DNA of 64,000 nucleotides from Flavivirga eckloniae (GTDB lineage: Bacteria > Bacteroidota > Bacteroidia > Flavobacteriales > Flavobacteriaceae). Positions 1 through 64,000 of the stretch are shown here, in pieces (position 1 is the stretch's first letter; each line of letters opens with the position of its first letter). Below the pieces are notes generated by a model. It was not told the DNA's origin, ran no database searches, and saw nothing but the letters and a program-made list of their open reading frames with translations. The stretch is taken from NCBI RefSeq assembly GCF_002886045.1, contig NZ_CP025791.1:1076001-1140000 (forward strand). Direction: 5' to 3'. A program made the position numbers and the translations under genes.

Positions 1-198
1 CATGGTAAAATTCATTGGAATTTCCATACGCATAATACGCATAGAAGCCATGAGTCTAAAATAATGATCTTCCCAAAATAAAATTTTACCAAAACTTGCT
101 TTTATAGTTTCAAACAGGGCGTCACCATAACTGTAGCCTCTATTTTCAATAGGAAGAACACTGTTTTCTTCTAGAATATTTCCGTTAAAATTTATCAT
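1..198 (-). CDS. Aminotransferase class IV, N-terminal part (cut by window edge)
   Basis: The minus strand reads open from an ATG at 198 to the window edge (66 codons). It begins MINFNGNILEE and carries the motifs ENRGYSYGDALFET and FWEDHYFRL. These are the N-terminal hallmarks of the fold-type IV PLP enzymes (branched-chain aminotransferase, D-amino-acid aminotransferase, aminodeoxychorismate lyase). The catalytic lysine lies beyond the edge, so the subfamily cannot be told; in flavobacteria this short form is often annotated as a generic class IV aminotransferase. A TATATTTG box 40 bp upstream fits its own promoter. Confidence 0.8.
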   Translation of the reverse strand, partial: MINFNGNILEENSVLPIENRGYSYGDALFETIKASFGKILFWEDHYFRLMASMRIMRMEIPMNFTM

Positions 199-237
199 AA
201 AAAAAATCCCACTCTAATGGGTATTATAAGAGCGGGG

Positions 238-245
238 CAAATATA
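238..245 (-). promoter_or_regulatory. -7 box upstream of the class IV aminotransferase
   Basis: The minus strand reads TATATTTG, a full match to the Bacteroidota -7 element TAnnTTTG, 40 bp before the ATG at 198. A clear TTTG -33 element at the usual spacing was not seen. Confidence 0.45.
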
Positions 246-260
246 ATTTAAAATATAGAA

Positions 261-650
261 TTAAACAGAACCTAATACATGCTTTAAATCGGAAATTTGG
301 TTTTCCCAAAGCATCTTAGCTTCGTCAACTTCATCTTCTTCTGCAAAGTCTGTAATCATTAATGATACATCTTTTGTAATCTCATCTACCTGGATTCTTA
401 TTTCGAAATACGAAACCTGATCGTCTTCATCATTCAGCCATCTAAATTTAACACGTTCGCCGCTTTTCTTACTTAGCAATTTTGCTTGTTCTTCACTATC
501 ATCCCATATAAAAGTGAACAATTCACCACGAGAGTTTACGTTATCTGAAAACCATTCAGATAAACCAGAGGGAGTCGAAATATATTGATATAACAGCTGT
601 GGCGACGCGTGTATTGGAAACTCAATATCAAATCTAATTTTATCGTTCAT
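261..650 (-). CDS. START-like domain protein (AHSA1/polyketide-cyclase-like fold)
   Basis: A 129-residue cytosolic protein without a signal peptide. The opening IRFDIEFPIHASPQLLYQYISTP followed by GLSEWFSDNV is the usual start of the small helix-grip proteins related to SRPBCC/AHSA1, and the length fits the START-like family found across Bacteroidota. The family forms a hydrophobic ligand pocket; ligand and role are not known. It lies 62 bp downstream of the aminotransferase start in the same direction, with a promoter-like box between them, so it is probably transcribed on its own. Function beyond the fold is not inferred. Confidence 0.75.
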   Translation of the reverse strand: MNDKIRFDIEFPIHASPQLLYQYISTPSGLSEWFSDNVNSRGELFTFIWDDSEEQAKLLSKKSGERVKFRWLNDEDDQVSYFEIRIQVDEITKDVSLMITDFAEEDEVDEAKMLWENQISDLKHVLGSV

Positions 651-737
651 AAATACCTTAAAAATTTTATGATCCCAATATATACATTAATTGACAAGTA
701 TTACAACTATTTTTAATAATATTTTATTAGATATCTG

Positions 738-768
738 TTTGCTTACAATAATAATGTTTTTATATTTG
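738..768 (+). promoter_or_regulatory. Promoter of the tRNA gene
   Basis: TTTG at 738-741 and TATATTTG at 761-768 are separated by 19 bp. This is an exact match to the Bacteroidota primary-sigma promoter, placed 14 bp before the tRNA 5' end. Confidence 0.85.
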
Positions 769-782
769 CACCCGCAATTAAC

Positions 783-856
783 GGCGAGGTAGCTCAGTTG
801 GTTAGAGCGTCGGATTCATAACCCGGAGGTCGGGGGATCGTGCCCCCCTCTCGCTA
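783..856 (+). tRNA. tRNA-Met (anticodon CAT), CCA not encoded
   Basis: A cloverleaf can be folded: acceptor GGCGAGG/TCTCGCT, D arm GCTC/GAGC, anticodon loop TTCATAA with CAT, T stem GGGGG/CCCCC and discriminator A856. The 5' sequence suits an elongator tRNA-Met rather than the initiator. A tRNA-Ile read through a lysidine-modified CAT is a less likely alternative. Two oddities are visible. The T loop is ATCGTGC instead of TTCRANY, so the usual T54-A58 pair is swapped to A54-T58. The anticodon stem closes with an A31-C39 mismatch. Confidence 0.9.
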
Positions 857-871
857 CAAAGTAAACAAAGG

Positions 872-906
872 AAAACCCAGGATTTTAGAAGATCTTGGTT
901 TTTTTG
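872..906 (+). terminator. Rho-independent terminator after tRNA-Met
   Basis: A hairpin of roughly AAACCCAGGAT pairing with ATCTTGGTTT (one bulge), followed by a run of T, begins 16 bp after the tRNA. Confidence 0.65.
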
Positions 907-983
907 CTTGGGTACAACATAGTTTGATTCAATTATCTAATATAATAATTGAGAATCAGATTAATCAAAATGAATAAAAAAGC

Positions 984-1517
984 TCATGCTAATTCTTTTT
1001 TAGATTTTATTTCTAAAATACCACTGAGACAAAACACAAAGGAAAAAATAAAACTTAATGATAACATTGAATATATAACTAATATCAAATAGTAGTTGTT
1101 ATAACTGTTTTTTATATCCTCCATATCTTTTCCAATTTGCTTAATGATATCTGAATGAGTATTCCATATTTTTAATTCTGAATCAGAAATACTTGTCCCT
1201 ATAAGAACGTTTGAATAGTAGCCATCATTATAATCCACTTTTACAACATATTTAAAGTGCATTATGGCTAATAATGCCAATAAAAATAGAGTGGCTAATA
1301 AAGATTTTATAAAATTCTTTTTAATTTTTTCTTTACAATAAAAAGCTCCCAATACAGCCAAAGCTATTATAAATGTTCCAAAAGTTTTAAAACCGTATAT
1401 TGGTTCTGGTATTATTTTGTATATGGCAAAGTAACCCAAAAAAGAAGTAACCACTGAACCTAATAAATGAGCATTTTTCTTTAGCTTATTCAAAAAGTTA
1501 GAGAAATAAATCGACAT
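984..1517 (-). CDS. Unknown four-helix membrane protein
   Basis: A 177-residue protein with about four hydrophobic segments, near residues 18-38, 43-61, 68-88 and 143-165. A polar stretch of some 50 residues separates the third and fourth. It begins 7 bp after the stop of the M48 protease gene and is almost certainly cotranscribed with it. No family was recognised. The tight coupling suggests a membrane partner of the protease, but this is inference from position only. Confidence 0.65.
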   Translation of the reverse strand: MSIYFSNFLNKLKKNAHLLGSVVTSFLGYFAIYKIIPEPIYGFKTFGTFIIALAVLGAFYCKEKIKKNFIKSLLATLFLLALLAIMHFKYVVKVDYNDGYYSNVLIGTSISDSELKIWNTHSDIIKQIGKDMEDIKNSYNNYYLILVIYSMLSLSFIFSFVFCLSGILEIKSKKELA

Positions 1518-1524
1518 GTTAGTT

Positions 1525-3735
1525 TTAGTTAAATTGATAATGACATTCTTGTGAGCAAGGTAAATCCTCTATAATCTCGATACCATTTTTCATATATTTT
1601 ACTTGATACCTCGCTCTGGAAACTGGAAAAGTTTTATCAGTAAATACTGGTTTCCAAGCCTTTTCATTGTTTCTGTTAACCCATCTTCTATAAAATACTT
1701 TAGTACCTTCTTTTTTAGAAGTTAAATTCATTTTTACCTTTTCTTTGAAATAAGCTAATGTTTCGAGTGTTTCAAAACACTGATTTGAATTTTTCATCAT
1801 ATCCGCTAGTTTTTTAGAGCCAGTTTCTTCTAATATTATTCTCTTTGTTTTCAAAATAAACGTTTCATCAAAACTAGCTGAATTACGGTTTAAATCCTCA
1901 ATTAAAGAATCAGAAGACAGTATTTTATATAAATCATCATTTAAAGCTTTATCTTTCAAAGAATTTATTTTCTTGAAATATAATATTGATAGTTTTATTT
2001 CATTTAAATTCAGATAAGCTTTTGCTATGTTTTTATAGAGTTTAATAAAAAAAGCTAGGTTTTCTTTTGAAGAAATTACATCATCTTCGATATCTAGCCA
2101 AATTCTTAATGCATTTTTCTTTTCTAAATTATTCCCTTTATCGTACATTTTTTCAGCTTTATAATATTTCTTTAATAATTTATTATTTATTATTTCAAAT
2201 CTAAAATGTTGGTCAAACTCTCCTTTATTAATATCATACAGACTAAAATCTTTATCTCTATAAGTCGTACTCAATAAGTAGTTAATATCACCAAGTCTTT
2301 TAATAACAAGCGGGTGTGATGTATATATGGTTTCTAAAAGACTTTCAACTAATATATCTATACCATCTTCAGTTAAAACACTATAATCTACCTCATCTAC
2401 TCTTATATTATTTATCATACTTAAGGTGGAAGTAAAAATATTATTCTTAAATTTTCGATCACTAGTTTTTTTCATCATAATCTTCCAAAAATTCGCGGCT
2501 TCTCTTGGGTCATACCCAGCTTCTATCATATAATACAAGCCCACTCTATCTGATTGTGTTTCATATCTTTTACTATATAAATTCATGACTGTTTCTGGAA
2601 TTGTACGCTCTAAAGCTGTATTTAAAGCCTTTCCTACCAGGGTACCTTCCCCAACATTCATTTTCTTTTTTACAGTCTGTTTTAACCATTTAGAAGTCTT
2701 TTTACCAATATTACTATTGGTAAATCTGGTGATCTTATACTCCTTTATACTGTGTTCATGTGTGACATGTGCAATTTCATGTCCTAAGACTGCAGCTAAT
2801 TGAGCTTCATTTTCCATAAGTTTTAACAAACCAGTATTTATAAATATCATCCCATTGGGCAGTGCAAAGGCATTAGGTATATCACTTTCAATAACGTAAA
2901 ACCTAAAAATCACTTTGTGTTCTTTAGAAAAACTCTCTTCTTTAGCATAAACAGGTAATACATTATTCCCTATCATATTAATATAACCTTGAACCCGGAT
3001 ATCATCTAATAATTTAAATTCTAAATTCCCTAGTTTTATGGTACCATTATGCAATCCGTTAGCCGCTTTAAACACATTACTTGGTATGCTTTTAAATTGA
3101 TTCAGGTTAGTGGCATCAAAATCATTGGATAAGCTTAGCATAAATTCCTGATCTACTTTACCATAAGTGTTTTTACAAACCTCTATTTTAGATGCCATAT
3201 AAACACCATTATCATTTCGATCTACATAAACGGTTAAAAAACTTCCTAACTGTAGCTCGTTAAAACCTAAAAAGCTTCTTCCTTTGCTACAAGCACAATC
3301 AGATCCTCCGTTGCATTTAATAGTAGTTTTATCGGTTAATGCTACTTTTCTCCCATCTATAATTGCTGTATCACCTTTATAAGATTCAATAACGCCCTCA
3401 AACTTTTTTATATCTCCATATTCATCTTTATTAAGTGATACTTTAGTTAATACTCTTTTCCTACTTTCTATAACTATAGCAACATCTACAATACTTCCTA
3501 TGAAAATTTTTTCTTTAGAAATATATTTTTTCTCTCCAAGTAAAAATTTCGTTTTTCTCGTTACATCTAAAACAAACTCTTCACCGTCATAATTAACAGT
3601 AATAGTTTCATAAGGTTTATTAAACTCGAAAACAGTTGCTTCTTTCCAGATTTCTTCTTTTTGCGCTACTACTCTAGTCGAACATGAAAACAAAACGGTA
3701 ATACATAATTGAATATAAATTGATTTAAAATCCAT
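1525..3735 (-). CDS. Secreted M48-family metalloprotease
   Basis: A 736-residue protein with an N-terminal signal peptide ending near residue 25 (hydrophobic stretch, then RVVAQ). An N-terminal beta-rich region of about 250 residues contains a CxC pair (SDCACSKG). The peptidase core follows: H319-E320-I-A-H323 is the HExxH zinc site, preceded by ALPNGMIFINTGLL, and E392 in RYETQSD supplies the third ligand. This is the gluzincin layout of the M48/HtpX-Ste24 group without its membrane helices. A C-terminal region of about 300 residues is helical and may be TPR-like. The protein is probably periplasmic or at the outer membrane and may act in envelope protein turnover. It is first in a two-gene unit with the downstream membrane protein. 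Confidence 0.85.
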   Translation of the reverse strand: MDFKSIYIQLCITVLFSCSTRVVAQKEEIWKEATVFEFNKPYETITVNYDGEEFVLDVTRKTKFLLGEKKYISKEKIFIGSIVDVAIVIESRKRVLTKVSLNKDEYGDIKKFEGVIESYKGDTAIIDGRKVALTDKTTIKCNGGSDCACSKGRSFLGFNELQLGSFLTVYVDRNDNGVYMASKIEVCKNTYGKVDQEFMLSLSNDFDATNLNQFKSIPSNVFKAANGLHNGTIKLGNLEFKLLDDIRVQGYINMIGNNVLPVYAKEESFSKEHKVIFRFYVIESDIPNAFALPNGMIFINTGLLKLMENEAQLAAVLGHEIAHVTHEHSIKEYKITRFTNSNIGKKTSKWLKQTVKKKMNVGEGTLVGKALNTALERTIPETVMNLYSKRYETQSDRVGLYYMIEAGYDPREAANFWKIMMKKTSDRKFKNNIFTSTLSMINNIRVDEVDYSVLTEDGIDILVESLLETIYTSHPLVIKRLGDINYLLSTTYRDKDFSLYDINKGEFDQHFRFEIINNKLLKKYYKAEKMYDKGNNLEKKNALRIWLDIEDDVISSKENLAFFIKLYKNIAKAYLNLNEIKLSILYFKKINSLKDKALNDDLYKILSSDSLIEDLNRNSASFDETFILKTKRIILEETGSKKLADMMKNSNQCFETLETLAYFKEKVKMNLTSKKEGTKVFYRRWVNRNNEKAWKPVFTDKTFPVSRARYQVKYMKNGIEIIEDLPCSQECHYQFN

Positions 3736-4170
3736 ATTAATTTACAAATTAAAGTGTATTGTAATAAAAATCTTAAATGTAAGCATATCATTTTAAACAT
3801 TTTAGAATTTAAAATTATACTGAAATATCTAAATCAAAAAAGAAAGTTCTTTCTACTTAAGAGTCCCTGCGACATTTCTTCTTAAGTTTATTTAATAATA
3901 ATAGGAATATAGGAGCTTAACCTTTTTTTCAGGAACAACAAGGAAATAAAAACCCAAGATTTATAATCTTGGGTTTTACTTTTATAAAGCATACCTAACA
4001 AATCAAGATTATCTTATAACACTATCTTTAAAGATTTATCTGTTTAGTTTTAAGGAGACATTTCTTGAAGAACGATCGTTGTTGTTAACGGATATAACTT
4101 TAAATTTTTCAAGAGGTTCAATGCTCCCCACACAACCTACTCATCTTACGAACAAGGTACCTAAAAGGAT
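3736..4170. other. Gene-free stretch between the small gene at 4171 and the M48 gene
   Basis: AT-rich DNA of 435 bp. It holds the perfect hairpin at 3949-3977; no RNA gene or convincing ORF was seen. The open frame that enters from 4079 on the plus strand is a shadow of the minus-strand small gene. Confidence 0.5.
3949..3977. terminator. Perfect 12-bp hairpin, likely bidirectional terminator
   Basis: AAAACCCAAGAT, a 5-base loop and ATCTTGGGTTTT, with A/T runs on both sides. It lies 194 bp beyond the stop of the small minus-strand gene at 4171 and 214 bp before the M48 start, so it would insulate the M48 unit. Confidence 0.6.
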
Positions 4171-4380
4171 TTACCTTTTAATGCCTTCTTCTTCCCTATT
4201 CTTTTTATGGGCCTGCTCTTTTTGGTATTGCTTTACACCATCCTTAATTGCTTGTGTTCTATTTTTACTGGCACTCATACCTGTAATATCATTAGGTTTT
4301 AATCCAAGTTCTTTAGCAACCTGATACCCCCAGTTAAAATCTTTCAAAAACTCTTTTGATATTTTTGTTTTATCACTCAT
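4171..4380 (-). CDS. Small basic protein of unknown function
   Basis: A 69-residue, strongly charged, soluble protein (MSDKTKISKEFLKDFNWGYQ, then VAKELGLKPNDI). It ends in a Lys/Glu/Arg-rich tail. Composition and codon use look like a real gene, while the overlapping plus-strand frame gives an implausible Leu/Ser/Phe-rich product. No domain was recognised. There are no close neighbours on its strand. Confidence 0.6.
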   Translation of the reverse strand: MSDKTKISKEFLKDFNWGYQVAKELGLKPNDITGMSASKNRTQAIKDGVKQYQKEQAHKKNREEEGIKR

Positions 4381-4799
4381 AATTTAAAAAGTTTCGTGAA
4401 CATATAATTCAAGATTAGTTATCTGTTACTTAAAATTCAACATAAAGAAACCTTAAGTTAAAATTCTATAAAATTTTAATTATTAATGATTAATTAAGGA
4501 AGAGTGATGATTGTAAATATATACATTTTGCTCTTAACTTAAAATTTAATTTGTGCTTTACTAAACAAATTTGAAGGCCAAACTTTACTAGGGAAATTGT
4601 TTACCAAAGCTAATGCTTTTTTTACGGTTAAAGAGATTTGCGCCCATTAATTTAGAGAACATTAAACCGAAACTGAATAAAAATAATAGCTTGGTTCTAG
4701 TCTACCCGAAAAATCCTGTGGATTTTCCCCTGATTCGTTCCATGTTTTATTAAATTAGTTGTTTAACTACGTAACTATACACAAATCGTAAACGGTCAT
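4381..4799. other. Gene-free stretch upstream of the GH29 gene
   Basis: AT-rich DNA of about 420 bp. The 7-bp arms AAAATCC/GGATTTT with a TGT loop at 4710-4726 form a short hairpin about 75-115 bp before the possible GH29 starts. Short open pieces around 4550-4780 are broken by frameshifts. No confident promoter was assigned. Confidence 0.4.
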
Positions 4800-4838
4800 A
4801 TGGTTAAACAAACTAGAAAACGAATAATACGGTATAAT

Positions 4839-6407
4839 ATGATTAGATTAAAAGGAAGAATATATATAGTGTTAGTACTCTCGATAGCCTTAACAATAGC
4901 ATCCTGCAACAATAACAAAGCAAAAACAGATAGTAAAAAAGTAATCTTCGAACCGACATGGGAGTCTTTAGCAACGCATAATACAGAACCAGAATGGTTT
5001 AAAGATTCAAAATTTGGAATATACTTTCACTGGGGATTATTCACGGTTCCAGAGTATTATGATGAAAAGTACCCAAGATGGATGTATTTTGAAAAACTCC
5101 CCGTAAAAGGATGGGGAGGACCAGTTCGTCCTTACCATAATGAAACCTATGGAGGTATTGAAAACTTTAACTATCATGATTTTATACCAATGTTTAAGGC
5201 TGAAAAATTCAATGCAGCAGCATGGGTAGACTTATTTGAATTATCTGGTGCTAAATTTGCAGGACCAGTAGCTCAACATCATGATGGTTTTGCGATGTGG
5301 GACAGTGAAGTAAACCCATTTAATGCAAAAGATAAAGGGCCACATAAAGATATTACTGGTGAATTATTTGAGGAGTTGAAAAACCGTAATATTAAAACCA
5401 TTGCAACATTTCATCATGCCCGAAACTTAGCACGTCATGCAAAAGATACAACGCAATGGGCAGATAAGTGCACTGCTCCAATGATGTCTAACAACAGCTA
5501 CTATCCATACCACCCTCAATTAATAACATCTACCAAAGATCCTGAATTAAAGTATTTGTACGGAAATCTTTCAGAACAAGAGTTTAACGACTACTGGTTG
5601 AACCAGGTGAACGAAGTTGTTGATAAATATGCTCCCGATATGATTTGGTTTGATTCCTGGCTTCATTTAATCCCTGAAAATCATCGAAAAAAAATGGTAG
5701 CTCATCACTTTAATTCTGGTATCAACCGTGGACAGGAACCCGTTGTATTTTATAAACAACAAGATTTACCCAATAATATTGGTCTTTTAGATATTGAACA
5801 AGGCGGCAAAAAAGGAATATCAGAACAGTATTGGTTAACAGATATAACAATAACAAAATGGGGCTGGAGTTATACGGATAAATTAGAATGCAAGAGCGCA
5901 GAAATGCTGATTCGTAACATGATAGACGTTTGGAGTAAAAAAGGAGTCGTCTTATTAAATGTATCCCCTCGTGCTAGTGGAGCAATACCGAATGAGCAGC
6001 AAGATGTTCTAAAATCTATTGGTAGCTGGATAAAAAAACACAAAGAAGCGGTTTATGGAACAAGAACTCATACAACGTATGGTTACGGAATCGCTGCTTC
6101 AGAAGATAATGTTCATGGTGGACAATCTGCTACAATGAAATACACTAAAGACGACATACGATTTACAACATCAAAAGATAAAAAGACCTTATACATTTAT
6201 ATTCTAGGGCTTCCTGATGAAAAAATGAATATAGAAATTAGACATGTAATAGATAATTCGAAAAACCAATCCATTAAAAATGTCGCTTTAGTTGGCAGTA
6301 AAACTGAGATAAAGTGGTCTATAGATGGTGATAATCTTACTGTGACAACTCCAGAAGCTTCTGAGATGGACGAGATTGCAACTGTTTTTAAGGTAGCGTT
6401 TAAATAA
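4839..6407 (+). CDS. GH29 alpha-L-fucosidase-family lipoprotein
   Basis: A glycoside hydrolase of family GH29, retaining enzymes that remove terminal alpha-L-fucose (some members act on alpha-L-galactose). Motifs seen: WFKDSKFGIYFHWG near the N terminus, AQHHDGFAMWDS, and PDMIWFDSW with the nucleophile Asp at 5652-5654. A C-terminal beta domain follows, about 520 residues in all, which is usual for the family. I prefer the ATG at 4839 because it gives a compact lipoprotein signal (basic start, hydrophobic core, lipobox TIASC); an in-frame ATG at 4800 adds 13 residues. The mature protein is probably an outer-membrane or periplasmic lipoprotein. The gene stands alone on the plus strand and converges on the minus-strand glycan operon, which carries a second GH29. 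Confidence 0.9.
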   Translation: MIRLKGRIYIVLVLSIALTIASCNNNKAKTDSKKVIFEPTWESLATHNTEPEWFKDSKFGIYFHWGLFTVPEYYDEKYPRWMYFEKLPVKGWGGPVRPYHNETYGGIENFNYHDFIPMFKAEKFNAAAWVDLFELSGAKFAGPVAQHHDGFAMWDSEVNPFNAKDKGPHKDITGELFEELKNRNIKTIATFHHARNLARHAKDTTQWADKCTAPMMSNNSYYPYHPQLITSTKDPELKYLYGNLSEQEFNDYWLNQVNEVVDKYAPDMIWFDSWLHLIPENHRKKMVAHHFNSGINRGQEPVVFYKQQDLPNNIGLLDIEQGGKKGISEQYWLTDITITKWGWSYTDKLECKSAEMLIRNMIDVWSKKGVVLLNVSPRASGAIPNEQQDVLKSIGSWIKKHKEAVYGTRTHTTYGYGIAASEDNVHGGQSATMKYTKDDIRFTTSKDKKTLYIYILGLPDEKMNIEIRHVIDNSKNQSIKNVALVGSKTEIKWSIDGDNLTVTTPEASEMDEIATVFKVAFK

Positions 6408-6585
6408 TTGATACAACTTAAATAAGTTCAATCATTTAACATTTTTGATTATGTAACAATCTTTTTTTTTCATCCTTATTAAAAAGAAATTAAGATGAAA
6501 ATTTATGTTACACTCGTAATAGAAATCAAGACTCTTTAATCAAGCCACGAATTACACAAATTTACACGAATAAAGCCTCAACATA

Positions 6586-6610
6586 ATGAATAGCTCTCTA
6601 GACTATTCAT
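6586..6610. repeat. 8-bp inverted repeat
   Basis: ATGAATAG and CTATTCAT are perfect arms around a 9-base spacer in the convergent intergenic region. It may be a weak hairpin; it has no T tail. Confidence 0.4.
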
Positions 6611-6685
6611 AATCACGAATCAGGCTTTCAGTCTGTTTTTACAATCCAAACCCGATTTAATTCTATTATATTTCCGTGTTTTAAT

Positions 6686-6720
6686 TTACAAATAAGTAAA
6701 CTAAAATTACTTATTTGTAA
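6686..6720. terminator. Perfect 14-bp inverted repeat, possible bidirectional terminator
   Basis: TTACAAATAAGTAA and TTACTTATTTGTAA are perfect arms around a 7-base loop, between two convergent genes. The stem is AT-only apart from two G-C pairs and has no long T tail, so termination is plausible but not certain. Confidence 0.45.
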
Positions 6721-6835
6721 ACAGTTCATATTTAGAACCATTTGTGATAATTCGTGAAATTCAGCATTTAAGGGTTTTAGTAGCTTCCTTTTTAACTCAA
6801 AATAACTACACTATAAACAAGCAACTAGAGAACAA

Positions 6836-10090
<3,255 letters not shown>

Positions 10091-10138
10091 TTAGTCTTTT
10101 TTAATTTTAAATTTTGCTTTAAGGTTTTACCATGTATG

Positions 10139-11947
10139 CTACAAAAGGTTTACATACACATAATAGGTTCCTGCTAACGCTTTACCTTCACTATTAAACA
10201 TAGTTCCTTTTACTTCTGTATTTCCAGGGTTTAGGGGTATATCGAATATAATCCTCTTATCTTCTGGGTTAACTTCAATTGTCTTGGAAAATCCGTTTAC
10301 TTCTAACGTAATGGTCTCAATAGGCATCGGCGTAATCGTGTTGCCATAAATAAGTTTATCTATGCCACCGTTAGCATCCCAGGCATCCACATTTTTTTTA
10401 AATACCGGAACGCCTTGTATCTCAGTATCAGCTTCTCTAGGCCATCGCCTAACTTCGAATCTATACATCCCTTTTTTTGAAATGGTCACCTGCCAACTAC
10501 CTACTTGCGGACTCCCTTTTGCAACCTGTGCATGATTCCAAGGCACATTGGGTAAATACCAATCGGATGGAGTCAAAAATGTTTCAGGGTCGTCTGGATG
10601 TCCAATAATAAACCTAGGTCGATCGCGATCTCCGGGAGTAACTTTAGTCCAATAATCCTCATGCGACTCACGTATCTTTTTTACAATATCTGGATGCGCA
10701 TCTATCGCATTCTGTGTTTGTGCAGGATCGTTACTCATGTTATACAGTTCCTTGTCATCAACCAATCGCCATTCATTAGTCATTCCTACGGTATTTTCCC
10801 ATGATTCGGGTTTATAGTTTCGTTGGGTTTCTACAAATAGTGTACGTTCAGAAAGTGCTAATTCCGGATTAAAAAGTTGTTGTTTAAAACTACGTCCATC
10901 AAAATCTATTTCATTTTCCAACTTTAGCTTACATAAGTCTATTAATGTTGGTAATACGTCTATGTGAGATGTAAGGTCTTTTACGTCTTTATTCTGACTT
11001 AACGCTCCTTTTGGCCAATGTACAAAGAATGGCACCCGATGACCACCATCGTAAACCTGTCCTTTATGACCTCTCATTCCGGCATTAAACAGTTTTACTC
11101 CCGCTGTTCCTCCGTTATCACTCATAAAAATGAGAATGGTATTTTTTGACTGACCAGATTTTTCCAATGCTTCTCGTAATCGACCAATATTCCAATCTAT
11201 ACGTTCTATCCCAGCAAAAAAGTAAGATACATAGTTAGACACTTCCGAGTTCTCGTTATTCGCCCATGATTTGTCTGGTAGGGTGTGCGGATGATGAGGC
11301 AAATAAGTAGGTAGATACAAGAAAAAAGGCTTATCCTTTTCGTTTGTTTTATTTACGAAATCTATTGCTGCTTCGTAAAATACATCTGGGGCAAATCCAT
11401 TTCGTTGCTCTCGTTCTCCATTATGCCAGTAATAATCATTCACACGATCATTATCGAACCAATCATCGGTGGTTCCCGTACCACCATCGCCTTGTCCTAG
11501 CCATTCATCAAAGCCTCTGTCCATTGGACGATACGGATAGTTTGAACCTAAATGCCATTTTCCAAATAGCCCTGTTCTATAGCCTGCAGATTTAAAAACG
11601 TCTGCCATGGTAACTTCAGATGCACGCAAATGATTGCCACCACTAACCGTATGCCAAACGCCTACATGATGTGCATATTTCCCTGTTATAAGTGCGGCAC
11701 GCGTTGGTGCGCAAGTGGGATCGACATGAAAATCTGTAAAACGAACCGATTGTCCGTGTAACTTATCTATGTTGGGTGTTTTTATATACGGATTACCATG
11801 GCAGGCCAAATCGCCATAACCTTGATCGTCGGTAACAATTAAAATAACATTTGGTTGTTGAGTATTTGGCGAACAGGAAAGTACAGACAAAAGCAACCAC
11901 ATACTTGGTAATAAACTTTTTACTGAATATGTTCTATAACCCCCCAT
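10139..11947 (-). CDS. S1-family sulfatase lipoprotein
   Basis: A 602-residue formylglycine sulfatase of the alkaline-phosphatase superfamily. The lipobox SVLSC puts the lipidated Cys at 25. The metal-binding start is VTDDQGYGDL (D40, D41). The signature C79-A-P-T-R matches CxPxR, where the Cys becomes formylglycine. GKWHLG and the downstream MSDNGGTAG motif are also present. A C-terminal region of about 100 residues with beta character follows the catalytic domain. It would remove sulfate esters from oligosaccharides at the outer membrane or in the periplasm. The exact S1 subfamily and regiospecificity cannot be told by eye. It lies 48 bp upstream of the GH2 gene and 192 bp downstream of the GH29 gene; that gap may hold an internal promoter. 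Confidence 0.92.
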   Translation of the reverse strand: MGGYRTYSVKSLLPSMWLLLSVLSCSPNTQQPNVILIVTDDQGYGDLACHGNPYIKTPNIDKLHGQSVRFTDFHVDPTCAPTRAALITGKYAHHVGVWHTVSGGNHLRASEVTMADVFKSAGYRTGLFGKWHLGSNYPYRPMDRGFDEWLGQGDGGTGTTDDWFDNDRVNDYYWHNGEREQRNGFAPDVFYEAAIDFVNKTNEKDKPFFLYLPTYLPHHPHTLPDKSWANNENSEVSNYVSYFFAGIERIDWNIGRLREALEKSGQSKNTILIFMSDNGGTAGVKLFNAGMRGHKGQVYDGGHRVPFFVHWPKGALSQNKDVKDLTSHIDVLPTLIDLCKLKLENEIDFDGRSFKQQLFNPELALSERTLFVETQRNYKPESWENTVGMTNEWRLVDDKELYNMSNDPAQTQNAIDAHPDIVKKIRESHEDYWTKVTPGDRDRPRFIIGHPDDPETFLTPSDWYLPNVPWNHAQVAKGSPQVGSWQVTISKKGMYRFEVRRWPREADTEIQGVPVFKKNVDAWDANGGIDKLIYGNTITPMPIETITLEVNGFSKTIEVNPEDKRIIFDIPLNPGNTEVKGTMFNSEGKALAGTYYVYVNLL

Positions 11948-11998
11948 AGTTTTTTAAGCAATGTATTTTAAAATATACTCACTACACTATCAACAATG

Positions 11999-12018
11999 CC
12001 ATACGCTATAGCATATTG
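11999..12018. promoter_or_regulatory. Imperfect palindrome upstream of the sulfatase gene
   Basis: The core GCTATAGC is extended by ATAC/ATAT arms, in the 192-bp gap 5' of the sulfatase start. It may be an operator or part of an internal promoter; no matching -7/-33 pair was found. Confidence 0.25.
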
Positions 12019-12139
12019 AAATCGTAAAATATTGGTAAAACGTACAAAGATTGATGTTCTCTGTATACTGTTTTATTGTATTTGATTATTCCTGTCTTAA
12101 ATATCAACAACTCTAATATATTGCCTCAGATAGTCTTTA

Positions 12140-13654
12140 TTATTTATTAATCTTAAACACCCAGGCATACTCCAAATTTTCTTCTTTTGGCAATGCTATC
12201 TTTAACCCTTCATCGTTTTGTTCAAATTTTATTTCTCCTTCATAACCTAAGAGTTCAATTGATTTCACCTTAATTTTTGAAGTTTTCAGGTATTTAATCT
12301 GAACCTCTTCAGTTGGAGGAACTAATACCGTAGCATAAAGTGCATCGCCTTTTGTTGTAAATCGAATATCTTGCTGTGTAAACTTCTTGTTTTTACTTTC
12401 AGAAAGGTGTCCTAAATTTGTTCTTGTAGGCCCTTCTCCGTAGACTTCCCAATACGTTGCTCCGTAAATAGCTTCGCCATTAACTTTTAACCATTTACCC
12501 ATATCCAATAATGTTTTTTGTTGGTCTTCGGGAATAGTACCGTCGTATTTAGGTCCAATGTTAAGAAGCAGACATCCATTTTTACTAACAATGTCTACTA
12601 AATCCGCTACCAGTTCTTCTGCCGATTTTGGAATCCAATTCTCTGCATAATACCATGAATTTTTCCCTATAGAGGTATCGGTTTGCCAATATTCATTTCG
12701 AATGGAATCTAATTTGCTACGCTCTAAATCCAGCATATGCGTTCCTTTTGGATACGATTCGAACTTGTAGTTTTTAGTTTGTAACACCACATCCTTACCT
12801 CTAGCAACTCCAGAGTTATAGTAATAGGCTGCTAACTTTTTGTGGTATGGTACAAATTCCGGTCTATCTAAATAAAAATCAAACCACAAAATATCTGGTT
12901 GATATAAGTCTATAATTTCTTTTGTTCTAGGCCACCAAACATCAGCTAACCACTTTGTACTTACCGAATCTCCCATTTTATGAGGCGGTGCATATAAATC
13001 GGCGTATTTTGGGTCTCCTGTATCAAAATAATCTTGCTGATTGTAATAATTCCAATTGAAAGCCAAGTGCGAACTCGCCCCAGATATCAATCCTTGTTTT
13101 TTAATTTCATTAGTAAGTGCTTTAAATATATCGCGTTTTGGTCCCATATCTACAGCATTGTATGGTGTAATACTCGATTCGTATAAAGCAAAACCATCAT
13201 GATGTTCGGCAACAGGCACCACGTATTGCGCTCCGGACTTTTTGAATATATCTACCCATTCTTTAGGGTTGAATTTTTCCATGGTGAACATAGGGATAAG
13301 ATCCTTATATCCGAAGTCTTTTTGATCACCAAATGTTTTTTTATGGTAAGCTACCGCTGGGTGAGGTTTGTCGTTAATCACTTCACCTGTTTGCGGATTA
13401 ACAATTCCCGAATCCAGATACATCCATCGTGGGTACCAATCGGTGTGAAGTTTGGCTACAGAGTTAGGTCCCCAATGAATAAAAATTCCGAATTTAACAT
13501 CCTTCATCCATTGTGGGATACTGTATTCTTTTAAACTTTCCCAGTTTTCTTCATACTTAAAAACTGTATCTTCTTTTACTTCTTCTTCCTTTTTACTTTT
13601 ACAGTTAAAGCAGATAACCGTTAAAAGCAACAGTACTATTATGTTTTTATTCAT
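12140..13654 (-). CDS. GH29 alpha-L-fucosidase-family lipoprotein (second)
   Basis: A 504-residue GH29 enzyme. MNKNIIVLLLLTVICFNC is a lipoprotein signal with the Cys at 18. Motifs: WMKDVKFGIFIHWGPNSV, PVAEHHDGFALYES, and PDILWFDFYLD with the nucleophile D259, followed by LLLNIGPKYDGTIP, typical of GH29. A C-terminal beta domain completes the usual length. It is a distant paralog of the GH29 at 4839, so the two may act on different linkages or sulfation states. It starts 26 bp after the mutarotase gene and is probably cotranscribed with it, coupling sugar release to mutarotation, uptake and oxidation. Alpha-L-galactosidase activity, known for some GH29 enzymes on porphyran, is an alternative to fucosidase. 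Confidence 0.9.
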   Translation of the reverse strand: MNKNIIVLLLLTVICFNCKSKKEEEVKEDTVFKYEENWESLKEYSIPQWMKDVKFGIFIHWGPNSVAKLHTDWYPRWMYLDSGIVNPQTGEVINDKPHPAVAYHKKTFGDQKDFGYKDLIPMFTMEKFNPKEWVDIFKKSGAQYVVPVAEHHDGFALYESSITPYNAVDMGPKRDIFKALTNEIKKQGLISGASSHLAFNWNYYNQQDYFDTGDPKYADLYAPPHKMGDSVSTKWLADVWWPRTKEIIDLYQPDILWFDFYLDRPEFVPYHKKLAAYYYNSGVARGKDVVLQTKNYKFESYPKGTHMLDLERSKLDSIRNEYWQTDTSIGKNSWYYAENWIPKSAEELVADLVDIVSKNGCLLLNIGPKYDGTIPEDQQKTLLDMGKWLKVNGEAIYGATYWEVYGEGPTRTNLGHLSESKNKKFTQQDIRFTTKGDALYATVLVPPTEEVQIKYLKTSKIKVKSIELLGYEGEIKFEQNDEGLKIALPKEENLEYAWVFKINK

Positions 13655-13680
13655 TACTGATTATTGTTAGTATTTTATAA

Positions 13681-14379
13681 TTATAAAGCAATCATATCTT
13701 TCCATTTCTCCTGAATAGAGCTATCTGGATCTGTTCTTTGAAATTTAGCAACGTACGCTTGCCATTCCTCTTCTCTTGGTAATTTTTGCCATTTTGGTCC
13801 TATTTCTTCTAGATTAAAATCGGGTATGGTATCCATAATTAAAATAGCTTGCGTCCCTGATAAATAGATTTCCATATCCTTGACACCAACAGATTCCATG
13901 TTTGCAGTAATTTCGGGCCATGCCTGACCCATGCTATGAACTCTTTTGTATTCGGCCATCAATTCTGGATCTTCCTGCAATAATAAGGTCCAAACAAAAC
14001 GTTTTTTTGGTCCAATGTCGGTTTTTAGTTGTCCCTCTTTAGCCTTATATACCTTCTTCTGTTCAAATTTATAAATACGCTCTAATGGGGATGATTCAAA
14101 TGAAAACGCTTCATTTTCTTCTTGTAAAAAACCTTGAAAATTAATGTCTACCTGTACACTTGACAAGGTATTACTTAGGGTTAAGCTATCCATATTGTAT
14201 GATGTATCCACCAACAAAAAACAGTCTTGCTCTTTTTGATATATTTCAAAGGAGAACACCCCTAATACTTCCAACTGCTTTTGAATACGCTCTGATTTTA
14301 TCTGCGCTACAAATTCTGAAATATCCAGATTTTCTATAGTAACCAGATAAGTGAACCGACGAAATTGGTTAGCATTCAT
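13681..14379 (-). CDS. RhaM/DUF718-type sugar mutarotase with a duplicated domain
   Basis: A 232-residue protein whose C-terminal half (about 125-220) is a clear member of the L-rhamnose mutarotase family: RFVWTLLLQEDPELMAEYKR, then SMGQAWPEITANM and IYLSGTQAILIMDT. The family interconverts alpha and beta anomers; relatives in fucose loci act on L-fucose. The N-terminal half (about 7-90) repeats the same outline in decayed form (RFTYLVTIENLDISEF, IQKQLEVLGV, EIYQKEQDCFLLVDTS), so the protein looks like a fused tandem copy in which only the second copy keeps the usual pattern. Ordinary members are about 105 residues long. It sits 5 bp downstream of the permease gene and is probably translationally linked to it. 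No signal peptide is present, so it acts in the cytosol. Confidence 0.75.
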   Translation of the reverse strand: MNANQFRRFTYLVTIENLDISEFVAQIKSERIQKQLEVLGVFSFEIYQKEQDCFLLVDTSYNMDSLTLSNTLSSVQVDINFQGFLQEENEAFSFESSPLERIYKFEQKKVYKAKEGQLKTDIGPKKRFVWTLLLQEDPELMAEYKRVHSMGQAWPEITANMESVGVKDMEIYLSGTQAILIMDTIPDFNLEEIGPKWQKLPREEEWQAYVAKFQRTDPDSSIQEKWKDMIAL

Positions 14380-14384
14380 TTTAG

Positions 14385-15644
14385 CTAGGCTTTAATTTTT
14401 ACCACGTGACCTTTTAATGCAAAAAACAACAGGTATACATAACAAATTAGTGGAATAATAAACGAATATTTAATTCCAACGGTATCTGAAATATATCCCA
14501 TTAAAGGAGGTACAATAGCTCCACCAACGATTCCTAATAAAAATACCGAGGAACCTGTTTTTGTATATTCCTTTAAATCTTTCATACTTAAACTGAATAT
14601 AATCGGGTAAATAATAGAGGTGAAAAACCCAACTATAGATAAGCATGTTAATGAGAAGTAGCCATTAGTAACGATTGCTAAAAGTACCATAATAAAAGCA
14701 CTGATACTGCAAAAGGCTAGTACGTTTTGAGGTTTGAATCTTTTTAAGATATAAACACCTAAGAGCCTGCCTATAAGCACTAAACCCATAAATGCAGTAA
14801 TATACTGTGCTGATTTTTGTTCTGTAAGTTCTGGCAGGTTAAACCATTTAGCATACCTAATAATAAAACTAACAATTCCTACTTCGGCACCTACATAAAA
14901 GAACTCTGCTCCAACACCATATAGCGTGTGTTTAAATTTTAATATATCAATTAGCGGCTTTTTATCTCCTCCTGCTTCATCTTTAATGGTTGGTAATTTT
15001 GTAAAAACGACCACTAAGGCTATTAAAACCAGTATAGCTCCTAGTACGATATATGGTGGTTTTACTAAATTGGCCTCTCCAGATAAAAACGTTTCTAACT
15101 CACTGGGTGTAAAAGCATCAATTGCTGATTGTGGCACATCCACTTCATGTAAAAGTAGTACTGCCGCTAATGAAGGTGCAATAGTTGCTCCTACCGAACC
15201 AATAGCTGATGCCATACTTAAACGACTTGAAGCGCCTTCTGGACTCCCTAACTTGGTAATATAAGGAGATGCTGTAACTTCTAAAACGGCAAATCCTGCA
15301 GCCATAACAAATAAGGCTAACAAAAAAAATGAATATACGCGTGTTTCTGCTGCCGGATAGAATAGAAAAGCTCCAATTGCTGCAATAAGCAACCCAGTAA
15401 TCATTCCCATACGGTACCCTTTTTTCTGGATATACCAACCTGCAGGTAATGCGACCACAAAGTAAGCTCCAAAAAAAGCAGATTGCACTAATGATGACTG
15501 AAAATCAGTCAGCTGACATGCTCTTTTAAGGTGAGGTATTAATACATCATTAATATTTCTGCTTAAATTCCAAAAAAACATCAATGCCATTACTATAATT
15601 AGCGGCACTAAAAACTGCGAATAACTTTCTTTTTTTGATTGCAT
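14385..15644 (-). CDS. fucP: FucP-like L-fucose:proton symporter (MFS)
   Basis: A 419-residue major facilitator with about 12 hydrophobic segments. It aligns by eye with E. coli FucP: LTDFQSSLVQSAFFGAYF, ALPAG, FLFYPAAE, and LEVTASPYITKLG. The two FucP residues needed for proton coupling and sugar transport, D46 and E135 in E. coli, have counterparts D33 (in NINDVL) and E122 (in LEVTASPY), with the same spacing. FucP of E. coli also takes L-galactose and D-arabinose, so substrate identity depends on the locus. It is in the inner membrane, 22 bp after the MDR dehydrogenase gene and 5 bp before the mutarotase gene. Confidence 0.85.
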   Translation of the reverse strand: MQSKKESYSQFLVPLIIVMALMFFWNLSRNINDVLIPHLKRACQLTDFQSSLVQSAFFGAYFVVALPAGWYIQKKGYRMGMITGLLIAAIGAFLFYPAAETRVYSFFLLALFVMAAGFAVLEVTASPYITKLGSPEGASSRLSMASAIGSVGATIAPSLAAVLLLHEVDVPQSAIDAFTPSELETFLSGEANLVKPPYIVLGAILVLIALVVVFTKLPTIKDEAGGDKKPLIDILKFKHTLYGVGAEFFYVGAEVGIVSFIIRYAKWFNLPELTEQKSAQYITAFMGLVLIGRLLGVYILKRFKPQNVLAFCSISAFIMVLLAIVTNGYFSLTCLSIVGFFTSIIYPIIFSLSMKDLKEYTKTGSSVFLLGIVGGAIVPPLMGYISDTVGIKYSFIIPLICYVYLLFFALKGHVVKIKA

Positions 15645-15666
15645 TAAATCTTATTTTTTTAGTTAG

Positions 15667-16683
15667 TTAAAATTCTATAATGGCTTTTATTAAATCTTTA
15701 TGCGTATAAAGCTTTTCAAATTCTGTTGGAATATCATCAAAATTCATACGATGTGTAATAAAAGATGTTGCATCAATTTTACCTGCCTCGATTAATCTGA
15801 TAATCCTTCCAAAATCCTCACCCATAGCTGCCCTACTCGCTTTTAAGGTCAATTCCTTTTTATGAAAAGACGGATCATGAAAAACGACATCGCCCATAAA
15901 AAGTCCTATAAAAACAATGGTTCCTCCTGCTGCCGCATACTTAAAAGTGTTCATCATAGACGTTGAATTACCTGTAGCATCTAAAATTACCGTAGGTAAA
16001 TCTCCATTTAAAAGTGTTGCTAATTCTGCCTCCACATCACCCAAAGCATTAACAGTATCTTTTACTTTGGTAATCTCCCGACACTTTTTCAATTTAGTAT
16101 CGTCAATATCCATAGCAATCACCCTTGCGCCTTTTAACTGGGCAAACTGTATGGTTCCTAAACCAATAGGCCCTACTCCAATGACCAGTACAATATCATC
16201 TTCTTTAATATCAGCTCTATCAACGGCATGACATCCAATAGCCAAAGGCTCGATCATGGCCAATTGGTCATCTGTTAATGAGTTGGTCGCATGTAAAAAT
16301 TTAGCTGGATATACAAAATATTCCTGCATACCTCCATCTACATGCACTCCCAAAACTTGTAAATGTTCTCCACAATTGGTTTTACCTCTTCGTACTGCTT
16401 GCCCGATAATATCGTTATAATAAGGCTCTACGGAACATTTATCTCCAATTGATACATGGGTTACATCATCTGCTACAGCAACAACCTCAACAGCTAATTC
16501 ATGTCCTAAAATTCGTGGATAACTAAAAAAGGGTTGTTGCCCTTTAAAAGCATGTAAATCTGTACCACAGACACCTATTTTCTTTACTCTTAAAAGTGCA
16601 TTTCCAGATGATAAGGCATCGCCTGGTTTTTCAACATCTAAATGTTCCCATGCTCCGGGTTCTTTTAATCTAATTACCTTCAT
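15667..16683 (-). CDS. Zinc-dependent MDR dehydrogenase, L-galactonate 5-dehydrogenase-like
   Basis: A 338-residue medium-chain dehydrogenase. Catalytic zinc site: GVCGTDLHAF, GHE and the later EPLAIGCHAV. The NAD-binding loop is VIGVGPIGLG. By memory it resembles E. coli LgoD/YjjN (L-galactonate oxidoreductase) along its length: GTDLHAFKGQQPFFSYPRIL, DATGN, VFIGLFMGD and DPSFHKKE. Here it probably oxidises an aldonate or 2-keto-3-deoxy-aldonate made from L-fucose or L-galactose. The structural-zinc cysteine set usual in this family looks depleted: the stretch around YYNDIIGQAVRRGKTNCGE keeps one Cys. It is spaced 1 bp from the aldo/keto reductase stop, in the same transcription unit. Confidence 0.8.
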   Translation of the reverse strand: MKVIRLKEPGAWEHLDVEKPGDALSSGNALLRVKKIGVCGTDLHAFKGQQPFFSYPRILGHELAVEVVAVADDVTHVSIGDKCSVEPYYNDIIGQAVRRGKTNCGEHLQVLGVHVDGGMQEYFVYPAKFLHATNSLTDDQLAMIEPLAIGCHAVDRADIKEDDIVLVIGVGPIGLGTIQFAQLKGARVIAMDIDDTKLKKCREITKVKDTVNALGDVEAELATLLNGDLPTVILDATGNSTSMMNTFKYAAAGGTIVFIGLFMGDVVFHDPSFHKKELTLKASRAAMGEDFGRIIRLIEAGKIDATSFITHRMNFDDIPTEFEKLYTHKDLIKAIIEF

Positions 16684-16684
16684 A

Positions 16685-17623
16685 TTATTTCGTTAAAATG
16701 CAAGCTGTAACTTCATTAAAAATTTCTTCAGACAATTTTCCAGTGTTCCAGTCATTTATTGTTGCTTTAATTTGTGCCGGGGTTCTTGCTCCCATAACCA
16801 CCCTATCTGCTTCTTTAATTGAAAACAAATAGCGCTGCGATAAAGTTGCCAGTGGCATATCATATTTATCTGCCACTGTTTTTACCCTAATAGCATTATC
16901 CAAATCTAGTTGTGTTATCCATTTACCATCTGCACCTTCTTTTTTATAGGCTTCAAAACGATTTCCCAGTAATGAAAAATGTAATGCCGAAGCCGCATAA
17001 TAGGCTATCCCTTCTTTTTTGTACGTTTGAATTTCACCATTAAATGCCGATAAACTACAGGCATCCATACGTAAAAACCCAGAAACTACATCAAAGTTTT
17101 CTTTGGTAACAAATGGCATAAATTCAGGTGATGGGTTTCCTCCTACTCCAATGGAATCTACTAATCCTTCAGATTTGAAGCCCTTTAAAGTATTTAATAT
17201 GTCTTCTATGTTTTCAATTGGAACCAATTGAGGTTCGTGTAAAAACAACAAATCTATTTTATCTAGTCCTATTGTTTTTAAACTATTATCCAGACTGCGT
17301 TTCATACCATCGGTACTATAATCCAGATTCATTTCAAAAGCACCTTTTCCTTTTAAACGTCCTATCTTAGTGCTCACAAAGGGCTTTTTGCCTTTCCATT
17401 CTCTCAAAGCCATTCCTACATAATATTCGGCATTCCCATAAGATGGTGCCATATCTAAAGTAGAAATACCATGTTCTAGCGCATATAATAAAGCATCTAT
17501 AGAATCTCTTTGATCAACTTCTCCCCAAACACCACCTAAACCTGAAGTACCGTAAACTAATCTGCTTTCGTTATTAAATGCTGGGCTTTTAGAATGGTCT
17601 CCTTTTATATATGTTGGTTTCAT
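16685..17623 (-). CDS. Aldo/keto reductase, probable L-fucose/L-galactose 1-dehydrogenase
   Basis: A 312-residue AKR with the full catalytic tetrad: D57 and Y62 in LDMAPSYGNAE, K86 in VSTKIG and H129 in LLFLHEPQ. NADP-binding features appear near VVMGARTPAQ. In this context it would oxidise the free sugar at C1 to the lactone, the role of related D-threo-aldose/L-fucose dehydrogenases. It sits 9 bp after the SDR gene and 1 bp before the MDR gene. The activity on fucose is inferred from the locus; pyridoxal 4-dehydrogenase-like activity is a possible alternative in this subfamily. Confidence 0.82.
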   Translation of the reverse strand: MKPTYIKGDHSKSPAFNNESRLVYGTSGLGGVWGEVDQRDSIDALLYALEHGISTLDMAPSYGNAEYYVGMALREWKGKKPFVSTKIGRLKGKGAFEMNLDYSTDGMKRSLDNSLKTIGLDKIDLLFLHEPQLVPIENIEDILNTLKGFKSEGLVDSIGVGGNPSPEFMPFVTKENFDVVSGFLRMDACSLSAFNGEIQTYKKEGIAYYAASALHFSLLGNRFEAYKKEGADGKWITQLDLDNAIRVKTVADKYDMPLATLSQRYLFSIKEADRVVMGARTPAQIKATINDWNTGKLSEEIFNEVTACILTK

Positions 17624-17632
17624 CTAATATAT

Positions 17633-18394
17633 TTAAAAATTTACTGTTGCACCACCATCAACCGGAAGCACGACTCCTGTTATATATCTTGCTGCTTCCG
17701 AGCTTAAAAAAACTGCTGCATTACCAATATCACTTGTTTTCCCGAAGCCATCCATAGCTATTCGGTTTGTAATTTGCTGTTTTCTTTTTTCGTCATTATT
17801 AATCGCGTTTAAAAACATGTTAGATTCTATCCAACCGGGCGCTATCGCATTAACACGTACATTACTTGTGGAATATTCGGTTACCAAAGCATTTACCAAT
17901 CCTGTTAAAGCGGTTTTTGAAGTACCATAGGCTACAACTTTATCTATACCAAATAATCCGGCCATAGAGCCTATCATAATAACAGAACCCTTTTTCCTTT
18001 CTAACATATATTTAGCACACTCGCGGGTTAAGGCAAATACACTCATTACATTGGTCTGCAAGATTCTTTCAAAATCTTCATCGGTAGTATCTTGCGCCAT
18101 ACCTTTATGATGAATGCCTGCATTATTTACCAATATATCGATAGGACCAATATTAGTTTCAATATCGTTTACTAAATCCGGAATTCCTTTTTTATCCGTA
18201 ATATCGTTTACGCGATAATGGGCACCTTCTCCCAATTCTTTAACAGCGCTTTTTAGTACATCTTCTCTACGCCCAGTAATAACAACACGTGCGCCAGCTT
18301 CTATAAAAGCTTTTGAAATACCCGCTCCAATCCCTGTGCCTCCACCGGTTACTAAAGCTAGTTTTCCTTTTAATGAAAAAACAGATAGTGCCAT
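17633..18394 (-). CDS. Short-chain dehydrogenase (SDR), likely sugar-acid dehydrogenase
   Basis: A 253-residue classical SDR. The cofactor motif is TGGGTGIGAG, NNAG is at 90-93, and the catalytic S143, Y156 and K160 (YGTSK) are present, followed by the C-terminal VLPVDGGATVNF. It resembles the gluconate 5-dehydrogenase/2-keto-3-deoxy-sugar-acid dehydrogenase group. In the oxidative L-fucose pathway of Xanthomonas/Burkholderia an SDR oxidises 2-keto-3-deoxy-L-fuconate at C4, and another can act as L-fucose dehydrogenase; either fits. The gene is 1 bp after the enolase-superfamily gene and 9 bp before the AKR gene, so it is cotranscribed with both. Confidence 0.85.
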   Translation of the reverse strand: MALSVFSLKGKLALVTGGGTGIGAGISKAFIEAGARVVITGRREDVLKSAVKELGEGAHYRVNDITDKKGIPDLVNDIETNIGPIDILVNNAGIHHKGMAQDTTDEDFERILQTNVMSVFALTRECAKYMLERKKGSVIMIGSMAGLFGIDKVVAYGTSKTALTGLVNALVTEYSTSNVRVNAIAPGWIESNMFLNAINNDEKRKQQITNRIAMDGFGKTSDIGNAAVFLSSEAARYITGVVLPVDGGATVNF

Positions 18395-18395
18395 A

Positions 18396-19478
18396 TTATT
18401 TAATTTCTGTTAAACAATCGTCAATAAAACGGAATCCCCATCCTGGTAAATCATGAGGTTTAGCAAAACCATTATCAATTTTCATTGGGTTATCAATTAA
18501 AGGGTCTACCCAATCAAAAGATTCTGCTCCAACGCCATTTGGTATGGTACATAGTAATGGTACATCGTAATCTTTATAATAGTGGGGCAATACTGGTAAG
18601 TGGAAACTATCTGCCAAAGCTGCACTTTCTCTCCAAGCCTCTACGCCTCCTATTCTTAATATGTCTGGTTGCCAAATATCCAGAGCATTTCTGGTAACCA
18701 GTTCTCGAAGTGGCAGGGTATCGTACTCCCGTTCTCCCATGGCTAAAGAAATACCGGTTTGATTCTTTAATATTTGGTAAGCTTGAAAATCCTGATGATT
18801 TACAGGCTCTTCAAACCAGTTAATATTTAAATCTTTGGCACCATTTGAAAGTTTAATAGCCGAGGGTAAATCCATACCTTGATTGGCATCCATCATAATA
18901 TCCACCTGATCTCCAACAGCTTCTCTTACTTGTCTCAAGCGTTCTAAATCGGTACTCACTTTTGGAGAGCCTACTTTAATTTTTACGGCCTTAAATCCTC
19001 TGCTTGCATAATCGGTAACCTCTTCAATAAGCTCATCAATAGTATAAGATATCCAGCCACCACTACCATATATGCTTACTTTTTCTTTTGTAACACCCAA
19101 TAATTTATATACAGGTTTTCCTTGAGCTTTTCCCCAGGCATCCCACATGGCAATATTAATAGCAGCTTGTGCCCATCTTAATAGACCTTGATTTCCAAAA
19201 TATTCGAATAAGCCTTCAAGCTTTTGGTACAATAATCCAGTTTCGTATGCTTTATATCCTTTAACTATTGGAATTAAATCTTTTAATGCTCCTATAATAG
19301 CATTAGGTGAATATTGAAATGATAGTAGATAAGACTCTCCTATTATTCCATTTTCTAATTGTATTCTTAAAACAACAAATGAGATTTCAGTTAGTGTGTG
19401 TGTTGCATCCGAAATCGGTTTTTTTAACGTTGTAGAAGCTTTATAAATCTTTAAATCTCTTATGTCTAAATCGTTCAT
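18396..19478 (-). CDS. Enolase-superfamily sugar-acid dehydratase (mandelate racemase group)
   Basis: With the ATG at 19478 the product is 360 residues; the in-frame extension to 19559 has no family match and is rejected. Mandelate-racemase-type residues are all visible: K166-I-K168 as the KxK base, metal ligands D197 (MMDANQG), E223 (WFEEP) and E249 (MGERE), and the His-Asp dyad D272/H299. The enzyme would abstract the alpha proton of an aldonate and eliminate water to give a 2-keto-3-deoxy acid, as L-fuconate dehydratase does. True L-fuconate dehydratases are longer (about 430 residues), so this may be a different subgroup; 3,6-anhydro-L-galactonate cycloisomerase is similar in size and is an alternative. 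It is first in the catabolic gene run and divergent from the AraC regulator. Confidence 0.85.
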   Translation of the reverse strand: MNDLDIRDLKIYKASTTLKKPISDATHTLTEISFVVLRIQLENGIIGESYLLSFQYSPNAIIGALKDLIPIVKGYKAYETGLLYQKLEGLFEYFGNQGLLRWAQAAINIAMWDAWGKAQGKPVYKLLGVTKEKVSIYGSGGWISYTIDELIEEVTDYASRGFKAVKIKVGSPKVSTDLERLRQVREAVGDQVDIMMDANQGMDLPSAIKLSNGAKDLNINWFEEPVNHQDFQAYQILKNQTGISLAMGEREYDTLPLRELVTRNALDIWQPDILRIGGVEAWRESAALADSFHLPVLPHYYKDYDVPLLCTIPNGVGAESFDWVDPLIDNPMKIDNGFAKPHDLPGWGFRFIDDCLTEIK

Positions 19479-19533
19479 TTTTGTATTACTTAGTTTATCG
19501 TTACAAATATCTTTAAATTGATTTTTGAAACTA

Positions 19534-19559
19534 TACAGAATACTACACTTATTGTACAC
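19534..19559. promoter_or_regulatory. Helically phased TACAC/G repeats, putative AraC-regulator operator
   Basis: TACAG at 19534, TACAC at 19544 and TACAC at 19555 recur every 10-11 bp in the same direction, in the 153-bp space between the divergent dehydratase and AraC-family genes. Repeats on one face of the helix suit the two HTH motifs of an AraC-type dimer. Binding is inferred. Confidence 0.4.
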
Positions 19560-19631
19560 TATATTGATTTTTTTAAGGCATTAATATTTTATTTTAACCA
19601 ATAATTGTCGTTTTTTAGTATTTTTAATCTC

Positions 19632-20483
19632 ATGAAAGCGCAATTAAGACAAGTAACAACCTCTCCCAACAATTCTTTTAAAGTTAAAGTATTTGAGGAA
19701 AAGGAATTTAAGGCAGAGTGGCATTTTCATCCACAATACGAACTTACCTATATTATACAAAGCACAGGAATTAGATATGTGGGAGATTCTATGCATCCAT
19801 TTGAAAGAGGTGATTTGGTTTTAGTTGGAAAAAATGTACCGCACTCCTGGAAGACGATAGACACCAAAAACGAGCAGGTTAAGTGTGTTGTAATACAATG
19901 GGACGATGCCTTATTTAAGGATTGGATTGAAAAACCCGAGTTTACAAGTATAAAAAATATGCTTTTAAAATCGTCGTATGGCATTGCTTTCGATCAGGAT
20001 ACGGCATTTTCTTTAGAAAGTTCCTTTAATTCTATTTTTAATCAAAATCCTTTTGAGCGTTTCTTAACTTTTTTAAATATTTTAAATGTGTTAGCTACCA
20101 AGGCTTCCATTAAATTATTGGCAGGTCCCAGTTTTGGTAAAGCACTTTCTCCAAAAGAGAGTCATCGCGTTAATGTTGTAAACAATTATATAAAGGATAA
20201 TTTTTTAAACCAACCTTCTTTAGAGGAAATCTCCAATAAGCTATCTCTAAGCAAGGAGGCTTTTTGCCGTTTCTTTAAAAAGACTTTCGACAAAACATTT
20301 TCGAACTACGTTAATGAATATAAAATTACTATTGCCAGTAAAATGCTTATAGAAACGGATTTATCTGTTTCCGAAATCGGTTATGAGTCTGGGTTTAACA
20401 ACCTTTCTTTCTTCCATAGGCAGTTTAATAAGTACAAACAAAAATCTCCGAATACTTATAGGCAATTGTATCAGAGGATTTAG
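19632..20483 (+). CDS. AraC-family transcriptional regulator with cupin sensor domain
   Basis: A 283-residue regulator from the ATG at 19632; the upstream frame to 19605 starts with TTG and adds nothing conserved. The N-terminal half is a cupin (EWHFHPQYELTYIIQSTG, then HPFERGDLVLVGKNVPHSW) that would bind the inducing sugar. The C-terminal 100 residues hold two HTH motifs (PSLEEISNKLSLSKEAFCRF and LSVSEIGYESGFNNLSFFHR), ending in the family signature near FNKYKQKSPNTYRQ. It is divergent from the catabolic gene run and is the best candidate for its regulator. It may also act on the T9SS genes downstream, whose promoters share a TACACTT-based motif. Confidence 0.88.
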   Translation: MKAQLRQVTTSPNNSFKVKVFEEKEFKAEWHFHPQYELTYIIQSTGIRYVGDSMHPFERGDLVLVGKNVPHSWKTIDTKNEQVKCVVIQWDDALFKDWIEKPEFTSIKNMLLKSSYGIAFDQDTAFSLESSFNSIFNQNPFERFLTFLNILNVLATKASIKLLAGPSFGKALSPKESHRVNVVNNYIKDNFLNQPSLEEISNKLSLSKEAFCRFFKKTFDKTFSNYVNEYKITIASKMLIETDLSVSEIGYESGFNNLSFFHRQFNKYKQKSPNTYRQLYQRI

Positions 20484-20809
20484 AATATATCTTTTTTAGT
20501 GTAACCTTATTCAAATATTTGGGAATAACCAATTAGGGTTACAGAGCTAAAGTTATAATTCTAGCGCTAACTAACATGAGTTTCTATGTTAAAAACCAAT
20601 CGCTCTACCTAGATTGAAATGCGTATAAATTCTGGTATAAAGAATTTATCATCCAAATATCCGACGAACTGTTTTACAACAATTACATCATTATTAAAAG
20701 CACCGAATCTGGATAGCTCATAATAACCCATTTACCCTATAAAAGCCTTTAATAAAAAAGCAAACGATTAGAGCTATTAAATGAAAAACTCGAAAAAAAC
20801 TAATAAACT

Positions 20810-20841
20810 TACACTTACAAGCAATAAATATACACTTACAA
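20810..20841 (+). repeat. Direct repeat TACACTTACAA x2, 21-bp step
   Basis: Identical 11-mers at 20810-20820 and 20831-20841 are exactly 21 bp apart, two helical turns, about 100 bp upstream of the core promoter of the giant gene. The arrangement is typical of a regulator-binding site. The first seven bases, TACACTT, recur in the motif at 20907. Confidence 0.5.
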
Positions 20842-20906
20842 AAAAGCGATATTGTTGAAAAATCTTTCATTTTAATTTATTGATAATCAACAAATTACAT
20901 CAAAAA

Positions 20907-20956
20907 TACACTTCGTCGATTTTTTTTGCGTTTCATCGATTTCACCTATACATTTG
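20907..20956 (+). promoter_or_regulatory. Tandem TACACTTCGTCGAT motif with core promoter of the first giant gene
   Basis: TACACTTCGTCGAT at 20907-20920 and the related TGCGTTTCATCGAT at 20927-20940 are 20 bp apart. The core promoter overlaps them: TTTG at 20925-20928, a 20-bp spacer, and TACATTTG at 20949-20956. The start codon is at 21005. Confidence 0.6.
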
Positions 20957-21004
20957 AAACTAAAATTATAACCCTAAAACTATCGTTAACCACTCTTAAA
21001 AAAA

Positions 21005-24000
21005 ATGGTCTCTCACACTAAATCAATAACTTACATATTAAGTTTGCTAATTTCTATTAGTACTTTCTCTCAGGTAATATACTCTGAAGATTTCGAAACA
21101 GACTTCGATGTGGATACAAATGGTTGGACATTATCTAGCCCTACCAGCAATATGAACTGGGAAGGAGGAAATGGAGGAACACCATCTGGAGGAACAGGAC
21201 CTAGTGGAGCTAATACAGGGAGTTATTATGCTTTTGTTGAATCTTCGGGAACCAATGCTTTTTTTAAAGAAGCTATAATGACCAGCCCTTCTATAAACTT
21301 AACAGGATACAATAATCCTACTCTGTCCTTCTACTATCATATGTATGGAAGTAATATGGGGGATTTAAATATTGACATTAACGATGGCGGCGGTTGGACA
21401 ACTCTACTTACTATATCCGGGCAACAACAATTTAGTAATGGAGCTGCCTGGTCTAATACATTGTCTTCTGCCATAGACCTTTCTGCATATACGGGAGATA
21501 CTGTTCAAATAAGATTTCATGGTACCACATCAAACACTGGCGATTATTATCAAAGTGATTTTGCCATTGATGATCTCTTAATAAACGGCACCTTAATTGT
21601 TGGTTCAGAAATGGAAATACAAGGTAACGCGACCAGTATTGTTTCAGGAGACACAACACCTACAAGCGGAGATCATACCGAATTTGGTACTATTGCTAAT
21701 ACAACAACCTTAGATCGTACATTTACCATTCGAAACATAGGCAATTCTATCTTAAATTTAACAGGAGGAACACCATTAGTTAACATTAGTGGCAATGCCG
21801 CTTTTTCCATATTAACACAACCAAGTTCAAACACGATTACTAGTGGAGGAAACCTAACTTTCGTAGTTAGGTTCGCTCCTTCTGCAGTTGGTACTAATTT
21901 ACAGGCCACTATTTCCATTGATAATGATGATAGCGACGAAGATCCTTATACGTTTACGGTTCAAGGTACTTCTGTTATTTTGGCTCCCGAAATAAACATT
22001 CAGGGAAATTCGATCGATATTGCCTCAGGTGATAACACACCTGCTTTTGGTGATGATACAGAATTTGGTGTAACTACCACCTCAACAACAATTGACCACA
22101 CATTTACCATTCAAAATACAGGTACGTCTACCTTAAATTTAACCGGAGGCGCTCCTTTAGTAGATATTAGCGGTAACGCAGCCTTTTCTATTTTAACGCA
22201 ACCAAGTTCCAGTAGTATAACCAGTGGTGGCGATTTAACCTTTGTAGTTAGGTTTGCTCCTACGGTCGTTGGCTCCAATTTACAAGCTACTGTTTCTATT
22301 GACAATGACGATAGCGACGAAAACCCATACACCTTTGTGGTACAGGGCTCTGCTTTACTAAATCATTCACCTGGAGATGTCGACTCCAATTTACAATTAT
22401 GGTTACGTGCAGATCAAGGGATTGCCTTAACGGGAACAGATGTAGACTCTTGGACAGATCAATCTACCAACGGATTTACTGGTGCGTCAGGAGGAAGTGC
22501 AGATGCCGAATACGTTACTTCAGATCTTAACTTTAATCCTATTATAAGGTTTTCTGGTAATTCATTTTATAATTTAGGTAACCCGTCCCAATTAGACTTA
22601 CAACCCAATACAGACGAAATGACCATATTTACTGTGGTAGTTGCAAACGGATCCGGGACTGTATTTGGCAAATCAAATAACTCTACACGTAACTATCAGG
22701 TTTGGTTTGGATCAACAGACCGTGTATTACACAATACACTGGGAAGACAAGGAGGAAATCAAGCAGTGCGTTGGGGAACCATTTATGCATTAAATGAACC
22801 TAAACTTACAACTGGTATTGTTGCAGACACCGGTAACAGCCTTACCAGATTATCTCCATATGTAAATGGAGTGATTGATCCCGCCGATAGAAACGACGGA
22901 ACTTCAACAGGAAGCTCTGTTACAGACGTTCTGGTTGGGGCAAGAAGAAATGGTATTAATACCGGTTCGGGCTTTCGTTTTAATGGAGACATTGCAGAAA
23001 TTATAATGTACGACAGGGACCTTAATGCCACAGAACAACAACAAGTAGAAACCTATCTGGCTATAAAATACGGTATTACCTTAGGCTCTAATGATGCTTA
23101 TTGGGATTCCTCAACAAACACCTCTTCCCCATTTGGGTATGCAGGAACCAGTAATGATTATGTAGCCTCAGATAGCAGTATCATTTGGAATGGCACAACA
23201 AATGCCGGTTTTGGATATAATATTATTGGTGTCGCCAGAGACGACGATTCTAATTTATTACAACAAAGGTCTAAAAGTGTTAGTATTATTCCAGAAGCTA
23301 TTTTAACCATGGAAGCTGAGGCTGGTTCTTTAAATGCCGATTTAAGTTATTTACTAATTGGTAACAATAGCGATAATGTAGCGCTAATCACTACAGGACT
23401 TCCTGTACGATCAACAAATATTTTAGAAAGACGATGGCGTGCCAGAGAAAGTACTAATGATGCCGGAACAGTTACTTTAGAATTCGATTTAAGCACATCT
23501 TCCATTACTGATGCAGAAGCAACCAATTTAGAATTATTAATAGCTGATAATACCAGCTTCAATAATTACAAAAATATAGCAGGTTCTTATAACGCAACTA
23601 CAGATATTTTAACCTTTACAGGTATAAATTTTGAAGACGCAGAATATTTCACCTTAGGTACTACTGAAAGCTACACAAGCAATTACCATTTAAGTTTTAA
23701 TGGTACTACCAGATATGTTGATCTAGGAGACACCAACGATCTAACCGAAAATTTCACGATTTCTGCATGGATTAAAAGTAATGCCAACGGTAGAACCATA
23801 GTTTCCAAAGGAAGCGCTGCGGGCTATGAGTTTACTATTAACAGTTCCGGAAATCTGGTTATGAGTTTTAATTCCGGTACACAAACCGTAACGTCTACCA
23901 ACAATGTGCCTCAAAATGTTTGGCATCATGTTGCTGTAATTTACAACGGGTCAACTACAAAAGTTTATATTGATGGTATAGAAGATGGTACAGCTAATAT

Positions 24001-26257
24001 TAGCACCGATCCGGTTGCCAACTCAGAAAGCTTTTTAATTGGGGCTTCTGGAAGCTCGCCCAGCAACTTCTTTTCTGGAGAAATGGATGAGCTAAGAGTT
24101 TGGAACCGTGCTTTAACCGTAGACCAACTTCGATTTGTTATGAATCAGGAAATTGAAATTTCCGGTGGAAACATATACGGTACAATAATTCCTCAAACCG
24201 TAACAAAACACGAAACCAGTAGTATACCTTTAGCAGATTTAATGGCATACTACCCATTCTCTCAAGTAAGAGGTAATTGCGTGTTAAACGAATCATCAAA
24301 CACAACAGAAAACGGAAGACTTTATAACATACCTACCAGTTCTTTTGAAAGCCAAACTGCCCCCCTACCATTTGTTTCGGATGCTGATACAGACTGGGAT
24401 GTTGCAACAACATGGTTAAACAATGGTGTACAGTACATTCCTAACACGACAATTAATGGAACAGCTGTAGATTGGAATATTGTAGAAATTAATCATAATA
24501 TTTCTGTTGATAGAGATTTAAGTGTTTTAGCTTTAATTTCAAACAATAACGAACTTACTGTAAATGGTGATACGTCATTAAATACAGGACATGGACTAAC
24601 CGTAACGCACTATTTAAAGCTTGATGGTTCTATAGATTTAGAAGGAGAATCCCAACTCATCCAAACTACAGGTAGTGATTTTGATACTACAAGTACCGGT
24701 ACTTTAGAAAGAGACCAACAAGGTACCTCAAACACTTATTTGTACAACTATTGGTCATCGCCCATAGCTCCTACAAGTAATGCTAATTACACCCCGCTAA
24801 GTATATTCAGCAACATTAATTTCTTGGGTTCTGGCTATAATGGTACAGCAGCACCTGTTGCTGTTGCAGATTATTGGATATGGAAATATGCCAATAGAGT
24901 TAGCGACACCTATTCTGCGTGGCAACATGTTAGAAGCACAGGAACAATTTCACCAGGAGAAGGATTCACAATGAAAGGACCTGGGACATTAACCTCAGAT
25001 CAAAATTACGAGTTCTTAGGACAGCCGAATAACGGTGATATAACATTAACCCTAAGTGACGACAACGACTATCTAGTAGGAAATCCCTATCCTTCGGCGA
25101 TTGATGCAGATGCTTTTATTTTAGATCATATTAGTGTTACAGAAGGTGGAAACTACTCAAACCTAACAGAAAATATTATAAATGGCGCGCTCTATTTCTG
25201 GGATCATTTTGCAAATAACACTCATATATTGGCAGCATACCAAGGTGGTTATGCTACTTACACCCTAATGGGAGGTGCAGTTGCCATTTCAAATGACACA
25301 AGAATTAACGCTAGTGGAGCCGCAGGAACCAAACTCCCCGAAAGATACATTCCTGTAGGCCAAGGATTCTTTGTTTCTGCTGTATTAGATCCCGATTTAA
25401 TTGGAGAAGCAAACGACCCCGGAATAACCTTACCCGTTAATGGGGGCACTATTACATTTAGAAATAGTCATCGTGTATTCCAAAGAGAAATTGTTTCCGG
25501 ATCCAATACAGGGTCTCTATTCCTAAAAAATAATTCTAAAGGAAAAGCAGCTACAGCACTTAAAAAAGCAGACCAAAGAAAAAAAATCAGGTTAATGTTT
25601 GACTCTCCAGGTGGTTATCATCGTCAATTACTAGTTGGTGCAGACGAAAAAGCATCCAACGGATTCGATATAGGTTACGATGCACTGCTTATTGAATCGA
25701 ATAACGAAGATATGTACTGGCATATGAATAATTCCAACCTCATTATTCAGGCCGTTAATAATTTTAACGAAGAACAAGTACTCCCTTTAGGTATTAAAAT
25801 AAATACCGAAGGCATCACAACAATAAAAATTGATGAATTGATAAATATCGATAACAGTCAAAATATTTATTTGCACGACAAGGAACTTAACACCTATCAT
25901 AACTTAAAACAAAGTAACTATGAGGTTTATTTAACTCCTGGCGATTACTTAGAACGTTTTGAAATTACATTCTCGAAGAATAATACGCTATTAAATATAG
26001 AGGCTATCGAACATGATGAATTACAAATTTATTATTCCAATGAAAAGAAAAGCCTCATTGTTCACAACCCTATTTTAAAACAAATTAAATCTATAGAAAT
26101 ATACAATATTTTAGGACAGCTTGTTTACAAACTCAATATTGAAACCAACGAAAAATACATAGAACACAAAACACAAGATATTACAACTGGTACATACATT
26201 GTTAAAATGAAAACGGATGCAGAAACCATCTCTAAAAAAGTACTAGTAAAACAATAA
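21005..26257 (+). CDS. Giant modular T9SS surface protein (MAM-like, choice-of-anchor D, LamG)
   Basis: A 1750-residue secreted protein. Order by eye: signal peptide to about residue 23; MAM-like jelly roll (about 26-195); two tandem choice-of-anchor D/ASH-like repeats (about 200-320 and 327-445, nearly identical, each with NDDSDE before the last strand); LamG/ConA-like domain (about 457-690) ending YLAIKYGITLG; a beta-rich linker; a second LamG (about 893-1048, with WHHVAVIYNGSTTKVYIDG); a shared module of about 600 residues (1055-1660); and a C-terminal T9SS type A sorting domain (about 1675-1750, ILGQLVYKLN...GTYIVKMKTD). No catalytic motif is recognised. It probably binds polysaccharide or forms surface structure. 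It is monocistronic, with a shared motif in its promoter and a strong terminator after it. Confidence 0.85.
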   Translation: MVSHTKSITYILSLLISISTFSQVIYSEDFETDFDVDTNGWTLSSPTSNMNWEGGNGGTPSGGTGPSGANTGSYYAFVESSGTNAFFKEAIMTSPSINLTGYNNPTLSFYYHMYGSNMGDLNIDINDGGGWTTLLTISGQQQFSNGAAWSNTLSSAIDLSAYTGDTVQIRFHGTTSNTGDYYQSDFAIDDLLINGTLIVGSEMEIQGNATSIVSGDTTPTSGDHTEFGTIANTTTLDRTFTIRNIGNSILNLTGGTPLVNISGNAAFSILTQPSSNTITSGGNLTFVVRFAPSAVGTNLQATISIDNDDSDEDPYTFTVQGTSVILAPEINIQGNSIDIASGDNTPAFGDDTEFGVTTTSTTIDHTFTIQNTGTSTLNLTGGAPLVDISGNAAFSILTQPSSSSITSGGDLTFVVRFAPTVVGSNLQATVSIDNDDSDENPYTFVVQGSALLNHSPGDVDSNLQLWLRADQGIALTGTDVDSWTDQSTNGFTGASGGSADAEYVTSDLNFNPIIRFSGNSFYNLGNPSQLDLQPNTDEMTIFTVVVANGSGTVFGKSNNSTRNYQVWFGSTDRVLHNTLGRQGGNQAVRWGTIYALNEPKLTTGIVADTGNSLTRLSPYVNGVIDPADRNDGTSTGSSVTDVLVGARRNGINTGSGFRFNGDIAEIIMYDRDLNATEQQQVETYLAIKYGITLGSNDAYWDSSTNTSSPFGYAGTSNDYVASDSSIIWNGTTNAGFGYNIIGVARDDDSNLLQQRSKSVSIIPEAILTMEAEAGSLNADLSYLLIGNNSDNVALITTGLPVRSTNILERRWRARESTNDAGTVTLEFDLSTSSITDAEATNLELLIADNTSFNNYKNIAGSYNATTDILTFTGINFEDAEYFTLGTTESYTSNYHLSFNGTTRYVDLGDTNDLTENFTISAWIKSNANGRTIVSKGSAAGYEFTINSSGNLVMSFNSGTQTVTSTNNVPQNVWHHVAVIYNGSTTKVYIDGIEDGTANISTDPVANSESFLIGASGSSPSNFFSGEMDELRVWNRALTVDQLRFVMNQEIEISGGNIYGTIIPQTVTKHETSSIPLADLMAYYPFSQVRGNCVLNESSNTTENGRLYNIPTSSFESQTAPLPFVSDADTDWDVATTWLNNGVQYIPNTTINGTAVDWNIVEINHNISVDRDLSVLALISNNNELTVNGDTSLNTGHGLTVTHYLKLDGSIDLEGESQLIQTTGSDFDTTSTGTLERDQQGTSNTYLYNYWSSPIAPTSNANYTPLSIFSNINFLGSGYNGTAAPVAVADYWIWKYANRVSDTYSAWQHVRSTGTISPGEGFTMKGPGTLTSDQNYEFLGQPNNGDITLTLSDDNDYLVGNPYPSAIDADAFILDHISVTEGGNYSNLTENIINGALYFWDHFANNTHILAAYQGGYATYTLMGGAVAISNDTRINASGAAGTKLPERYIPVGQGFFVSAVLDPDLIGEANDPGITLPVNGGTITFRNSHRVFQREIVSGSNTGSLFLKNNSKGKAATALKKADQRKKIRLMFDSPGGYHRQLLVGADEKASNGFDIGYDALLIESNNEDMYWHMNNSNLIIQAVNNFNEEQVLPLGIKINTEGITTIKIDELINIDNSQNIYLHDKELNTYHNLKQSNYEVYLTPGDYLERFEITFSKNNTLLNIEAIEHDELQIYYSNEKKSLIVHNPILKQIKSIEIYNILGQLVYKLNIETNEKYIEHKTQDITTGTYIVKMKTDAETISKKVLVKQ

Positions 26258-26296
26258 TTATTCTCTCTTATCCCTCGTCTGTATTTTGCTAAAAAC

Positions 26297-26329
26297 GCTA
26301 AAGCCTTAAATTTAATTTAAGGCTTTAGC
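26297..26329. terminator. Bidirectional terminator, perfect 15-bp stem
   Basis: GCTAAAGCCTTAAAT, a 3-base loop and ATTTAAGGCTTTAGC, followed by TTTATAAA, between the convergent giant gene and the sulfatase. Confidence 0.85.
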
Positions 26330-26349
26330 TTTATAAAACTACCTCCTAT

Positions 26350-29300
26350 TTATTCTTTTACAACCTTTTCGGTTTTTAGTTTACCATTCGATTTAATTTG
26401 CAACAAATAAATACCCCTATCTAAATGCTCTAATGGTAATGTAAAAGAATGTTCTTTATAATTTTTGTTTAAAATTGTTTTGCCGAGAATATCGTATAAT
26501 GTAACTTCTACATGATCAGTAACACCTTTAATACTAACCTGTAAATGGTCTACAAACGGATTTGGATGTACAACAATAAAACCAGCACGTCGTTCTTGCT
26601 CTCCCAAAGTACCCAAACATGCTGAATCTGATATTTGGGTTGGTGTTAAAACAACATCATTATACACAGTAAATGCATCCATTTTTCCTGTAAAAAAAGC
26701 ATCCGATGCATTTTGAAAACTATCATTTCCACTTAGCTTACCTCCAATACCTCCATAGCTATAATGACTTATTATCGATGCAGGAGCACTATTACTACTA
26801 GCCACCTCAACACCATCAATGTATAATTTTTGAGATGTACTTAGCTCATCGTATACAAATGCGATATGATGCCAATCGCTATCATTAGGGAATGCAGCAC
26901 TTATTTGATCAGCCACACTGGATGTCTCTCTTACTATAGCCTCCAAATTAGAATTATTCAACCTAATAGCTATGCCTCTGTTTTGTCCACCTTCATCAAA
27001 AATATCTTGAATACCCGTTAAAGACGAAGGTTTAATCCATGCCATAACACTTCTGGAATTCGTTATTATATTTAAAAAACTATCTGGCGAAGTAGAATTT
27101 GTGGCATATTGAATAGCCTCAGTACCATTAAATACAACAGATCGATCCCCTTCTTTAAAATCTACATCATCATAAGTAATCGCTCCAGAAGGCGCTACTG
27201 TTGGATCATGATTATTTCCTGATGCATCATCGGCATTACTGGCCAGATCAAAATCCCAAAAAGCTTCATAACCACTAGTGGGTTGACAACCTGCCGTTGA
27301 ATTAGCAATTACCAGACAGGCAGCATCTTCAATTTGTGAAGCAGATAAAGCTGTATTATAAACAGAAAACGCATCCATTTTCCCTGTAAAATAGCTATCT
27401 GCTGAAACAGCAAAACTATCCCAACTGCCAATAACACCTCCAATACCACCTCCAGTAGTATTATGAGATCCAATAGAAGCTGGCGCAGAACTACTTGTGG
27501 CAACTTCTACACCGTCTATATATAGCTTGTGACTTGTATTACCTCCATCATAAACAAAAGCAACATGATGCCAATCGCCATCATTAGGAAATGTAGCAGT
27601 CAAAACATCTGTAATGATTGTTGTTTGCCTTACTACAGATTCTAAATTTGAGCCATTTAAACGCATTGCCATACCTACAGTATTACCGCCCTCATCAAAT
27701 ATGTCCTGAACTCCGGATAAGCTGGTTGGTTTTATCCACGCCGAAACCGTACGCGCTGTGGTCGCTTCGGAAATGAATGTCGCACTGCTATAATTTATAT
27801 CCACCGTACCGTCAAACACTACAGACTGATCCCCTTCTTTAAAATCTACCGTGTCGTACGTTAAAGTACCATTTACAGGATTTGGGTCATGGCCATTCCC
27901 AGAAACATCATTGGCATCGCTCACTGTGTCAAAATCCCAATACGCTTCATAACCACTCACCGCCTGACATCCATCGGATGAGTTAGAACCACCTCCACTA
28001 GTACTTATTATATAAGGTAAATCTACCGTTGCACCACCAACCCGATAAGTTGGTAACGGGGCAGATATATTGATTAAATGATTACGCAAATCAGTACTCA
28101 TATCGTTACCTATTATTAAAGTAGCCTCATCTGGACTTCCAGACAATAAGTTCGTTACTTCACTAATATCATTAATAAGATCGTATAACTCGTACGATTC
28201 AGTTTCATAATTATAAATTAATTTATAATCCCCCTTTCTAATAATAGAAACAGGTCTGGCATCTCGATTTGAATCTATAAGATATCCAGGATAATGCCAA
28301 TACAATGCATCTCTGCTTAACGCAGTTCCGTTGGTTAACATTTGCCAGTGGCTTACACCATCTATTTCGTAACCGCCGCCAGGTAAAGTACCTCCCGCTG
28401 CTTCAACAAAAGTTGGATATATATCAAATCCAATAATAGGTGTCGTATTAATAGTTCCCTTATTTGATAACCATGGAGCCTCAGACCATACAATACTAAC
28501 AGACCTAATACCACCTTCGTACCACTCGCCTTTCATACCCCGTAAAGGTCCAGCATCATCACTATGAACCGCTCCTCCGTTATCTGATATAAAATAAACC
28601 AGAGTATTTTCAGATAGCATATTACCAGGGTTTCTTGGATCTGCAGTCGTTTTTAAGTAATCAATCAATCTACCTATGGTTTGATCCATACCTTCTGCCA
28701 AAGCTGCCTGTCCCGGTTTTCTGTCGTGCCCCATAGAACTTGGGTTGCTAATTGCCTTGTTTTCATATTTGGCTCTTAAATCTGGTCGTGCATCACTTGG
28801 ATTAAACGGACCATGTATTGCAAAGTTGCTAAAGTGCATAAAAAATGGACTATTGATATTTGCATCAATAAAATCCATGGCGGCATCTGCCATGGCATCT
28901 GTAACGTGTTTTGCTGTACCTTCTAAAGAATTATCGCCAGCCAACATTAAAGATTCTGCTGCAGTATATGGCTCCGCATAAGGGTCTAATTCAGGACCAA
29001 TACTACTACCAAAAGTATATGGAACGCCACTATTGGAAGCAAAATAATTACCTGGATTCCCTTTGGTACCTCCTCCATAATTAACATCGAACCCCTGATC
29101 TGTTGCGGCATTATTTGTTACATTCGTAGCTTCATTTTCTCCAACATGATATTTTCCTAAATGCACTGTTTCATAACCTGCTGTTTGCATGGTTTCCGCA
29201 AGGGTTATCGCAGCTACTGGTAGCTCATCTACACCGCTTGGCAAGCCATTATCCGGACCTATAAGTAAAGTTGAATTCCCGCCTCTGTTTAAATTATCGA

Positions 29301-29601
29301 CAGCAAAAATGTTATTAGTTGGTCGCGAAGCATATTGCCCACTTAAAATTGCGGCTCTTGTTGGTGCGCAATTTGAACCATTAACATAACCATAAGGAAA
29401 AGCAATGCCTTCGCTGGCTAATGTTGCTAATCTGGGCGTTTCAAAAAAATCACTTGGATTATTTAAATTCGTTAATCCTGTACTAACTTGAGACCACCCC
29501 ATATCGTCTGCTATAATAACTATGACGTTTGGAGATTGAGAGTAAACTTTGGTAACTACAATAAAAAATAATAGCAATAAATAAGTAGTTATTGTTTTCA
29601 T
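26350..29601 (-). CDS. Secreted S1-family sulfatase with two LamG domains and T9SS sorting domain
   Basis: With the ATG at 29601 (a TTG 18 bp upstream is rejected) the product has 1083 residues. After a signal peptide ending in VYSQ comes the sulfatase domain: IIADDMGWSQV metal site, C78-A-P-T-R as the formylglycine site, HLGKYHVGENE and ISDNGGAVHSD. It runs to about residue 530. Two tandem LamG domains follow (about 545-770 and 770-995), both opening GCQ..SGYEA.WDFD and containing DWHH.AFVYD and KLYIDGVEVAS. A T9SS sorting domain ends the protein (PNPFVDHLQVSIKG ... GIYLLQIKSNG). It should be exported and surface-attached or released, desulfating a polymer while the LamG domains hold it. It is a close paralog of the sulfatase at 29789, which lies upstream in the same direction with a terminator between them. 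Confidence 0.9.
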   Translation of the reverse strand: MKTITTYLLLLFFIVVTKVYSQSPNVIVIIADDMGWSQVSTGLTNLNNPSDFFETPRLATLASEGIAFPYGYVNGSNCAPTRAAILSGQYASRPTNNIFAVDNLNRGGNSTLLIGPDNGLPSGVDELPVAAITLAETMQTAGYETVHLGKYHVGENEATNVTNNAATDQGFDVNYGGGTKGNPGNYFASNSGVPYTFGSSIGPELDPYAEPYTAAESLMLAGDNSLEGTAKHVTDAMADAAMDFIDANINSPFFMHFSNFAIHGPFNPSDARPDLRAKYENKAISNPSSMGHDRKPGQAALAEGMDQTIGRLIDYLKTTADPRNPGNMLSENTLVYFISDNGGAVHSDDAGPLRGMKGEWYEGGIRSVSIVWSEAPWLSNKGTINTTPIIGFDIYPTFVEAAGGTLPGGGYEIDGVSHWQMLTNGTALSRDALYWHYPGYLIDSNRDARPVSIIRKGDYKLIYNYETESYELYDLINDISEVTNLLSGSPDEATLIIGNDMSTDLRNHLINISAPLPTYRVGGATVDLPYIISTSGGGSNSSDGCQAVSGYEAYWDFDTVSDANDVSGNGHDPNPVNGTLTYDTVDFKEGDQSVVFDGTVDINYSSATFISEATTARTVSAWIKPTSLSGVQDIFDEGGNTVGMAMRLNGSNLESVVRQTTIITDVLTATFPNDGDWHHVAFVYDGGNTSHKLYIDGVEVATSSSAPASIGSHNTTGGGIGGVIGSWDSFAVSADSYFTGKMDAFSVYNTALSASQIEDAACLVIANSTAGCQPTSGYEAFWDFDLASNADDASGNNHDPTVAPSGAITYDDVDFKEGDRSVVFNGTEAIQYATNSTSPDSFLNIITNSRSVMAWIKPSSLTGIQDIFDEGGQNRGIAIRLNNSNLEAIVRETSSVADQISAAFPNDSDWHHIAFVYDELSTSQKLYIDGVEVASSNSAPASIISHYSYGGIGGKLSGNDSFQNASDAFFTGKMDAFTVYNDVVLTPTQISDSACLGTLGEQERRAGFIVVHPNPFVDHLQVSIKGVTDHVEVTLYDILGKTILNKNYKEHSFTLPLEHLDRGIYLLQIKSNGKLKTEKVVKE

Positions 29602-29632
29602 AAGATTTGTGGTTAGCAATTAATTATGTTGA

Positions 29633-29675
29633 CAAATATAATAGCATTTAATCGATAAAAAAAGCTTTTTGTCGA
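29633..29675 (-). promoter_or_regulatory. Promoter and inverted TTTRTCGAT motif of the first LamG sulfatase gene
   Basis: On the minus strand TATATTTG (29633-29640) is a full -7 match 31 bp before the ATG. Just upstream, minus-strand TTTATCGAT (29651-29659) and plus-strand TTTGTCGAT (29667-29675) form an imperfect palindrome. The half-site matches the motif seen before the giant genes, but inverted rather than tandem. Confidence 0.5.
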
Positions 29676-29730
29676 TTTATTATTACAAATATTACATTTA
29701 TACTAGTAATAACCCTACATAACAACACAA

Positions 29731-29759
29731 AAAAGAGAAGGTTTTCTTCCTTCTCTTTT
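29731..29759 (-). terminator. Terminator of the second LamG sulfatase gene
   Basis: AAAAGAGAAGG and CCTTCTCTTTT are perfect 11-bp arms around a 7-base loop, with a T-rich tail in the minus direction, 30 bp past the stop. Confidence 0.8.
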
Positions 29760-29788
29760 CAGTAAAATCACAAAATAATTAGCTTATT

Positions 29789-32700
29789 TTAATCTTTTAT
29801 AACCCGCTTACGAATGGTTTTTCCATCAATGTTTATATGGATTAAATATTGACCACTTTTTAAATTGGAAGTTGGTACTTTAACTAATCGTTCTTTAAAA
29901 TAACGTTTTTCAAAAATTAATTGTCCAAGTACATTAAACATGCTCACGTCCGTTTGCGTATACTCCCCTTGAATTCTAATAATGAATTGCTCTTTAAATG
30001 GATTAGGATAAAGTACAGCTCCTAGCTCTCCAAGCTTAAACACTTCCTCTTTTTCATTATTCGCAAAATCTGGTGCTATTTCTTCTTTGGAAATTGTTTT
30101 AGAAGATCCTCCCGAGCTGCATCCACTAATAACAATATCATCTAAATACACCCAATCTGAGTTTCCAGAGGCATCAGCTCTAAATCGTAATCTGGTGGTT
30201 GAAGTAAAAGGCCCTGAAATGATAACCTGATCTGTATAAAATTGATTATTAACAAACTCATCATCCCTATTCCATTCCTCTACCGTTGTATAACTGCTTC
30301 CTCCATTTGTAGATATTTGCAACCAGAAATCTTCATTACTATTATCCATACTTCTACAGTAATAACCAAAATCTACCGTAATTTCCTCATAAGCCGTTAA
30401 ATCCATGTCGTCTGTAGTACCAACAGAAGTTGATGTATTATCCCTAAGTCGCATACTATAACTTCCGGTAGTCGCATAAACCGAATTGCCATCTCTGAAA
30501 GAATCGGAGCCACCATCGTTCCATATGCCCCAGCCTGTTTCAAACCCTTCAGTATCTAAAACAGAGTAAGTACACCCGCCCGTGTTTACCGTAACCACCA
30601 CATCATCATTAGAACTACAACCACTTTGCGTAACAGTTACCGTGTACGTAGTTGTTACACTTGGACTTACTGTAATACTAGCTGTAGTTTCTCCGGTACT
30701 CCACAAATAAGTCCCGCCACCACTCGCAGTTAATGTAGTGGAATCGCCATCATTAATCGTTACATCAGGTCCGGCATCTGCTGTCGGTGATGGGTCTACA
30801 GTTACAACCACATCATCATTCGCACTACAACCGTTTAAGGTTACTGTTGCCGTATAGGTTGTTGTACTCGAAGGGCTCACATTTATGCTCGCCGTGGTCG
30901 CTCCAGTACTCCACAGGTAAGTATCGCCACCAGTTGCAGTTAACGTTGTGGAAGTACCATCGCAAATGGTTACATCTGCGCCTGCGTTGGCTGTTGGTAT
31001 CGGGTTAACGGTTACAACAACATCGTCATCATCTGAAGTCACTCCATCTGAAACAGTTACCGTGTATGTGGTTGTTGAAGTTGGACTCACGTTAATACTA
31101 GCCGTAGTGGCTCCAGTACTCCACAAATATGTGGTACCACCAGAAGCCGTTAGCGTGGTGGTATCGCCATCACAAATAGTAACATCCGGTCCGGCATTGG
31201 CAACAACTTGTTGGCTAACGCAGGCTGATTCCTGAACTTCGGTAAGCGACAGCGCATTATCGTATACTGCATAGGCATCCATTTTTCCAATAAAATAACT
31301 ATCCGAAGTATTGTCAAAACTATCTTTTCCGCCAATAACACCTCCTATACCTCCTATGCCCGTATGTGAAGGCACCGAACTCAAGGCACTACCGTCTGAA
31401 GCTACTTCTGTTCCATCTATATAAAGCTTCATACTGGTAATACCCCCATCGTAAACAAAAGCAACATGATGCCAATCACCATCATTTGGATACGCCGCAC
31501 TTATTTGTGTAAAACTGGTCGTACCACTTCTAATAATAGCTTCCAGATTGCTCCCGTTGAGTCTTACGGCCAATCCTTGATTTCCGCCTCCTTCATCCAT
31601 GATTTCCTGAATTCCGGATAATGCAGTCGGTTTTATCCAAACTGTATAACTTCTAGTTGTAAGGGCAGCCGTTAAAAAAGAGCCCGAACTATATTGAATA
31701 TCTACAGTGCCATCGAAAACGGCAGATTGATCACCTTCTTTAAAATCGGAAGTATCATAAGTTAATGTACCGTTCATTGGACTAGGGTCATGTCCATTTC
31801 CAGAAGCATCATTGGCGTCACTTACAATATCAAAATCCCAAAATGCCTCAAACCCATTTGTTGGCTGACATCCTGCTGTTGAATTCGTTAGCGCCACACA
31901 AGCAGCATCGTATATCTGTGAATCGCTCAACACAGCATCATATACAGCAAAAGCATCCATTTTCCCCGTAAAATAACTGTCGGCAGCATTTTCAAAACTA
32001 TCCCAACTACCAATAACACCGCCAATACCTCCACCGGTTGTGTTATGGGAACCAAGGGTGCTTGGTGCTGTGTTACTAGAAACTTGTACCACGCCATCAA
32101 TAAATAACTTCTGACTAGTATTTGCGCCATCATAAACTAGTGCTATATGATGCCAATCCCCATCATTAGGAAATGCTGTTGCTAAACTGTCTGCTACAGT
32201 TAACGAACTCCTAACAATGGACTCTAAATTAGTACCATTTAAACGAATAGCCATACCTACCGTATTTCCGCCTTCATCAAAAATTTCCTGAATACCACTT
32301 AATCCTGTTGGTTTTATCCAAGCCGAAACTGTTCTGGTTGATGTTGCTGGCGACATAAAAGTGGCAGAACTATAATTAATATCCACAGTACCATCAAAAA
32401 CAACAGATTGATCGCCTTCTTTAAAATCTACAGTATCATAAGTTAATGTGCCATTTATAGGATTAGGGTCATTACCGTTTCCAGAAGCGTCGTTAGCATC
32501 ACTAGCCGTATCGAAATCCCAATAAGCATCATATCCGCTTATAGCCTGGCAACCATCTGTAGAATTAGGATTCCCACTGGTGCTTATTATATAAGGTAAA
32601 TCAACTGTAGTACCATCGCTTCTGTATGTAGGCAATGGTGCCGATGTATTTATAAGATGATTCCGTAAATCGGTACTCATATCATTGCCTATTATTAAAG

Positions 32701-34189
32701 TAGCCTGATCTGGGCTACCAGACAATAGGTTTGTGGTTTCACTAATATCATTTATAAGATGGTACAACTCGTACGATTCTGTTTCGTAATTGTAAATCAA
32801 TTTATAATCGCCTTTTCGTACTATAGATACCGGTCTTTGATCTCTGTTAGAATCAATAAGGTATCCAGGAAAATGCCAATAAATGGACTCCCGAGTCATA
32901 CTGGTTCCATTGGTAAGCATTTGCCATTGGCTGGCACCGTCAATATCGTAACCACCTCCGGGCAACGCACCACCTGCCATTTCTACTAAAGTAGGATATA
33001 AATCGAATGCTATTATTGGTGTGGTATTTACCGTTCCCTTGTTAGCCAACCAAGAAGCTTCAGACCAAGCAAGAGTTACCGATCTAATACCGCCTTCATA
33101 ATACTCGCCCTTCATACCACGTAATGGTCCGGCATCGTCACTATGTACAGCCCCCCCATTATCTGATATAAAATAAACCAAAGTATTAGCAGATAGCATA
33201 TTACCTGGGTTTCTTGGGTCTGCAGTGGTTTTTAAATAATCGATCAACCTTCCAATGGTTTGATCCATGCCTTCTGCCAAAGCTGCCTGCCCTGGTTTTC
33301 TATCATGCCCCATCGAACTAGGGTTGCTAATCGCTTTAGCATCATACTTAGCTCTTAAATCTGGTCGTGCATCGCTTGGATTAAACGGCCCATGGATAGC
33401 ATAGTTGCTAAAATGAACGAAAAAAGGATTATTCTTTTCAGCTTCCATAAAATCAATTGCGGCATCTGCCATGGCATCTGTAACATGCTTTGCTGTTCCC
33501 TCTAAAGAATTATCTCCGGCAAGCATTAAAGATTCTGCGGCTGTATAAGGTGCTGCGTAGGCATCCAGTTCCGGCCCTATATTACCGCTAAAAGTGTAGG
33601 GTGAACTACTTGAAGCAAAATAACTTCCCGGCGCTCCAGATGTACCACCTCCATAATTATAATCGAACCCTTGGTCTGTAGGTGCATTGTTCGATGTATT
33701 TGAAGATTCATTTTCCCCAACATGGTACTTACCTAAATGTGCCGTAGTATATCCCGCTGTTTTCATAGTTTCGGCTATAGTTATGGCACTTGATGGGATC
33801 TCGTCTATATTGTTATTAGAGGCTAATCCCATATCAGGTCCAATTAAAGTAGAATTAGAACTGGTATTACCCCTATTTAAGTCATAGACGTTAAATATGT
33901 TATTTGTTGGTCTTGCAGCATATTGACCACTTAACATTGCTGCCCTTGTAGGGGCACAATTGGCTCCGTTAACATAAGCATAAGGAAATGCTATGCCTTC
34001 AGACGCCAATGTCTCCAAGGTTGGAGTTTCATAAAAATCGCTGGGATTGTTCAAGTTCGTAAGCCCTGTACTAACTTGAGACCAACCCATATCGTCGGCG
34101 ATTACAACTATAACATTTGGGGATTGAGAGGAGAGAAAGTTAAAAAATAGAATAAATAGCAATAAACATAAACGCTTTATTGTTTTCAT
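29789..34189 (-). CDS. Secreted S1-family sulfatase with LamG, PKD-like repeats, MAM-like and T9SS domains
   Basis: A 1466-residue sulfatase, closely similar to the neighbour at 26350 over the catalytic part. After the signal peptide (ends about FLSSQ) come IADDMGWSQV, C78-A-P-T-R and ISDNGGAVHSD. Two LamG domains follow (about 543-770 and 771-990). It then adds parts its paralog lacks: three tandem Ig/PKD-like repeats (about 994-1200, each with GPDVTICDG-like starts and YLWSTG.TTASI), and a MAM-like domain (about 1203-1358, TEGFETGWGIWNDGGSDS ... DDIVIS). The last is of the same type as the N-terminal domain of the giant proteins at 40095 and 45369. A T9SS sorting domain closes it. It is likely displayed on the surface as a polymer-desulfating enzyme with its own binding modules. 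It is divergent from the giant gene at 34741. Confidence 0.9.
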   Translation of the reverse strand: MKTIKRLCLLLFILFFNFLSSQSPNVIVVIADDMGWSQVSTGLTNLNNPSDFYETPTLETLASEGIAFPYAYVNGANCAPTRAAMLSGQYAARPTNNIFNVYDLNRGNTSSNSTLIGPDMGLASNNNIDEIPSSAITIAETMKTAGYTTAHLGKYHVGENESSNTSNNAPTDQGFDYNYGGGTSGAPGSYFASSSSPYTFSGNIGPELDAYAAPYTAAESLMLAGDNSLEGTAKHVTDAMADAAIDFMEAEKNNPFFVHFSNYAIHGPFNPSDARPDLRAKYDAKAISNPSSMGHDRKPGQAALAEGMDQTIGRLIDYLKTTADPRNPGNMLSANTLVYFISDNGGAVHSDDAGPLRGMKGEYYEGGIRSVTLAWSEASWLANKGTVNTTPIIAFDLYPTLVEMAGGALPGGGYDIDGASQWQMLTNGTSMTRESIYWHFPGYLIDSNRDQRPVSIVRKGDYKLIYNYETESYELYHLINDISETTNLLSGSPDQATLIIGNDMSTDLRNHLINTSAPLPTYRSDGTTVDLPYIISTSGNPNSTDGCQAISGYDAYWDFDTASDANDASGNGNDPNPINGTLTYDTVDFKEGDQSVVFDGTVDINYSSATFMSPATSTRTVSAWIKPTGLSGIQEIFDEGGNTVGMAIRLNGTNLESIVRSSLTVADSLATAFPNDGDWHHIALVYDGANTSQKLFIDGVVQVSSNTAPSTLGSHNTTGGGIGGVIGSWDSFENAADSYFTGKMDAFAVYDAVLSDSQIYDAACVALTNSTAGCQPTNGFEAFWDFDIVSDANDASGNGHDPSPMNGTLTYDTSDFKEGDQSAVFDGTVDIQYSSGSFLTAALTTRSYTVWIKPTALSGIQEIMDEGGGNQGLAVRLNGSNLEAIIRSGTTSFTQISAAYPNDGDWHHVAFVYDGGITSMKLYIDGTEVASDGSALSSVPSHTGIGGIGGVIGGKDSFDNTSDSYFIGKMDAYAVYDNALSLTEVQESACVSQQVVANAGPDVTICDGDTTTLTASGGTTYLWSTGATTASINVSPTSTTTYTVTVSDGVTSDDDDVVVTVNPIPTANAGADVTICDGTSTTLTATGGDTYLWSTGATTASINVSPSSTTTYTATVTLNGCSANDDVVVTVDPSPTADAGPDVTINDGDSTTLTASGGGTYLWSTGETTASITVSPSVTTTYTVTVTQSGCSSNDDVVVTVNTGGCTYSVLDTEGFETGWGIWNDGGSDSFRDGNSVYATTGSYSMRLRDNTSTSVGTTDDMDLTAYEEITVDFGYYCRSMDNSNEDFWLQISTNGGSSYTTVEEWNRDDEFVNNQFYTDQVIISGPFTSTTRLRFRADASGNSDWVYLDDIVISGCSSGGSSKTISKEEIAPDFANNEKEEVFKLGELGAVLYPNPFKEQFIIRIQGEYTQTDVSMFNVLGQLIFEKRYFKERLVKVPTSNLKSGQYLIHINIDGKTIRKRVIKD

Positions 34190-34415
34190 GTTTAAAAAAA
34201 GATTGGTTAGTAAGAAAACAATTTAGTGCTTTTTTTTAAAAAAATGTGATTATTCCAACAAAACTAATAAACATTATCCTACTTTATTAACAATTACAAA
34301 TTATTTTAACAGTATAACTAAAAGATTTACAGAGCATTACATATAAGACTTAAAACATAAGAATTACGCTACTCCTACACTCATTTCATAAAATACAAAC
34401 GCAAAAATCAAATAA

Positions 34416-34429
34416 CTCGACGAAATACA
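34416..34429 (-). promoter_or_regulatory. TGTATTTCGTCGAG motif upstream of the second LamG sulfatase
   Basis: Minus-strand match to the TACACTTYRTCGAT motif, 150 bp upstream of the putative -7 box at 34259-34266. The plus strand at 34426 also reads TACACTTTATTTC, so the site overlaps a second copy in the other direction. Confidence 0.35.
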
Positions 34430-34651
34430 CTTTATTTCAATTTAAAACTGATAAATAATACTTAAAAAACAATATTACAAATACCTTATTTTAAAATATT
34501 TACAATAAATAATAAAGAAAAATACTATAAATAAAAGTGTTAAATATTACAATATATAATACAAATATTACATACAACAAAATACGCACTAAATAACTGA
34601 TAAACAGCACATTATAGTCAATTCAAAAATAAAACCGTACTCCAAAACTTA

Positions 34652-34701
34652 TGTATTTTGTCGTCTTTTTTTGCATTTCATAGAATTTTGTAGTAAGTTT
34701 G
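34652..34701 (+). promoter_or_regulatory. Tandem motif with core promoter of the second giant gene
   Basis: TGTATTTTGTCGTC (34652-34665) and TGCATTTCATAGAA (34672-34685) are 20 bp apart. The core promoter is TTTG at 34670-34673, a 20-bp spacer, and TAAGTTTG at 34694-34701. Layout and spacing equal those before 21005. Confidence 0.6.
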
Positions 34702-34740
34702 CTTCAAATTATTAGTCCCAAACTAAAATTCTAACCGCTT

Positions 34741-37700
34741 ATGGAAAAGGTTCATACTCTTTCTAAATTTATCCTTATGGGGATATTTTTATGCTTCTGC
34801 TCTAATGCATTTGCACAAGATTTCAAAGTACAACATATACAAGATGATATTGGTAATGGTGGAGGCAGCAATACCAGTTTTACAGCTGTTTCTTCATTAA
34901 ACAATGCCGTCGCTTTAGCCAACAATAATAGAAAAACGCATGGTGGATCGAACGGCGTCACCGCAGCCAGAGAAGGAGACGATATGGCGGGAGGCCGTGT
35001 ATTAACAACCGTAGGAACTCTTACGTACTATCGTGAATCCGGCTCTCAAAACGAAAACACCAGATTTAACACATCTATCTGGGAATATACAGGTGCTCCA
35101 GGCGATGCTAACGAATTTATAGTAAGAGACAGGTATGCTATAGACCTCAACGGAGGCACTTACACAGTAGACCAAACCATCTCTGGAATTATAAATAAAG
35201 ATAACTGTATCCCTTTCATTACAGGGATAATGAACGATTCTGGTACCGATGATGCCGATTCGGCAACAGCGATTGCCTATTTAACATCTGGAACAAACCT
35301 ACGTGTAGAAAAAGGAGGAACCAATACACCTAATGTTAGAGTTTATATTACTTTGGTTGAGTTTACAGGTTCAAATTGGACTGTACTTCATGGTGATTCC
35401 GGCGATTCAGCCAACGATACCGGAACCATTACCCTTAAAGCTATGTCTGATGGTACTGGTACTACAACAGACGTAACTAGTTGGTCCAATGCTATTATAT
35501 TCAGTCAACACAGGGGAGATACTGCTACGGCTGGCGCGAACGATGCAAATTCCGATAACTGGCCTATGACCGATCCCGGAAGCGATACCAGAAGTGTAAA
35601 TTGGACTTTTGATAATTCTCACGATTCAGATGGAACGAATCGCCATTTCGTACATGTACTGAACAATCCCGAAATAGTTGTAACCAGATATAGCGATTCC
35701 TCTACTGCAGGTTCATTTACTATAGATATCACCTCTGCCGGCTTAACAGATTTAAACCAAGCTATGATTGTTGGCTCCACATATCACAGTGGAACAGGAG
35801 CCGGATATGGTAGAGGATGGAGAAATTACAAACTAAACTCTTTAACACAAGCCGAGCATTGGGTACACCGTGCAGGTAGTGGTACCTCTACCTTAGGTAC
35901 TAACATCCAAATTGTTAATTTCGATTATACCACAGCACCCGGAGGTATTACTGCTAACCTTGAATTATGGCTCAAAGCCGATTCTGGAGTCGAAGAAGCT
36001 GTAGGCGATAGTGCTGAAGATGCAGATTCTATATTAAACTGGTTGGATAACACAGATAACAACAACGACGCAACTCAAATAACAGTAGGCAATCAGCCCG
36101 TACTAGACGAAGACGCCATTAACTTTAACCCAACAATTGATTTTGATGGTGACGACCTTTTACAAACTCCTGCTGTAGCCTCTAATTCCGATATGACGGT
36201 ATTTACTGTTGCTGAAGGGGTAAGTGGCGTTCAAAAACAAATATTAAACTTAAACGGTGGCGACAATATTATTGTAGAGTTTGAAGATGCCACACCTACT
36301 TTTAGAGCAAGAATGTATGACGGTGTGGATACAGGAGAAATACAAACCACGACAGCTGTAGCAAATAACGTTAACGTTATTGCAAATTACGATGTATACT
36401 CAGGCAGCAACTCCGAGCTCTTTATTAACGGTACTTCAATTGGTACAGACGCCACAAACACCTATGCCCCAACAAGTCCAATAGCCAATATAGGTGGACA
36501 CCCTTCAAATACAGCAAAAAGATGGGATGGTGGTATAGCAGAAGTTATTATATATACCGGATCTATAACAAATGCCGAAAGAGACAAGATTGAATCTTAC
36601 TTAGCTATTAAGTATGGCGTTACATTGGGTGCTAATGGTACATCCCAAGACTATGTAGATTCAGATGGACGTGTTATCTGGGATCAATCCGCTAATGTCG
36701 GGTATAACTATAATGTTTCTGGTATAGGTCAGGACAATAGCTCCAGATTAAATCAAAAACAATCCAAATCGATTAACGCTACAGACGATATTACAGTAGG
36801 TATAAAAGGCATAAGTACAACAAACAAAGGCAACTCCAATACTTTTATGGCCGATAAAACCTTTTTAATGTGGGGGCACGACAATGGTTCCACATCATCT
36901 GCCACCGATATTATCAAAGACTTTAGTGCTGGTACCACGGTTACCAGTAGCGCTAGTGTTACGCCAATTACCAGAAAATGGAAAATGGTAGTTACAGATT
37001 CTATACCTACTATAAAACTTTCTATTCCCGAATCCATGGTATCGGGTACCAATGCCGGTGGAGAAGATTATGTGATGATCGTTGCAGACGACGAATCTTT
37101 TACAACCAACGTAACATCTGCCACTATGGAAGATGTGGGTACAGAATTAGAAGTTGACTTTTATTTTGAAGGTACAAAATACATCACTTTTGGCTCTGCG
37201 CCAGAAGTCGCTCTTGGCGACCGTTCAGCATATTTTGGAAATTATACAACTACCGATACCTATTTAGATGCCGGTGATGTAAACGACTTAGATAATACAG
37301 ATTTCACCATTAGCGCCTGGGTAAAACGTGATGCTGGTGAAAACAAATTCGATATTGTCTCCAAAAGGAATTATTTCCATGAAGCACCGGGACCTCCTTC
37401 CGAAACTTATACGCACGGCTATGCGTTTAGAATAAACTCGACCAGTCAGTTTAGAATGGTATGGAGAGATCCCAACGATAGTGCTAACAATGTGATGCAA
37501 ACCTCAGCGACTATACCAGAAAACGAATGGCATCATATTGCAGCAACTTACGATTCTGGAACCAATATGGTAAGCTTATATATTGATGGTTATTTAGAAG
37601 ATAGCGATGATACTTTAGACCCAATCAATACACCATCAGATTCCCACTTTTTAATAGGTGCTGCGCATCATATAAAAAGACAGCAAAAAATGAGAGGTAG

Positions 37701-39885
37701 TGTAGACGAAGTACGTGTATGGAATGTTGCGCTTTCTGGCGATCAGATCAGATATATCATGAATCAGGAAATTGAGAACAATTCCAATTTTGCAGACGGT
37801 AAAATTTTACCAACTGCTACTACCAAAAATGAAATAAATCCCATTCCGTGGAGTAATTTAATTGCCTATTACCCCATGAGTAATATCGTATTTGGTTGTG
37901 TAAAAGATGAATCCAATAGCGGTAACGATGCCTCAATGATACGATATGACGACCTAGACGAACAAACTGCACCACTACCATATAAAACAACACAAAATGG
38001 TGATTGGGATACCTCAACCACATGGGAAAATGGCGATGTGCAATATCTCCCTGGGGTGGATTCTTACTTAGATGCATTAGAAACCATCGATTATAATATT
38101 GTACAAATCGACCATAACATAACTATGGACAACTCAGACACATCCCTTATTCCAGCTACCAGAAATGGAAACAGAACCGTACTGGGCTTAATGGTTAATA
38201 GTGGTGGTGAATTAGAATTAGCTGGGAACACATCTACCAACACCGGGTATAGTATTACAGTATCCCATTATTTAAAACTAGATGGTAAAATTGATCTTGA
38301 GGGTGAGTCGCAACTTATACAAACAACAAATAGCGACCTGGATGTTACAAGTTCCGGGGTATTGGAACGAGACCAGCAAGGCACTAAAGATTTATACACT
38401 TATAATTATTGGTGTTCGCCAGTAGGTGTTAGTAACACCTCCACCAATAACAATAGCTATAGGCTTAGTGATAATATTTTAAAAAACGGAACGATAGCCT
38501 CTACACCAAATAATATAACATTTTTAACCTCTTCGTTCGATGGTAGCGTTTCTGGTAACGACATTAGTATAGCGGACTATTGGATTTGGAAATATGCCAA
38601 CAATACAAGCGACACCTATTCCTTATGGCAACATGTAAGAAGCAATGGATTGATTAATGCCGGGGAAGGATTTATAATGAAAGGTGTAGAAACTTCCGGA
38701 AGCTCCTTTACATCCACTCAAAACTATGTTTTTGATGGAAAACCCAACAATGGCGACATTACCTTAACCCTTAATGCTGGTAATGATTACTTAGTTGGAA
38801 ACCCGTACCCATCTGCTATTGATGCTGATGAATTTATTTTAGACAACGTTAGCGATGGTGCCGGTAGAGCAGGCAGTAATATTATAAACGGAACTCTATA
38901 TTTCTGGGACCATTTTGCTGTTAATTCCCATATACTTACCGATTATCAAGGCGGGTATGCCACTTACACGTTACTGGGTACCGCTGTAGCCATAAGCAAT
39001 GATACAAGAATTGATGCAACTGGCGCAGTTGGTTCTAAAACTCCGGGACAGTATATTCCAATAGCCCAGGGCTTTTTTGTAATTGCAGATACAGGCGGTA
39101 CGATCACGTTTAAAAACAGTCAACGTGTTTTTCAAACTGAAGGTTCAGCCTCGTCCCTATTCCTAAAATCAGATCAAAAAAAGAGCAAGACCAGTAAAAC
39201 AACTACAGACCAGAGAGAAAAGATAAAATTAATGTTCGATTCACCTCAAGGTTACCACCGTCAATTATTAGTTGGTGTAGACGAAAACACCTCTAATGCT
39301 TTCGATATCGGTTACGATGCGCCTTTAATTGAAGATAATATGGAAGACATGTACTGGATTAATGACAACGAACATATGATTATTCAGGCTGTAAACAACT
39401 TTGGACAAGACCAAAAATTACCTTTAGGCATAAAAATTGGTCATGCCGGTATAGCTTCTATAAAAATTGATAGCTTGGAAAACATAGACAATACACTCAA
39501 CATTGTGTTACATGATAAGGAACTGGATATACATCACAACCTTAAAGATGGGGCTTACGAAGTGTATTTAGCACAAGGTAGTTATCACGATAGGTTTGAG
39601 GTGCTGTTCTCGAATGCATCATTGTCTAATACCCATAAAGAAGAGCTCAACCTACAAGTGGCATATTCAAAAGAAAAAAATAGTTTAATCGTACACAACC
39701 CAAACACAGTACGCATTAACACGATTACAATCTATACAACCCTAGGTAAAAAGGTGTTAGCCCTAGCTAGTAACACAAATATAAAATACATTGAAAATCA
39801 ACTTAAACCATTTTCCTCAGGAATTTATATTGTAAATATTAATACAGACAGCACATCATTTTCAAAAAAAATACGCATACCGTAA
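34741..39885 (+). CDS. Giant modular T9SS surface protein with unknown N-terminal domain
   Basis: A 1714-residue secreted protein. The signal peptide ends near SNAFAQ (residue 25). Residues about 26-400 form a beta-rich, Gly/Thr/Asp-rich domain that I do not recognise and that the three other giants lack. Then: LamG/ConA-like (about 404-633, LELWLKADSG ... YLAIKYGVTLG), a linker, LamG (about 826-1010, WHHIAATYDSGTNMVSLYIDG), the shared module of about 600 residues (1016-1630; SQLIQTT, DYWIWKYAN, LVGNPYPSAIDAD, IPIAQGFFV, GYHRQLLVG) and a T9SS sorting domain (about 1636-1714). Function is unknown; binding or surface structure is likely. It has its own promoter and terminator and is divergent from the LamG sulfatase at 29789. 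Confidence 0.83.
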   Translation: MEKVHTLSKFILMGIFLCFCSNAFAQDFKVQHIQDDIGNGGGSNTSFTAVSSLNNAVALANNNRKTHGGSNGVTAAREGDDMAGGRVLTTVGTLTYYRESGSQNENTRFNTSIWEYTGAPGDANEFIVRDRYAIDLNGGTYTVDQTISGIINKDNCIPFITGIMNDSGTDDADSATAIAYLTSGTNLRVEKGGTNTPNVRVYITLVEFTGSNWTVLHGDSGDSANDTGTITLKAMSDGTGTTTDVTSWSNAIIFSQHRGDTATAGANDANSDNWPMTDPGSDTRSVNWTFDNSHDSDGTNRHFVHVLNNPEIVVTRYSDSSTAGSFTIDITSAGLTDLNQAMIVGSTYHSGTGAGYGRGWRNYKLNSLTQAEHWVHRAGSGTSTLGTNIQIVNFDYTTAPGGITANLELWLKADSGVEEAVGDSAEDADSILNWLDNTDNNNDATQITVGNQPVLDEDAINFNPTIDFDGDDLLQTPAVASNSDMTVFTVAEGVSGVQKQILNLNGGDNIIVEFEDATPTFRARMYDGVDTGEIQTTTAVANNVNVIANYDVYSGSNSELFINGTSIGTDATNTYAPTSPIANIGGHPSNTAKRWDGGIAEVIIYTGSITNAERDKIESYLAIKYGVTLGANGTSQDYVDSDGRVIWDQSANVGYNYNVSGIGQDNSSRLNQKQSKSINATDDITVGIKGISTTNKGNSNTFMADKTFLMWGHDNGSTSSATDIIKDFSAGTTVTSSASVTPITRKWKMVVTDSIPTIKLSIPESMVSGTNAGGEDYVMIVADDESFTTNVTSATMEDVGTELEVDFYFEGTKYITFGSAPEVALGDRSAYFGNYTTTDTYLDAGDVNDLDNTDFTISAWVKRDAGENKFDIVSKRNYFHEAPGPPSETYTHGYAFRINSTSQFRMVWRDPNDSANNVMQTSATIPENEWHHIAATYDSGTNMVSLYIDGYLEDSDDTLDPINTPSDSHFLIGAAHHIKRQQKMRGSVDEVRVWNVALSGDQIRYIMNQEIENNSNFADGKILPTATTKNEINPIPWSNLIAYYPMSNIVFGCVKDESNSGNDASMIRYDDLDEQTAPLPYKTTQNGDWDTSTTWENGDVQYLPGVDSYLDALETIDYNIVQIDHNITMDNSDTSLIPATRNGNRTVLGLMVNSGGELELAGNTSTNTGYSITVSHYLKLDGKIDLEGESQLIQTTNSDLDVTSSGVLERDQQGTKDLYTYNYWCSPVGVSNTSTNNNSYRLSDNILKNGTIASTPNNITFLTSSFDGSVSGNDISIADYWIWKYANNTSDTYSLWQHVRSNGLINAGEGFIMKGVETSGSSFTSTQNYVFDGKPNNGDITLTLNAGNDYLVGNPYPSAIDADEFILDNVSDGAGRAGSNIINGTLYFWDHFAVNSHILTDYQGGYATYTLLGTAVAISNDTRIDATGAVGSKTPGQYIPIAQGFFVIADTGGTITFKNSQRVFQTEGSASSLFLKSDQKKSKTSKTTTDQREKIKLMFDSPQGYHRQLLVGVDENTSNAFDIGYDAPLIEDNMEDMYWINDNEHMIIQAVNNFGQDQKLPLGIKIGHAGIASIKIDSLENIDNTLNIVLHDKELDIHHNLKDGAYEVYLAQGSYHDRFEVLFSNASLSNTHKEELNLQVAYSKEKNSLIVHNPNTVRINTITIYTTLGKKVLALASNTNIKYIENQLKPFSSGIYIVNINTDSTSFSKKIRIP

Positions 39886-39910
39886 TTCTAGCACATTGAA
39901 AATGAGGAGA

Positions 39911-39945
39911 AAAATCCGGGTAAAATCTATACCCGGATTTTTTTT
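39911..39945 (+). terminator. Terminator of the second giant gene
   Basis: AAATCCGGGTA and TACCCGGATTT arms are followed by TTTTTT, 26 bp past the stop. Confidence 0.85.
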
Positions 39946-39987
39946 GTTTAAAAAACAAACATATAATAAAAACCTCGATAAAAAACA

Positions 39988-40047
39988 TACACTTCATCGT
40001 GTTTTTAACACTCATGTTCATACATATGGTAATAAAAATTATATTTG
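39988..40047 (+). promoter_or_regulatory. TACACTTCATCGTG motif and promoter of the third giant gene
   Basis: TACACTTCATCGTG at 39988-40001 is followed by a weaker partial copy (ACACTCATG, from about 40008). TATATTTG at 40040-40047 is a full -7 match 48 bp before the ATG; the -33 element is weak (TTCA). Confidence 0.55.
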
Positions 40048-40094
40048 GTTAGTAATTTTTTACATACAAATTTTTAACCCTAATTTACCTACTT

Positions 40095-43000
40095 ATGAAC
40101 ACAAACTATTTCAGCTACCAACTGTTATTGGTGCTGGCGTTATTACTCTTTTATAACGCACATTCACAAACAATTGCCACTTACAATTTTGAAACCGGCC
40201 TGCAAGGCTGGTCCGACGGTGGCTACGACTCCGGCGTAAACTACGATAATATTTATGCCAGTGGCGGAACCCGATCGATCTATTCAAAAGACAACGACAC
40301 CAACCAAAACTACACCACCTCCCCCGTTTTAAATCTATCAACTTACAGTTCGATAGATTTTTCTTTTTCATTCATAGGGCATCAAAGACTTGATATTGGA
40401 GAAGGCTTCTCGTTACAGTACTATAATGGTACCAGTTGGTCTACCATTAAAACCTATGCCTTGGGAACCGATTTTGTTTCAGTTAACCGTATTTACACAT
40501 TTTACCACACTATTAGTACCGGACTTTCTGCGAATTCCCAATTCAGATTTACCAGTACAACCAGTGATGATAATGAATATTGTTACTTTGATGATGTATT
40601 AATAAAGGTTTCAGAACCAGAAATTGACGTAACCGGTAACGGCCTAATCATTTCGAATGGAGACATAACGCCATCCGACTCAGATCATACGGCTTACGGT
40701 ACTTCAAATTTTGGTTCTTCAGCAATCAGAACATTTACTATTTATAATAAAGGTGGAACAGATTTAACGATTTCGGATATTAGTCTATCCAATACAACCG
40801 ATTTTTCTATAATAGCACCATTCTATACATCACCAGTAATACCATCAACAGGAAGTACAACATTTACAGTACAATTTAATGCCCCTACTATGGGCTTAAA
40901 AACAACCACTGTAACCATTACCAGCAACGATTCCGATGAAGCCTCTTTTCAATTTGATATTCAAGCACGTTCCGAACAAAACTTCTTCGATAGCGATAAC
41001 GACGGTGTATTGGACAATATTGATATAGACGACGACAACGACGGTATCCCCGATTTAGATGAAGAATCAACATGTAGTACTTCCTCTGTTGGGATTACTA
41101 CAAACTATAAATATCTAAATGAGACTTTTGGACAAGGAGACCGAACAACAATTAACACTACCTACGACACCGATACTCGATATTGTTATGAAAACGGATT
41201 CTATGGTACTAGTGAAGTGACCTGTCCAGATTTAAACGATCGCGATTTAAACGATGGGGAATATGTCGTTTATTACAGAACAGGAGATGGCGACGGTATA
41301 AACGATACTCCAGATGGTGAGATTGCCGGTTGGGCAGACGGATATTGGTATCTAGGTGAAGACCACACTCCTGGAGATACAAAAGGAAGAATGGCTATGT
41401 TTAATGCCTCGTTCGAACCTGGAACCTTCTATACGGCAACCATTGTAGGTGCCTTACCAAACGTACCTATTACGTACAGTTTTTGGGTTCTAAATTTAGA
41501 TACCGCAACGTCTCCGGGTATTGAAAACAAACTCAGACCTAATATATTGGTAGAATTTAGAGATGCAAACGAAAACCTTCTAACCTCTATAACAACAGGA
41601 GATATTCCGCCATCGGTTAATGGCGACCCAGATGCCAGCTGGCATAATTTTACAGCAAGTGTAACTTTTAACGTTAGTGAGTTTAAAGTGTATTTTATTA
41701 ATAACGAAATAGGTGGCTTAGGAAACGACCTTGCCTTGGACGACATTGTTATTTCACAAACATTGTGCGATACAGATGGTGATGGTGTAGCCAATATTTA
41801 CGACTTAGACTCAGATAACGATGGTATTCCGGATGTTGTTGAAAATGGCTTAGGGAATTACAGCGAAGGAAATGCAACACTAACTAACAGCAGCAGTTGG
41901 GTAGATAGCAACAATAATGGTATGCTCGATTTTAGCGAAGGACGTACTATACCAGACTCAGACGGCGACGGCACCCCTAATCATTTAGACTTAGACTCCG
42001 ATAATGATGCTATTTTTGATGTCGATGAGTCCGGTGCCGGAAATACCGCAAATATCGCATACCAAAACGGAGACGGAGATATTAACGGAGACGGTGTTGG
42101 AGATGGTACAGATACAGATGCTGTTAGAGAAACGGACATTGACTCTGATGGTTCCATAGAGCTTTACCCCGATGGTATATTAGATTCATACGATTTCTTT
42201 AACGGGAGTACATATGCAACAGCATACGGCAATTCCAACCAAGGAGCTGCGGGTCCAGGATGGAAAGATTATGTGGTAGACACCGACAACGATAACATAC
42301 CCGATTACCTCGACGTAACCTCAAATGGTGCAACTTTCGATATTTCCAACACCCTGTACGCTAATTTAGATGCAAATAGCGATGGAATAATTGATGACAC
42401 TAATGATACTGATGGCGACGGAATTGTTGATCTGTTCGATACAAACGATGCTTCTTTTGGTTCTCCCAGAGATATAAGCGGAAATTTGCAACTATTCTTT
42501 GATGGTAGAAATGATTACGCCGCAGAAAGTACCGTTATTAATCGCTGGGGCGAAACCACTATAATGACTTGGATTAAAATTGACCCAGCTGCCGCTGGCA
42601 TGCAAACTATAGTTGGACAAGATGTATTTTATTTACGCCTTAACGCCGATAAAAGTATTACGGCATTAGCAGGAGGAAACTCTATAACCAATGGCACACC
42701 ATTAAACATCAATCAATGGGTTCATGTAACAGCTACCTACAGCAATATGAACAACCTTTTCAGCCTGTACATAAATGGTACATTAGTTTCCAGTCAAACC
42801 ATTTATGGTCCTTTAACCGGAGATAGCTCAAGTTTTACCATTGGAAGACACCCCGATACAAATAGCAACTATTTCCATGGATACATAGACGAAGTAAGGG
42901 TTTTTAACAAAGCACTAACCGAAAACGAAATTAAAAAAATGGTATATCAGGAAATCTACAACAACAGAGGTATTATTAGAGGCGCCATTATTCCTTTAAA

Positions 43001-45014
43001 CATTACAGATTATGTAGATTCCTCAACTTCAACACCACTTAACTGGAGTTACTTACAACGATACTATAAGTTAGACACGTACAAAGACGATATTATAGAT
43101 GATTTAACAACCCCAGATACAGATGTTGACTCAGGTGCCAGAATCTACAATTCAAAAATTATCACCAAGCAAACCGCCCCGCTACCCTATGTTACAAAAG
43201 TAGATTGTAACGGTAATTGGTCCGATTCCAGTAACTGGGAAAATGGTGATTTTTGGGATATAAACAGTAATACTCCAGATTGTGCCATTGTTCGAGTACG
43301 AGGACATTTGAAAACCAATTCCAACCAATCTAACGTCGGACTAATTGTTGATACAGATAGCTCACTAAAAGTCAACGGCGATTCCGGATTATTCAATTCC
43401 TGGTATTTAAAATTAGATGGTACTATCGATTTAGAAGGAGAATCTCAATTAATTCAAAACGAAGGCAGTATACTGGATGTTACCAGTTCTGGAAGGTTGG
43501 AGAGAGATCAACAAGGTACTAAAGATCTCTATACCTATAACTATTGGTCTTCCCCTGTAAGCGTAATGAGTCCTAGTTCTAATAATAAAAGTTACAGGTT
43601 AATTGACAATATTTTAAAGAATGGGACAAACGCTTCTACACCAACCGAAATAAATTTTACGCAATCTACTTTCGATGGTAGTGTTTCCGGGAGTGATATT
43701 ACCATAGCAGATCATTGGATTTGGAAATATGCCAATAAACCTAACGACACCTATTCGGAGTGGCAACAAGTTAGAAGTTACGGATTAATCCATGTTGGAG
43801 AAGGCTTTACAATGAAAGGTGTTGAACACTCAGAATCTTCGTATAACTCAACCCAAAACTATGTTTTTGACGGAAAACCTAATAACGGAAATATAAGACT
43901 ACCAATAGGCGCCGGAAATGACTATTTAGTTGGTAACCCTTATCCGTCTGCACTAGATGCCAACGAGTTTATTCTCGACAACATAAGAGATGGAGCTGGA
44001 AGAGCTTCTAGCAATATTATTAATGGCTCCTTATACTTTTGGGATCACTTTGCTGTTAATAGCCATATACTAAGAGAGTATCAAGGAGGCTATGCCGCAT
44101 ATTCATTAATGGGATCGGTGGTTGCCATAAGCAATGATGAAAGGATAGATGCTACTGGCAAATTAGGGACTAAAGTTCCGGAACGATACATTCCCGTAGC
44201 ACAAGGGTTTTACCTAATTGCAGACCAAGGCGGAATCATTACTTTTAAAAACAGCCAAAGAGTCTTCCAAAAACAAAGTTCTGGGGCTTCGGTTTTTATT
44301 AAATCAACCTCAAAAGTCAACAAGAATATAGATGATAGACAAAAGATTCAATTAATGTTCGATTCGCCTAACGGATATCACCGTCAATTGTTGGTAGGAG
44401 CAGATAATAATACTACCAATAACTTCGATATTGGTTACGATGCCCCATTAATAGAAGACGGAAAAGAAGATATGTATTGGATTATTGATGACCGCCAAAT
44501 GGTTATTCAGGCCGTAAATAACTTTAATCACGATCAACAATTACCCTTAGGAATTAAAACCAATGGAACAGGAATTATAAATATAAAAATTGATTCTCTA
44601 AATAATATTGATGACGATTTAGATGTCTTTTTACATGACAAAAAATTAGACACTTATCATAATCTCATAAACGGTGACTATCAAACCTACTTAGAAAAAG
44701 GGACGTATAACGATAGGTTTGAAATTGTATTTTCGAATACGGTACTATCTAAAAATGATATAGAAACGCAAGATGTACTGCAAGTGTATTATTCCAAAGA
44801 AAAGCATAGTTTAATTATACACAATCCCAAAAGTATAACCGTTGAATCTATTGAAATTTTCACAACCCTAGGGCAAAAGTTACTTTCAAAAAGTAAAAAC
44901 ACAAATAAAAAATTTATTGAAGAGAATAGCTTAAAACAAACCATGACCGGTATTTATATTGTTAATATAAATACAGAAAACGGAGTACAATCAAAAAAGA
45001 TACTTATGCACTAA
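40095..45014 (+). CDS. Giant modular T9SS surface protein with calcium-binding TSP3 repeats
   Basis: A 1639-residue secreted protein. Signal peptide to about 24; MAM-like domain (25-175); choice-of-anchor D-like domain (about 172-292); a first thrombospondin-type-3 stretch (about 295-325, DSDNDGVLDNIDIDDDNDG) with DxDxDG calcium loops; a beta domain of about 230 residues with four Cys near its start (to about 554, ending DDIVIS); a long second TSP3 region (about 555-795); LamG (about 797-953, WVHVTATYSNMNN...LYING); the shared module (about 953-1560); and a T9SS sorting domain (about 1565-1639). Calcium would rigidify the TSP3 stalk, so it reads as an extended surface arm with binding domains. 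It is a tandem paralog of the next gene. No catalytic motif is seen. Confidence 0.83.
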   Translation: MNTNYFSYQLLLVLALLLFYNAHSQTIATYNFETGLQGWSDGGYDSGVNYDNIYASGGTRSIYSKDNDTNQNYTTSPVLNLSTYSSIDFSFSFIGHQRLDIGEGFSLQYYNGTSWSTIKTYALGTDFVSVNRIYTFYHTISTGLSANSQFRFTSTTSDDNEYCYFDDVLIKVSEPEIDVTGNGLIISNGDITPSDSDHTAYGTSNFGSSAIRTFTIYNKGGTDLTISDISLSNTTDFSIIAPFYTSPVIPSTGSTTFTVQFNAPTMGLKTTTVTITSNDSDEASFQFDIQARSEQNFFDSDNDGVLDNIDIDDDNDGIPDLDEESTCSTSSVGITTNYKYLNETFGQGDRTTINTTYDTDTRYCYENGFYGTSEVTCPDLNDRDLNDGEYVVYYRTGDGDGINDTPDGEIAGWADGYWYLGEDHTPGDTKGRMAMFNASFEPGTFYTATIVGALPNVPITYSFWVLNLDTATSPGIENKLRPNILVEFRDANENLLTSITTGDIPPSVNGDPDASWHNFTASVTFNVSEFKVYFINNEIGGLGNDLALDDIVISQTLCDTDGDGVANIYDLDSDNDGIPDVVENGLGNYSEGNATLTNSSSWVDSNNNGMLDFSEGRTIPDSDGDGTPNHLDLDSDNDAIFDVDESGAGNTANIAYQNGDGDINGDGVGDGTDTDAVRETDIDSDGSIELYPDGILDSYDFFNGSTYATAYGNSNQGAAGPGWKDYVVDTDNDNIPDYLDVTSNGATFDISNTLYANLDANSDGIIDDTNDTDGDGIVDLFDTNDASFGSPRDISGNLQLFFDGRNDYAAESTVINRWGETTIMTWIKIDPAAAGMQTIVGQDVFYLRLNADKSITALAGGNSITNGTPLNINQWVHVTATYSNMNNLFSLYINGTLVSSQTIYGPLTGDSSSFTIGRHPDTNSNYFHGYIDEVRVFNKALTENEIKKMVYQEIYNNRGIIRGAIIPLNITDYVDSSTSTPLNWSYLQRYYKLDTYKDDIIDDLTTPDTDVDSGARIYNSKIITKQTAPLPYVTKVDCNGNWSDSSNWENGDFWDINSNTPDCAIVRVRGHLKTNSNQSNVGLIVDTDSSLKVNGDSGLFNSWYLKLDGTIDLEGESQLIQNEGSILDVTSSGRLERDQQGTKDLYTYNYWSSPVSVMSPSSNNKSYRLIDNILKNGTNASTPTEINFTQSTFDGSVSGSDITIADHWIWKYANKPNDTYSEWQQVRSYGLIHVGEGFTMKGVEHSESSYNSTQNYVFDGKPNNGNIRLPIGAGNDYLVGNPYPSALDANEFILDNIRDGAGRASSNIINGSLYFWDHFAVNSHILREYQGGYAAYSLMGSVVAISNDERIDATGKLGTKVPERYIPVAQGFYLIADQGGIITFKNSQRVFQKQSSGASVFIKSTSKVNKNIDDRQKIQLMFDSPNGYHRQLLVGADNNTTNNFDIGYDAPLIEDGKEDMYWIIDDRQMVIQAVNNFNHDQQLPLGIKTNGTGIINIKIDSLNNIDDDLDVFLHDKKLDTYHNLINGDYQTYLEKGTYNDRFEIVFSNTVLSKNDIETQDVLQVYYSKEKHSLIIHNPKSITVESIEIFTTLGQKLLSKSKNTNKKFIEENSLKQTMTGIYIVNINTENGVQSKKILMH

Positions 45015-45039
45015 AAGTAAAGCACTGTATTAAGTAAAT

Positions 45040-45144
45040 GATCCCGCTGGATACTGAAACGAGTTCAGCACAAGAAGCGGGATTAGTTCTTCTTACTATT
45101 TTGAATGCGTTGCTTCGCAACTATTCAAAATAGAGTTTCACTAA
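45040..45144 (+). repeat. Structured intergenic repeat element, copy 1
   Basis: ATCCCGCT/AGCGGGAT arms (45041-45048, 45076-45083) enclose a smaller CTGAA/TTCAG hairpin. Then TTAGTTC, a hairpin of TATTTTGAAT/ATTCAAAATA with a GTTGC/GCAAC inner stem (45097-45132), and GAGTTTCACTAA. The same frame, with different hairpin sequence, recurs at 55387-55465. Confidence 0.6.
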
Positions 45145-45145
45145 T

Positions 45146-45198
45146 AAAAAGAAGCTTAGATCTGAGTTAAAACTCAAAATTTAAGCTTCTTTTTTTTG
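45146..45198 (+). terminator. Terminator after the third giant gene
   Basis: AAAAAGAAGCTTA and TAAGCTTCTTTTT arms with an inner GAGTT/AACTC stem, and a T run at the end. Confidence 0.8.
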
Positions 45199-45240
45199 CT
45201 CACGACACACGAGCCAAAAGATGTCATTTGTTCAAAAAAC

Positions 45241-45302
45241 TACACTTTGTCGATTTTTTTATACATTTCGTCGTATTTTTATAAAATAAAAATGTATATT
45301 TA
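45241..45302 (+). promoter_or_regulatory. Tandem motif and promoter of the fourth giant gene
   Basis: TACACTTTGTCGAT (45241-45254) and TACATTTCGTCGTA (45262-45275) are 21 bp apart. TATATTTA at 45295-45302 is a near-match to the -7 box, with no clear -33. The leader up to the ATG shares TTAGTCCCAAACTAAA with that of the gene at 34741. Confidence 0.6.
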
Positions 45303-45368
45303 CCCCGAAATTCGTTTAACCAAACTCTAACAAGTAACCTTTTAGTCCCAAACTAAATTAACCTACTT

Positions 45369-48300
45369 ATGAGAAGTATTATCTGTAAATACTCATTATT
45401 CACTCTTGCATTCTGTTTATATGTTTGTCATGATACCATGTCGCAAACCATAGCGTCTTATGATTTTGAAAGCGGTCTGCAAAGTTGGACAGATGGTGGC
45501 TCAGATTCTGGTTTAAATACGAATGCCATATATGCTAACAATAGCTCTCAATCTATTTACTCAAAAGACGACGACACATCACAAAACTATACAACATCGC
45601 CAGTTTTAGACCTTTCAGCATATAGTTCCATCGATTTTTCGTTTTCGTTTATAGGTAGTGGTATCGATACAGGAGAAGGTTTTTCTTTACAGTATTACAA
45701 CGGGTCTAGCTGGTCTACAATTAAAACCTATGTATTAGGAACAGATTTTACATCAAATAACTACGTCTACACCTTTTACCAAACCATAAACAGTGGACTT
45801 TCTTCTAATTCGCGTTTCAGGTTTAGTAGTACAGCAAATGCTAACGGAGAATACAGTTATTTTGACGACATATTAGTAAAGGTTTCTGCACCCGAAATAG
45901 ATATTGCAGGTAACGGCCTGTCCATTTCAAATGGCGATATTACCCCTACGAATGCAGATCACACCTCTTTTGGGACCTCAAATGCAGGAACTCTGGTTAC
46001 AAGAACGTATATGGTTTACAACAAAGGCGGTAGCAACCTAACAATTTCAAATATAGCCTTATCAAATACCACCGATTTTTCAATCATCGCACCGTTATAT
46101 GCATCCCCGGTACTACCATCAACAGGAACAACAGCATTTACGATACAATTTAATCCGCCAACATTAGGAACAAAAACATGTACCGTTACGGTTACCAATA
46201 ACGATTCGGATGAAGGCTCGTATCAATTTGATATCGATGCCCGTTCTGAACAGAACTTTTTTGATAGTGATGGCGATGGTATACTTGATAATGATGATAT
46301 CGATGATGATAATGATGGTATATTGGATTCGCAAGAAGAGAACGCTTGTAGTACATCTTCAATAGCTACAACAACAAATTATAAATTCTTAAATGAAACA
46401 TTTGGGGATGGAAACAGAACAACTATTAATACTACGTACGACGCTATAACAACCTATTGCTATGAAGACGGATCTAACGGGGCAAGCACAACCACTTGCC
46501 CTAGTTTAGGTAATGACGACTTAAGTGATGGCGAATATGTTGTGTACTACAAAGCTGGTGACGGTGATGGCACAGACGATACCCCCAATGCAGAAGTTGC
46601 AAGTTGGGCAGATAACTACTGGTATACCGGCGAAGATCATACCCCGGGAGATACCAACGGAAGAATGGCCATGTTTAATGCCTCTTACGACCCTGGTACT
46701 TTTTATACAGCAACCATTATAGGATCATTGCCAAATGTACCTATTACCTATAGCTTTTGGGTGTTAAATTTAGATACAACTACAGCTCCGGGTATAGCAA
46801 CCCGATTACGACCAGACATATTGGTAGAGTTTAGAGATGTAAATAATAATCTCTTAGCCTCTATAACCACAGGAGACATTCCGCCTTCAATAAATGGCGA
46901 TCCAGATGGAAGCTGGCATCAATTTACAGCTAATCTTACTTTTAATGTTAGCGAGTTTTATGTTTACTTTATTAATAATGAAGTTGGTGGCGCTGGTAAC
47001 GATTTAGCTATAGACGATATTGTAATATCGCAAACATTATGTGATACCGATGGTGATAATGTTGCAGACATTTTCGATTTAGACTCAGACAACGATGGTA
47101 TCCCAGATGTGGTTGAAGCCGGTTTAGGAAACTATAGCGATGGTAACGCAACGCTTACCAATAGCGGAAGCTGGGTAGATGCCAACAACAATGGTATGCA
47201 CGATTTAAGTGAAGGCCATACGGCTTTAGATTCAGATTTAGATGGTACGCCAAATTATTTAGACTTAGACTCTGATAACGATACGATTTTTGATGTAGAT
47301 GAATCGGGAGCCACAAACTCTGGCAGTGCCACATATCAAAACGGGGATGGCGATATTACCGGGGATGGTGTTGGCGATGGAACCGACACGGATACCGTTA
47401 GGGAAACCGATATTAATTCCGATGGTACCTCAGAATACTTTACCGATGGTATTTTAGATTTATACGATTTCTTTAATGGTAGCACTTTTGCAACAGCATA
47501 TGGTAATTCCAATCAAGGGGCTACAGGATCGGGTTGGGCATATTATGTAGCCGATACCGATAATGATAATATACCGGATTATCTCGACGTAACCTCAGAT
47601 GGATCAACTTTCGATATTTCGCATACTTTATACGCAAACTTAGATGCCAATAACGATGGTTTAATTGATGATACGAATGATGCGGAAGGCGATGGTATTC
47701 TTGATTTATTCGATACAGACGATACTGTTTTTGGCTCTCCACGAGATTTAAACAGAAAATTACAATTGTACTTTGACGGTCGCAACGATTATGCTGCCGA
47801 AAGTTCTGTAATTGATGGTTGGGGCGAAGTCTCAATAATGGCTTGGATAAAAATCGATCCTTCAGCCACAGGAACACAAATAGTATTAGGGCAAAACGAA
47901 TTTTATGTGCGCCTTAATGCAGATAAAAGCGTATCTGCTTTTGCAGATGGTAACACCATTACTAATGGCACACCATTAAACACAAACCAATGGATACATG
48001 TGGCTGCTACTTACAGCGATTCTAATAGTATTTTTAAATTATACGTTAACGGTACTATGAGTGCCAGCCTACCGATTTCTGGAGCACTTAACTCAGATAG
48101 TTCCAGTTTTACCATTGGCAGGCAACCAGATACAAATAGCAATTATTTTAAAGGGTATGTAGATGAAATTCGGGTATTTAATAAAGCCTTATCCGAAAAC
48201 GAACTCCATAAAATGATACATCAGGAAATAGAAAATAATGGTGGTATCGTGAGAGGTTCTACTATTCCTTTAGACATCACAGATTTTGTTGATACGTCTA

Positions 48301-50270
48301 CCATTACACCTCTTAATTGGAACGCTTTACAGCGATATTACAGATTAGACACCTATAAAGATGATATTATTGATGATTTAACAACAGCTGCTGTAGATGT
48401 AGGCTCAGGTGCCAAAATTTACAACACCAAACTCATTGATGGACAAACAGCTCCGCTTCCTTATGTTACGACAGTATCATGTAGTGGTAATTGGACAAAT
48501 TCAAGTAATTGGGAACAAGGAAATTCATGGGATATTAGTAGTACAGCTCCTGGTTGTTCTATTGTTCAAATAAAAGGTAATCTAGAAATAAGCAGCGATC
48601 TTTCTACGGTTGGGCTTATTATTGATAGTGGTAGCTCCCTTGAAGTTAACGGAGATTCTGGATTATACAACTCCTGGTATTTAAAACTGGATGGTGATAT
48701 TGATTTAGAAGGCGACTCCCAGTTAATTCAAACCGAAGATAGTACGCTAGATGCAACCAGTTCCGGAACACTTGAAAAAGATCAACAAGGAACAGCAGAT
48801 ACTTACACCTATAATTATTGGTCGTCTCCCGTTGGAGTTTCCAATAACACCACTAACAATAATAGTTATAAAGTACCCGATGTTATCACCAATGTTGGTT
48901 TTTTAACCTCTGGGTACGATGGTTCTGCATCACCCGTAGCAGTTGCTGACTATTGGATCTGGAAATTTAGCAATCAAGAAAGCGACAACTACTCCAAATG
49001 GCAACATGTGCGAAGTACCGGAACATTGCTTGCAGGGGAAGGTTTTATTATGAAAGGTCCTGGTACCGGTTCAATTAGCACACCCCAAAACTATGTACTA
49101 AATGGCAAGCCTAATAATGGCGATATAAACTTAACTATAAGTTCAGGAAACGATTATTTAGTTGGTAATCCATATCCATCTGCGATAGATGCTGTACAAT
49201 TTATTTTAGATAATGGCGCTACTATTGCTGGTGCAGGTTCTACAACCGGAACATTGTATTTCTGGGAACACTGGGGAGGTGGTTCTCATATTCTTCGCGA
49301 ATACCAAGGGGGTTACGCAACCTACTCACTTTCTGGAGGCGTACCAGCAGCATCGATAGGTACAAACGATCCTGATGTGGCTACCGGAGGTACTCCAACT
49401 AAAATACCGGGCAGATATATACCTGTTGCACAAGGTTTCTTTGTAACTGCTGAAACCGGTGGAACTATCAGGTTTAACAACGGACAGCGTGTTTTTCAAA
49501 CCGAAGATGGCATTAACTCATTATTTGTAAAGTCATCCAATACTAAAAAAAGCAACGCAAATTCCAGTAATAAATCCAACCATGGAGATACTAGAATGAA
49601 ACTAAGAATTGGCTTTAACTCTGTAAATGAAATTCACAGACAGTTATTGGTTACTGTTGACGAAAATGCCACTGCTGATTACGATTGGGGATACGATTCA
49701 AAAAATATAGATACCCAGATTGACGACATGTACTGGATGATCAATAACGAAAAATTTGTTATTCAAGGTATTAATGAAATTAACGAACAAACCATTATCC
49801 CTATTGGTATTCACATTAAAAATGATGGCATTAACACCATAACAATTGATGAATTAGAAAACGCATCCGATAACTTAGAGCTGTATTTACACGATAAAGA
49901 GTCAGGCGTCTTCCAAAATTTAAAGCAAGGTAATTATGATATCTTTTTAACAGCTGGGGAGTATTTAAATCGTTTTGAAATTGCATTCTCAAACGCTCAA
50001 ACCTTAGATGTAAACGATGTTGGTAACGATAATCCTATAGACGTTTACTTTTCTAACGAAGAGAATTCTATTATCATTAACAATCCAGCATCTAAATTAA
50101 TAAAGACTGTTGAAATGTTTAATATACTGGGACAGTCCTTATTTAAATTTCAAACCAACACCAATAAAAAGCATCTATCGTATAATGCCAGTCAAATAAA
50201 AACGGGAAGTTATATCGTGAAAATACAAACCGAATATGGAACACTCTCTAAAAAAGTATTAATAAAATAG
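45369..50270 (+). CDS. Giant modular T9SS surface protein, tandem paralog of the preceding gene
   Basis: A 1633-residue protein with the same order as its neighbour: signal peptide to about 26, MAM-like domain, choice-of-anchor D-like domain, short TSP3, Cys-containing beta domain, long TSP3 region, LamG, shared module and T9SS sorting domain (YFSNEENSIIINNPASK ... GSYIVKIQTEYG). Up to the start of the shared module the two proteins are very alike. Within the module this one instead resembles the giant at 21005 (it has GFLTSGYDGSASPVAVADYW where the neighbour has a longer insert), and its last 250 residues diverge (GFNSVNEIHRQLLVTVDENA). It is likely a recombinant paralog. It has its own promoter and terminator; function is unknown beyond a probable surface-binding role. 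Confidence 0.83.
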   Translation: MRSIICKYSLFTLAFCLYVCHDTMSQTIASYDFESGLQSWTDGGSDSGLNTNAIYANNSSQSIYSKDDDTSQNYTTSPVLDLSAYSSIDFSFSFIGSGIDTGEGFSLQYYNGSSWSTIKTYVLGTDFTSNNYVYTFYQTINSGLSSNSRFRFSSTANANGEYSYFDDILVKVSAPEIDIAGNGLSISNGDITPTNADHTSFGTSNAGTLVTRTYMVYNKGGSNLTISNIALSNTTDFSIIAPLYASPVLPSTGTTAFTIQFNPPTLGTKTCTVTVTNNDSDEGSYQFDIDARSEQNFFDSDGDGILDNDDIDDDNDGILDSQEENACSTSSIATTTNYKFLNETFGDGNRTTINTTYDAITTYCYEDGSNGASTTTCPSLGNDDLSDGEYVVYYKAGDGDGTDDTPNAEVASWADNYWYTGEDHTPGDTNGRMAMFNASYDPGTFYTATIIGSLPNVPITYSFWVLNLDTTTAPGIATRLRPDILVEFRDVNNNLLASITTGDIPPSINGDPDGSWHQFTANLTFNVSEFYVYFINNEVGGAGNDLAIDDIVISQTLCDTDGDNVADIFDLDSDNDGIPDVVEAGLGNYSDGNATLTNSGSWVDANNNGMHDLSEGHTALDSDLDGTPNYLDLDSDNDTIFDVDESGATNSGSATYQNGDGDITGDGVGDGTDTDTVRETDINSDGTSEYFTDGILDLYDFFNGSTFATAYGNSNQGATGSGWAYYVADTDNDNIPDYLDVTSDGSTFDISHTLYANLDANNDGLIDDTNDAEGDGILDLFDTDDTVFGSPRDLNRKLQLYFDGRNDYAAESSVIDGWGEVSIMAWIKIDPSATGTQIVLGQNEFYVRLNADKSVSAFADGNTITNGTPLNTNQWIHVAATYSDSNSIFKLYVNGTMSASLPISGALNSDSSSFTIGRQPDTNSNYFKGYVDEIRVFNKALSENELHKMIHQEIENNGGIVRGSTIPLDITDFVDTSTITPLNWNALQRYYRLDTYKDDIIDDLTTAAVDVGSGAKIYNTKLIDGQTAPLPYVTTVSCSGNWTNSSNWEQGNSWDISSTAPGCSIVQIKGNLEISSDLSTVGLIIDSGSSLEVNGDSGLYNSWYLKLDGDIDLEGDSQLIQTEDSTLDATSSGTLEKDQQGTADTYTYNYWSSPVGVSNNTTNNNSYKVPDVITNVGFLTSGYDGSASPVAVADYWIWKFSNQESDNYSKWQHVRSTGTLLAGEGFIMKGPGTGSISTPQNYVLNGKPNNGDINLTISSGNDYLVGNPYPSAIDAVQFILDNGATIAGAGSTTGTLYFWEHWGGGSHILREYQGGYATYSLSGGVPAASIGTNDPDVATGGTPTKIPGRYIPVAQGFFVTAETGGTIRFNNGQRVFQTEDGINSLFVKSSNTKKSNANSSNKSNHGDTRMKLRIGFNSVNEIHRQLLVTVDENATADYDWGYDSKNIDTQIDDMYWMINNEKFVIQGINEINEQTIIPIGIHIKNDGINTITIDELENASDNLELYLHDKESGVFQNLKQGNYDIFLTAGEYLNRFEIAFSNAQTLDVNDVGNDNPIDVYFSNEENSIIINNPASKLIKTVEMFNILGQSLFKFQTNTNKKHLSYNASQIKTGSYIVKIQTEYGTLSKKVLIK

Positions 50271-50335
50271 TATGTTAAGTTTAATTATTTGAGTTAGTCA
50301 AACCCCAAATCTATTTTCCGCTTAGCCATACTTTG

Positions 50336-50370
50336 AGTCCTAAATTAATTTTTAGGACTCTTTTTATTTT
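50336..50370 (+). terminator. Terminator of the fourth giant gene
   Basis: GAGTCCTAAA and TTTAGGACTC arms with a T-rich tail. It overlaps the end of the convergent hisS gene. Confidence 0.8.
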
Positions 50371-51734
50371 ACAAGAGAAATCAACTCCTTTAAAGGCACT
50401 TTATGTTGCTCCCCGGTAGCCATGTTTTTAAGGGTATAGGTATTAGATTCTATTTCCTGATCGCCTACCAAAACAACAAACGGAATAGCACGTTTATTGG
50501 CGTGATTCATTTGCTTTTTCATTTTTGCAGTATCTGGATACAGTTCAGAATTTATACCTTGAGATCGTAATTCGTTAATAGCCTTTAAACTGAATAACGC
50601 TTCTTTCTCACCAAAATTGATAAACAGAACCTCAACATTTTTATTCACTGTTTCTGGAAATAAGTCCAACTCTTCAAGCACTAAAAAAATTCTATCCAAC
50701 CCAAAGCTAATACCAACTCCGCTCACGTTTTTCATGCCGAAAATACCCGTTAAGTCATCATAACGACCACCTCCGCCAATAGAACCCATTTTCACATCTT
50801 TTGGTGCAGACACCTCAAAAATAGCTCCGGTGTAATAGTTTAATCCACGGGCAAGCGTTACATCCAATTGTAAAGCTGCTGTTTTTAATCCTAATTCTGA
50901 AATCGCTGTATTTATAAACGCTAATTCTTCAATCCCTTTTTGTCCTTCTTCAGAAGCCGATAAAATAGTTTTTAAACTATCTATTTGAGACTCAAAAGAA
51001 CCCGACAATGTAAATAATGGTTGAAGCTTAGCAATACCTTCTTCCGAGATCCCTTTACCTAGCATTTCTTCTTTTACTTTTTCCTCGCCTATTTTATCTA
51101 ATTTATCTAACGCAACAGTAAAATCTATTAACTTATCTGAAGCACCAATAACCTCAGCTATTCCAGATAGAATTTTACGGTTATTAATTTTTATGGTGAC
51201 ACCTTCTAATTTTAAGGCTGAAAAAACAGTATCATACAATTGAATAAACTCAACCTCTTGCCAAAGCGATTGACTACCAACGACATCGGCATCACATTGA
51301 AAAAACTCTCTAAAACGCCCTTTTTGCGGTCTGTCTGCTCTCCAAACTGGTTGAATCTGGTAACGCTTAAATGGAAATTCAATTTCGTTTTGGTGTTGTA
51401 CTACGTAGCGTGCAAAAGGCACCGTTAAATCATAACGAAGTGCTTTTTCCGAAATACTTGGCGTTAATTTATTGGAGTTTTTAGAATCGTAAGCTTCACT
51501 GTTAGCTTTAGATAAATAATCTCCCGAATTTAAAATCTTAAAAATCAAGCGATCGCCTTCTTCCCCATATTTACCCATTAAGGTATCAGAGTTTTCAAAA
51601 CTAGGTGTTTCAATGGGTTGAAATCCGAACGTTTCAAAAGCGCCTCGAATGGTATTAAAGATGTAGTGACGCTTTGCTACCTGTTCTGGGTTAAAATCTC
51701 TGGTTCCTTTTGGTATACTTGGTTTTTGAGCCAT
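50364..51734 (-). CDS. hisS: Histidyl-tRNA synthetase
   Basis: A class II aminoacyl-tRNA synthetase that charges tRNA-His. The start [18 protein letters not shown] at 51734 is the normal family N terminus. The open frame runs further upstream to 51842 only because a palindromic repeat happens to be open, and that part is not coding. Motif 2 is seen near [20 protein letters not shown]; the HisRS signatures [14 protein letters not shown] and GGGRYDDL, and motif 3 near [12 protein letters not shown], are present. The anticodon-binding domain forms the last 100 residues. 456 residues is usual. It is convergent with the fourth giant gene and marks the return to housekeeping DNA. Confidence 0.95.
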
Positions 51735-51740
51735 ATCAAC

Positions 51741-51832
51741 TTCCCGCTCAGTCGGGAATCTCTTTAAATTATTATTTTTCAATAGTGGATTCCTGCTATC
51801 ACTTCGACTTCGCTCAGTGACCAAGCAGGAAT
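51741..51832. repeat. Flavobacterial REP-like palindromes upstream of hisS
   Basis: TTCCCG/CGGGAA (51741-51758), and a nested palindrome ATTCCTGCT/AGCAGGAAT (51789-51832) with an inner CACT/AGTG stem and the TTCGACTTCGCTC core familiar from flavobacterial intergenic repeats. Confidence 0.65.
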
Positions 51833-51950
51833 GACAAAACAACGCAATGTTTTAATCAACGGCAAAAATATATAATGAAATTGTTATTACCTGCTTTTTC
51901 AATAGAAAAAAGCCTGAGGGTTTATTAAATTGAAACTGAATTAAAAAAAA

Positions 51951-51983
51951 GCAGATTGCTTCGTCGTGCTTCCTCACAATGAT
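51951..51983. repeat. Flavobacterial intergenic repeat (GATTGCTTCGTCGTGC type)
   Basis: AGATTGCTTCGTCGTGCTTC followed by CTCACAATGA resembles a short repeat widespread between genes in Bacteroidota. It lies between hisS and the NTF2-like gene. Confidence 0.5.
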
Positions 51984-51990
51984 ACTTTCG

Positions 51991-52467
51991 TTATTTTATT
52001 TTCCCATCATGAAATCCAGCTCTTTTCCACGCTCCAGATTCATACACCCAAATATTAGTAATTCGATATTCATTCTTTTTAATGTCATTGTTCCTTTTAT
52101 TTGATACAGTAACCTTTCCTGTTACAATGGCTGTATTTCCATGCAATTCAATTTCTGTTTCTTCCAGCTTATATTCAATGACTTCTAATGCTCCCGATTG
52201 AATTTCCTTTTCCCTTTTGCTCAAGTAATTAATCCAATCATTTTTTCTTATCGATTTTAAATTACCGTTAGTATGCAGATAATTTTCGGTTATCATAGAT
52301 TCCAAAACCTTTACATGACCTTCTTGAAAAGCTTTGTTAAATTTATCTATCGATTCCATTAATTGAGTTAAATCGGTTTCTGGGGTTTTCTTTACTTTTT
52401 CCTTATCTGTACAGTTGAAAAAAGCTAAAACCAATGCCATGGATAAAAATGTTTTAAATAACTTCAT
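51991..52467 (-). CDS. NTF2-like (DUF4440/SnoaL-type) lipoprotein
   Basis: A 158-residue protein with a lipoprotein signal (LVLAFFNC, lipid Cys near 19). The body has an NTF2-like cone fold pattern: helical start (FNKAFQEGHVKVLESMITENYLH), then strands ending IWVYESGAWKRAGFHDGKI. Such domains can be enzymes or ligand binders; no catalytic residues can be assigned. It stands alone, with 160 bp of AT-rich DNA upstream. Confidence 0.7.
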   Translation of the reverse strand: MKLFKTFLSMALVLAFFNCTDKEKVKKTPETDLTQLMESIDKFNKAFQEGHVKVLESMITENYLHTNGNLKSIRKNDWINYLSKREKEIQSGALEVIEYKLEETEIELHGNTAIVTGKVTVSNKRNNDIKKNEYRITNIWVYESGAWKRAGFHDGKIK

Positions 52468-52629
52468 AAGTTTGGGTTTTTGATTCTAATAAAAAGCTAG
52501 CACACAACACTTTATTACTTAATCTCTCAACACTAAAACTAATGTTTTCTAACAATATTTTTAACTTGTTATTAAAAATATTACTTTTTCATATAACATC
52601 CGAGGAATTAAAAATCAGAATACTTTCTA

Positions 52630-53328
52630 TTATTTTAAATCACCAAATTCTAAATACACTTGTTCTAATAGATGCAACGAAGAATCATTTATCTTTAATT
52701 TATTACCACTAACACCTATAGGGGTATTACCTGTTTCGCTCAATTTAAGAATAGAAAATTTTTCACCTTTTAAAATGGCGTCTATATCGGTATTCACTTC
52801 AATAATTTGCTCAAAATCTGGCTTATTTGTTATTTCATGAGCTATAAATTGTTGCTTTTTATTTCCGAATAAAATATAATTAGCTGTTGTTGCTTTAGCT
52901 TCTTCTGGATTAAACTTTTTAAAGTAAACAACCTCCTTAATTGTAACTTCAATATTTTTTAATATCGCTACGCCCCCTCTTTCAAAATGGCCTCTATAAA
53001 GGTTTATTTTAAATGGTTTAGGGTCACTAACCATATCCGGCAACACAAATCGTTCTGGCTCGATAGTATACGTTGGATTGTTAGGATGTTCTTTTTTATC
53101 TGCCAGATAGGACGCCTTATCTTTATTTGATAACGTTAATTTCAATATAACCTGATAATCGTGAGGAGTATGGAACATTGGTAAATGAGACGCATAAATC
53201 ATCTCACTTCCAAAAAGAAGCATACCATGAGTTGACGGTTTATCTTTACTGTGTTGTGCATGTTCATGCTGTGCATTGGTGCTTATTGAAAATAAAACAT
53301 AAGCGATGATGAGCGTTATTTTTTTCAT
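52630..53328 (-). CDS. Secreted His-rich protein of unknown function
   Basis: A 232-residue protein with a Sec signal ending near STNAQ. The mature start is rich in histidine (HEHAQHSKD), and a further cluster, YASHLPMFHTPHDYQV, looks able to bind metal. The rest is beta-rich and contains no family I can name. It lies 43 bp downstream of the metallo-beta-lactamase-fold gene in the same direction, so the two are probably cotranscribed. A role in metal handling is a guess based on histidine content. Confidence 0.6.
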   Translation of the reverse strand: MKKITLIIAYVLFSISTNAQHEHAQHSKDKPSTHGMLLFGSEMIYASHLPMFHTPHDYQVILKLTLSNKDKASYLADKKEHPNNPTYTIEPERFVLPDMVSDPKPFKINLYRGHFERGGVAILKNIEVTIKEVVYFKKFNPEEAKATTANYILFGNKKQQFIAHEITNKPDFEQIIEVNTDIDAILKGEKFSILKLSETGNTPIGVSGNKLKINDSSLHLLEQVYLEFGDLK

Positions 53329-53371
53329 TAGTTAGTTAAATAAAATTGTTATTGATATACAAAGTCTATTG

Positions 53372-54280
53372 TTATTTGATTGGGTAAATGATAAATTTTT
53401 CAAATACCTTTTTAATTGGTTTGTCTCCTAATTCCTTAAGAGTTGATTGAAGTTCTTTTAAGTCCTCTACAGTTAATTGTAGCTTTTGTTCTTTGGGATG
53501 ATAGGTAGATCCTATAGGGTAATCCACACCACTTGTTGTTGACATTTCAATATGATTACCTAAAATATACTTAATCTCATGTGTTTTTGTAAAATCGACA
53601 AGTTTGCTAATACTCGCTTTAAATGATAACCAGTCGTCAACATATAAACGTCCAGGGTAAAAAGTATCTCCTGTTAGCAACAGCTTAGAAGAGGTATCGT
53701 ATAATGCTATTGATGTTTCTTGATGCCCCGGTATAGGAATTATTTTTATCAATCTATCTCCGAGTTCAAAATCCACTATATCTTTAGGCCAGTTGGTAAA
53801 CCTAAAAAACGCTATAACATCATTTTTTTCAAGACCCACAACTGTTGTTTCTGGCTTATTGATAAATTGTGTATCTGCGGCATAATGGTCACCGTGTTTG
53901 TGCGTATGCGCTACTACTAATTCTATTTTTTTGCTTTGTTGCTCCTCCCAATTTTTTACGATCTTATTAACGGTTCGGTATAAAGGAAATGTTTCTTCCT
54001 CTTTTGTTGCTCCCGTATCCATTAATAGCGCCTTATCCTTACCTAAAAATAAAAACATAAACGGTGCTTCGTAGTTTGTGCACTTATTTTGCCTTAATAT
54101 CCAAGTATTGGCATCATACTTTACGACTTGTATTAAATCGTCTGTGTTTTTTTTACAGTCCTCCGATCCGTGAATCCAATTTAGTTTTTCAAGATCAACC
54201 TGTCCTATCACAGATAAACAACAGGTATAATTAACAAGAATTATGATTAAGACATTTATAATACTTTTTTTTCTGTGCAT
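53372..54280 (-). CDS. Secreted metallo-beta-lactamase-fold hydrolase
   Basis: A 302-residue protein with an N-terminal hydrophobic signal ending near SVIGQ. The metal site HxHxDH is complete (H127-K-H129-G-D131-H132 in AHTHKHGDHYA). GHQETS, LLTGDTFYPG and GNHIEMS follow in the positions of the further ligands. The fold covers beta-lactamases, glyoxalase II-like and other hydrolases; the substrate is not predictable here. It is first of a probable two-gene unit with the His-rich secreted protein. Confidence 0.8.
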   Translation of the reverse strand: MHRKKSIINVLIIILVNYTCCLSVIGQVDLEKLNWIHGSEDCKKNTDDLIQVVKYDANTWILRQNKCTNYEAPFMFLFLGKDKALLMDTGATKEEETFPLYRTVNKIVKNWEEQQSKKIELVVAHTHKHGDHYAADTQFINKPETTVVGLEKNDVIAFFRFTNWPKDIVDFELGDRLIKIIPIPGHQETSIALYDTSSKLLLTGDTFYPGRLYVDDWLSFKASISKLVDFTKTHEIKYILGNHIEMSTTSGVDYPIGSTYHPKEQKLQLTVEDLKELQSTLKELGDKPIKKVFEKFIIYPIK

Positions 54281-54379
54281 CGTTTCAAATTTAATTAAAA
54301 GGGTATTTGTTTATGGTTGAGACTGGATAAGCCCTAAGTTACCAAATATTAGGGATTCATCGCTTGCCGTTATGTAACA

Positions 54380-54841
54380 TTATCGGTTATTCTTCAAATA
54401 GGCATCAAATTGTTCGCCAAGAACCTCAAGAGACCAGAACAAATCGGAAATAAAACTCTTATCGTCTCTATTAACATGCATTTGAAATGTTAAGAACTTA
54501 CCATCAACACCAATTTTTGAACCTTTTAAATCAAGAATTGAAATAGCGATTTCATTTGATAGTAAAAATGCATTGGCTTTACTTTTTTTTCCGCTCATTG
54601 TTAGAAACTCAGAGCGCGTAACAAATTCCATAAAAACAGATCTTTTGATGATACACTTCGGAAAATCCTCGAATAAGTTAGATTTTCTGTATTTTATATT
54701 GAGTTTGTATTTACGCTTTGTCCAGGCAACATAAACTTCGAGATTTCCAGTACTAATATTCTCAACAAATTTTCGAGAACCTTTATTTTTATCTAGTGAT
54801 TTTTCAAAAATAAGATTAGCTATGTTATGAATATCCGCCAA
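54380..54841 (-). CDS. Unknown cytosolic protein
   Basis: A 153-residue soluble protein without signal or membrane segment, rich in Lys and hydrophobic strand patterns (YVAWTKRKYKLNIKYRKSNL). No family was recognised. It lies 52 bp downstream of the DUF6495-like gene on the same strand and may be cotranscribed. Confidence 0.55.
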   Translation of the reverse strand: MADIHNIANLIFEKSLDKNKGSRKFVENISTGNLEVYVAWTKRKYKLNIKYRKSNLFEDFPKCIIKRSVFMEFVTRSEFLTMSGKKSKANAFLLSNEIAISILDLKGSKIGVDGKFLTFQMHVNRDDKSFISDLFWSLEVLGEQFDAYLKNNR

Positions 54842-54893
54842 AATTTATCGGTTAAGTAATAATGTATTTTTGGCTTGAGTTCTAAACAAGCAA

Positions 54894-55361
54894 TCAGTTT
54901 ATCAACTTATCAAAATAATTAAACAAGTCGCCTTTAGTAATAACAGCACCCTGTTCAATCATTTTAAACTTATCCAGATTTTTATCGTCTGTATAATCCT
55001 TATCGGCTTGTAAAAACTCAACATTTTCATCCATTAAGTTTTCACGTAACCAAGCATAGCCTTCTTTCGTAGTAATATCTATGTCATTTTTTAAGTTAAT
55101 CACTATAGCCTGCATTTTATCTTCCTTTAAATGAAACAAATACATATGCTGTGGCGATATGTGCTCTAAATACTCTGCTTTATTTAAAACACCTTCCCAA
55201 ATTAAATCACTAAAAACATCCAGTTCTGTTTCTGCTAACTCTGGCTTATTTGTTTTTAAATTGGTCCACTCCTCTGCAGTAACGGATTGTGTTGCCAAAA
55301 AGTTAATGAACTCCTGATGTAACTCTTCAAACTGTTCTTTGGTAAGTCTTGCGTACTTCAT
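54894..55361 (-). CDS. DUF6495-like small acidic protein
   Basis: A 155-residue cytosolic acidic protein opening MKYARLTKEQFEELHQEFIN and continuing FLATQSVTAEEW, which I associate with the flavobacterial DUF6495 family. No function is known for it. It contains a conserved-looking HMYLFHLKEDKMQAIV segment. Upstream lies the second copy of the structured repeat element; downstream is the unknown gene at 54380. Confidence 0.6.
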   Translation of the reverse strand: MKYARLTKEQFEELHQEFINFLATQSVTAEEWTNLKTNKPELAETELDVFSDLIWEGVLNKAEYLEHISPQHMYLFHLKEDKMQAIVINLKNDIDITTKEGYAWLRENLMDENVEFLQADKDYTDDKNLDKFKMIEQGAVITKGDLFNYFDKLIN

Positions 55362-55386
55362 TTAAGTTAAAATATAATTATAATGA

Positions 55387-55465
55387 GATCCCGCTAAAAA
55401 GCGGGATTAGTTCAACTAACAAGTTTTAGTTCGTTTATTAACTCCTAAAACTTGAGTTTCACTAA
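55387..55465 (+). repeat. Structured intergenic repeat element, copy 2
   Basis: ATCCCGCT/AGCGGGAT (55388-55395, 55400-55407), TTAGTTC, a hairpin AAGTTTTAG/CTAAAACTT (55421-55453) and GAGTTTCACTAA. The ends match copy 1 at 45040-45144 while the hairpin arms differ in sequence but pair perfectly. Confidence 0.6.
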
Positions 55466-55467
55466 AA

Positions 55468-55499
55468 AAATTTGCGCCTCTTTTCAGAGGCGCAAATTT
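55468..55499 (-). terminator. Terminator of the TonB-dependent receptor gene
   Basis: AAATTTGCGCCTC and GAGGCGCAAATTT are perfect 13-bp arms with a 6-base loop, followed by a T run on the minus strand, 23 bp past the stop. Confidence 0.85.
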
Positions 55500-55521
55500 A
55501 AGAATATATATGGTATTATTT

Positions 55522-58500
55522 TTAGAAAATATAACGTAACCCAAATTGAGCTTGCCATCTGGAAGCTAAACTGGAATCAAACCCGAAACTTTGAGCATCA
55601 GATCCTTCACTAAAAGTGTAAACCGGTGTAGCTCCAGAAGTATCAACACTTATAGGAGACATGTTATTAGGCTGCTCTACCACACCCCAATCTGAATTTA
55701 ATAGGTTTCCAAAATTAAGAACATCAATACTTAACTGAAGTGTATTTGTTTTATCTCCACTTACATTAAATTTAAAATCCTGTAAGATTTTAATATCCCA
55801 TCTGCTTCTCCATGGCGATAAAGCGCCATATCTTTCAAAATAACGCCCTCTGTTTTCACTTAAATAATCGTCCTGTTGAATAAATCTTTCAAAATCTTCC
55901 GCTTGTCCAGGACCAGAGAATTGCATCTGTTGTACTTCACTTGCTGTAGGGATATAAATAAGGTCATTGTTCTGGAAAGAACTATCTCCATTTATATTAC
56001 CTGCATATGTATAATTAAAACGACCACCTTGCGCATATTCACAAAATGCAGAAACTGTAGTCGCCATTTTATCACTTGCATACGACCATTTTTTACTAGC
56101 TAAACCTATAAAACGATGTGTATCTCCATATTTGGAATAAGACAACACATCATTATTCGCGTTACCTAAATTAGGGTTAAAATCAAAAGCATCCCCTGTA
56201 ATTTCAGCTTCTATGGAGTTTACGTCTTTAGCATTTAAATAGTTGTATGCTAAACTTGTATAAATACCATTCTCAAACGTTTTTTGAGCTTTTAAACTAG
56301 CATTCCAAATACGCCCTTTATCAGAATTTGTAAATACATAGGCATTATTACCTCTATCAGCAGGTAAATAAGTTGGTCTGTTATCGCCAGGCGCATTAAG
56401 TGTACCTGATGGATTTCTTAATCCCCAGTTTTGTACATGAGCACCATTAATATCCTTAGTATAAGATACATCTCCTGTTAAAACAATACCATTTTCAAAT
56501 TTATGATCGGCTCCTACATTGGTTCTCCATACTTGTGGCCATTTAAATTCTGGGTCTACCACTTGATAAAAGAAAAAATCTAATCCTTGTACTTGATTTC
56601 CTAGCCATACAAATGGAAAACGACCAGTAAATACACCTGTACCACCTCTTATTTGTGTTTTACTTTCCCCATTAACATCCCAGTTAAAACCTAAACGTGG
56701 AGAAATAAGAAATTTATTATTTGGTAATTTTCTAGAATCTATTAAAGTTTCTTGATTTGTGTTGGGGTTAAAATAAGGAATCGTTGGATCGAAAGTAAAA
56801 GGTTTTCTTGCTATGTTTTCATCTATTTTATTCTTGGTATCAAAATATAATGGCTTATCAAATCTAATACCGTAAGTTAATTTGAAATTATCATTTACAT
56901 TCCATTCGTCCTGTACATAAAACGCCAATTGTCCAACATTTGTCTCGGCTAAAGACCATCCATCGCCAGCAGCCAAAGCATTATTAGTATTAAAAACATT
57001 ATCTGCATTAGCTAATGCAGCAGCTAATGTACCATCATTTACATCAGTTAGAAAAGCATTTAAATCAGGATAAGCTGCAAATGCTCCCACTTCCTGATTA
57101 AAATCACCATCTTCATCATAGCCAAAAGCTCCCAAATTAAAAGAGTTATCAAATTGAAATTTTTCAAAAGAGAATCCTATAGTAAATGTGTGACTTCCTT
57201 TAACTACATTTAAATTGTTGGTAAGTTGAAATACTTTTTGATCCAATCTATTATTAATAGAAAATGGCTCATGACCTGCGATAATATAATTAGAACCACT
57301 TCCATCTTGAATAGTAATAGCTGGTGCTGGAGTCGATAAAGGATCTCTAAAATCATCAAAATGAGTATAACCTACTTGGAATTTGTTTGTCATATCTCCA
57401 GATAATGTTGAATTTAGTTCTAATTGCAATGATTGTATCCCATTATTTATTTCGTATCCTGAATTTTCAAACTGAAGTACTGTAAAGCTTGGCCCTCTAA
57501 CCCCTAAAGCGGTGGGGTGTGCTGGTTTTTCTTTTGATGCGTTTAAAAAGTTATAGATAATCGCTAAACGATTATTATCATTGATATTCCAATCTAGTTT
57601 AAGAATTCCTTTGGTAGATTCAGATCCATAGGTAAATCCTTCGTAAGCACCTGTATTGTATCCTAATGTTGCCAGAGCATTTGATACACTCATTAAGTCA
57701 CTTTCACTTACTCTAGATTCGTTAATTGCTCCAGAACCTGTATTAGGTATCCAACCATTAGTTCCTAAATCTGTTCTATCATCTTTTTCAAAATTAGCGA
57801 AAAAGAACAGTTTACTTTTTATTATAGGGCCTCCAATACTAATACCATATTGTACTTGCTCTAAATCTGGTTTCGTAACATCTTCTCCTTTTATTTTTCC
57901 TCCTGTTAAATCCTCATTTCTAAAGAACCCGTAAACAGTACCATGAAACTCATTTGTTCCACTTTTAGTAACCGCATTAACTGAAGCTCCTGTAAATCCT
58001 GATTGGGTAACATCATATGGTGCCGTTGAAACAGATATTTGGTCTATGGCATCTAATGAGATAGGCTGCGCTCCAGTTTGTCCTCCGGGAGTAGGAGCAT
58101 CTAAACCAAAAGGATTATTAAAAATAGCACCATCCAGAGAAAAATTATTGTATTGATCGTTTCTACCTCCAAAAGAATTTCCACTAGCAGATGGTTCTAA
58201 TCTTGTAAAATCTGCTGCCGATCTGGAAATAGTTGGTAGGCGTGTTAATTCACGGCGTCCCACACTGGTTTCTGCACCAGTACGATCGCTACCAAAAGTT
58301 CCTGTTCCTCCGGTTCCCTGAATAACTATCGCTTCCAGTTCTTCGTTATCTGCTACTAACGTAACATCTAAATTGGTTGTTTTACCTAAAGTTAAGAACA
58401 CATTATTAAATGTTTGTTCTTGAAACCCTATAAAACTCACTGTAATCGAGTAAGGTCCCCCTACTCTTAAATTTAATAAGTTAAATCTTCCATCAAAGTT

Positions 58501-58674
58501 CGTAGCTGCTCCATACTTTGTACCAGTTGGTGTGTGAATGGCCAGTACATTGGCTCCTGGAAGAGGTTCGGATTTTTCGTCTAGAATTAGACCTTTAATG
58601 TTCGATGTTGTGACCTGCGAAAATGCAAGCGCACCAAAGAACAAGAAAAAAATTGCGAGGGTAGTTTTTTTCAT
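55522..58674 (-). CDS. Oar-type TonB-dependent outer-membrane receptor
   Basis: A 1050-residue outer-membrane protein. Signal peptide to about 20 (GALAFSQ); carboxypeptidase-regulatory-like domain (about 25-110, VTTSNIKGLILDEKSEPLPG); plug (about 120-245, RLPTISRSAADFTRL, SLDGAIFNNPFG, VNAVTKSGTNEFHG); then a 22-strand-type barrel ending in FGLRYIF. The TKSGTNEFHG signature and length place it with the Oar/OmpA-related receptors, not with SusC. Oar-like receptors are implicated in adhesion or protein and peptide transport in some Bacteroidota and myxobacteria. No SusD follows. A perfect palindrome lies in the leader, and a strong terminator ends the unit. Confidence 0.88.
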   Translation of the reverse strand: MKKTTLAIFFLFFGALAFSQVTTSNIKGLILDEKSEPLPGANVLAIHTPTGTKYGAATNFDGRFNLLNLRVGGPYSITVSFIGFQEQTFNNVFLTLGKTTNLDVTLVADNEELEAIVIQGTGGTGTFGSDRTGAETSVGRRELTRLPTISRSAADFTRLEPSASGNSFGGRNDQYNNFSLDGAIFNNPFGLDAPTPGGQTGAQPISLDAIDQISVSTAPYDVTQSGFTGASVNAVTKSGTNEFHGTVYGFFRNEDLTGGKIKGEDVTKPDLEQVQYGISIGGPIIKSKLFFFANFEKDDRTDLGTNGWIPNTGSGAINESRVSESDLMSVSNALATLGYNTGAYEGFTYGSESTKGILKLDWNINDNNRLAIIYNFLNASKEKPAHPTALGVRGPSFTVLQFENSGYEINNGIQSLQLELNSTLSGDMTNKFQVGYTHFDDFRDPLSTPAPAITIQDGSGSNYIIAGHEPFSINNRLDQKVFQLTNNLNVVKGSHTFTIGFSFEKFQFDNSFNLGAFGYDEDGDFNQEVGAFAAYPDLNAFLTDVNDGTLAAALANADNVFNTNNALAAGDGWSLAETNVGQLAFYVQDEWNVNDNFKLTYGIRFDKPLYFDTKNKIDENIARKPFTFDPTIPYFNPNTNQETLIDSRKLPNNKFLISPRLGFNWDVNGESKTQIRGGTGVFTGRFPFVWLGNQVQGLDFFFYQVVDPEFKWPQVWRTNVGADHKFENGIVLTGDVSYTKDINGAHVQNWGLRNPSGTLNAPGDNRPTYLPADRGNNAYVFTNSDKGRIWNASLKAQKTFENGIYTSLAYNYLNAKDVNSIEAEITGDAFDFNPNLGNANNDVLSYSKYGDTHRFIGLASKKWSYASDKMATTVSAFCEYAQGGRFNYTYAGNINGDSSFQNNDLIYIPTASEVQQMQFSGPGQAEDFERFIQQDDYLSENRGRYFERYGALSPWRSRWDIKILQDFKFNVSGDKTNTLQLSIDVLNFGNLLNSDWGVVEQPNNMSPISVDTSGATPVYTFSEGSDAQSFGFDSSLASRWQAQFGLRYIF

Positions 58675-58699
58675 ATGAGTATAGTTTAGTTTAGTTGTC

Positions 58700-58717
58700 T
58701 ACTATGCATGCATAGTA
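58700..58717. promoter_or_regulatory. Perfect 18-bp palindrome upstream of the Oar receptor
   Basis: TACTATGCATGCATAGTA is a perfect palindrome 26-43 bp before the start codon. Position and form suit the operator of a dimeric repressor such as a MarR-type protein; no regulator gene is adjacent. Confidence 0.5.
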
Positions 58718-58737
58718 ACATGTCGAAACAAAAATAA

Positions 58738-58768
58738 AGAAAAAAAAGCCATTCATAAGAATGGCTTT
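58738..58768 (-). terminator. Terminator of the rpsF-rpsR-rplI operon
   Basis: AAAGCCATTC and GAATGGCTTT arms around a 4-base loop, followed on the minus strand by a long T-rich run. Confidence 0.85.
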
Positions 58769-58807
58769 ACAATATTTAAAAGTTTTATTAACTAATTGTT
58801 AATACTA

Positions 58808-59254
58808 CTATTTAGCTTGTGCTATAACCTCGAAAGGTAAATCAACAGATACTTCTCTGTGTAAACGTACAACAGCATTATATTTACCTGTACGTTTAAC
58901 TGTAGTAACTGTAATGAATTTTTTATCGATAGCTTGACCTTCTTTTTCTAAAGCTTCAGCTATGTTGATATTATTTACAGAACCAAATAATTTGTCTCCT
59001 GCTCCTACTTTCGCAGGTATCTTAATTTCTAATGCTTTTAAAGCTTCAGCAACTTTGTTAGCATCGTCAACTATTTTCTTTTCTTTAAAAGCTCTTTGCT
59101 TTAAATTCTCCGCTAAAACTTTCTTTGCAGAAACTGTAGCTAGAATAGCTTGTCCTTGAGGAATTAAAAAATTTCTACCATAACCGTTCTTAACTGTTAC
59201 AACATCGTCTTTAAATCCTAAATTTTCAACGTCTTGTTTTAATATAAGTTCCAT
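58808..59254 (-). CDS. rplI: 50S ribosomal protein L9
   Basis: A 148-residue protein. MELILKQDVENLGFKDDVVT and then VKNGYGRNFLIPQGQA form the standard L9 N-terminal domain and signature. A central helix rich in Lys and Ala and a C-terminal domain follow. It binds 23S rRNA in the L1-stalk region. It is the third gene of the rpsF-rpsR-rplI cluster, 13 bp after rpsR, and is followed by the operon terminator. Confidence 0.97.
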   Translation of the reverse strand: MELILKQDVENLGFKDDVVTVKNGYGRNFLIPQGQAILATVSAKKVLAENLKQRAFKEKKIVDDANKVAEALKALEIKIPAKVGAGDKLFGSVNNINIAEALEKEGQAIDKKFITVTTVKRTGKYNAVVRLHREVSVDLPFEVIAQAK

Positions 59255-59267
59255 TGTTATCGGTATT

Positions 59268-59564
59268 TTATTTTAATAAATCTGCTACGTAAGGCATTAA
59301 GGCCAAGTGACGTGCTCTTTTTACGGCTACAGATACTTTTCTTTGATACTTTAAAGAAGTTCCTGTTAAACGTCTTGGTAAAATTTTACCTTGCTCGTTT
59401 ACAAACTTTAATAAGAAATCTGGATCTTTATAATCTATGTATTTAATACCAGATTTTTTGAAACGACAGTATTTCTTTTGTTTGTTTGTCTCAATATTCA
59501 ACGGCGTTAAATATCTAATTTCTCCGTCTTTTTTTCCTTTTGATTGTTGTTCTATCGATGACAT
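59268..59564 (-). CDS. rpsR: 30S ribosomal protein S18
   Basis: A 98-residue protein. The core [40 protein letters not shown] and [20 protein letters not shown] is typical of S18. Its N-terminal tail has the extension common in Bacteroidota. It pairs with S6 on the small-subunit platform. It lies 2 bp after rpsF and 13 bp before rplI. Confidence 0.97.
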
Positions 59565-59566
59565 AA

Positions 59567-59905
59567 TTAAGCTTTTTGTTTAAGTTTTTCTCTTCTTCTC
59601 TCTGCCCAAGAAATAGCGTGTTTATCTAACGATACCGTTAAATAACGCATAAAACGCTCATCACGTCTAAACTCTACTTCTAAAGCATTAATTACTTCAC
59701 CTGGCACGGTGTACTCAAACAAGTGATAGAATCCACTTTTCTTGTTTTGTATTGGGTAGGCCAGTTTTTTAAGCCCCCAATTTTCTTTAGATACCATCTT
59801 AGCTCCGTTAGAAACAAGAAAATCTTCGTATTTCTTTACTGTTTCCTTTATCTGATCTTCAGATAAAACGGGATTTAAGATGAAAACAGTTTCATAATGA
59901 TTCAT
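59567..59905 (-). CDS. rpsF: 30S ribosomal protein S6
   Basis: A 112-residue protein. [40 protein letters not shown] and [17 protein letters not shown] are family hallmarks. It binds S18 and 16S rRNA. It is the first gene of the operon; a TATTTTTG -7 box lies 33 bp upstream. Confidence 0.97.
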
Positions 59906-59937
59906 AAAAATCTATATTTATTATTAAAAATTGGGTG

Positions 59938-59945
59938 CAAAAATA
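59938..59945 (-). promoter_or_regulatory. -7 box of the rpsF operon
   Basis: Minus strand TATTTTTG matches TAnnTTTG, 33 bp before the rpsF ATG. The -33 region is T-rich without an exact TTTG. Confidence 0.55.
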
Positions 59946-60043
59946 GTTAATATATACATATAAAACAACAATTATTTTTAAGTATAATATTGGATTAATT
60001 TAAATGTTAAAATTATGTTAAAACGAACGCTTTAACGATGATT

Positions 60044-60075
60044 TTTGGTTTTTAGCCGAATTTTTTGTACTATTG
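60044..60075 (+). promoter_or_regulatory. Promoter of the LytTR response regulator
   Basis: TTTG at 60044-60047, a 20-bp spacer and TACTATTG at 60068-60075 (7 of 8 match), 32 bp before the ATG. Confidence 0.5.
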
Positions 60076-60107
60076 TCGATATCTTAACCGAAATAATATA
60101 AAATGTT

Positions 60108-60803
60108 ATGACATTAAACTGTGTAGTAGTAGACGATTCGGCAATACAACGTCTTTCAATAGTGAAGTTAGTAGAAAATCATCCATCACTTAACTTAATT
60201 GCAGAGTATAGTAGTGCCTTAGAAACTAAAAATGGTTTAAATACCCATCAAGTGGACTTAATCTTTTTAGACATTGAAATGCCAGTGTTAAATGGATTTG
60301 AGCTTTTGGATGTATTAAACAACAAACCTCAAATTATTTTTGTAACTGGTAAAACAGAGTATGCATTTAAAGCATTTAATTACGATGCTACCGACTATTT
60401 GCATAAGCCAATTACAAGAGAACGTTTTAACACTTCTGTTGATAAAGCCTTAGAGCAACATAGATTGACTCTAGACTTTAACGAAGAAGAAGGTGAACAT
60501 ATTTTTGTAAAGAGTAACCTTAAAAAACGTAAAGTTTATATCAAAGATATTAAATGGATCGAAGCTCTAGGTGATTATGTAAAATTAGTTACAGAAGAAA
60601 CTAGTTTGGTAGTATTATCTACAATGAAATCTTTTGAAGCTGAACTACCCGAAGGTAAGTTTTTAAGAATTCATAAATCGTACATTGTTAATCTTGATAA
60701 AATTGACAGGTTTAACAGTAAGAACGTTGAAGTCGGAGCTTATGAAATTCCGTTAAGTAGAAATAAAAAGACTCAGTTGGTTGATGCCTTAAACAATATT
60801 TAG
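60108..60803 (+). CDS. LytTR-family response regulator
   Basis: A 231-residue two-domain regulator. The receiver domain (about 1-120) has the acidic pocket D9-D10 and the phosphoacceptor D55 in LIFLDIEMPVLNG, with T80 in FVTGKTEYAF and K101 in the LHKPI motif. The LytTR DNA-binding domain (about 130-230) shows IKWIEALGDYVKLVTEE, then EAELPEGKFLRIHKSYIVNL. Such regulators work with membrane histidine kinases of the LytS/His_kinase type; none lies next to it here. It is divergent from the rpsF operon and convergent with priA. Confidence 0.92.
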   Translation: MTLNCVVVDDSAIQRLSIVKLVENHPSLNLIAEYSSALETKNGLNTHQVDLIFLDIEMPVLNGFELLDVLNNKPQIIFVTGKTEYAFKAFNYDATDYLHKPITRERFNTSVDKALEQHRLTLDFNEEEGEHIFVKSNLKKRKVYIKDIKWIEALGDYVKLVTEETSLVVLSTMKSFEAELPEGKFLRIHKSYIVNLDKIDRFNSKNVEVGAYEIPLSRNKKTQLVDALNNI

Positions 60804-60846
60804 ATCTAACTAACTAACCAAAATTTAACCAAAGGCTTAGCTAAAT

Positions 60847-63300
60847 TTAAAAGTTATCGACATTTAAGATTATTTTAACCGACCGAAAATCTTTTATATT
60901 CAAGAAGCTATTGTTTATTTTAATGATAGCTTCTTTCGTTTTTGACAAAGATTGCTGTTTAGGAATCTTCACGAGAATGTTTTTATGAAACTGATTTCTT
61001 ATTCTGGAAATAGGTGGCGATTCCGGCCCTAAAACATATTCCCTAAAAACCTGTCGTAAAGATTTCGCCAACCAAACCGAAGCTGCATCTACTTTACTAT
61101 AATCTTTATGTTTTAACGTGATTTTTATTTGCTTGTAAATAGGCGGGTATTTATAATTATACCGATCGTTCATTTGCTCGTTAAACATATCTATATAATT
61201 ATTGGTAGATACCTGCTGTAAAATGTTATGATACGGATTATATGTTTGTATCAACACTTTTCCTCTTTGATCTGTTCTCCCTGCTCTACCCGACACTTGC
61301 AACATAAGCTGAAAGCTACGTTCGTGCGCTCTAAAATCTGGAAAGTTAAGCATGTTATCGGCATTCATAATACCAACCAATTTAACATGCCTAAAGTCCA
61401 AGCCTTTCGTTAGCATTTGTGTTCCTACTAAAATATCTATCTCCTGCTGCTCTAAAGCCGTTATTATTTTCTCGTACCCGTATTTTCCTCGGGTAGTATC
61501 TAAATCCATTCTTGCTACTTTGTAATCTGGAAATAATAACTTTACCTCTTCCTCTATTTGCTCCGTACCAAATCCTTTAGTATCTAATTCCGGGCTACCA
61601 CAAGCCGCACAATCCTTTATCATTGAAGAATTATAGCCACAATAATGGCAACGCAATTGGTTTCTATATTGATGATACGTTAAACTTACATCGCAATTTG
61701 GGCACTGAGGTGAATTACCACAGGTATTACACTCTACGATAGGAGAAAAACCACGTCGGTTTTGAAATAATATTATTTGATGGCCTTCTTGTAAAGTCTC
61801 AGTCATTTCTTCAATAAGCCTATCGCTAAAATGCCCTTTCATTAACTTTTTCTTGAACTTATCTTTAATGTCGATCAGCTCAATATCCGGCATTAAAACA
61901 TTATTGTAACGTTTTGTTATCTCAACAAAGCCATATTTGTTTTGCTTGGCATTAAAATAACTTTCCAGGCTTGGTGTAGCAGACCCTAAAAGTATTTTTG
62001 CTTTATGCATATTTGCGAGCACAACAGCGGTATCGCGTGCATGGTAACGTGGCGCGGGATCAAATTGCTTAAAAGATTGCTCATGCTCCTCATCAACAAT
62101 AATAAGTCCTATATTATCAAATGGTAAAAATATGGAAGAGCGTGCTCCTAAAACTACTTTAGCTTTCTCAGATTTATTTAAAACATGGTTCCAGACCTCA
62201 ACCCGCTCCTGAGTTGAATACTTTGAATGAAAAATGGCTACTTGTTCTCCAAAATAATTCTGTAATCTCGTAATTAATTGCGCCGTTAAAGCTATTTCTG
62301 GTAATAAATAAAGAACCTGCTGCCCCATATTTAGGGCCTCTTCTATAAGCTTAACATATACTTCGGTTTTGCCAGAAGAAGTAACCCCATGAAGCAATGT
62401 AACCATATATTTTTCAAAGGATTCTTTAATTTCCTTTAGGGCTGTTTCCTGATGTTCGTTAAGTTTTTTTGTAGCTTCGTTTTCTTCTCCCGAATATTGA
62501 ACACGATCGGTTTGAATATAATATTCCTCAAGAACTTCTTTATCTATCAATGATTTTATAATAGCTGTGGATGCCCCGCTTTGAGCAACTAAATCTGAAA
62601 CTTTTACAGGCTTTTTTGTCGTTGCCGAAACTGAAAACAAGGTTAAGATTACCTGACGTTGCTTTGGTGCCCTGCTTAAATCGTCTAATAATTTTTGAAG
62701 TCCTTCTTCTGAAGAAAACCTCGAATGTAACTTGACATAACGAACCAATTTAGGCTTGTACTTTTCATATACCTCTTCTTCAACAGAAATAGCCTCCTTT
62801 TCAATTAATCGCTTAATTACCGGCAACACATTTTTTTTATCGAGAATATTAGAGATATCATGAATCTTTAAAGATGATTGATGATGTAAAGCTTCATACA
62901 CTAAAAACTCATCATCCTTTAATATAGATTCGTCAATGGTTTTGATGTTATTTTTTAAGATGACCGTTTCGCTTTCTAAAATAAAAGCACTGGGCAAAGC
63001 GGCACGCATTACATCCCCTAATGTACACATGTAGTAATCTGCTATCCATTGCCACAATTGCAACTGTTTGTTGTTTACTATTGGTGTGTCATCTAAAATT
63101 TGCTGGATATCTTTGGCTTCGTATGCTATAGGTGGATCGTTATGAACCCTAAAAACAATACCTGTATAGATTTTCGACTTTCCGAAGGGAACAGCAACGC
63201 GCATTCCGGGTTTTAAGAAATCAAATTCCGAAGCACTTATACTATAGGTAAAGAGCTTTTTTAAGGGTACGGGAATTATAACGTCTATAAAGTGGTTCAA
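60847..63300 (-). CDS. priA: Primosomal protein N' (PriA helicase)
   Basis: An 817-residue superfamily 2 helicase that reloads replication at stalled forks. An N-terminal DNA-binding domain opens IDVIIPVPLKKLFTYSI. Walker A lies near residue 305 (HGVTSSGKTEVY), DEEH in IIVDEEHEQSFKQFD near 402, and ARYHARD-type and GSATPSLES helicase motifs follow. Eight zinc-binding cysteines sit in four CxxC pairs between about 520 and 565 (CNTCG, CPNC, CHYC, CAAC), then GTEQIEEEV and QVSGRAGR. The length is normal for Bacteroidota PriA. It is followed upstream by the DUF2147 gene, 18 bp away on the same strand. Confidence 0.96.
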   Translation of the reverse strand: MNHFIDVIIPVPLKKLFTYSISASEFDFLKPGMRVAVPFGKSKIYTGIVFRVHNDPPIAYEAKDIQQILDDTPIVNNKQLQLWQWIADYYMCTLGDVMRAALPSAFILESETVILKNNIKTIDESILKDDEFLVYEALHHQSSLKIHDISNILDKKNVLPVIKRLIEKEAISVEEEVYEKYKPKLVRYVKLHSRFSSEEGLQKLLDDLSRAPKQRQVILTLFSVSATTKKPVKVSDLVAQSGASTAIIKSLIDKEVLEEYYIQTDRVQYSGEENEATKKLNEHQETALKEIKESFEKYMVTLLHGVTSSGKTEVYVKLIEEALNMGQQVLYLLPEIALTAQLITRLQNYFGEQVAIFHSKYSTQERVEVWNHVLNKSEKAKVVLGARSSIFLPFDNIGLIIVDEEHEQSFKQFDPAPRYHARDTAVVLANMHKAKILLGSATPSLESYFNAKQNKYGFVEITKRYNNVLMPDIELIDIKDKFKKKLMKGHFSDRLIEEMTETLQEGHQIILFQNRRGFSPIVECNTCGNSPQCPNCDVSLTYHQYRNQLRCHYCGYNSSMIKDCAACGSPELDTKGFGTEQIEEEVKLLFPDYKVARMDLDTTRGKYGYEKIITALEQQEIDILVGTQMLTKGLDFRHVKLVGIMNADNMLNFPDFRAHERSFQLMLQVSGRAGRTDQRGKVLIQTYNPYHNILQQVSTNNYIDMFNEQMNDRYNYKYPPIYKQIKITLKHKDYSKVDAASVWLAKSLRQVFREYVLGPESPPISRIRNQFHKNILVKIPKQQSLSKTKEAIIKINNSFLNIKDFRSVKIILNVDNF

Positions 63301-63318
63301 AAAAAGTGGGATTTTAAG

Positions 63319-63750
63319 TTATTCAATAACACGTTCCCAATATTGGGTTGCATATAAAAAGGCGATGTAACCTCTAACTTGTAGAATATTCGGATTATCT
63401 GTTAATCCTAGTCTACACTTATACGTTTTACCTTTTTCCGGATCGAAAATCGTTCCGTTCTCATAATATTCGCCATCACGCTCCATATTTTTAATTAATA
63501 CCAACCCCAAAACAGGTTTATCCTTTTCATCGCCTAAACACTTTTTACATAAAGCATCTTTTTTTTCTGGATTTAATATCTGTACTATTTTTCCAAAAAT
63601 CTTTCCGTTTTCTTTGTAAATCTCTACTATAGATTTTGCTTCTTTACTCACATCGTCAATCGTTCGCCACTTTCCAAAAATACTTTGAGAAGAAGAACTT
63701 AGGCTAATAAAAAAACAGACTATTAAAAGACCTTTCTTCAACATCAACAT
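63319..63750 (-). CDS. DUF2147-domain secreted protein
   Basis: A 143-residue protein with a Sec signal (LLIVCFFISLSSSSQ). The mature part begins SIFGKWRTIDD and shows the family pattern: IVEIYKENGKIFGKIVQI, CKKCLGDEKDKPVLGL, GTIFDPEKGKTYKCRL and a final YWERV. The family is a small lipocalin-like beta barrel of unknown ligand, common in Bacteroidota. Its start overlaps the stop of the YihY-type gene by 7 bp, so the two are translationally coupled; priA follows 18 bp downstream. Confidence 0.85.
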   Translation of the reverse strand: MLMLKKGLLIVCFFISLSSSSQSIFGKWRTIDDVSKEAKSIVEIYKENGKIFGKIVQILNPEKKDALCKKCLGDEKDKPVLGLVLIKNMERDGEYYENGTIFDPEKGKTYKCRLGLTDNPNILQVRGYIAFLYATQYWERVIE

Positions 63751-64000
63751 TGTTTACGCAATTTATTTAAAGAGGCGTTTAATTCGTAGCCCAACAATAA
63801 AATATTGGCATTTAGCCACAAATAAAACAACAGAATTAATAATGCACCAATGGAACCATAAAGCTTATTGTATTGCCCGAAATTTTCAATATAAATACCA
63901 AATAAATATGACGACAGAATAATGAGTACAGTTGTAAACAAGGCGCCTACAGAAAAGAATTTAGAATGTCTGCCTTCCTGTGTTCCGAAATAGTACAGCG
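63744..64000 (-). CDS. YihY/BrkB-family membrane protein, C-terminal part (cut by window edge)
   Basis: The minus strand is open from the edge to a TGA at 63744 (85 codons plus stop). LYYFGTQEGRHSKFFSVGAL, YIENFGQYNKLYGSIGALL and LFYLWLNANILLLGYELNA match the last two membrane segments and signature of the YihY/virulence factor BrkB family, once called RNase BN. Function is unsettled; the proteins are inner-membrane with six helices. A TTG inside the frame at 63941 is not the start, because homology continues upstream of it to the window edge. Confidence 0.85.
   Translation of the reverse strand, partial: LYYFGTQEGRHSKFFSVGALFTTVLIILSSYLFGIYIENFGQYNKLYGSIGALLILLFYLWLNANILLLGYELNASLNKLRKQC

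Follow-up and report, generated by a model that had tools for sequence, protein, structure and literature searches.

AraC-type activators, AraC itself included, bind direct repeats about 21 bp apart. The HTCSs usually serve one local polysaccharide locus. In Bacteroides their sites are direct repeats averaging 21 bp, one example being a pair of 14-bp sites separated by 6 bp (PMC3878776). LytTR sites are direct repeats of 9 bp spaced by 11-13 bp, which gives a period of 20-22 (PMC6193735). For the type of target discussed below, PorXY-SigP of Porphyromonas gingivalis provides two-component-linked transcriptional control of T9SS core genes (PMC5005315). Judged mainly from titles and the beginnings of abstracts, no report was found that places a LytTR regulator, or the motif described here, over T9SS or gliding genes.

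The DNA considered here (the window) is a stretch of 64,000 nucleotides, bases 1,076,001-1,140,000 of a 5.67-Mb genome in one contig; in a homolog search the nearest relatives of its giant proteins were from Flavobacteriaceae such as Flavivirga. It contains a block of four giant genes (1633-1750 aa) and two LamG sulfatases, all six with Por_Secre tails and the giants with LamG domains as well, together with an AraC gene; to the left lies a fucose-type catabolic region. A repeated site within this block had been taken for a fucoidan-block switch under the AraC protein; its probable reader is a LytTR response regulator instead.

The repeat and the genes behind it

The motif consists of a 13-15 bp unit, TRCNYTTYRTCGAT, repeated directly with a period of 20 or 21. 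A sequence-only reading had placed it, usually in tandem, before all four giants and near both sulfatases. Each gene's upstream 250 bp was scored with a position weight matrix (PWM) trained on sites outside the window only, gldK sites being absent from the training set, and compared with 300 dinucleotide shuffles (p floor 0.003). The tandem pairs before giants 1, 2 and 4 were confirmed, and a fourth lies upstream of sulfatase 1; none of the 300 shuffles matched any of the four scores (Table 1). The TTTG-N20-TAnnTTTG cores of giants 1 and 2 are present with the same geometry, as had been described. At giant 3 one good unit of the proposed tandem (39988) held up and the second copy failed the PWM test, though the position of the -7 box fits a 21/31 arrangement by eye. 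For the sites at 29651-29675, first described as inverted, a plus-strand direct repeat is the better reading, its orientation reversed relative to the sulfatase 1 gene. A minus-strand half-site near sulfatase 2 (34416-34429) survives as a single unit, with no pair. The sequence at 34652, TGTATTTTGTCGTC, fits the broader unit but is not close to TACACTTYRTCGAT, with which it had been grouped.

Across the 250 bp searched with the PWM, no pair was found upstream of giant 3 or sulfatase 2, nor before the AraC gene, the fucose-type catabolic operon, the third sulfatase, GH2 or either of the GH29 genes. The earlier interpretation is borne out in part: an activator-type two-turn site precedes most giants. 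Control of the whole block is not supported, since the tested sugar and GH genes have no pair.

The giants can be read, from their sequence, as LamG-bearing surface adhesins of the RemA/RemZ kind with a putative role in gliding. In a phmmer search against PDB sequences, which covered giants 1 and 4, residues 1048-1630 of giant 4 matched RemZ 576-1111 (E 2e-35) and also RemA, and the C-terminal end of giant 1 matched both. Giants 1 and 4 thus resemble in sequence the gliding adhesins of Flavobacterium johnsoniae (RemZ 8gl8, RemA 8gl6) and share with them a type A T9SS tail, but the window giants carry LamG domains and giant 1 has MAM and Ig-like domains as well. A fucanase identity for giants 1 and 4 was rejected, as no such PDB match was listed and the best matches were RemZ and RemA.

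Table 1. Genes and motif sites. Positions count from the first base of the window, except where marked as genome positions.
Feature	Position	Strand	Details
AraC-type gene	19605-20483		AraC-type HTH + cupin; 292 aa; adjoins giant 1
Giant 1	21005..26257	+	MAM, Ig-like, LamG, Por_Secre tail; C-terminal RemZ/RemA match
LamG sulfatase 1	26350..29619	-	Por_Secre tail
Giant 2	34741..39885	+	LamG; Por_Secre tail 25.5 bits, slightly below the Pfam cut-off of 27
Giant 3	40095..45014	+	LamG; Por_Secre tail 21.6 bits (below the Pfam cut-off), 28.5 in genome search
Giant 4	45369..50270	+	RemZ match (see text)
LytTR response regulator	60108..60803	+	receiver + LytTR; proposed reader of the motif
Giant 1 tandem site	20907..20941	+	units 20907-20921, 20927-20941; period 20; 33.8 bits, p=0.003
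Giant 1 core	20925-20956	+	TTTG-N20-TAnnTTTG
Giant 1 -33 TTTG	20925-20928	+	overlapped by unit 2
Giant 1 -7 box TACATTTG	20949..20956	+	22 bp from unit 2
Sulfatase 1 upstream tandem	29643..29677	+	units 29643, 29663; period 20; 33.3 bits, p=0.003
Sulfatase 2 single unit TGTATTTCGTCGAGT	34415..34429	-	weak; ~227 bp from sulfatase 2
Giant 2 tandem site	34652..34686	+	units 34652, 34672; period 20; 25.4 bits, p=0.003
Giant 2 core	34670-34701	+	-33 TTTG 34670-34673; -7 TAAGTTTG 34694-34701
Giant 3 single unit	39988..40002	+	no passing pair
Giant 3 -7 box TATATTTG	40040-40047	+
Giant 4 tandem site	45241..45276	+	units 45241, 45262; period 21; 29.2 bits, p=0.003
Giant 4 -7-like TATATTTA	45295-45302	+	33 bp from unit 2
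LytTR regulator promoter, weak pair	60026..60061	+	13.2 bits; block conserved across genera
LytTR regulator promoter, -7-like TACTATTG	60068-60075	+	21 bp after unit 2
Histidine phosphatase	37346 (genome)		motif upstream
EF-hand/TSP3 giant	1403867 (genome)		motif upstream
FIST/PAS-kinase operon	1436408 (genome)		motif upstream
TPR hybrid kinase	1552784 (genome)		motif upstream
Fifth LamG giant	1630116 (genome)		motif upstream
CHU_C-tailed protein	2300533 (genome)		motif upstream
LamG/Por_Secre protein	2638388 (genome)		motif upstream
Hpt-receiver-glycosyltransferase operon	3443120 (genome)		motif upstream
CHU_C-tailed protein	5461721 (genome)		operon with PorP/SprF; motif upstream

Conservation, promoter phase and genomic distribution

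Relatives were represented by 73 loci around giant homologs from other Flavobacteriaceae (1.135 Mb), which are mutually related; the counts that follow ignore kinship. They contain 50 pairs of at least 24 bits at period 20, 17 at period 21 and 3 at period 30, with at most one pair at each other period between 15 and 44, and 67 of the 73 pairs found fall at 20 or 21. All 67 are on the strand of the giants, and for 58 of them the next ORF start is no more than 300 bp away. Viewed from the genes, 20 of 32 homologs (picked from the 73 loci where the match began within the first 28 residues) have a pair of at least 16 bits within 450 bp, and the other 12 have none.

The pairs also keep a fixed phase to the promoter. 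In 28 of the 67 pairs TAnnTTTG starts at a distance of 21-23 bp from unit 2, and in 10 at 31-33 bp, against a mean of 0.14 in each class (maxima 3 and 2) in 2000 shuffles. Period-20 pairs mostly have the offset 22 and period-21 pairs mostly 31-33, and in 43 of the 67 TTTG and the beginning of unit 2 overlap. In the window, giants 1 and 2 have the exact 20/22 arrangement; the longer offset is seen by eye at giant 4 and at genomic site 1595607. This layout is the one expected of an activator that contacts polymerase at -33, together with a variant displaced by one helical turn, and activation itself is what the layout suggests. Two other kinds of element describe the repeat poorly. The -35/-10 elements of an ECF sigma factor do not agree with the TTTG overlap and the fixed phase of TAnnTTTG in the same 67 pairs, and a SusR-like direct repeat, whose centres are separated by 67 or 77 bp, does not agree with a period of 20 or 21 in a scan that covered 15-44.

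The four giants are paralogs (36-66% protein identity), and their promoters might simply have been copied with them, leaving a motif that has no present function; the sequence-only reading had named this as its alternative. Outside the motif, alignment of the giants' upstream DNA does not exceed the best of 200 shuffles, giants 3 and 4 excepted (32 vs 31). The flanks have thus diverged, but the motif, its spacing and the -7 phase are kept over many genera, and the motif is also conserved before the unrelated, non-paralogous gldK (see below). Diverged flanks and a motif before unrelated genes make promoter copying unlikely; as a sufficient account of the motif it is barely credible. Conservation across genera, spacing and phase together indicate an activator-type site and not merely copied promoter DNA, and on this evidence the repeat is a real and old control site of the activator type.

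The motif is not specific to the block, as had been supposed, but is found genome-wide. Pattern searches, as listed, gave at least 34 pairs with no more than 2 mismatches. Raw counts in the own genome were no higher than those of a reversed-pattern control (15 vs 15 at 2 mismatches and period 21; at 3 mismatches, 89 vs 141 for period 21 and 52 vs 94 for period 20), so they are no proof by themselves and were rejected as such, and the size of the regulon is uncertain. In place of the raw counts, the case rests on position and sequence, together with the spacing spectrum and the conservation given above. First, 29 of the 34 pairs are intergenic (25 of 27 outside the window and 4 of 4 within it; 2 overlap ORFs and 3 lack fetched sequence), whereas 17.1% of the bases in 400 kb of control DNA lie outside ORFs of at least 100 aa, under a slightly different ORF rule. 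Second, unit 1 has retained its RC, bases for which there was no selection by the pattern, in 14 of 24 pairs outside the window (p=8.8e-10 with fixed base frequencies), the 24 being the 34 minus the 4 in the window, the 3 unfetched and 3 whose first unit is the second unit of another row. No pair of at least 24 bits occurs at any period in 20 stretches of the own genome (400 kb), but these were hand-picked at rough steps and hold none of the 34 sites, so they form a weak control whose zero is partly a matter of choice. The genome scan that had been proposed as a check thus finds the motif neither randomly placed nor confined to duplicated promoters.

A test for enrichment before other T9SS genes had also been proposed. 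Pairs of at least 24 bits precede 6 of 119 cargo rows (7 of 119 at 20 bits or more) and 0 of 298 control genes. Row 1105798 is the giant 2 site viewed from the divergent sulfatase 2, so the six rows stand for five genes, three of which are the paralogous giants of the window; the cargo list is incomplete, since sulfatase 1 is absent from it. An even spread of 27 places of at least 24 bits, a lower bound for this genome, would predict 0.43 rows, and the probability of five or more is 8e-5. With 113 of the 119 rows lacking such a pair, the motif was rejected as a general mark of T9SS cargo.

The clearest case elsewhere in the genome is gldKLMN, the operon of the T9SS motor (NCBIfam equivalogs GldK, GldL, GldM and GldN). 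Upstream of gldK, 12 of 12 genus genomes, the own genome included, have two to three units in reversed orientation, and so do five further genera. Among the 30 gldK loci examined, out of 39 genomes with a match, the pair scores 17.6-29.8 bits in 17 and no more than 7.3 in the other 13. Further sites of the own genome, which face their downstream genes in either orientation, are given in Table 1; several more, uncharacterised or between convergent genes, may be false positives.

The giants' leaders share a second feature. A possible hairpin with the loop YCCCAAA occurs in most of them, mostly 9-15 nt before the start codon; in the window, giants 2 and 4 show it, and it is scarce at other T9SS cargo starts (2 of 114). 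Of 102 giant-like ORFs that have 100 bp of upstream sequence, 79 contain NCCC[ACT]AN within 60 nt of an ATG. In 47 distinct 17-mers, picked irrespective of pairing, the stems pair at 162 of 235 positions; 2000 re-deals of the arms gave 128.8 +/- 6.3 with a maximum of 153, a statistic that ignores kinship. The giant 2 promoter had no Rfam match.

Candidate readers of the site

The AraC-type protein encoded beside giant 1 had been put forward as the reader. Its position, its AraC-type HTH and cupin, and the habit of the family of binding direct repeats all recommend it. Its distribution does not: 2 of 11 congeners have an ortholog of at least 71% identity (the best match after these is 49% and the rest are at most 42%, the level of paralogs), and the gldK site is present in 11 of 11. 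Its own promoter and the neighbouring sugar operon have no pair, and the giants of other genera keep the motif where the protein is absent from the 30 largest protein clusters listed for those loci. On the mismatch between ortholog and motif distribution the AraC protein was rejected as reader, and control of the block by it is very improbable.

The LytTR response regulator, which sits about 15 kb past the end of the stretch that holds the sites (20907-45302), follows the motif much more closely. The conserved neighbourhood of the giants, from clustered flanks of the relatives, comprises hisS, the ribosomal genes for S6-S18-L9, this response regulator and priA, and the regulator is 91.8-99.6% identical in 26 of the 73 giant loci (flanks up to 6 kb; 3 of the 26 partial). 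Within the genus the protein does not vary (100% identity, 0 amino acid differences, 12 of 12 genomes), and the gene differs pairwise at 14-73 of 693 nt. Five other genera have the gldK site, and there the protein is 92-98% identical, more than L9, S6 and PriA in 5 of 5 and more than S18 in 4 of 5. In five genera that have the same locus and no gldK site it drops to 62-65%, and L9, S18, S6 and PriA fall much less; in the remaining site-less genomes (13 site-less in all) it is at most 53% or absent at E 1e-30. This co-distribution amounts to one evolutionary step and is therefore strong but unreplicated evidence for the LytTR regulator. D55, T80 and K100 are kept in the 11 orthologs compared.

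The regulator's own promoter carries a candidate site. At 13.2 bits the pair is below the 20-24 bits used elsewhere, and pairs of at least 12 bits occur at 0.02 per kb in the hand-picked 400 kb. By eye, two units 20-21 bp apart form a conserved block in 43 of 48 regulator promoter loci, with a -7-like TACTATTG or TAGTATTG about 21 bp from unit 2, and in a column count over 25 chosen loci, aligned on the -7 string, the block is near-invariant. The five exceptions are the genera in which the regulator is 62-65% identical; in one of them (G023) a 14.9-bit unit lies 22 bp before TATCATTG. No pair of at least 12 bits was found in 20 other regulator promoters, whose gene starts were partly estimated, or in that of the AraC gene. 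The units themselves did not resemble published LytTR half-sites significantly (13% of column permutations were as good). Among the PDB sequences listed for the regulator, ComE (4cbv) reaches the LytTR part.

Another AraC-type regulator (an HTCS or large AraC) or another LytTR paralog could instead read the motif. The unit's conserved length of 13-15 bp is closer to HTCS sites than to 9-bp LytTR half-sites, the 21-bp geometry is that of HTCS sites (PMC3878776), and the genome offers 64 HTH_18 matches and 7 more LytTR regulators at E<=1e-30. Co-distribution was compared for the LytTR regulator and the AraC protein beside giant 1. Against such a reader, the motif stands before gldKLMN and scattered genes, unlike the one-locus habit of HTCSs, and none of the 20 other regulator promoters has a pair, although self-regulation is not obligatory for HTCSs. 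In the window the sole HTH_18 match is the 292-aa AraC protein, and none is of HTCS size. A different regulator of either family is possible but rather unlikely, and the LytTR regulator encoded in the window is the most likely reader.

Proposed mechanism and comparison with described systems

In the preferred explanation, the repeat would be an activator site for TTTG/TAnnTTTG (primary sigma) promoters. A pair of protomers arranged head to tail would sit on units spaced by two helical turns. With the proximal protomer covering the -33 element, or placed one turn higher, they would bring RNA polymerase to the promoters that drive the giant T9SS adhesins, which are LamG proteins of RemA/RemZ-like type. 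The motor operon gldKLMN, some other adhesin-like genes and genes of the phosphorelay (hybrid kinases, Hpt, histidine phosphatase) also have the site upstream, in one or the other orientation, and as the motor operon and the adhesins have it in common, machine and cargo could be switched together. The protein bound would most likely be the LytTR regulator, with self-regulation probable; we infer its role as the factor, activation by it and control by phosphorylation. The units are reversed at gldK and at sulfatase 1, and a strict class-II model has no account for that reversal. Taken as a whole, an activator site of adhesins and gldKLMN with a LytTR reader is the explanation to which we lean, with fair but not high confidence.

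A broader version would make the regulator a master switch that couples gldKLMN, the giant LamG adhesins and its own phosphorelay through one 20/22 or 21/32 architecture, with the leader hairpin as a second, post-transcriptional layer; the chances for and against this seem to us evenly balanced. Its proposed scope is a large clade of Flavobacteriaceae, and the switch would be the protein whose amino acid sequence is unchanged across the genus. If the preferred explanation is right, a large marine group would have a defined T9SS/gliding regulon, which would account for the joint expression of large surface adhesins and the export motor.

Several described systems approach this arrangement from different sides. 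PhoP of Riemerella, also from Flavobacteriaceae, was considered and set aside: in the available part of its description its motif differs (TTTAACA) and no gldK target appears. PorXY-SigP acts via an ECF sigma factor, whereas here TTTG/TAnnTTTG promoters are combined with an activator-type direct repeat (PMC5005315). The HTCS sites of Bacteroides are alike in being direct repeats, of 14- or 16-bp sites at an average distance of 21 bp (PMC3878776), but the targets here are not one PUL and the linked regulator is a LytTR protein. The promoters of the HdrR/BrsR type share with this locus a LytTR regulator and direct repeats of period 20-22 by the -35, and those systems autoregulate, for which the weak candidate self-site would be the counterpart here (PMC6193735). 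They differ in that the units here are longer, with the proximal one over -33 and not about 10 bp above the -35, and in that the inferred targets are the T9SS motor and adhesin genes.

Arrays of the tandem motif and its candidate reader

The motif proposed as an activator site in front of the giant T9SS genes also occurs elsewhere on the organism's own contig (G000:C1) as five arrays of three units, each unit set 20-21 bp from the next, which suggests that more than two protomers may be able to line up on the DNA. The LytTR response regulator that is a candidate reader of the motif is identical in amino-acid sequence across 12 genomes of one genus, while its genes differ at up to 73 of 693 bases; across five further genera it is better conserved than the adjoining L9, S6 and PriA.

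Coordinates of the features (window positions unless marked G000:C1)
Feature	Position	Remark
Three-unit array	G000:C1:37346-37394	steps 20-21 bp
Three-unit array	G000:C1:1552784-1552832	steps 20-21 bp
Three-unit array	G000:C1:1630116-1630162	steps 20-21 bp
Three-unit array	G000:C1:2061470-2061516	steps 20-21 bp
Three-unit array	G000:C1:2070997-2071044	steps 20-21 bp
Response regulator	60108-60803	orthologs L392-L403
Candidate leader hairpin	34712-34726	homologs in L185-L257
Candidate leader hairpin	45341-45357	homologs in L185-L257
Terminator-like repeat	39885-39945	after giant 2
Terminator-like repeat	45140-45195	after giant 3
hisS adjoining giant	45369-63300	relatives' loci L185-L257
LamG sulfatase	26350-29619 (-)	Toxin_R_bind_N match

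Leaders and ends of the giant genes

A candidate conserved 5'UTR hairpin (TTTAG-YCCCAAA-CTAAA, with stem variants including GATAG/CTATC and AATAG/CTATT) lies mostly 9-15 nt upstream of the giant adhesin start codon, and its putative stems pair better than re-dealt arms do; a comparison of the giant-2 promoter with Rfam gave no match. Inverted repeats followed by T runs, read by eye after giants 2 and 3, resemble terminators and are consistent with every giant being a separate transcription unit.

Neighbouring genes

The adjacency of hisS and a giant is conserved: clustering of 74 sequences (the window and 73 loci around giant homologs in other Flavobacteriaceae) placed hisS in 57 of them. The LamG-bearing sulfatase matches Pfam Toxin_R_bind_N at residues 828-942 (E 8.7e-9), a likeness that probably reflects merely a common lectin-like fold.
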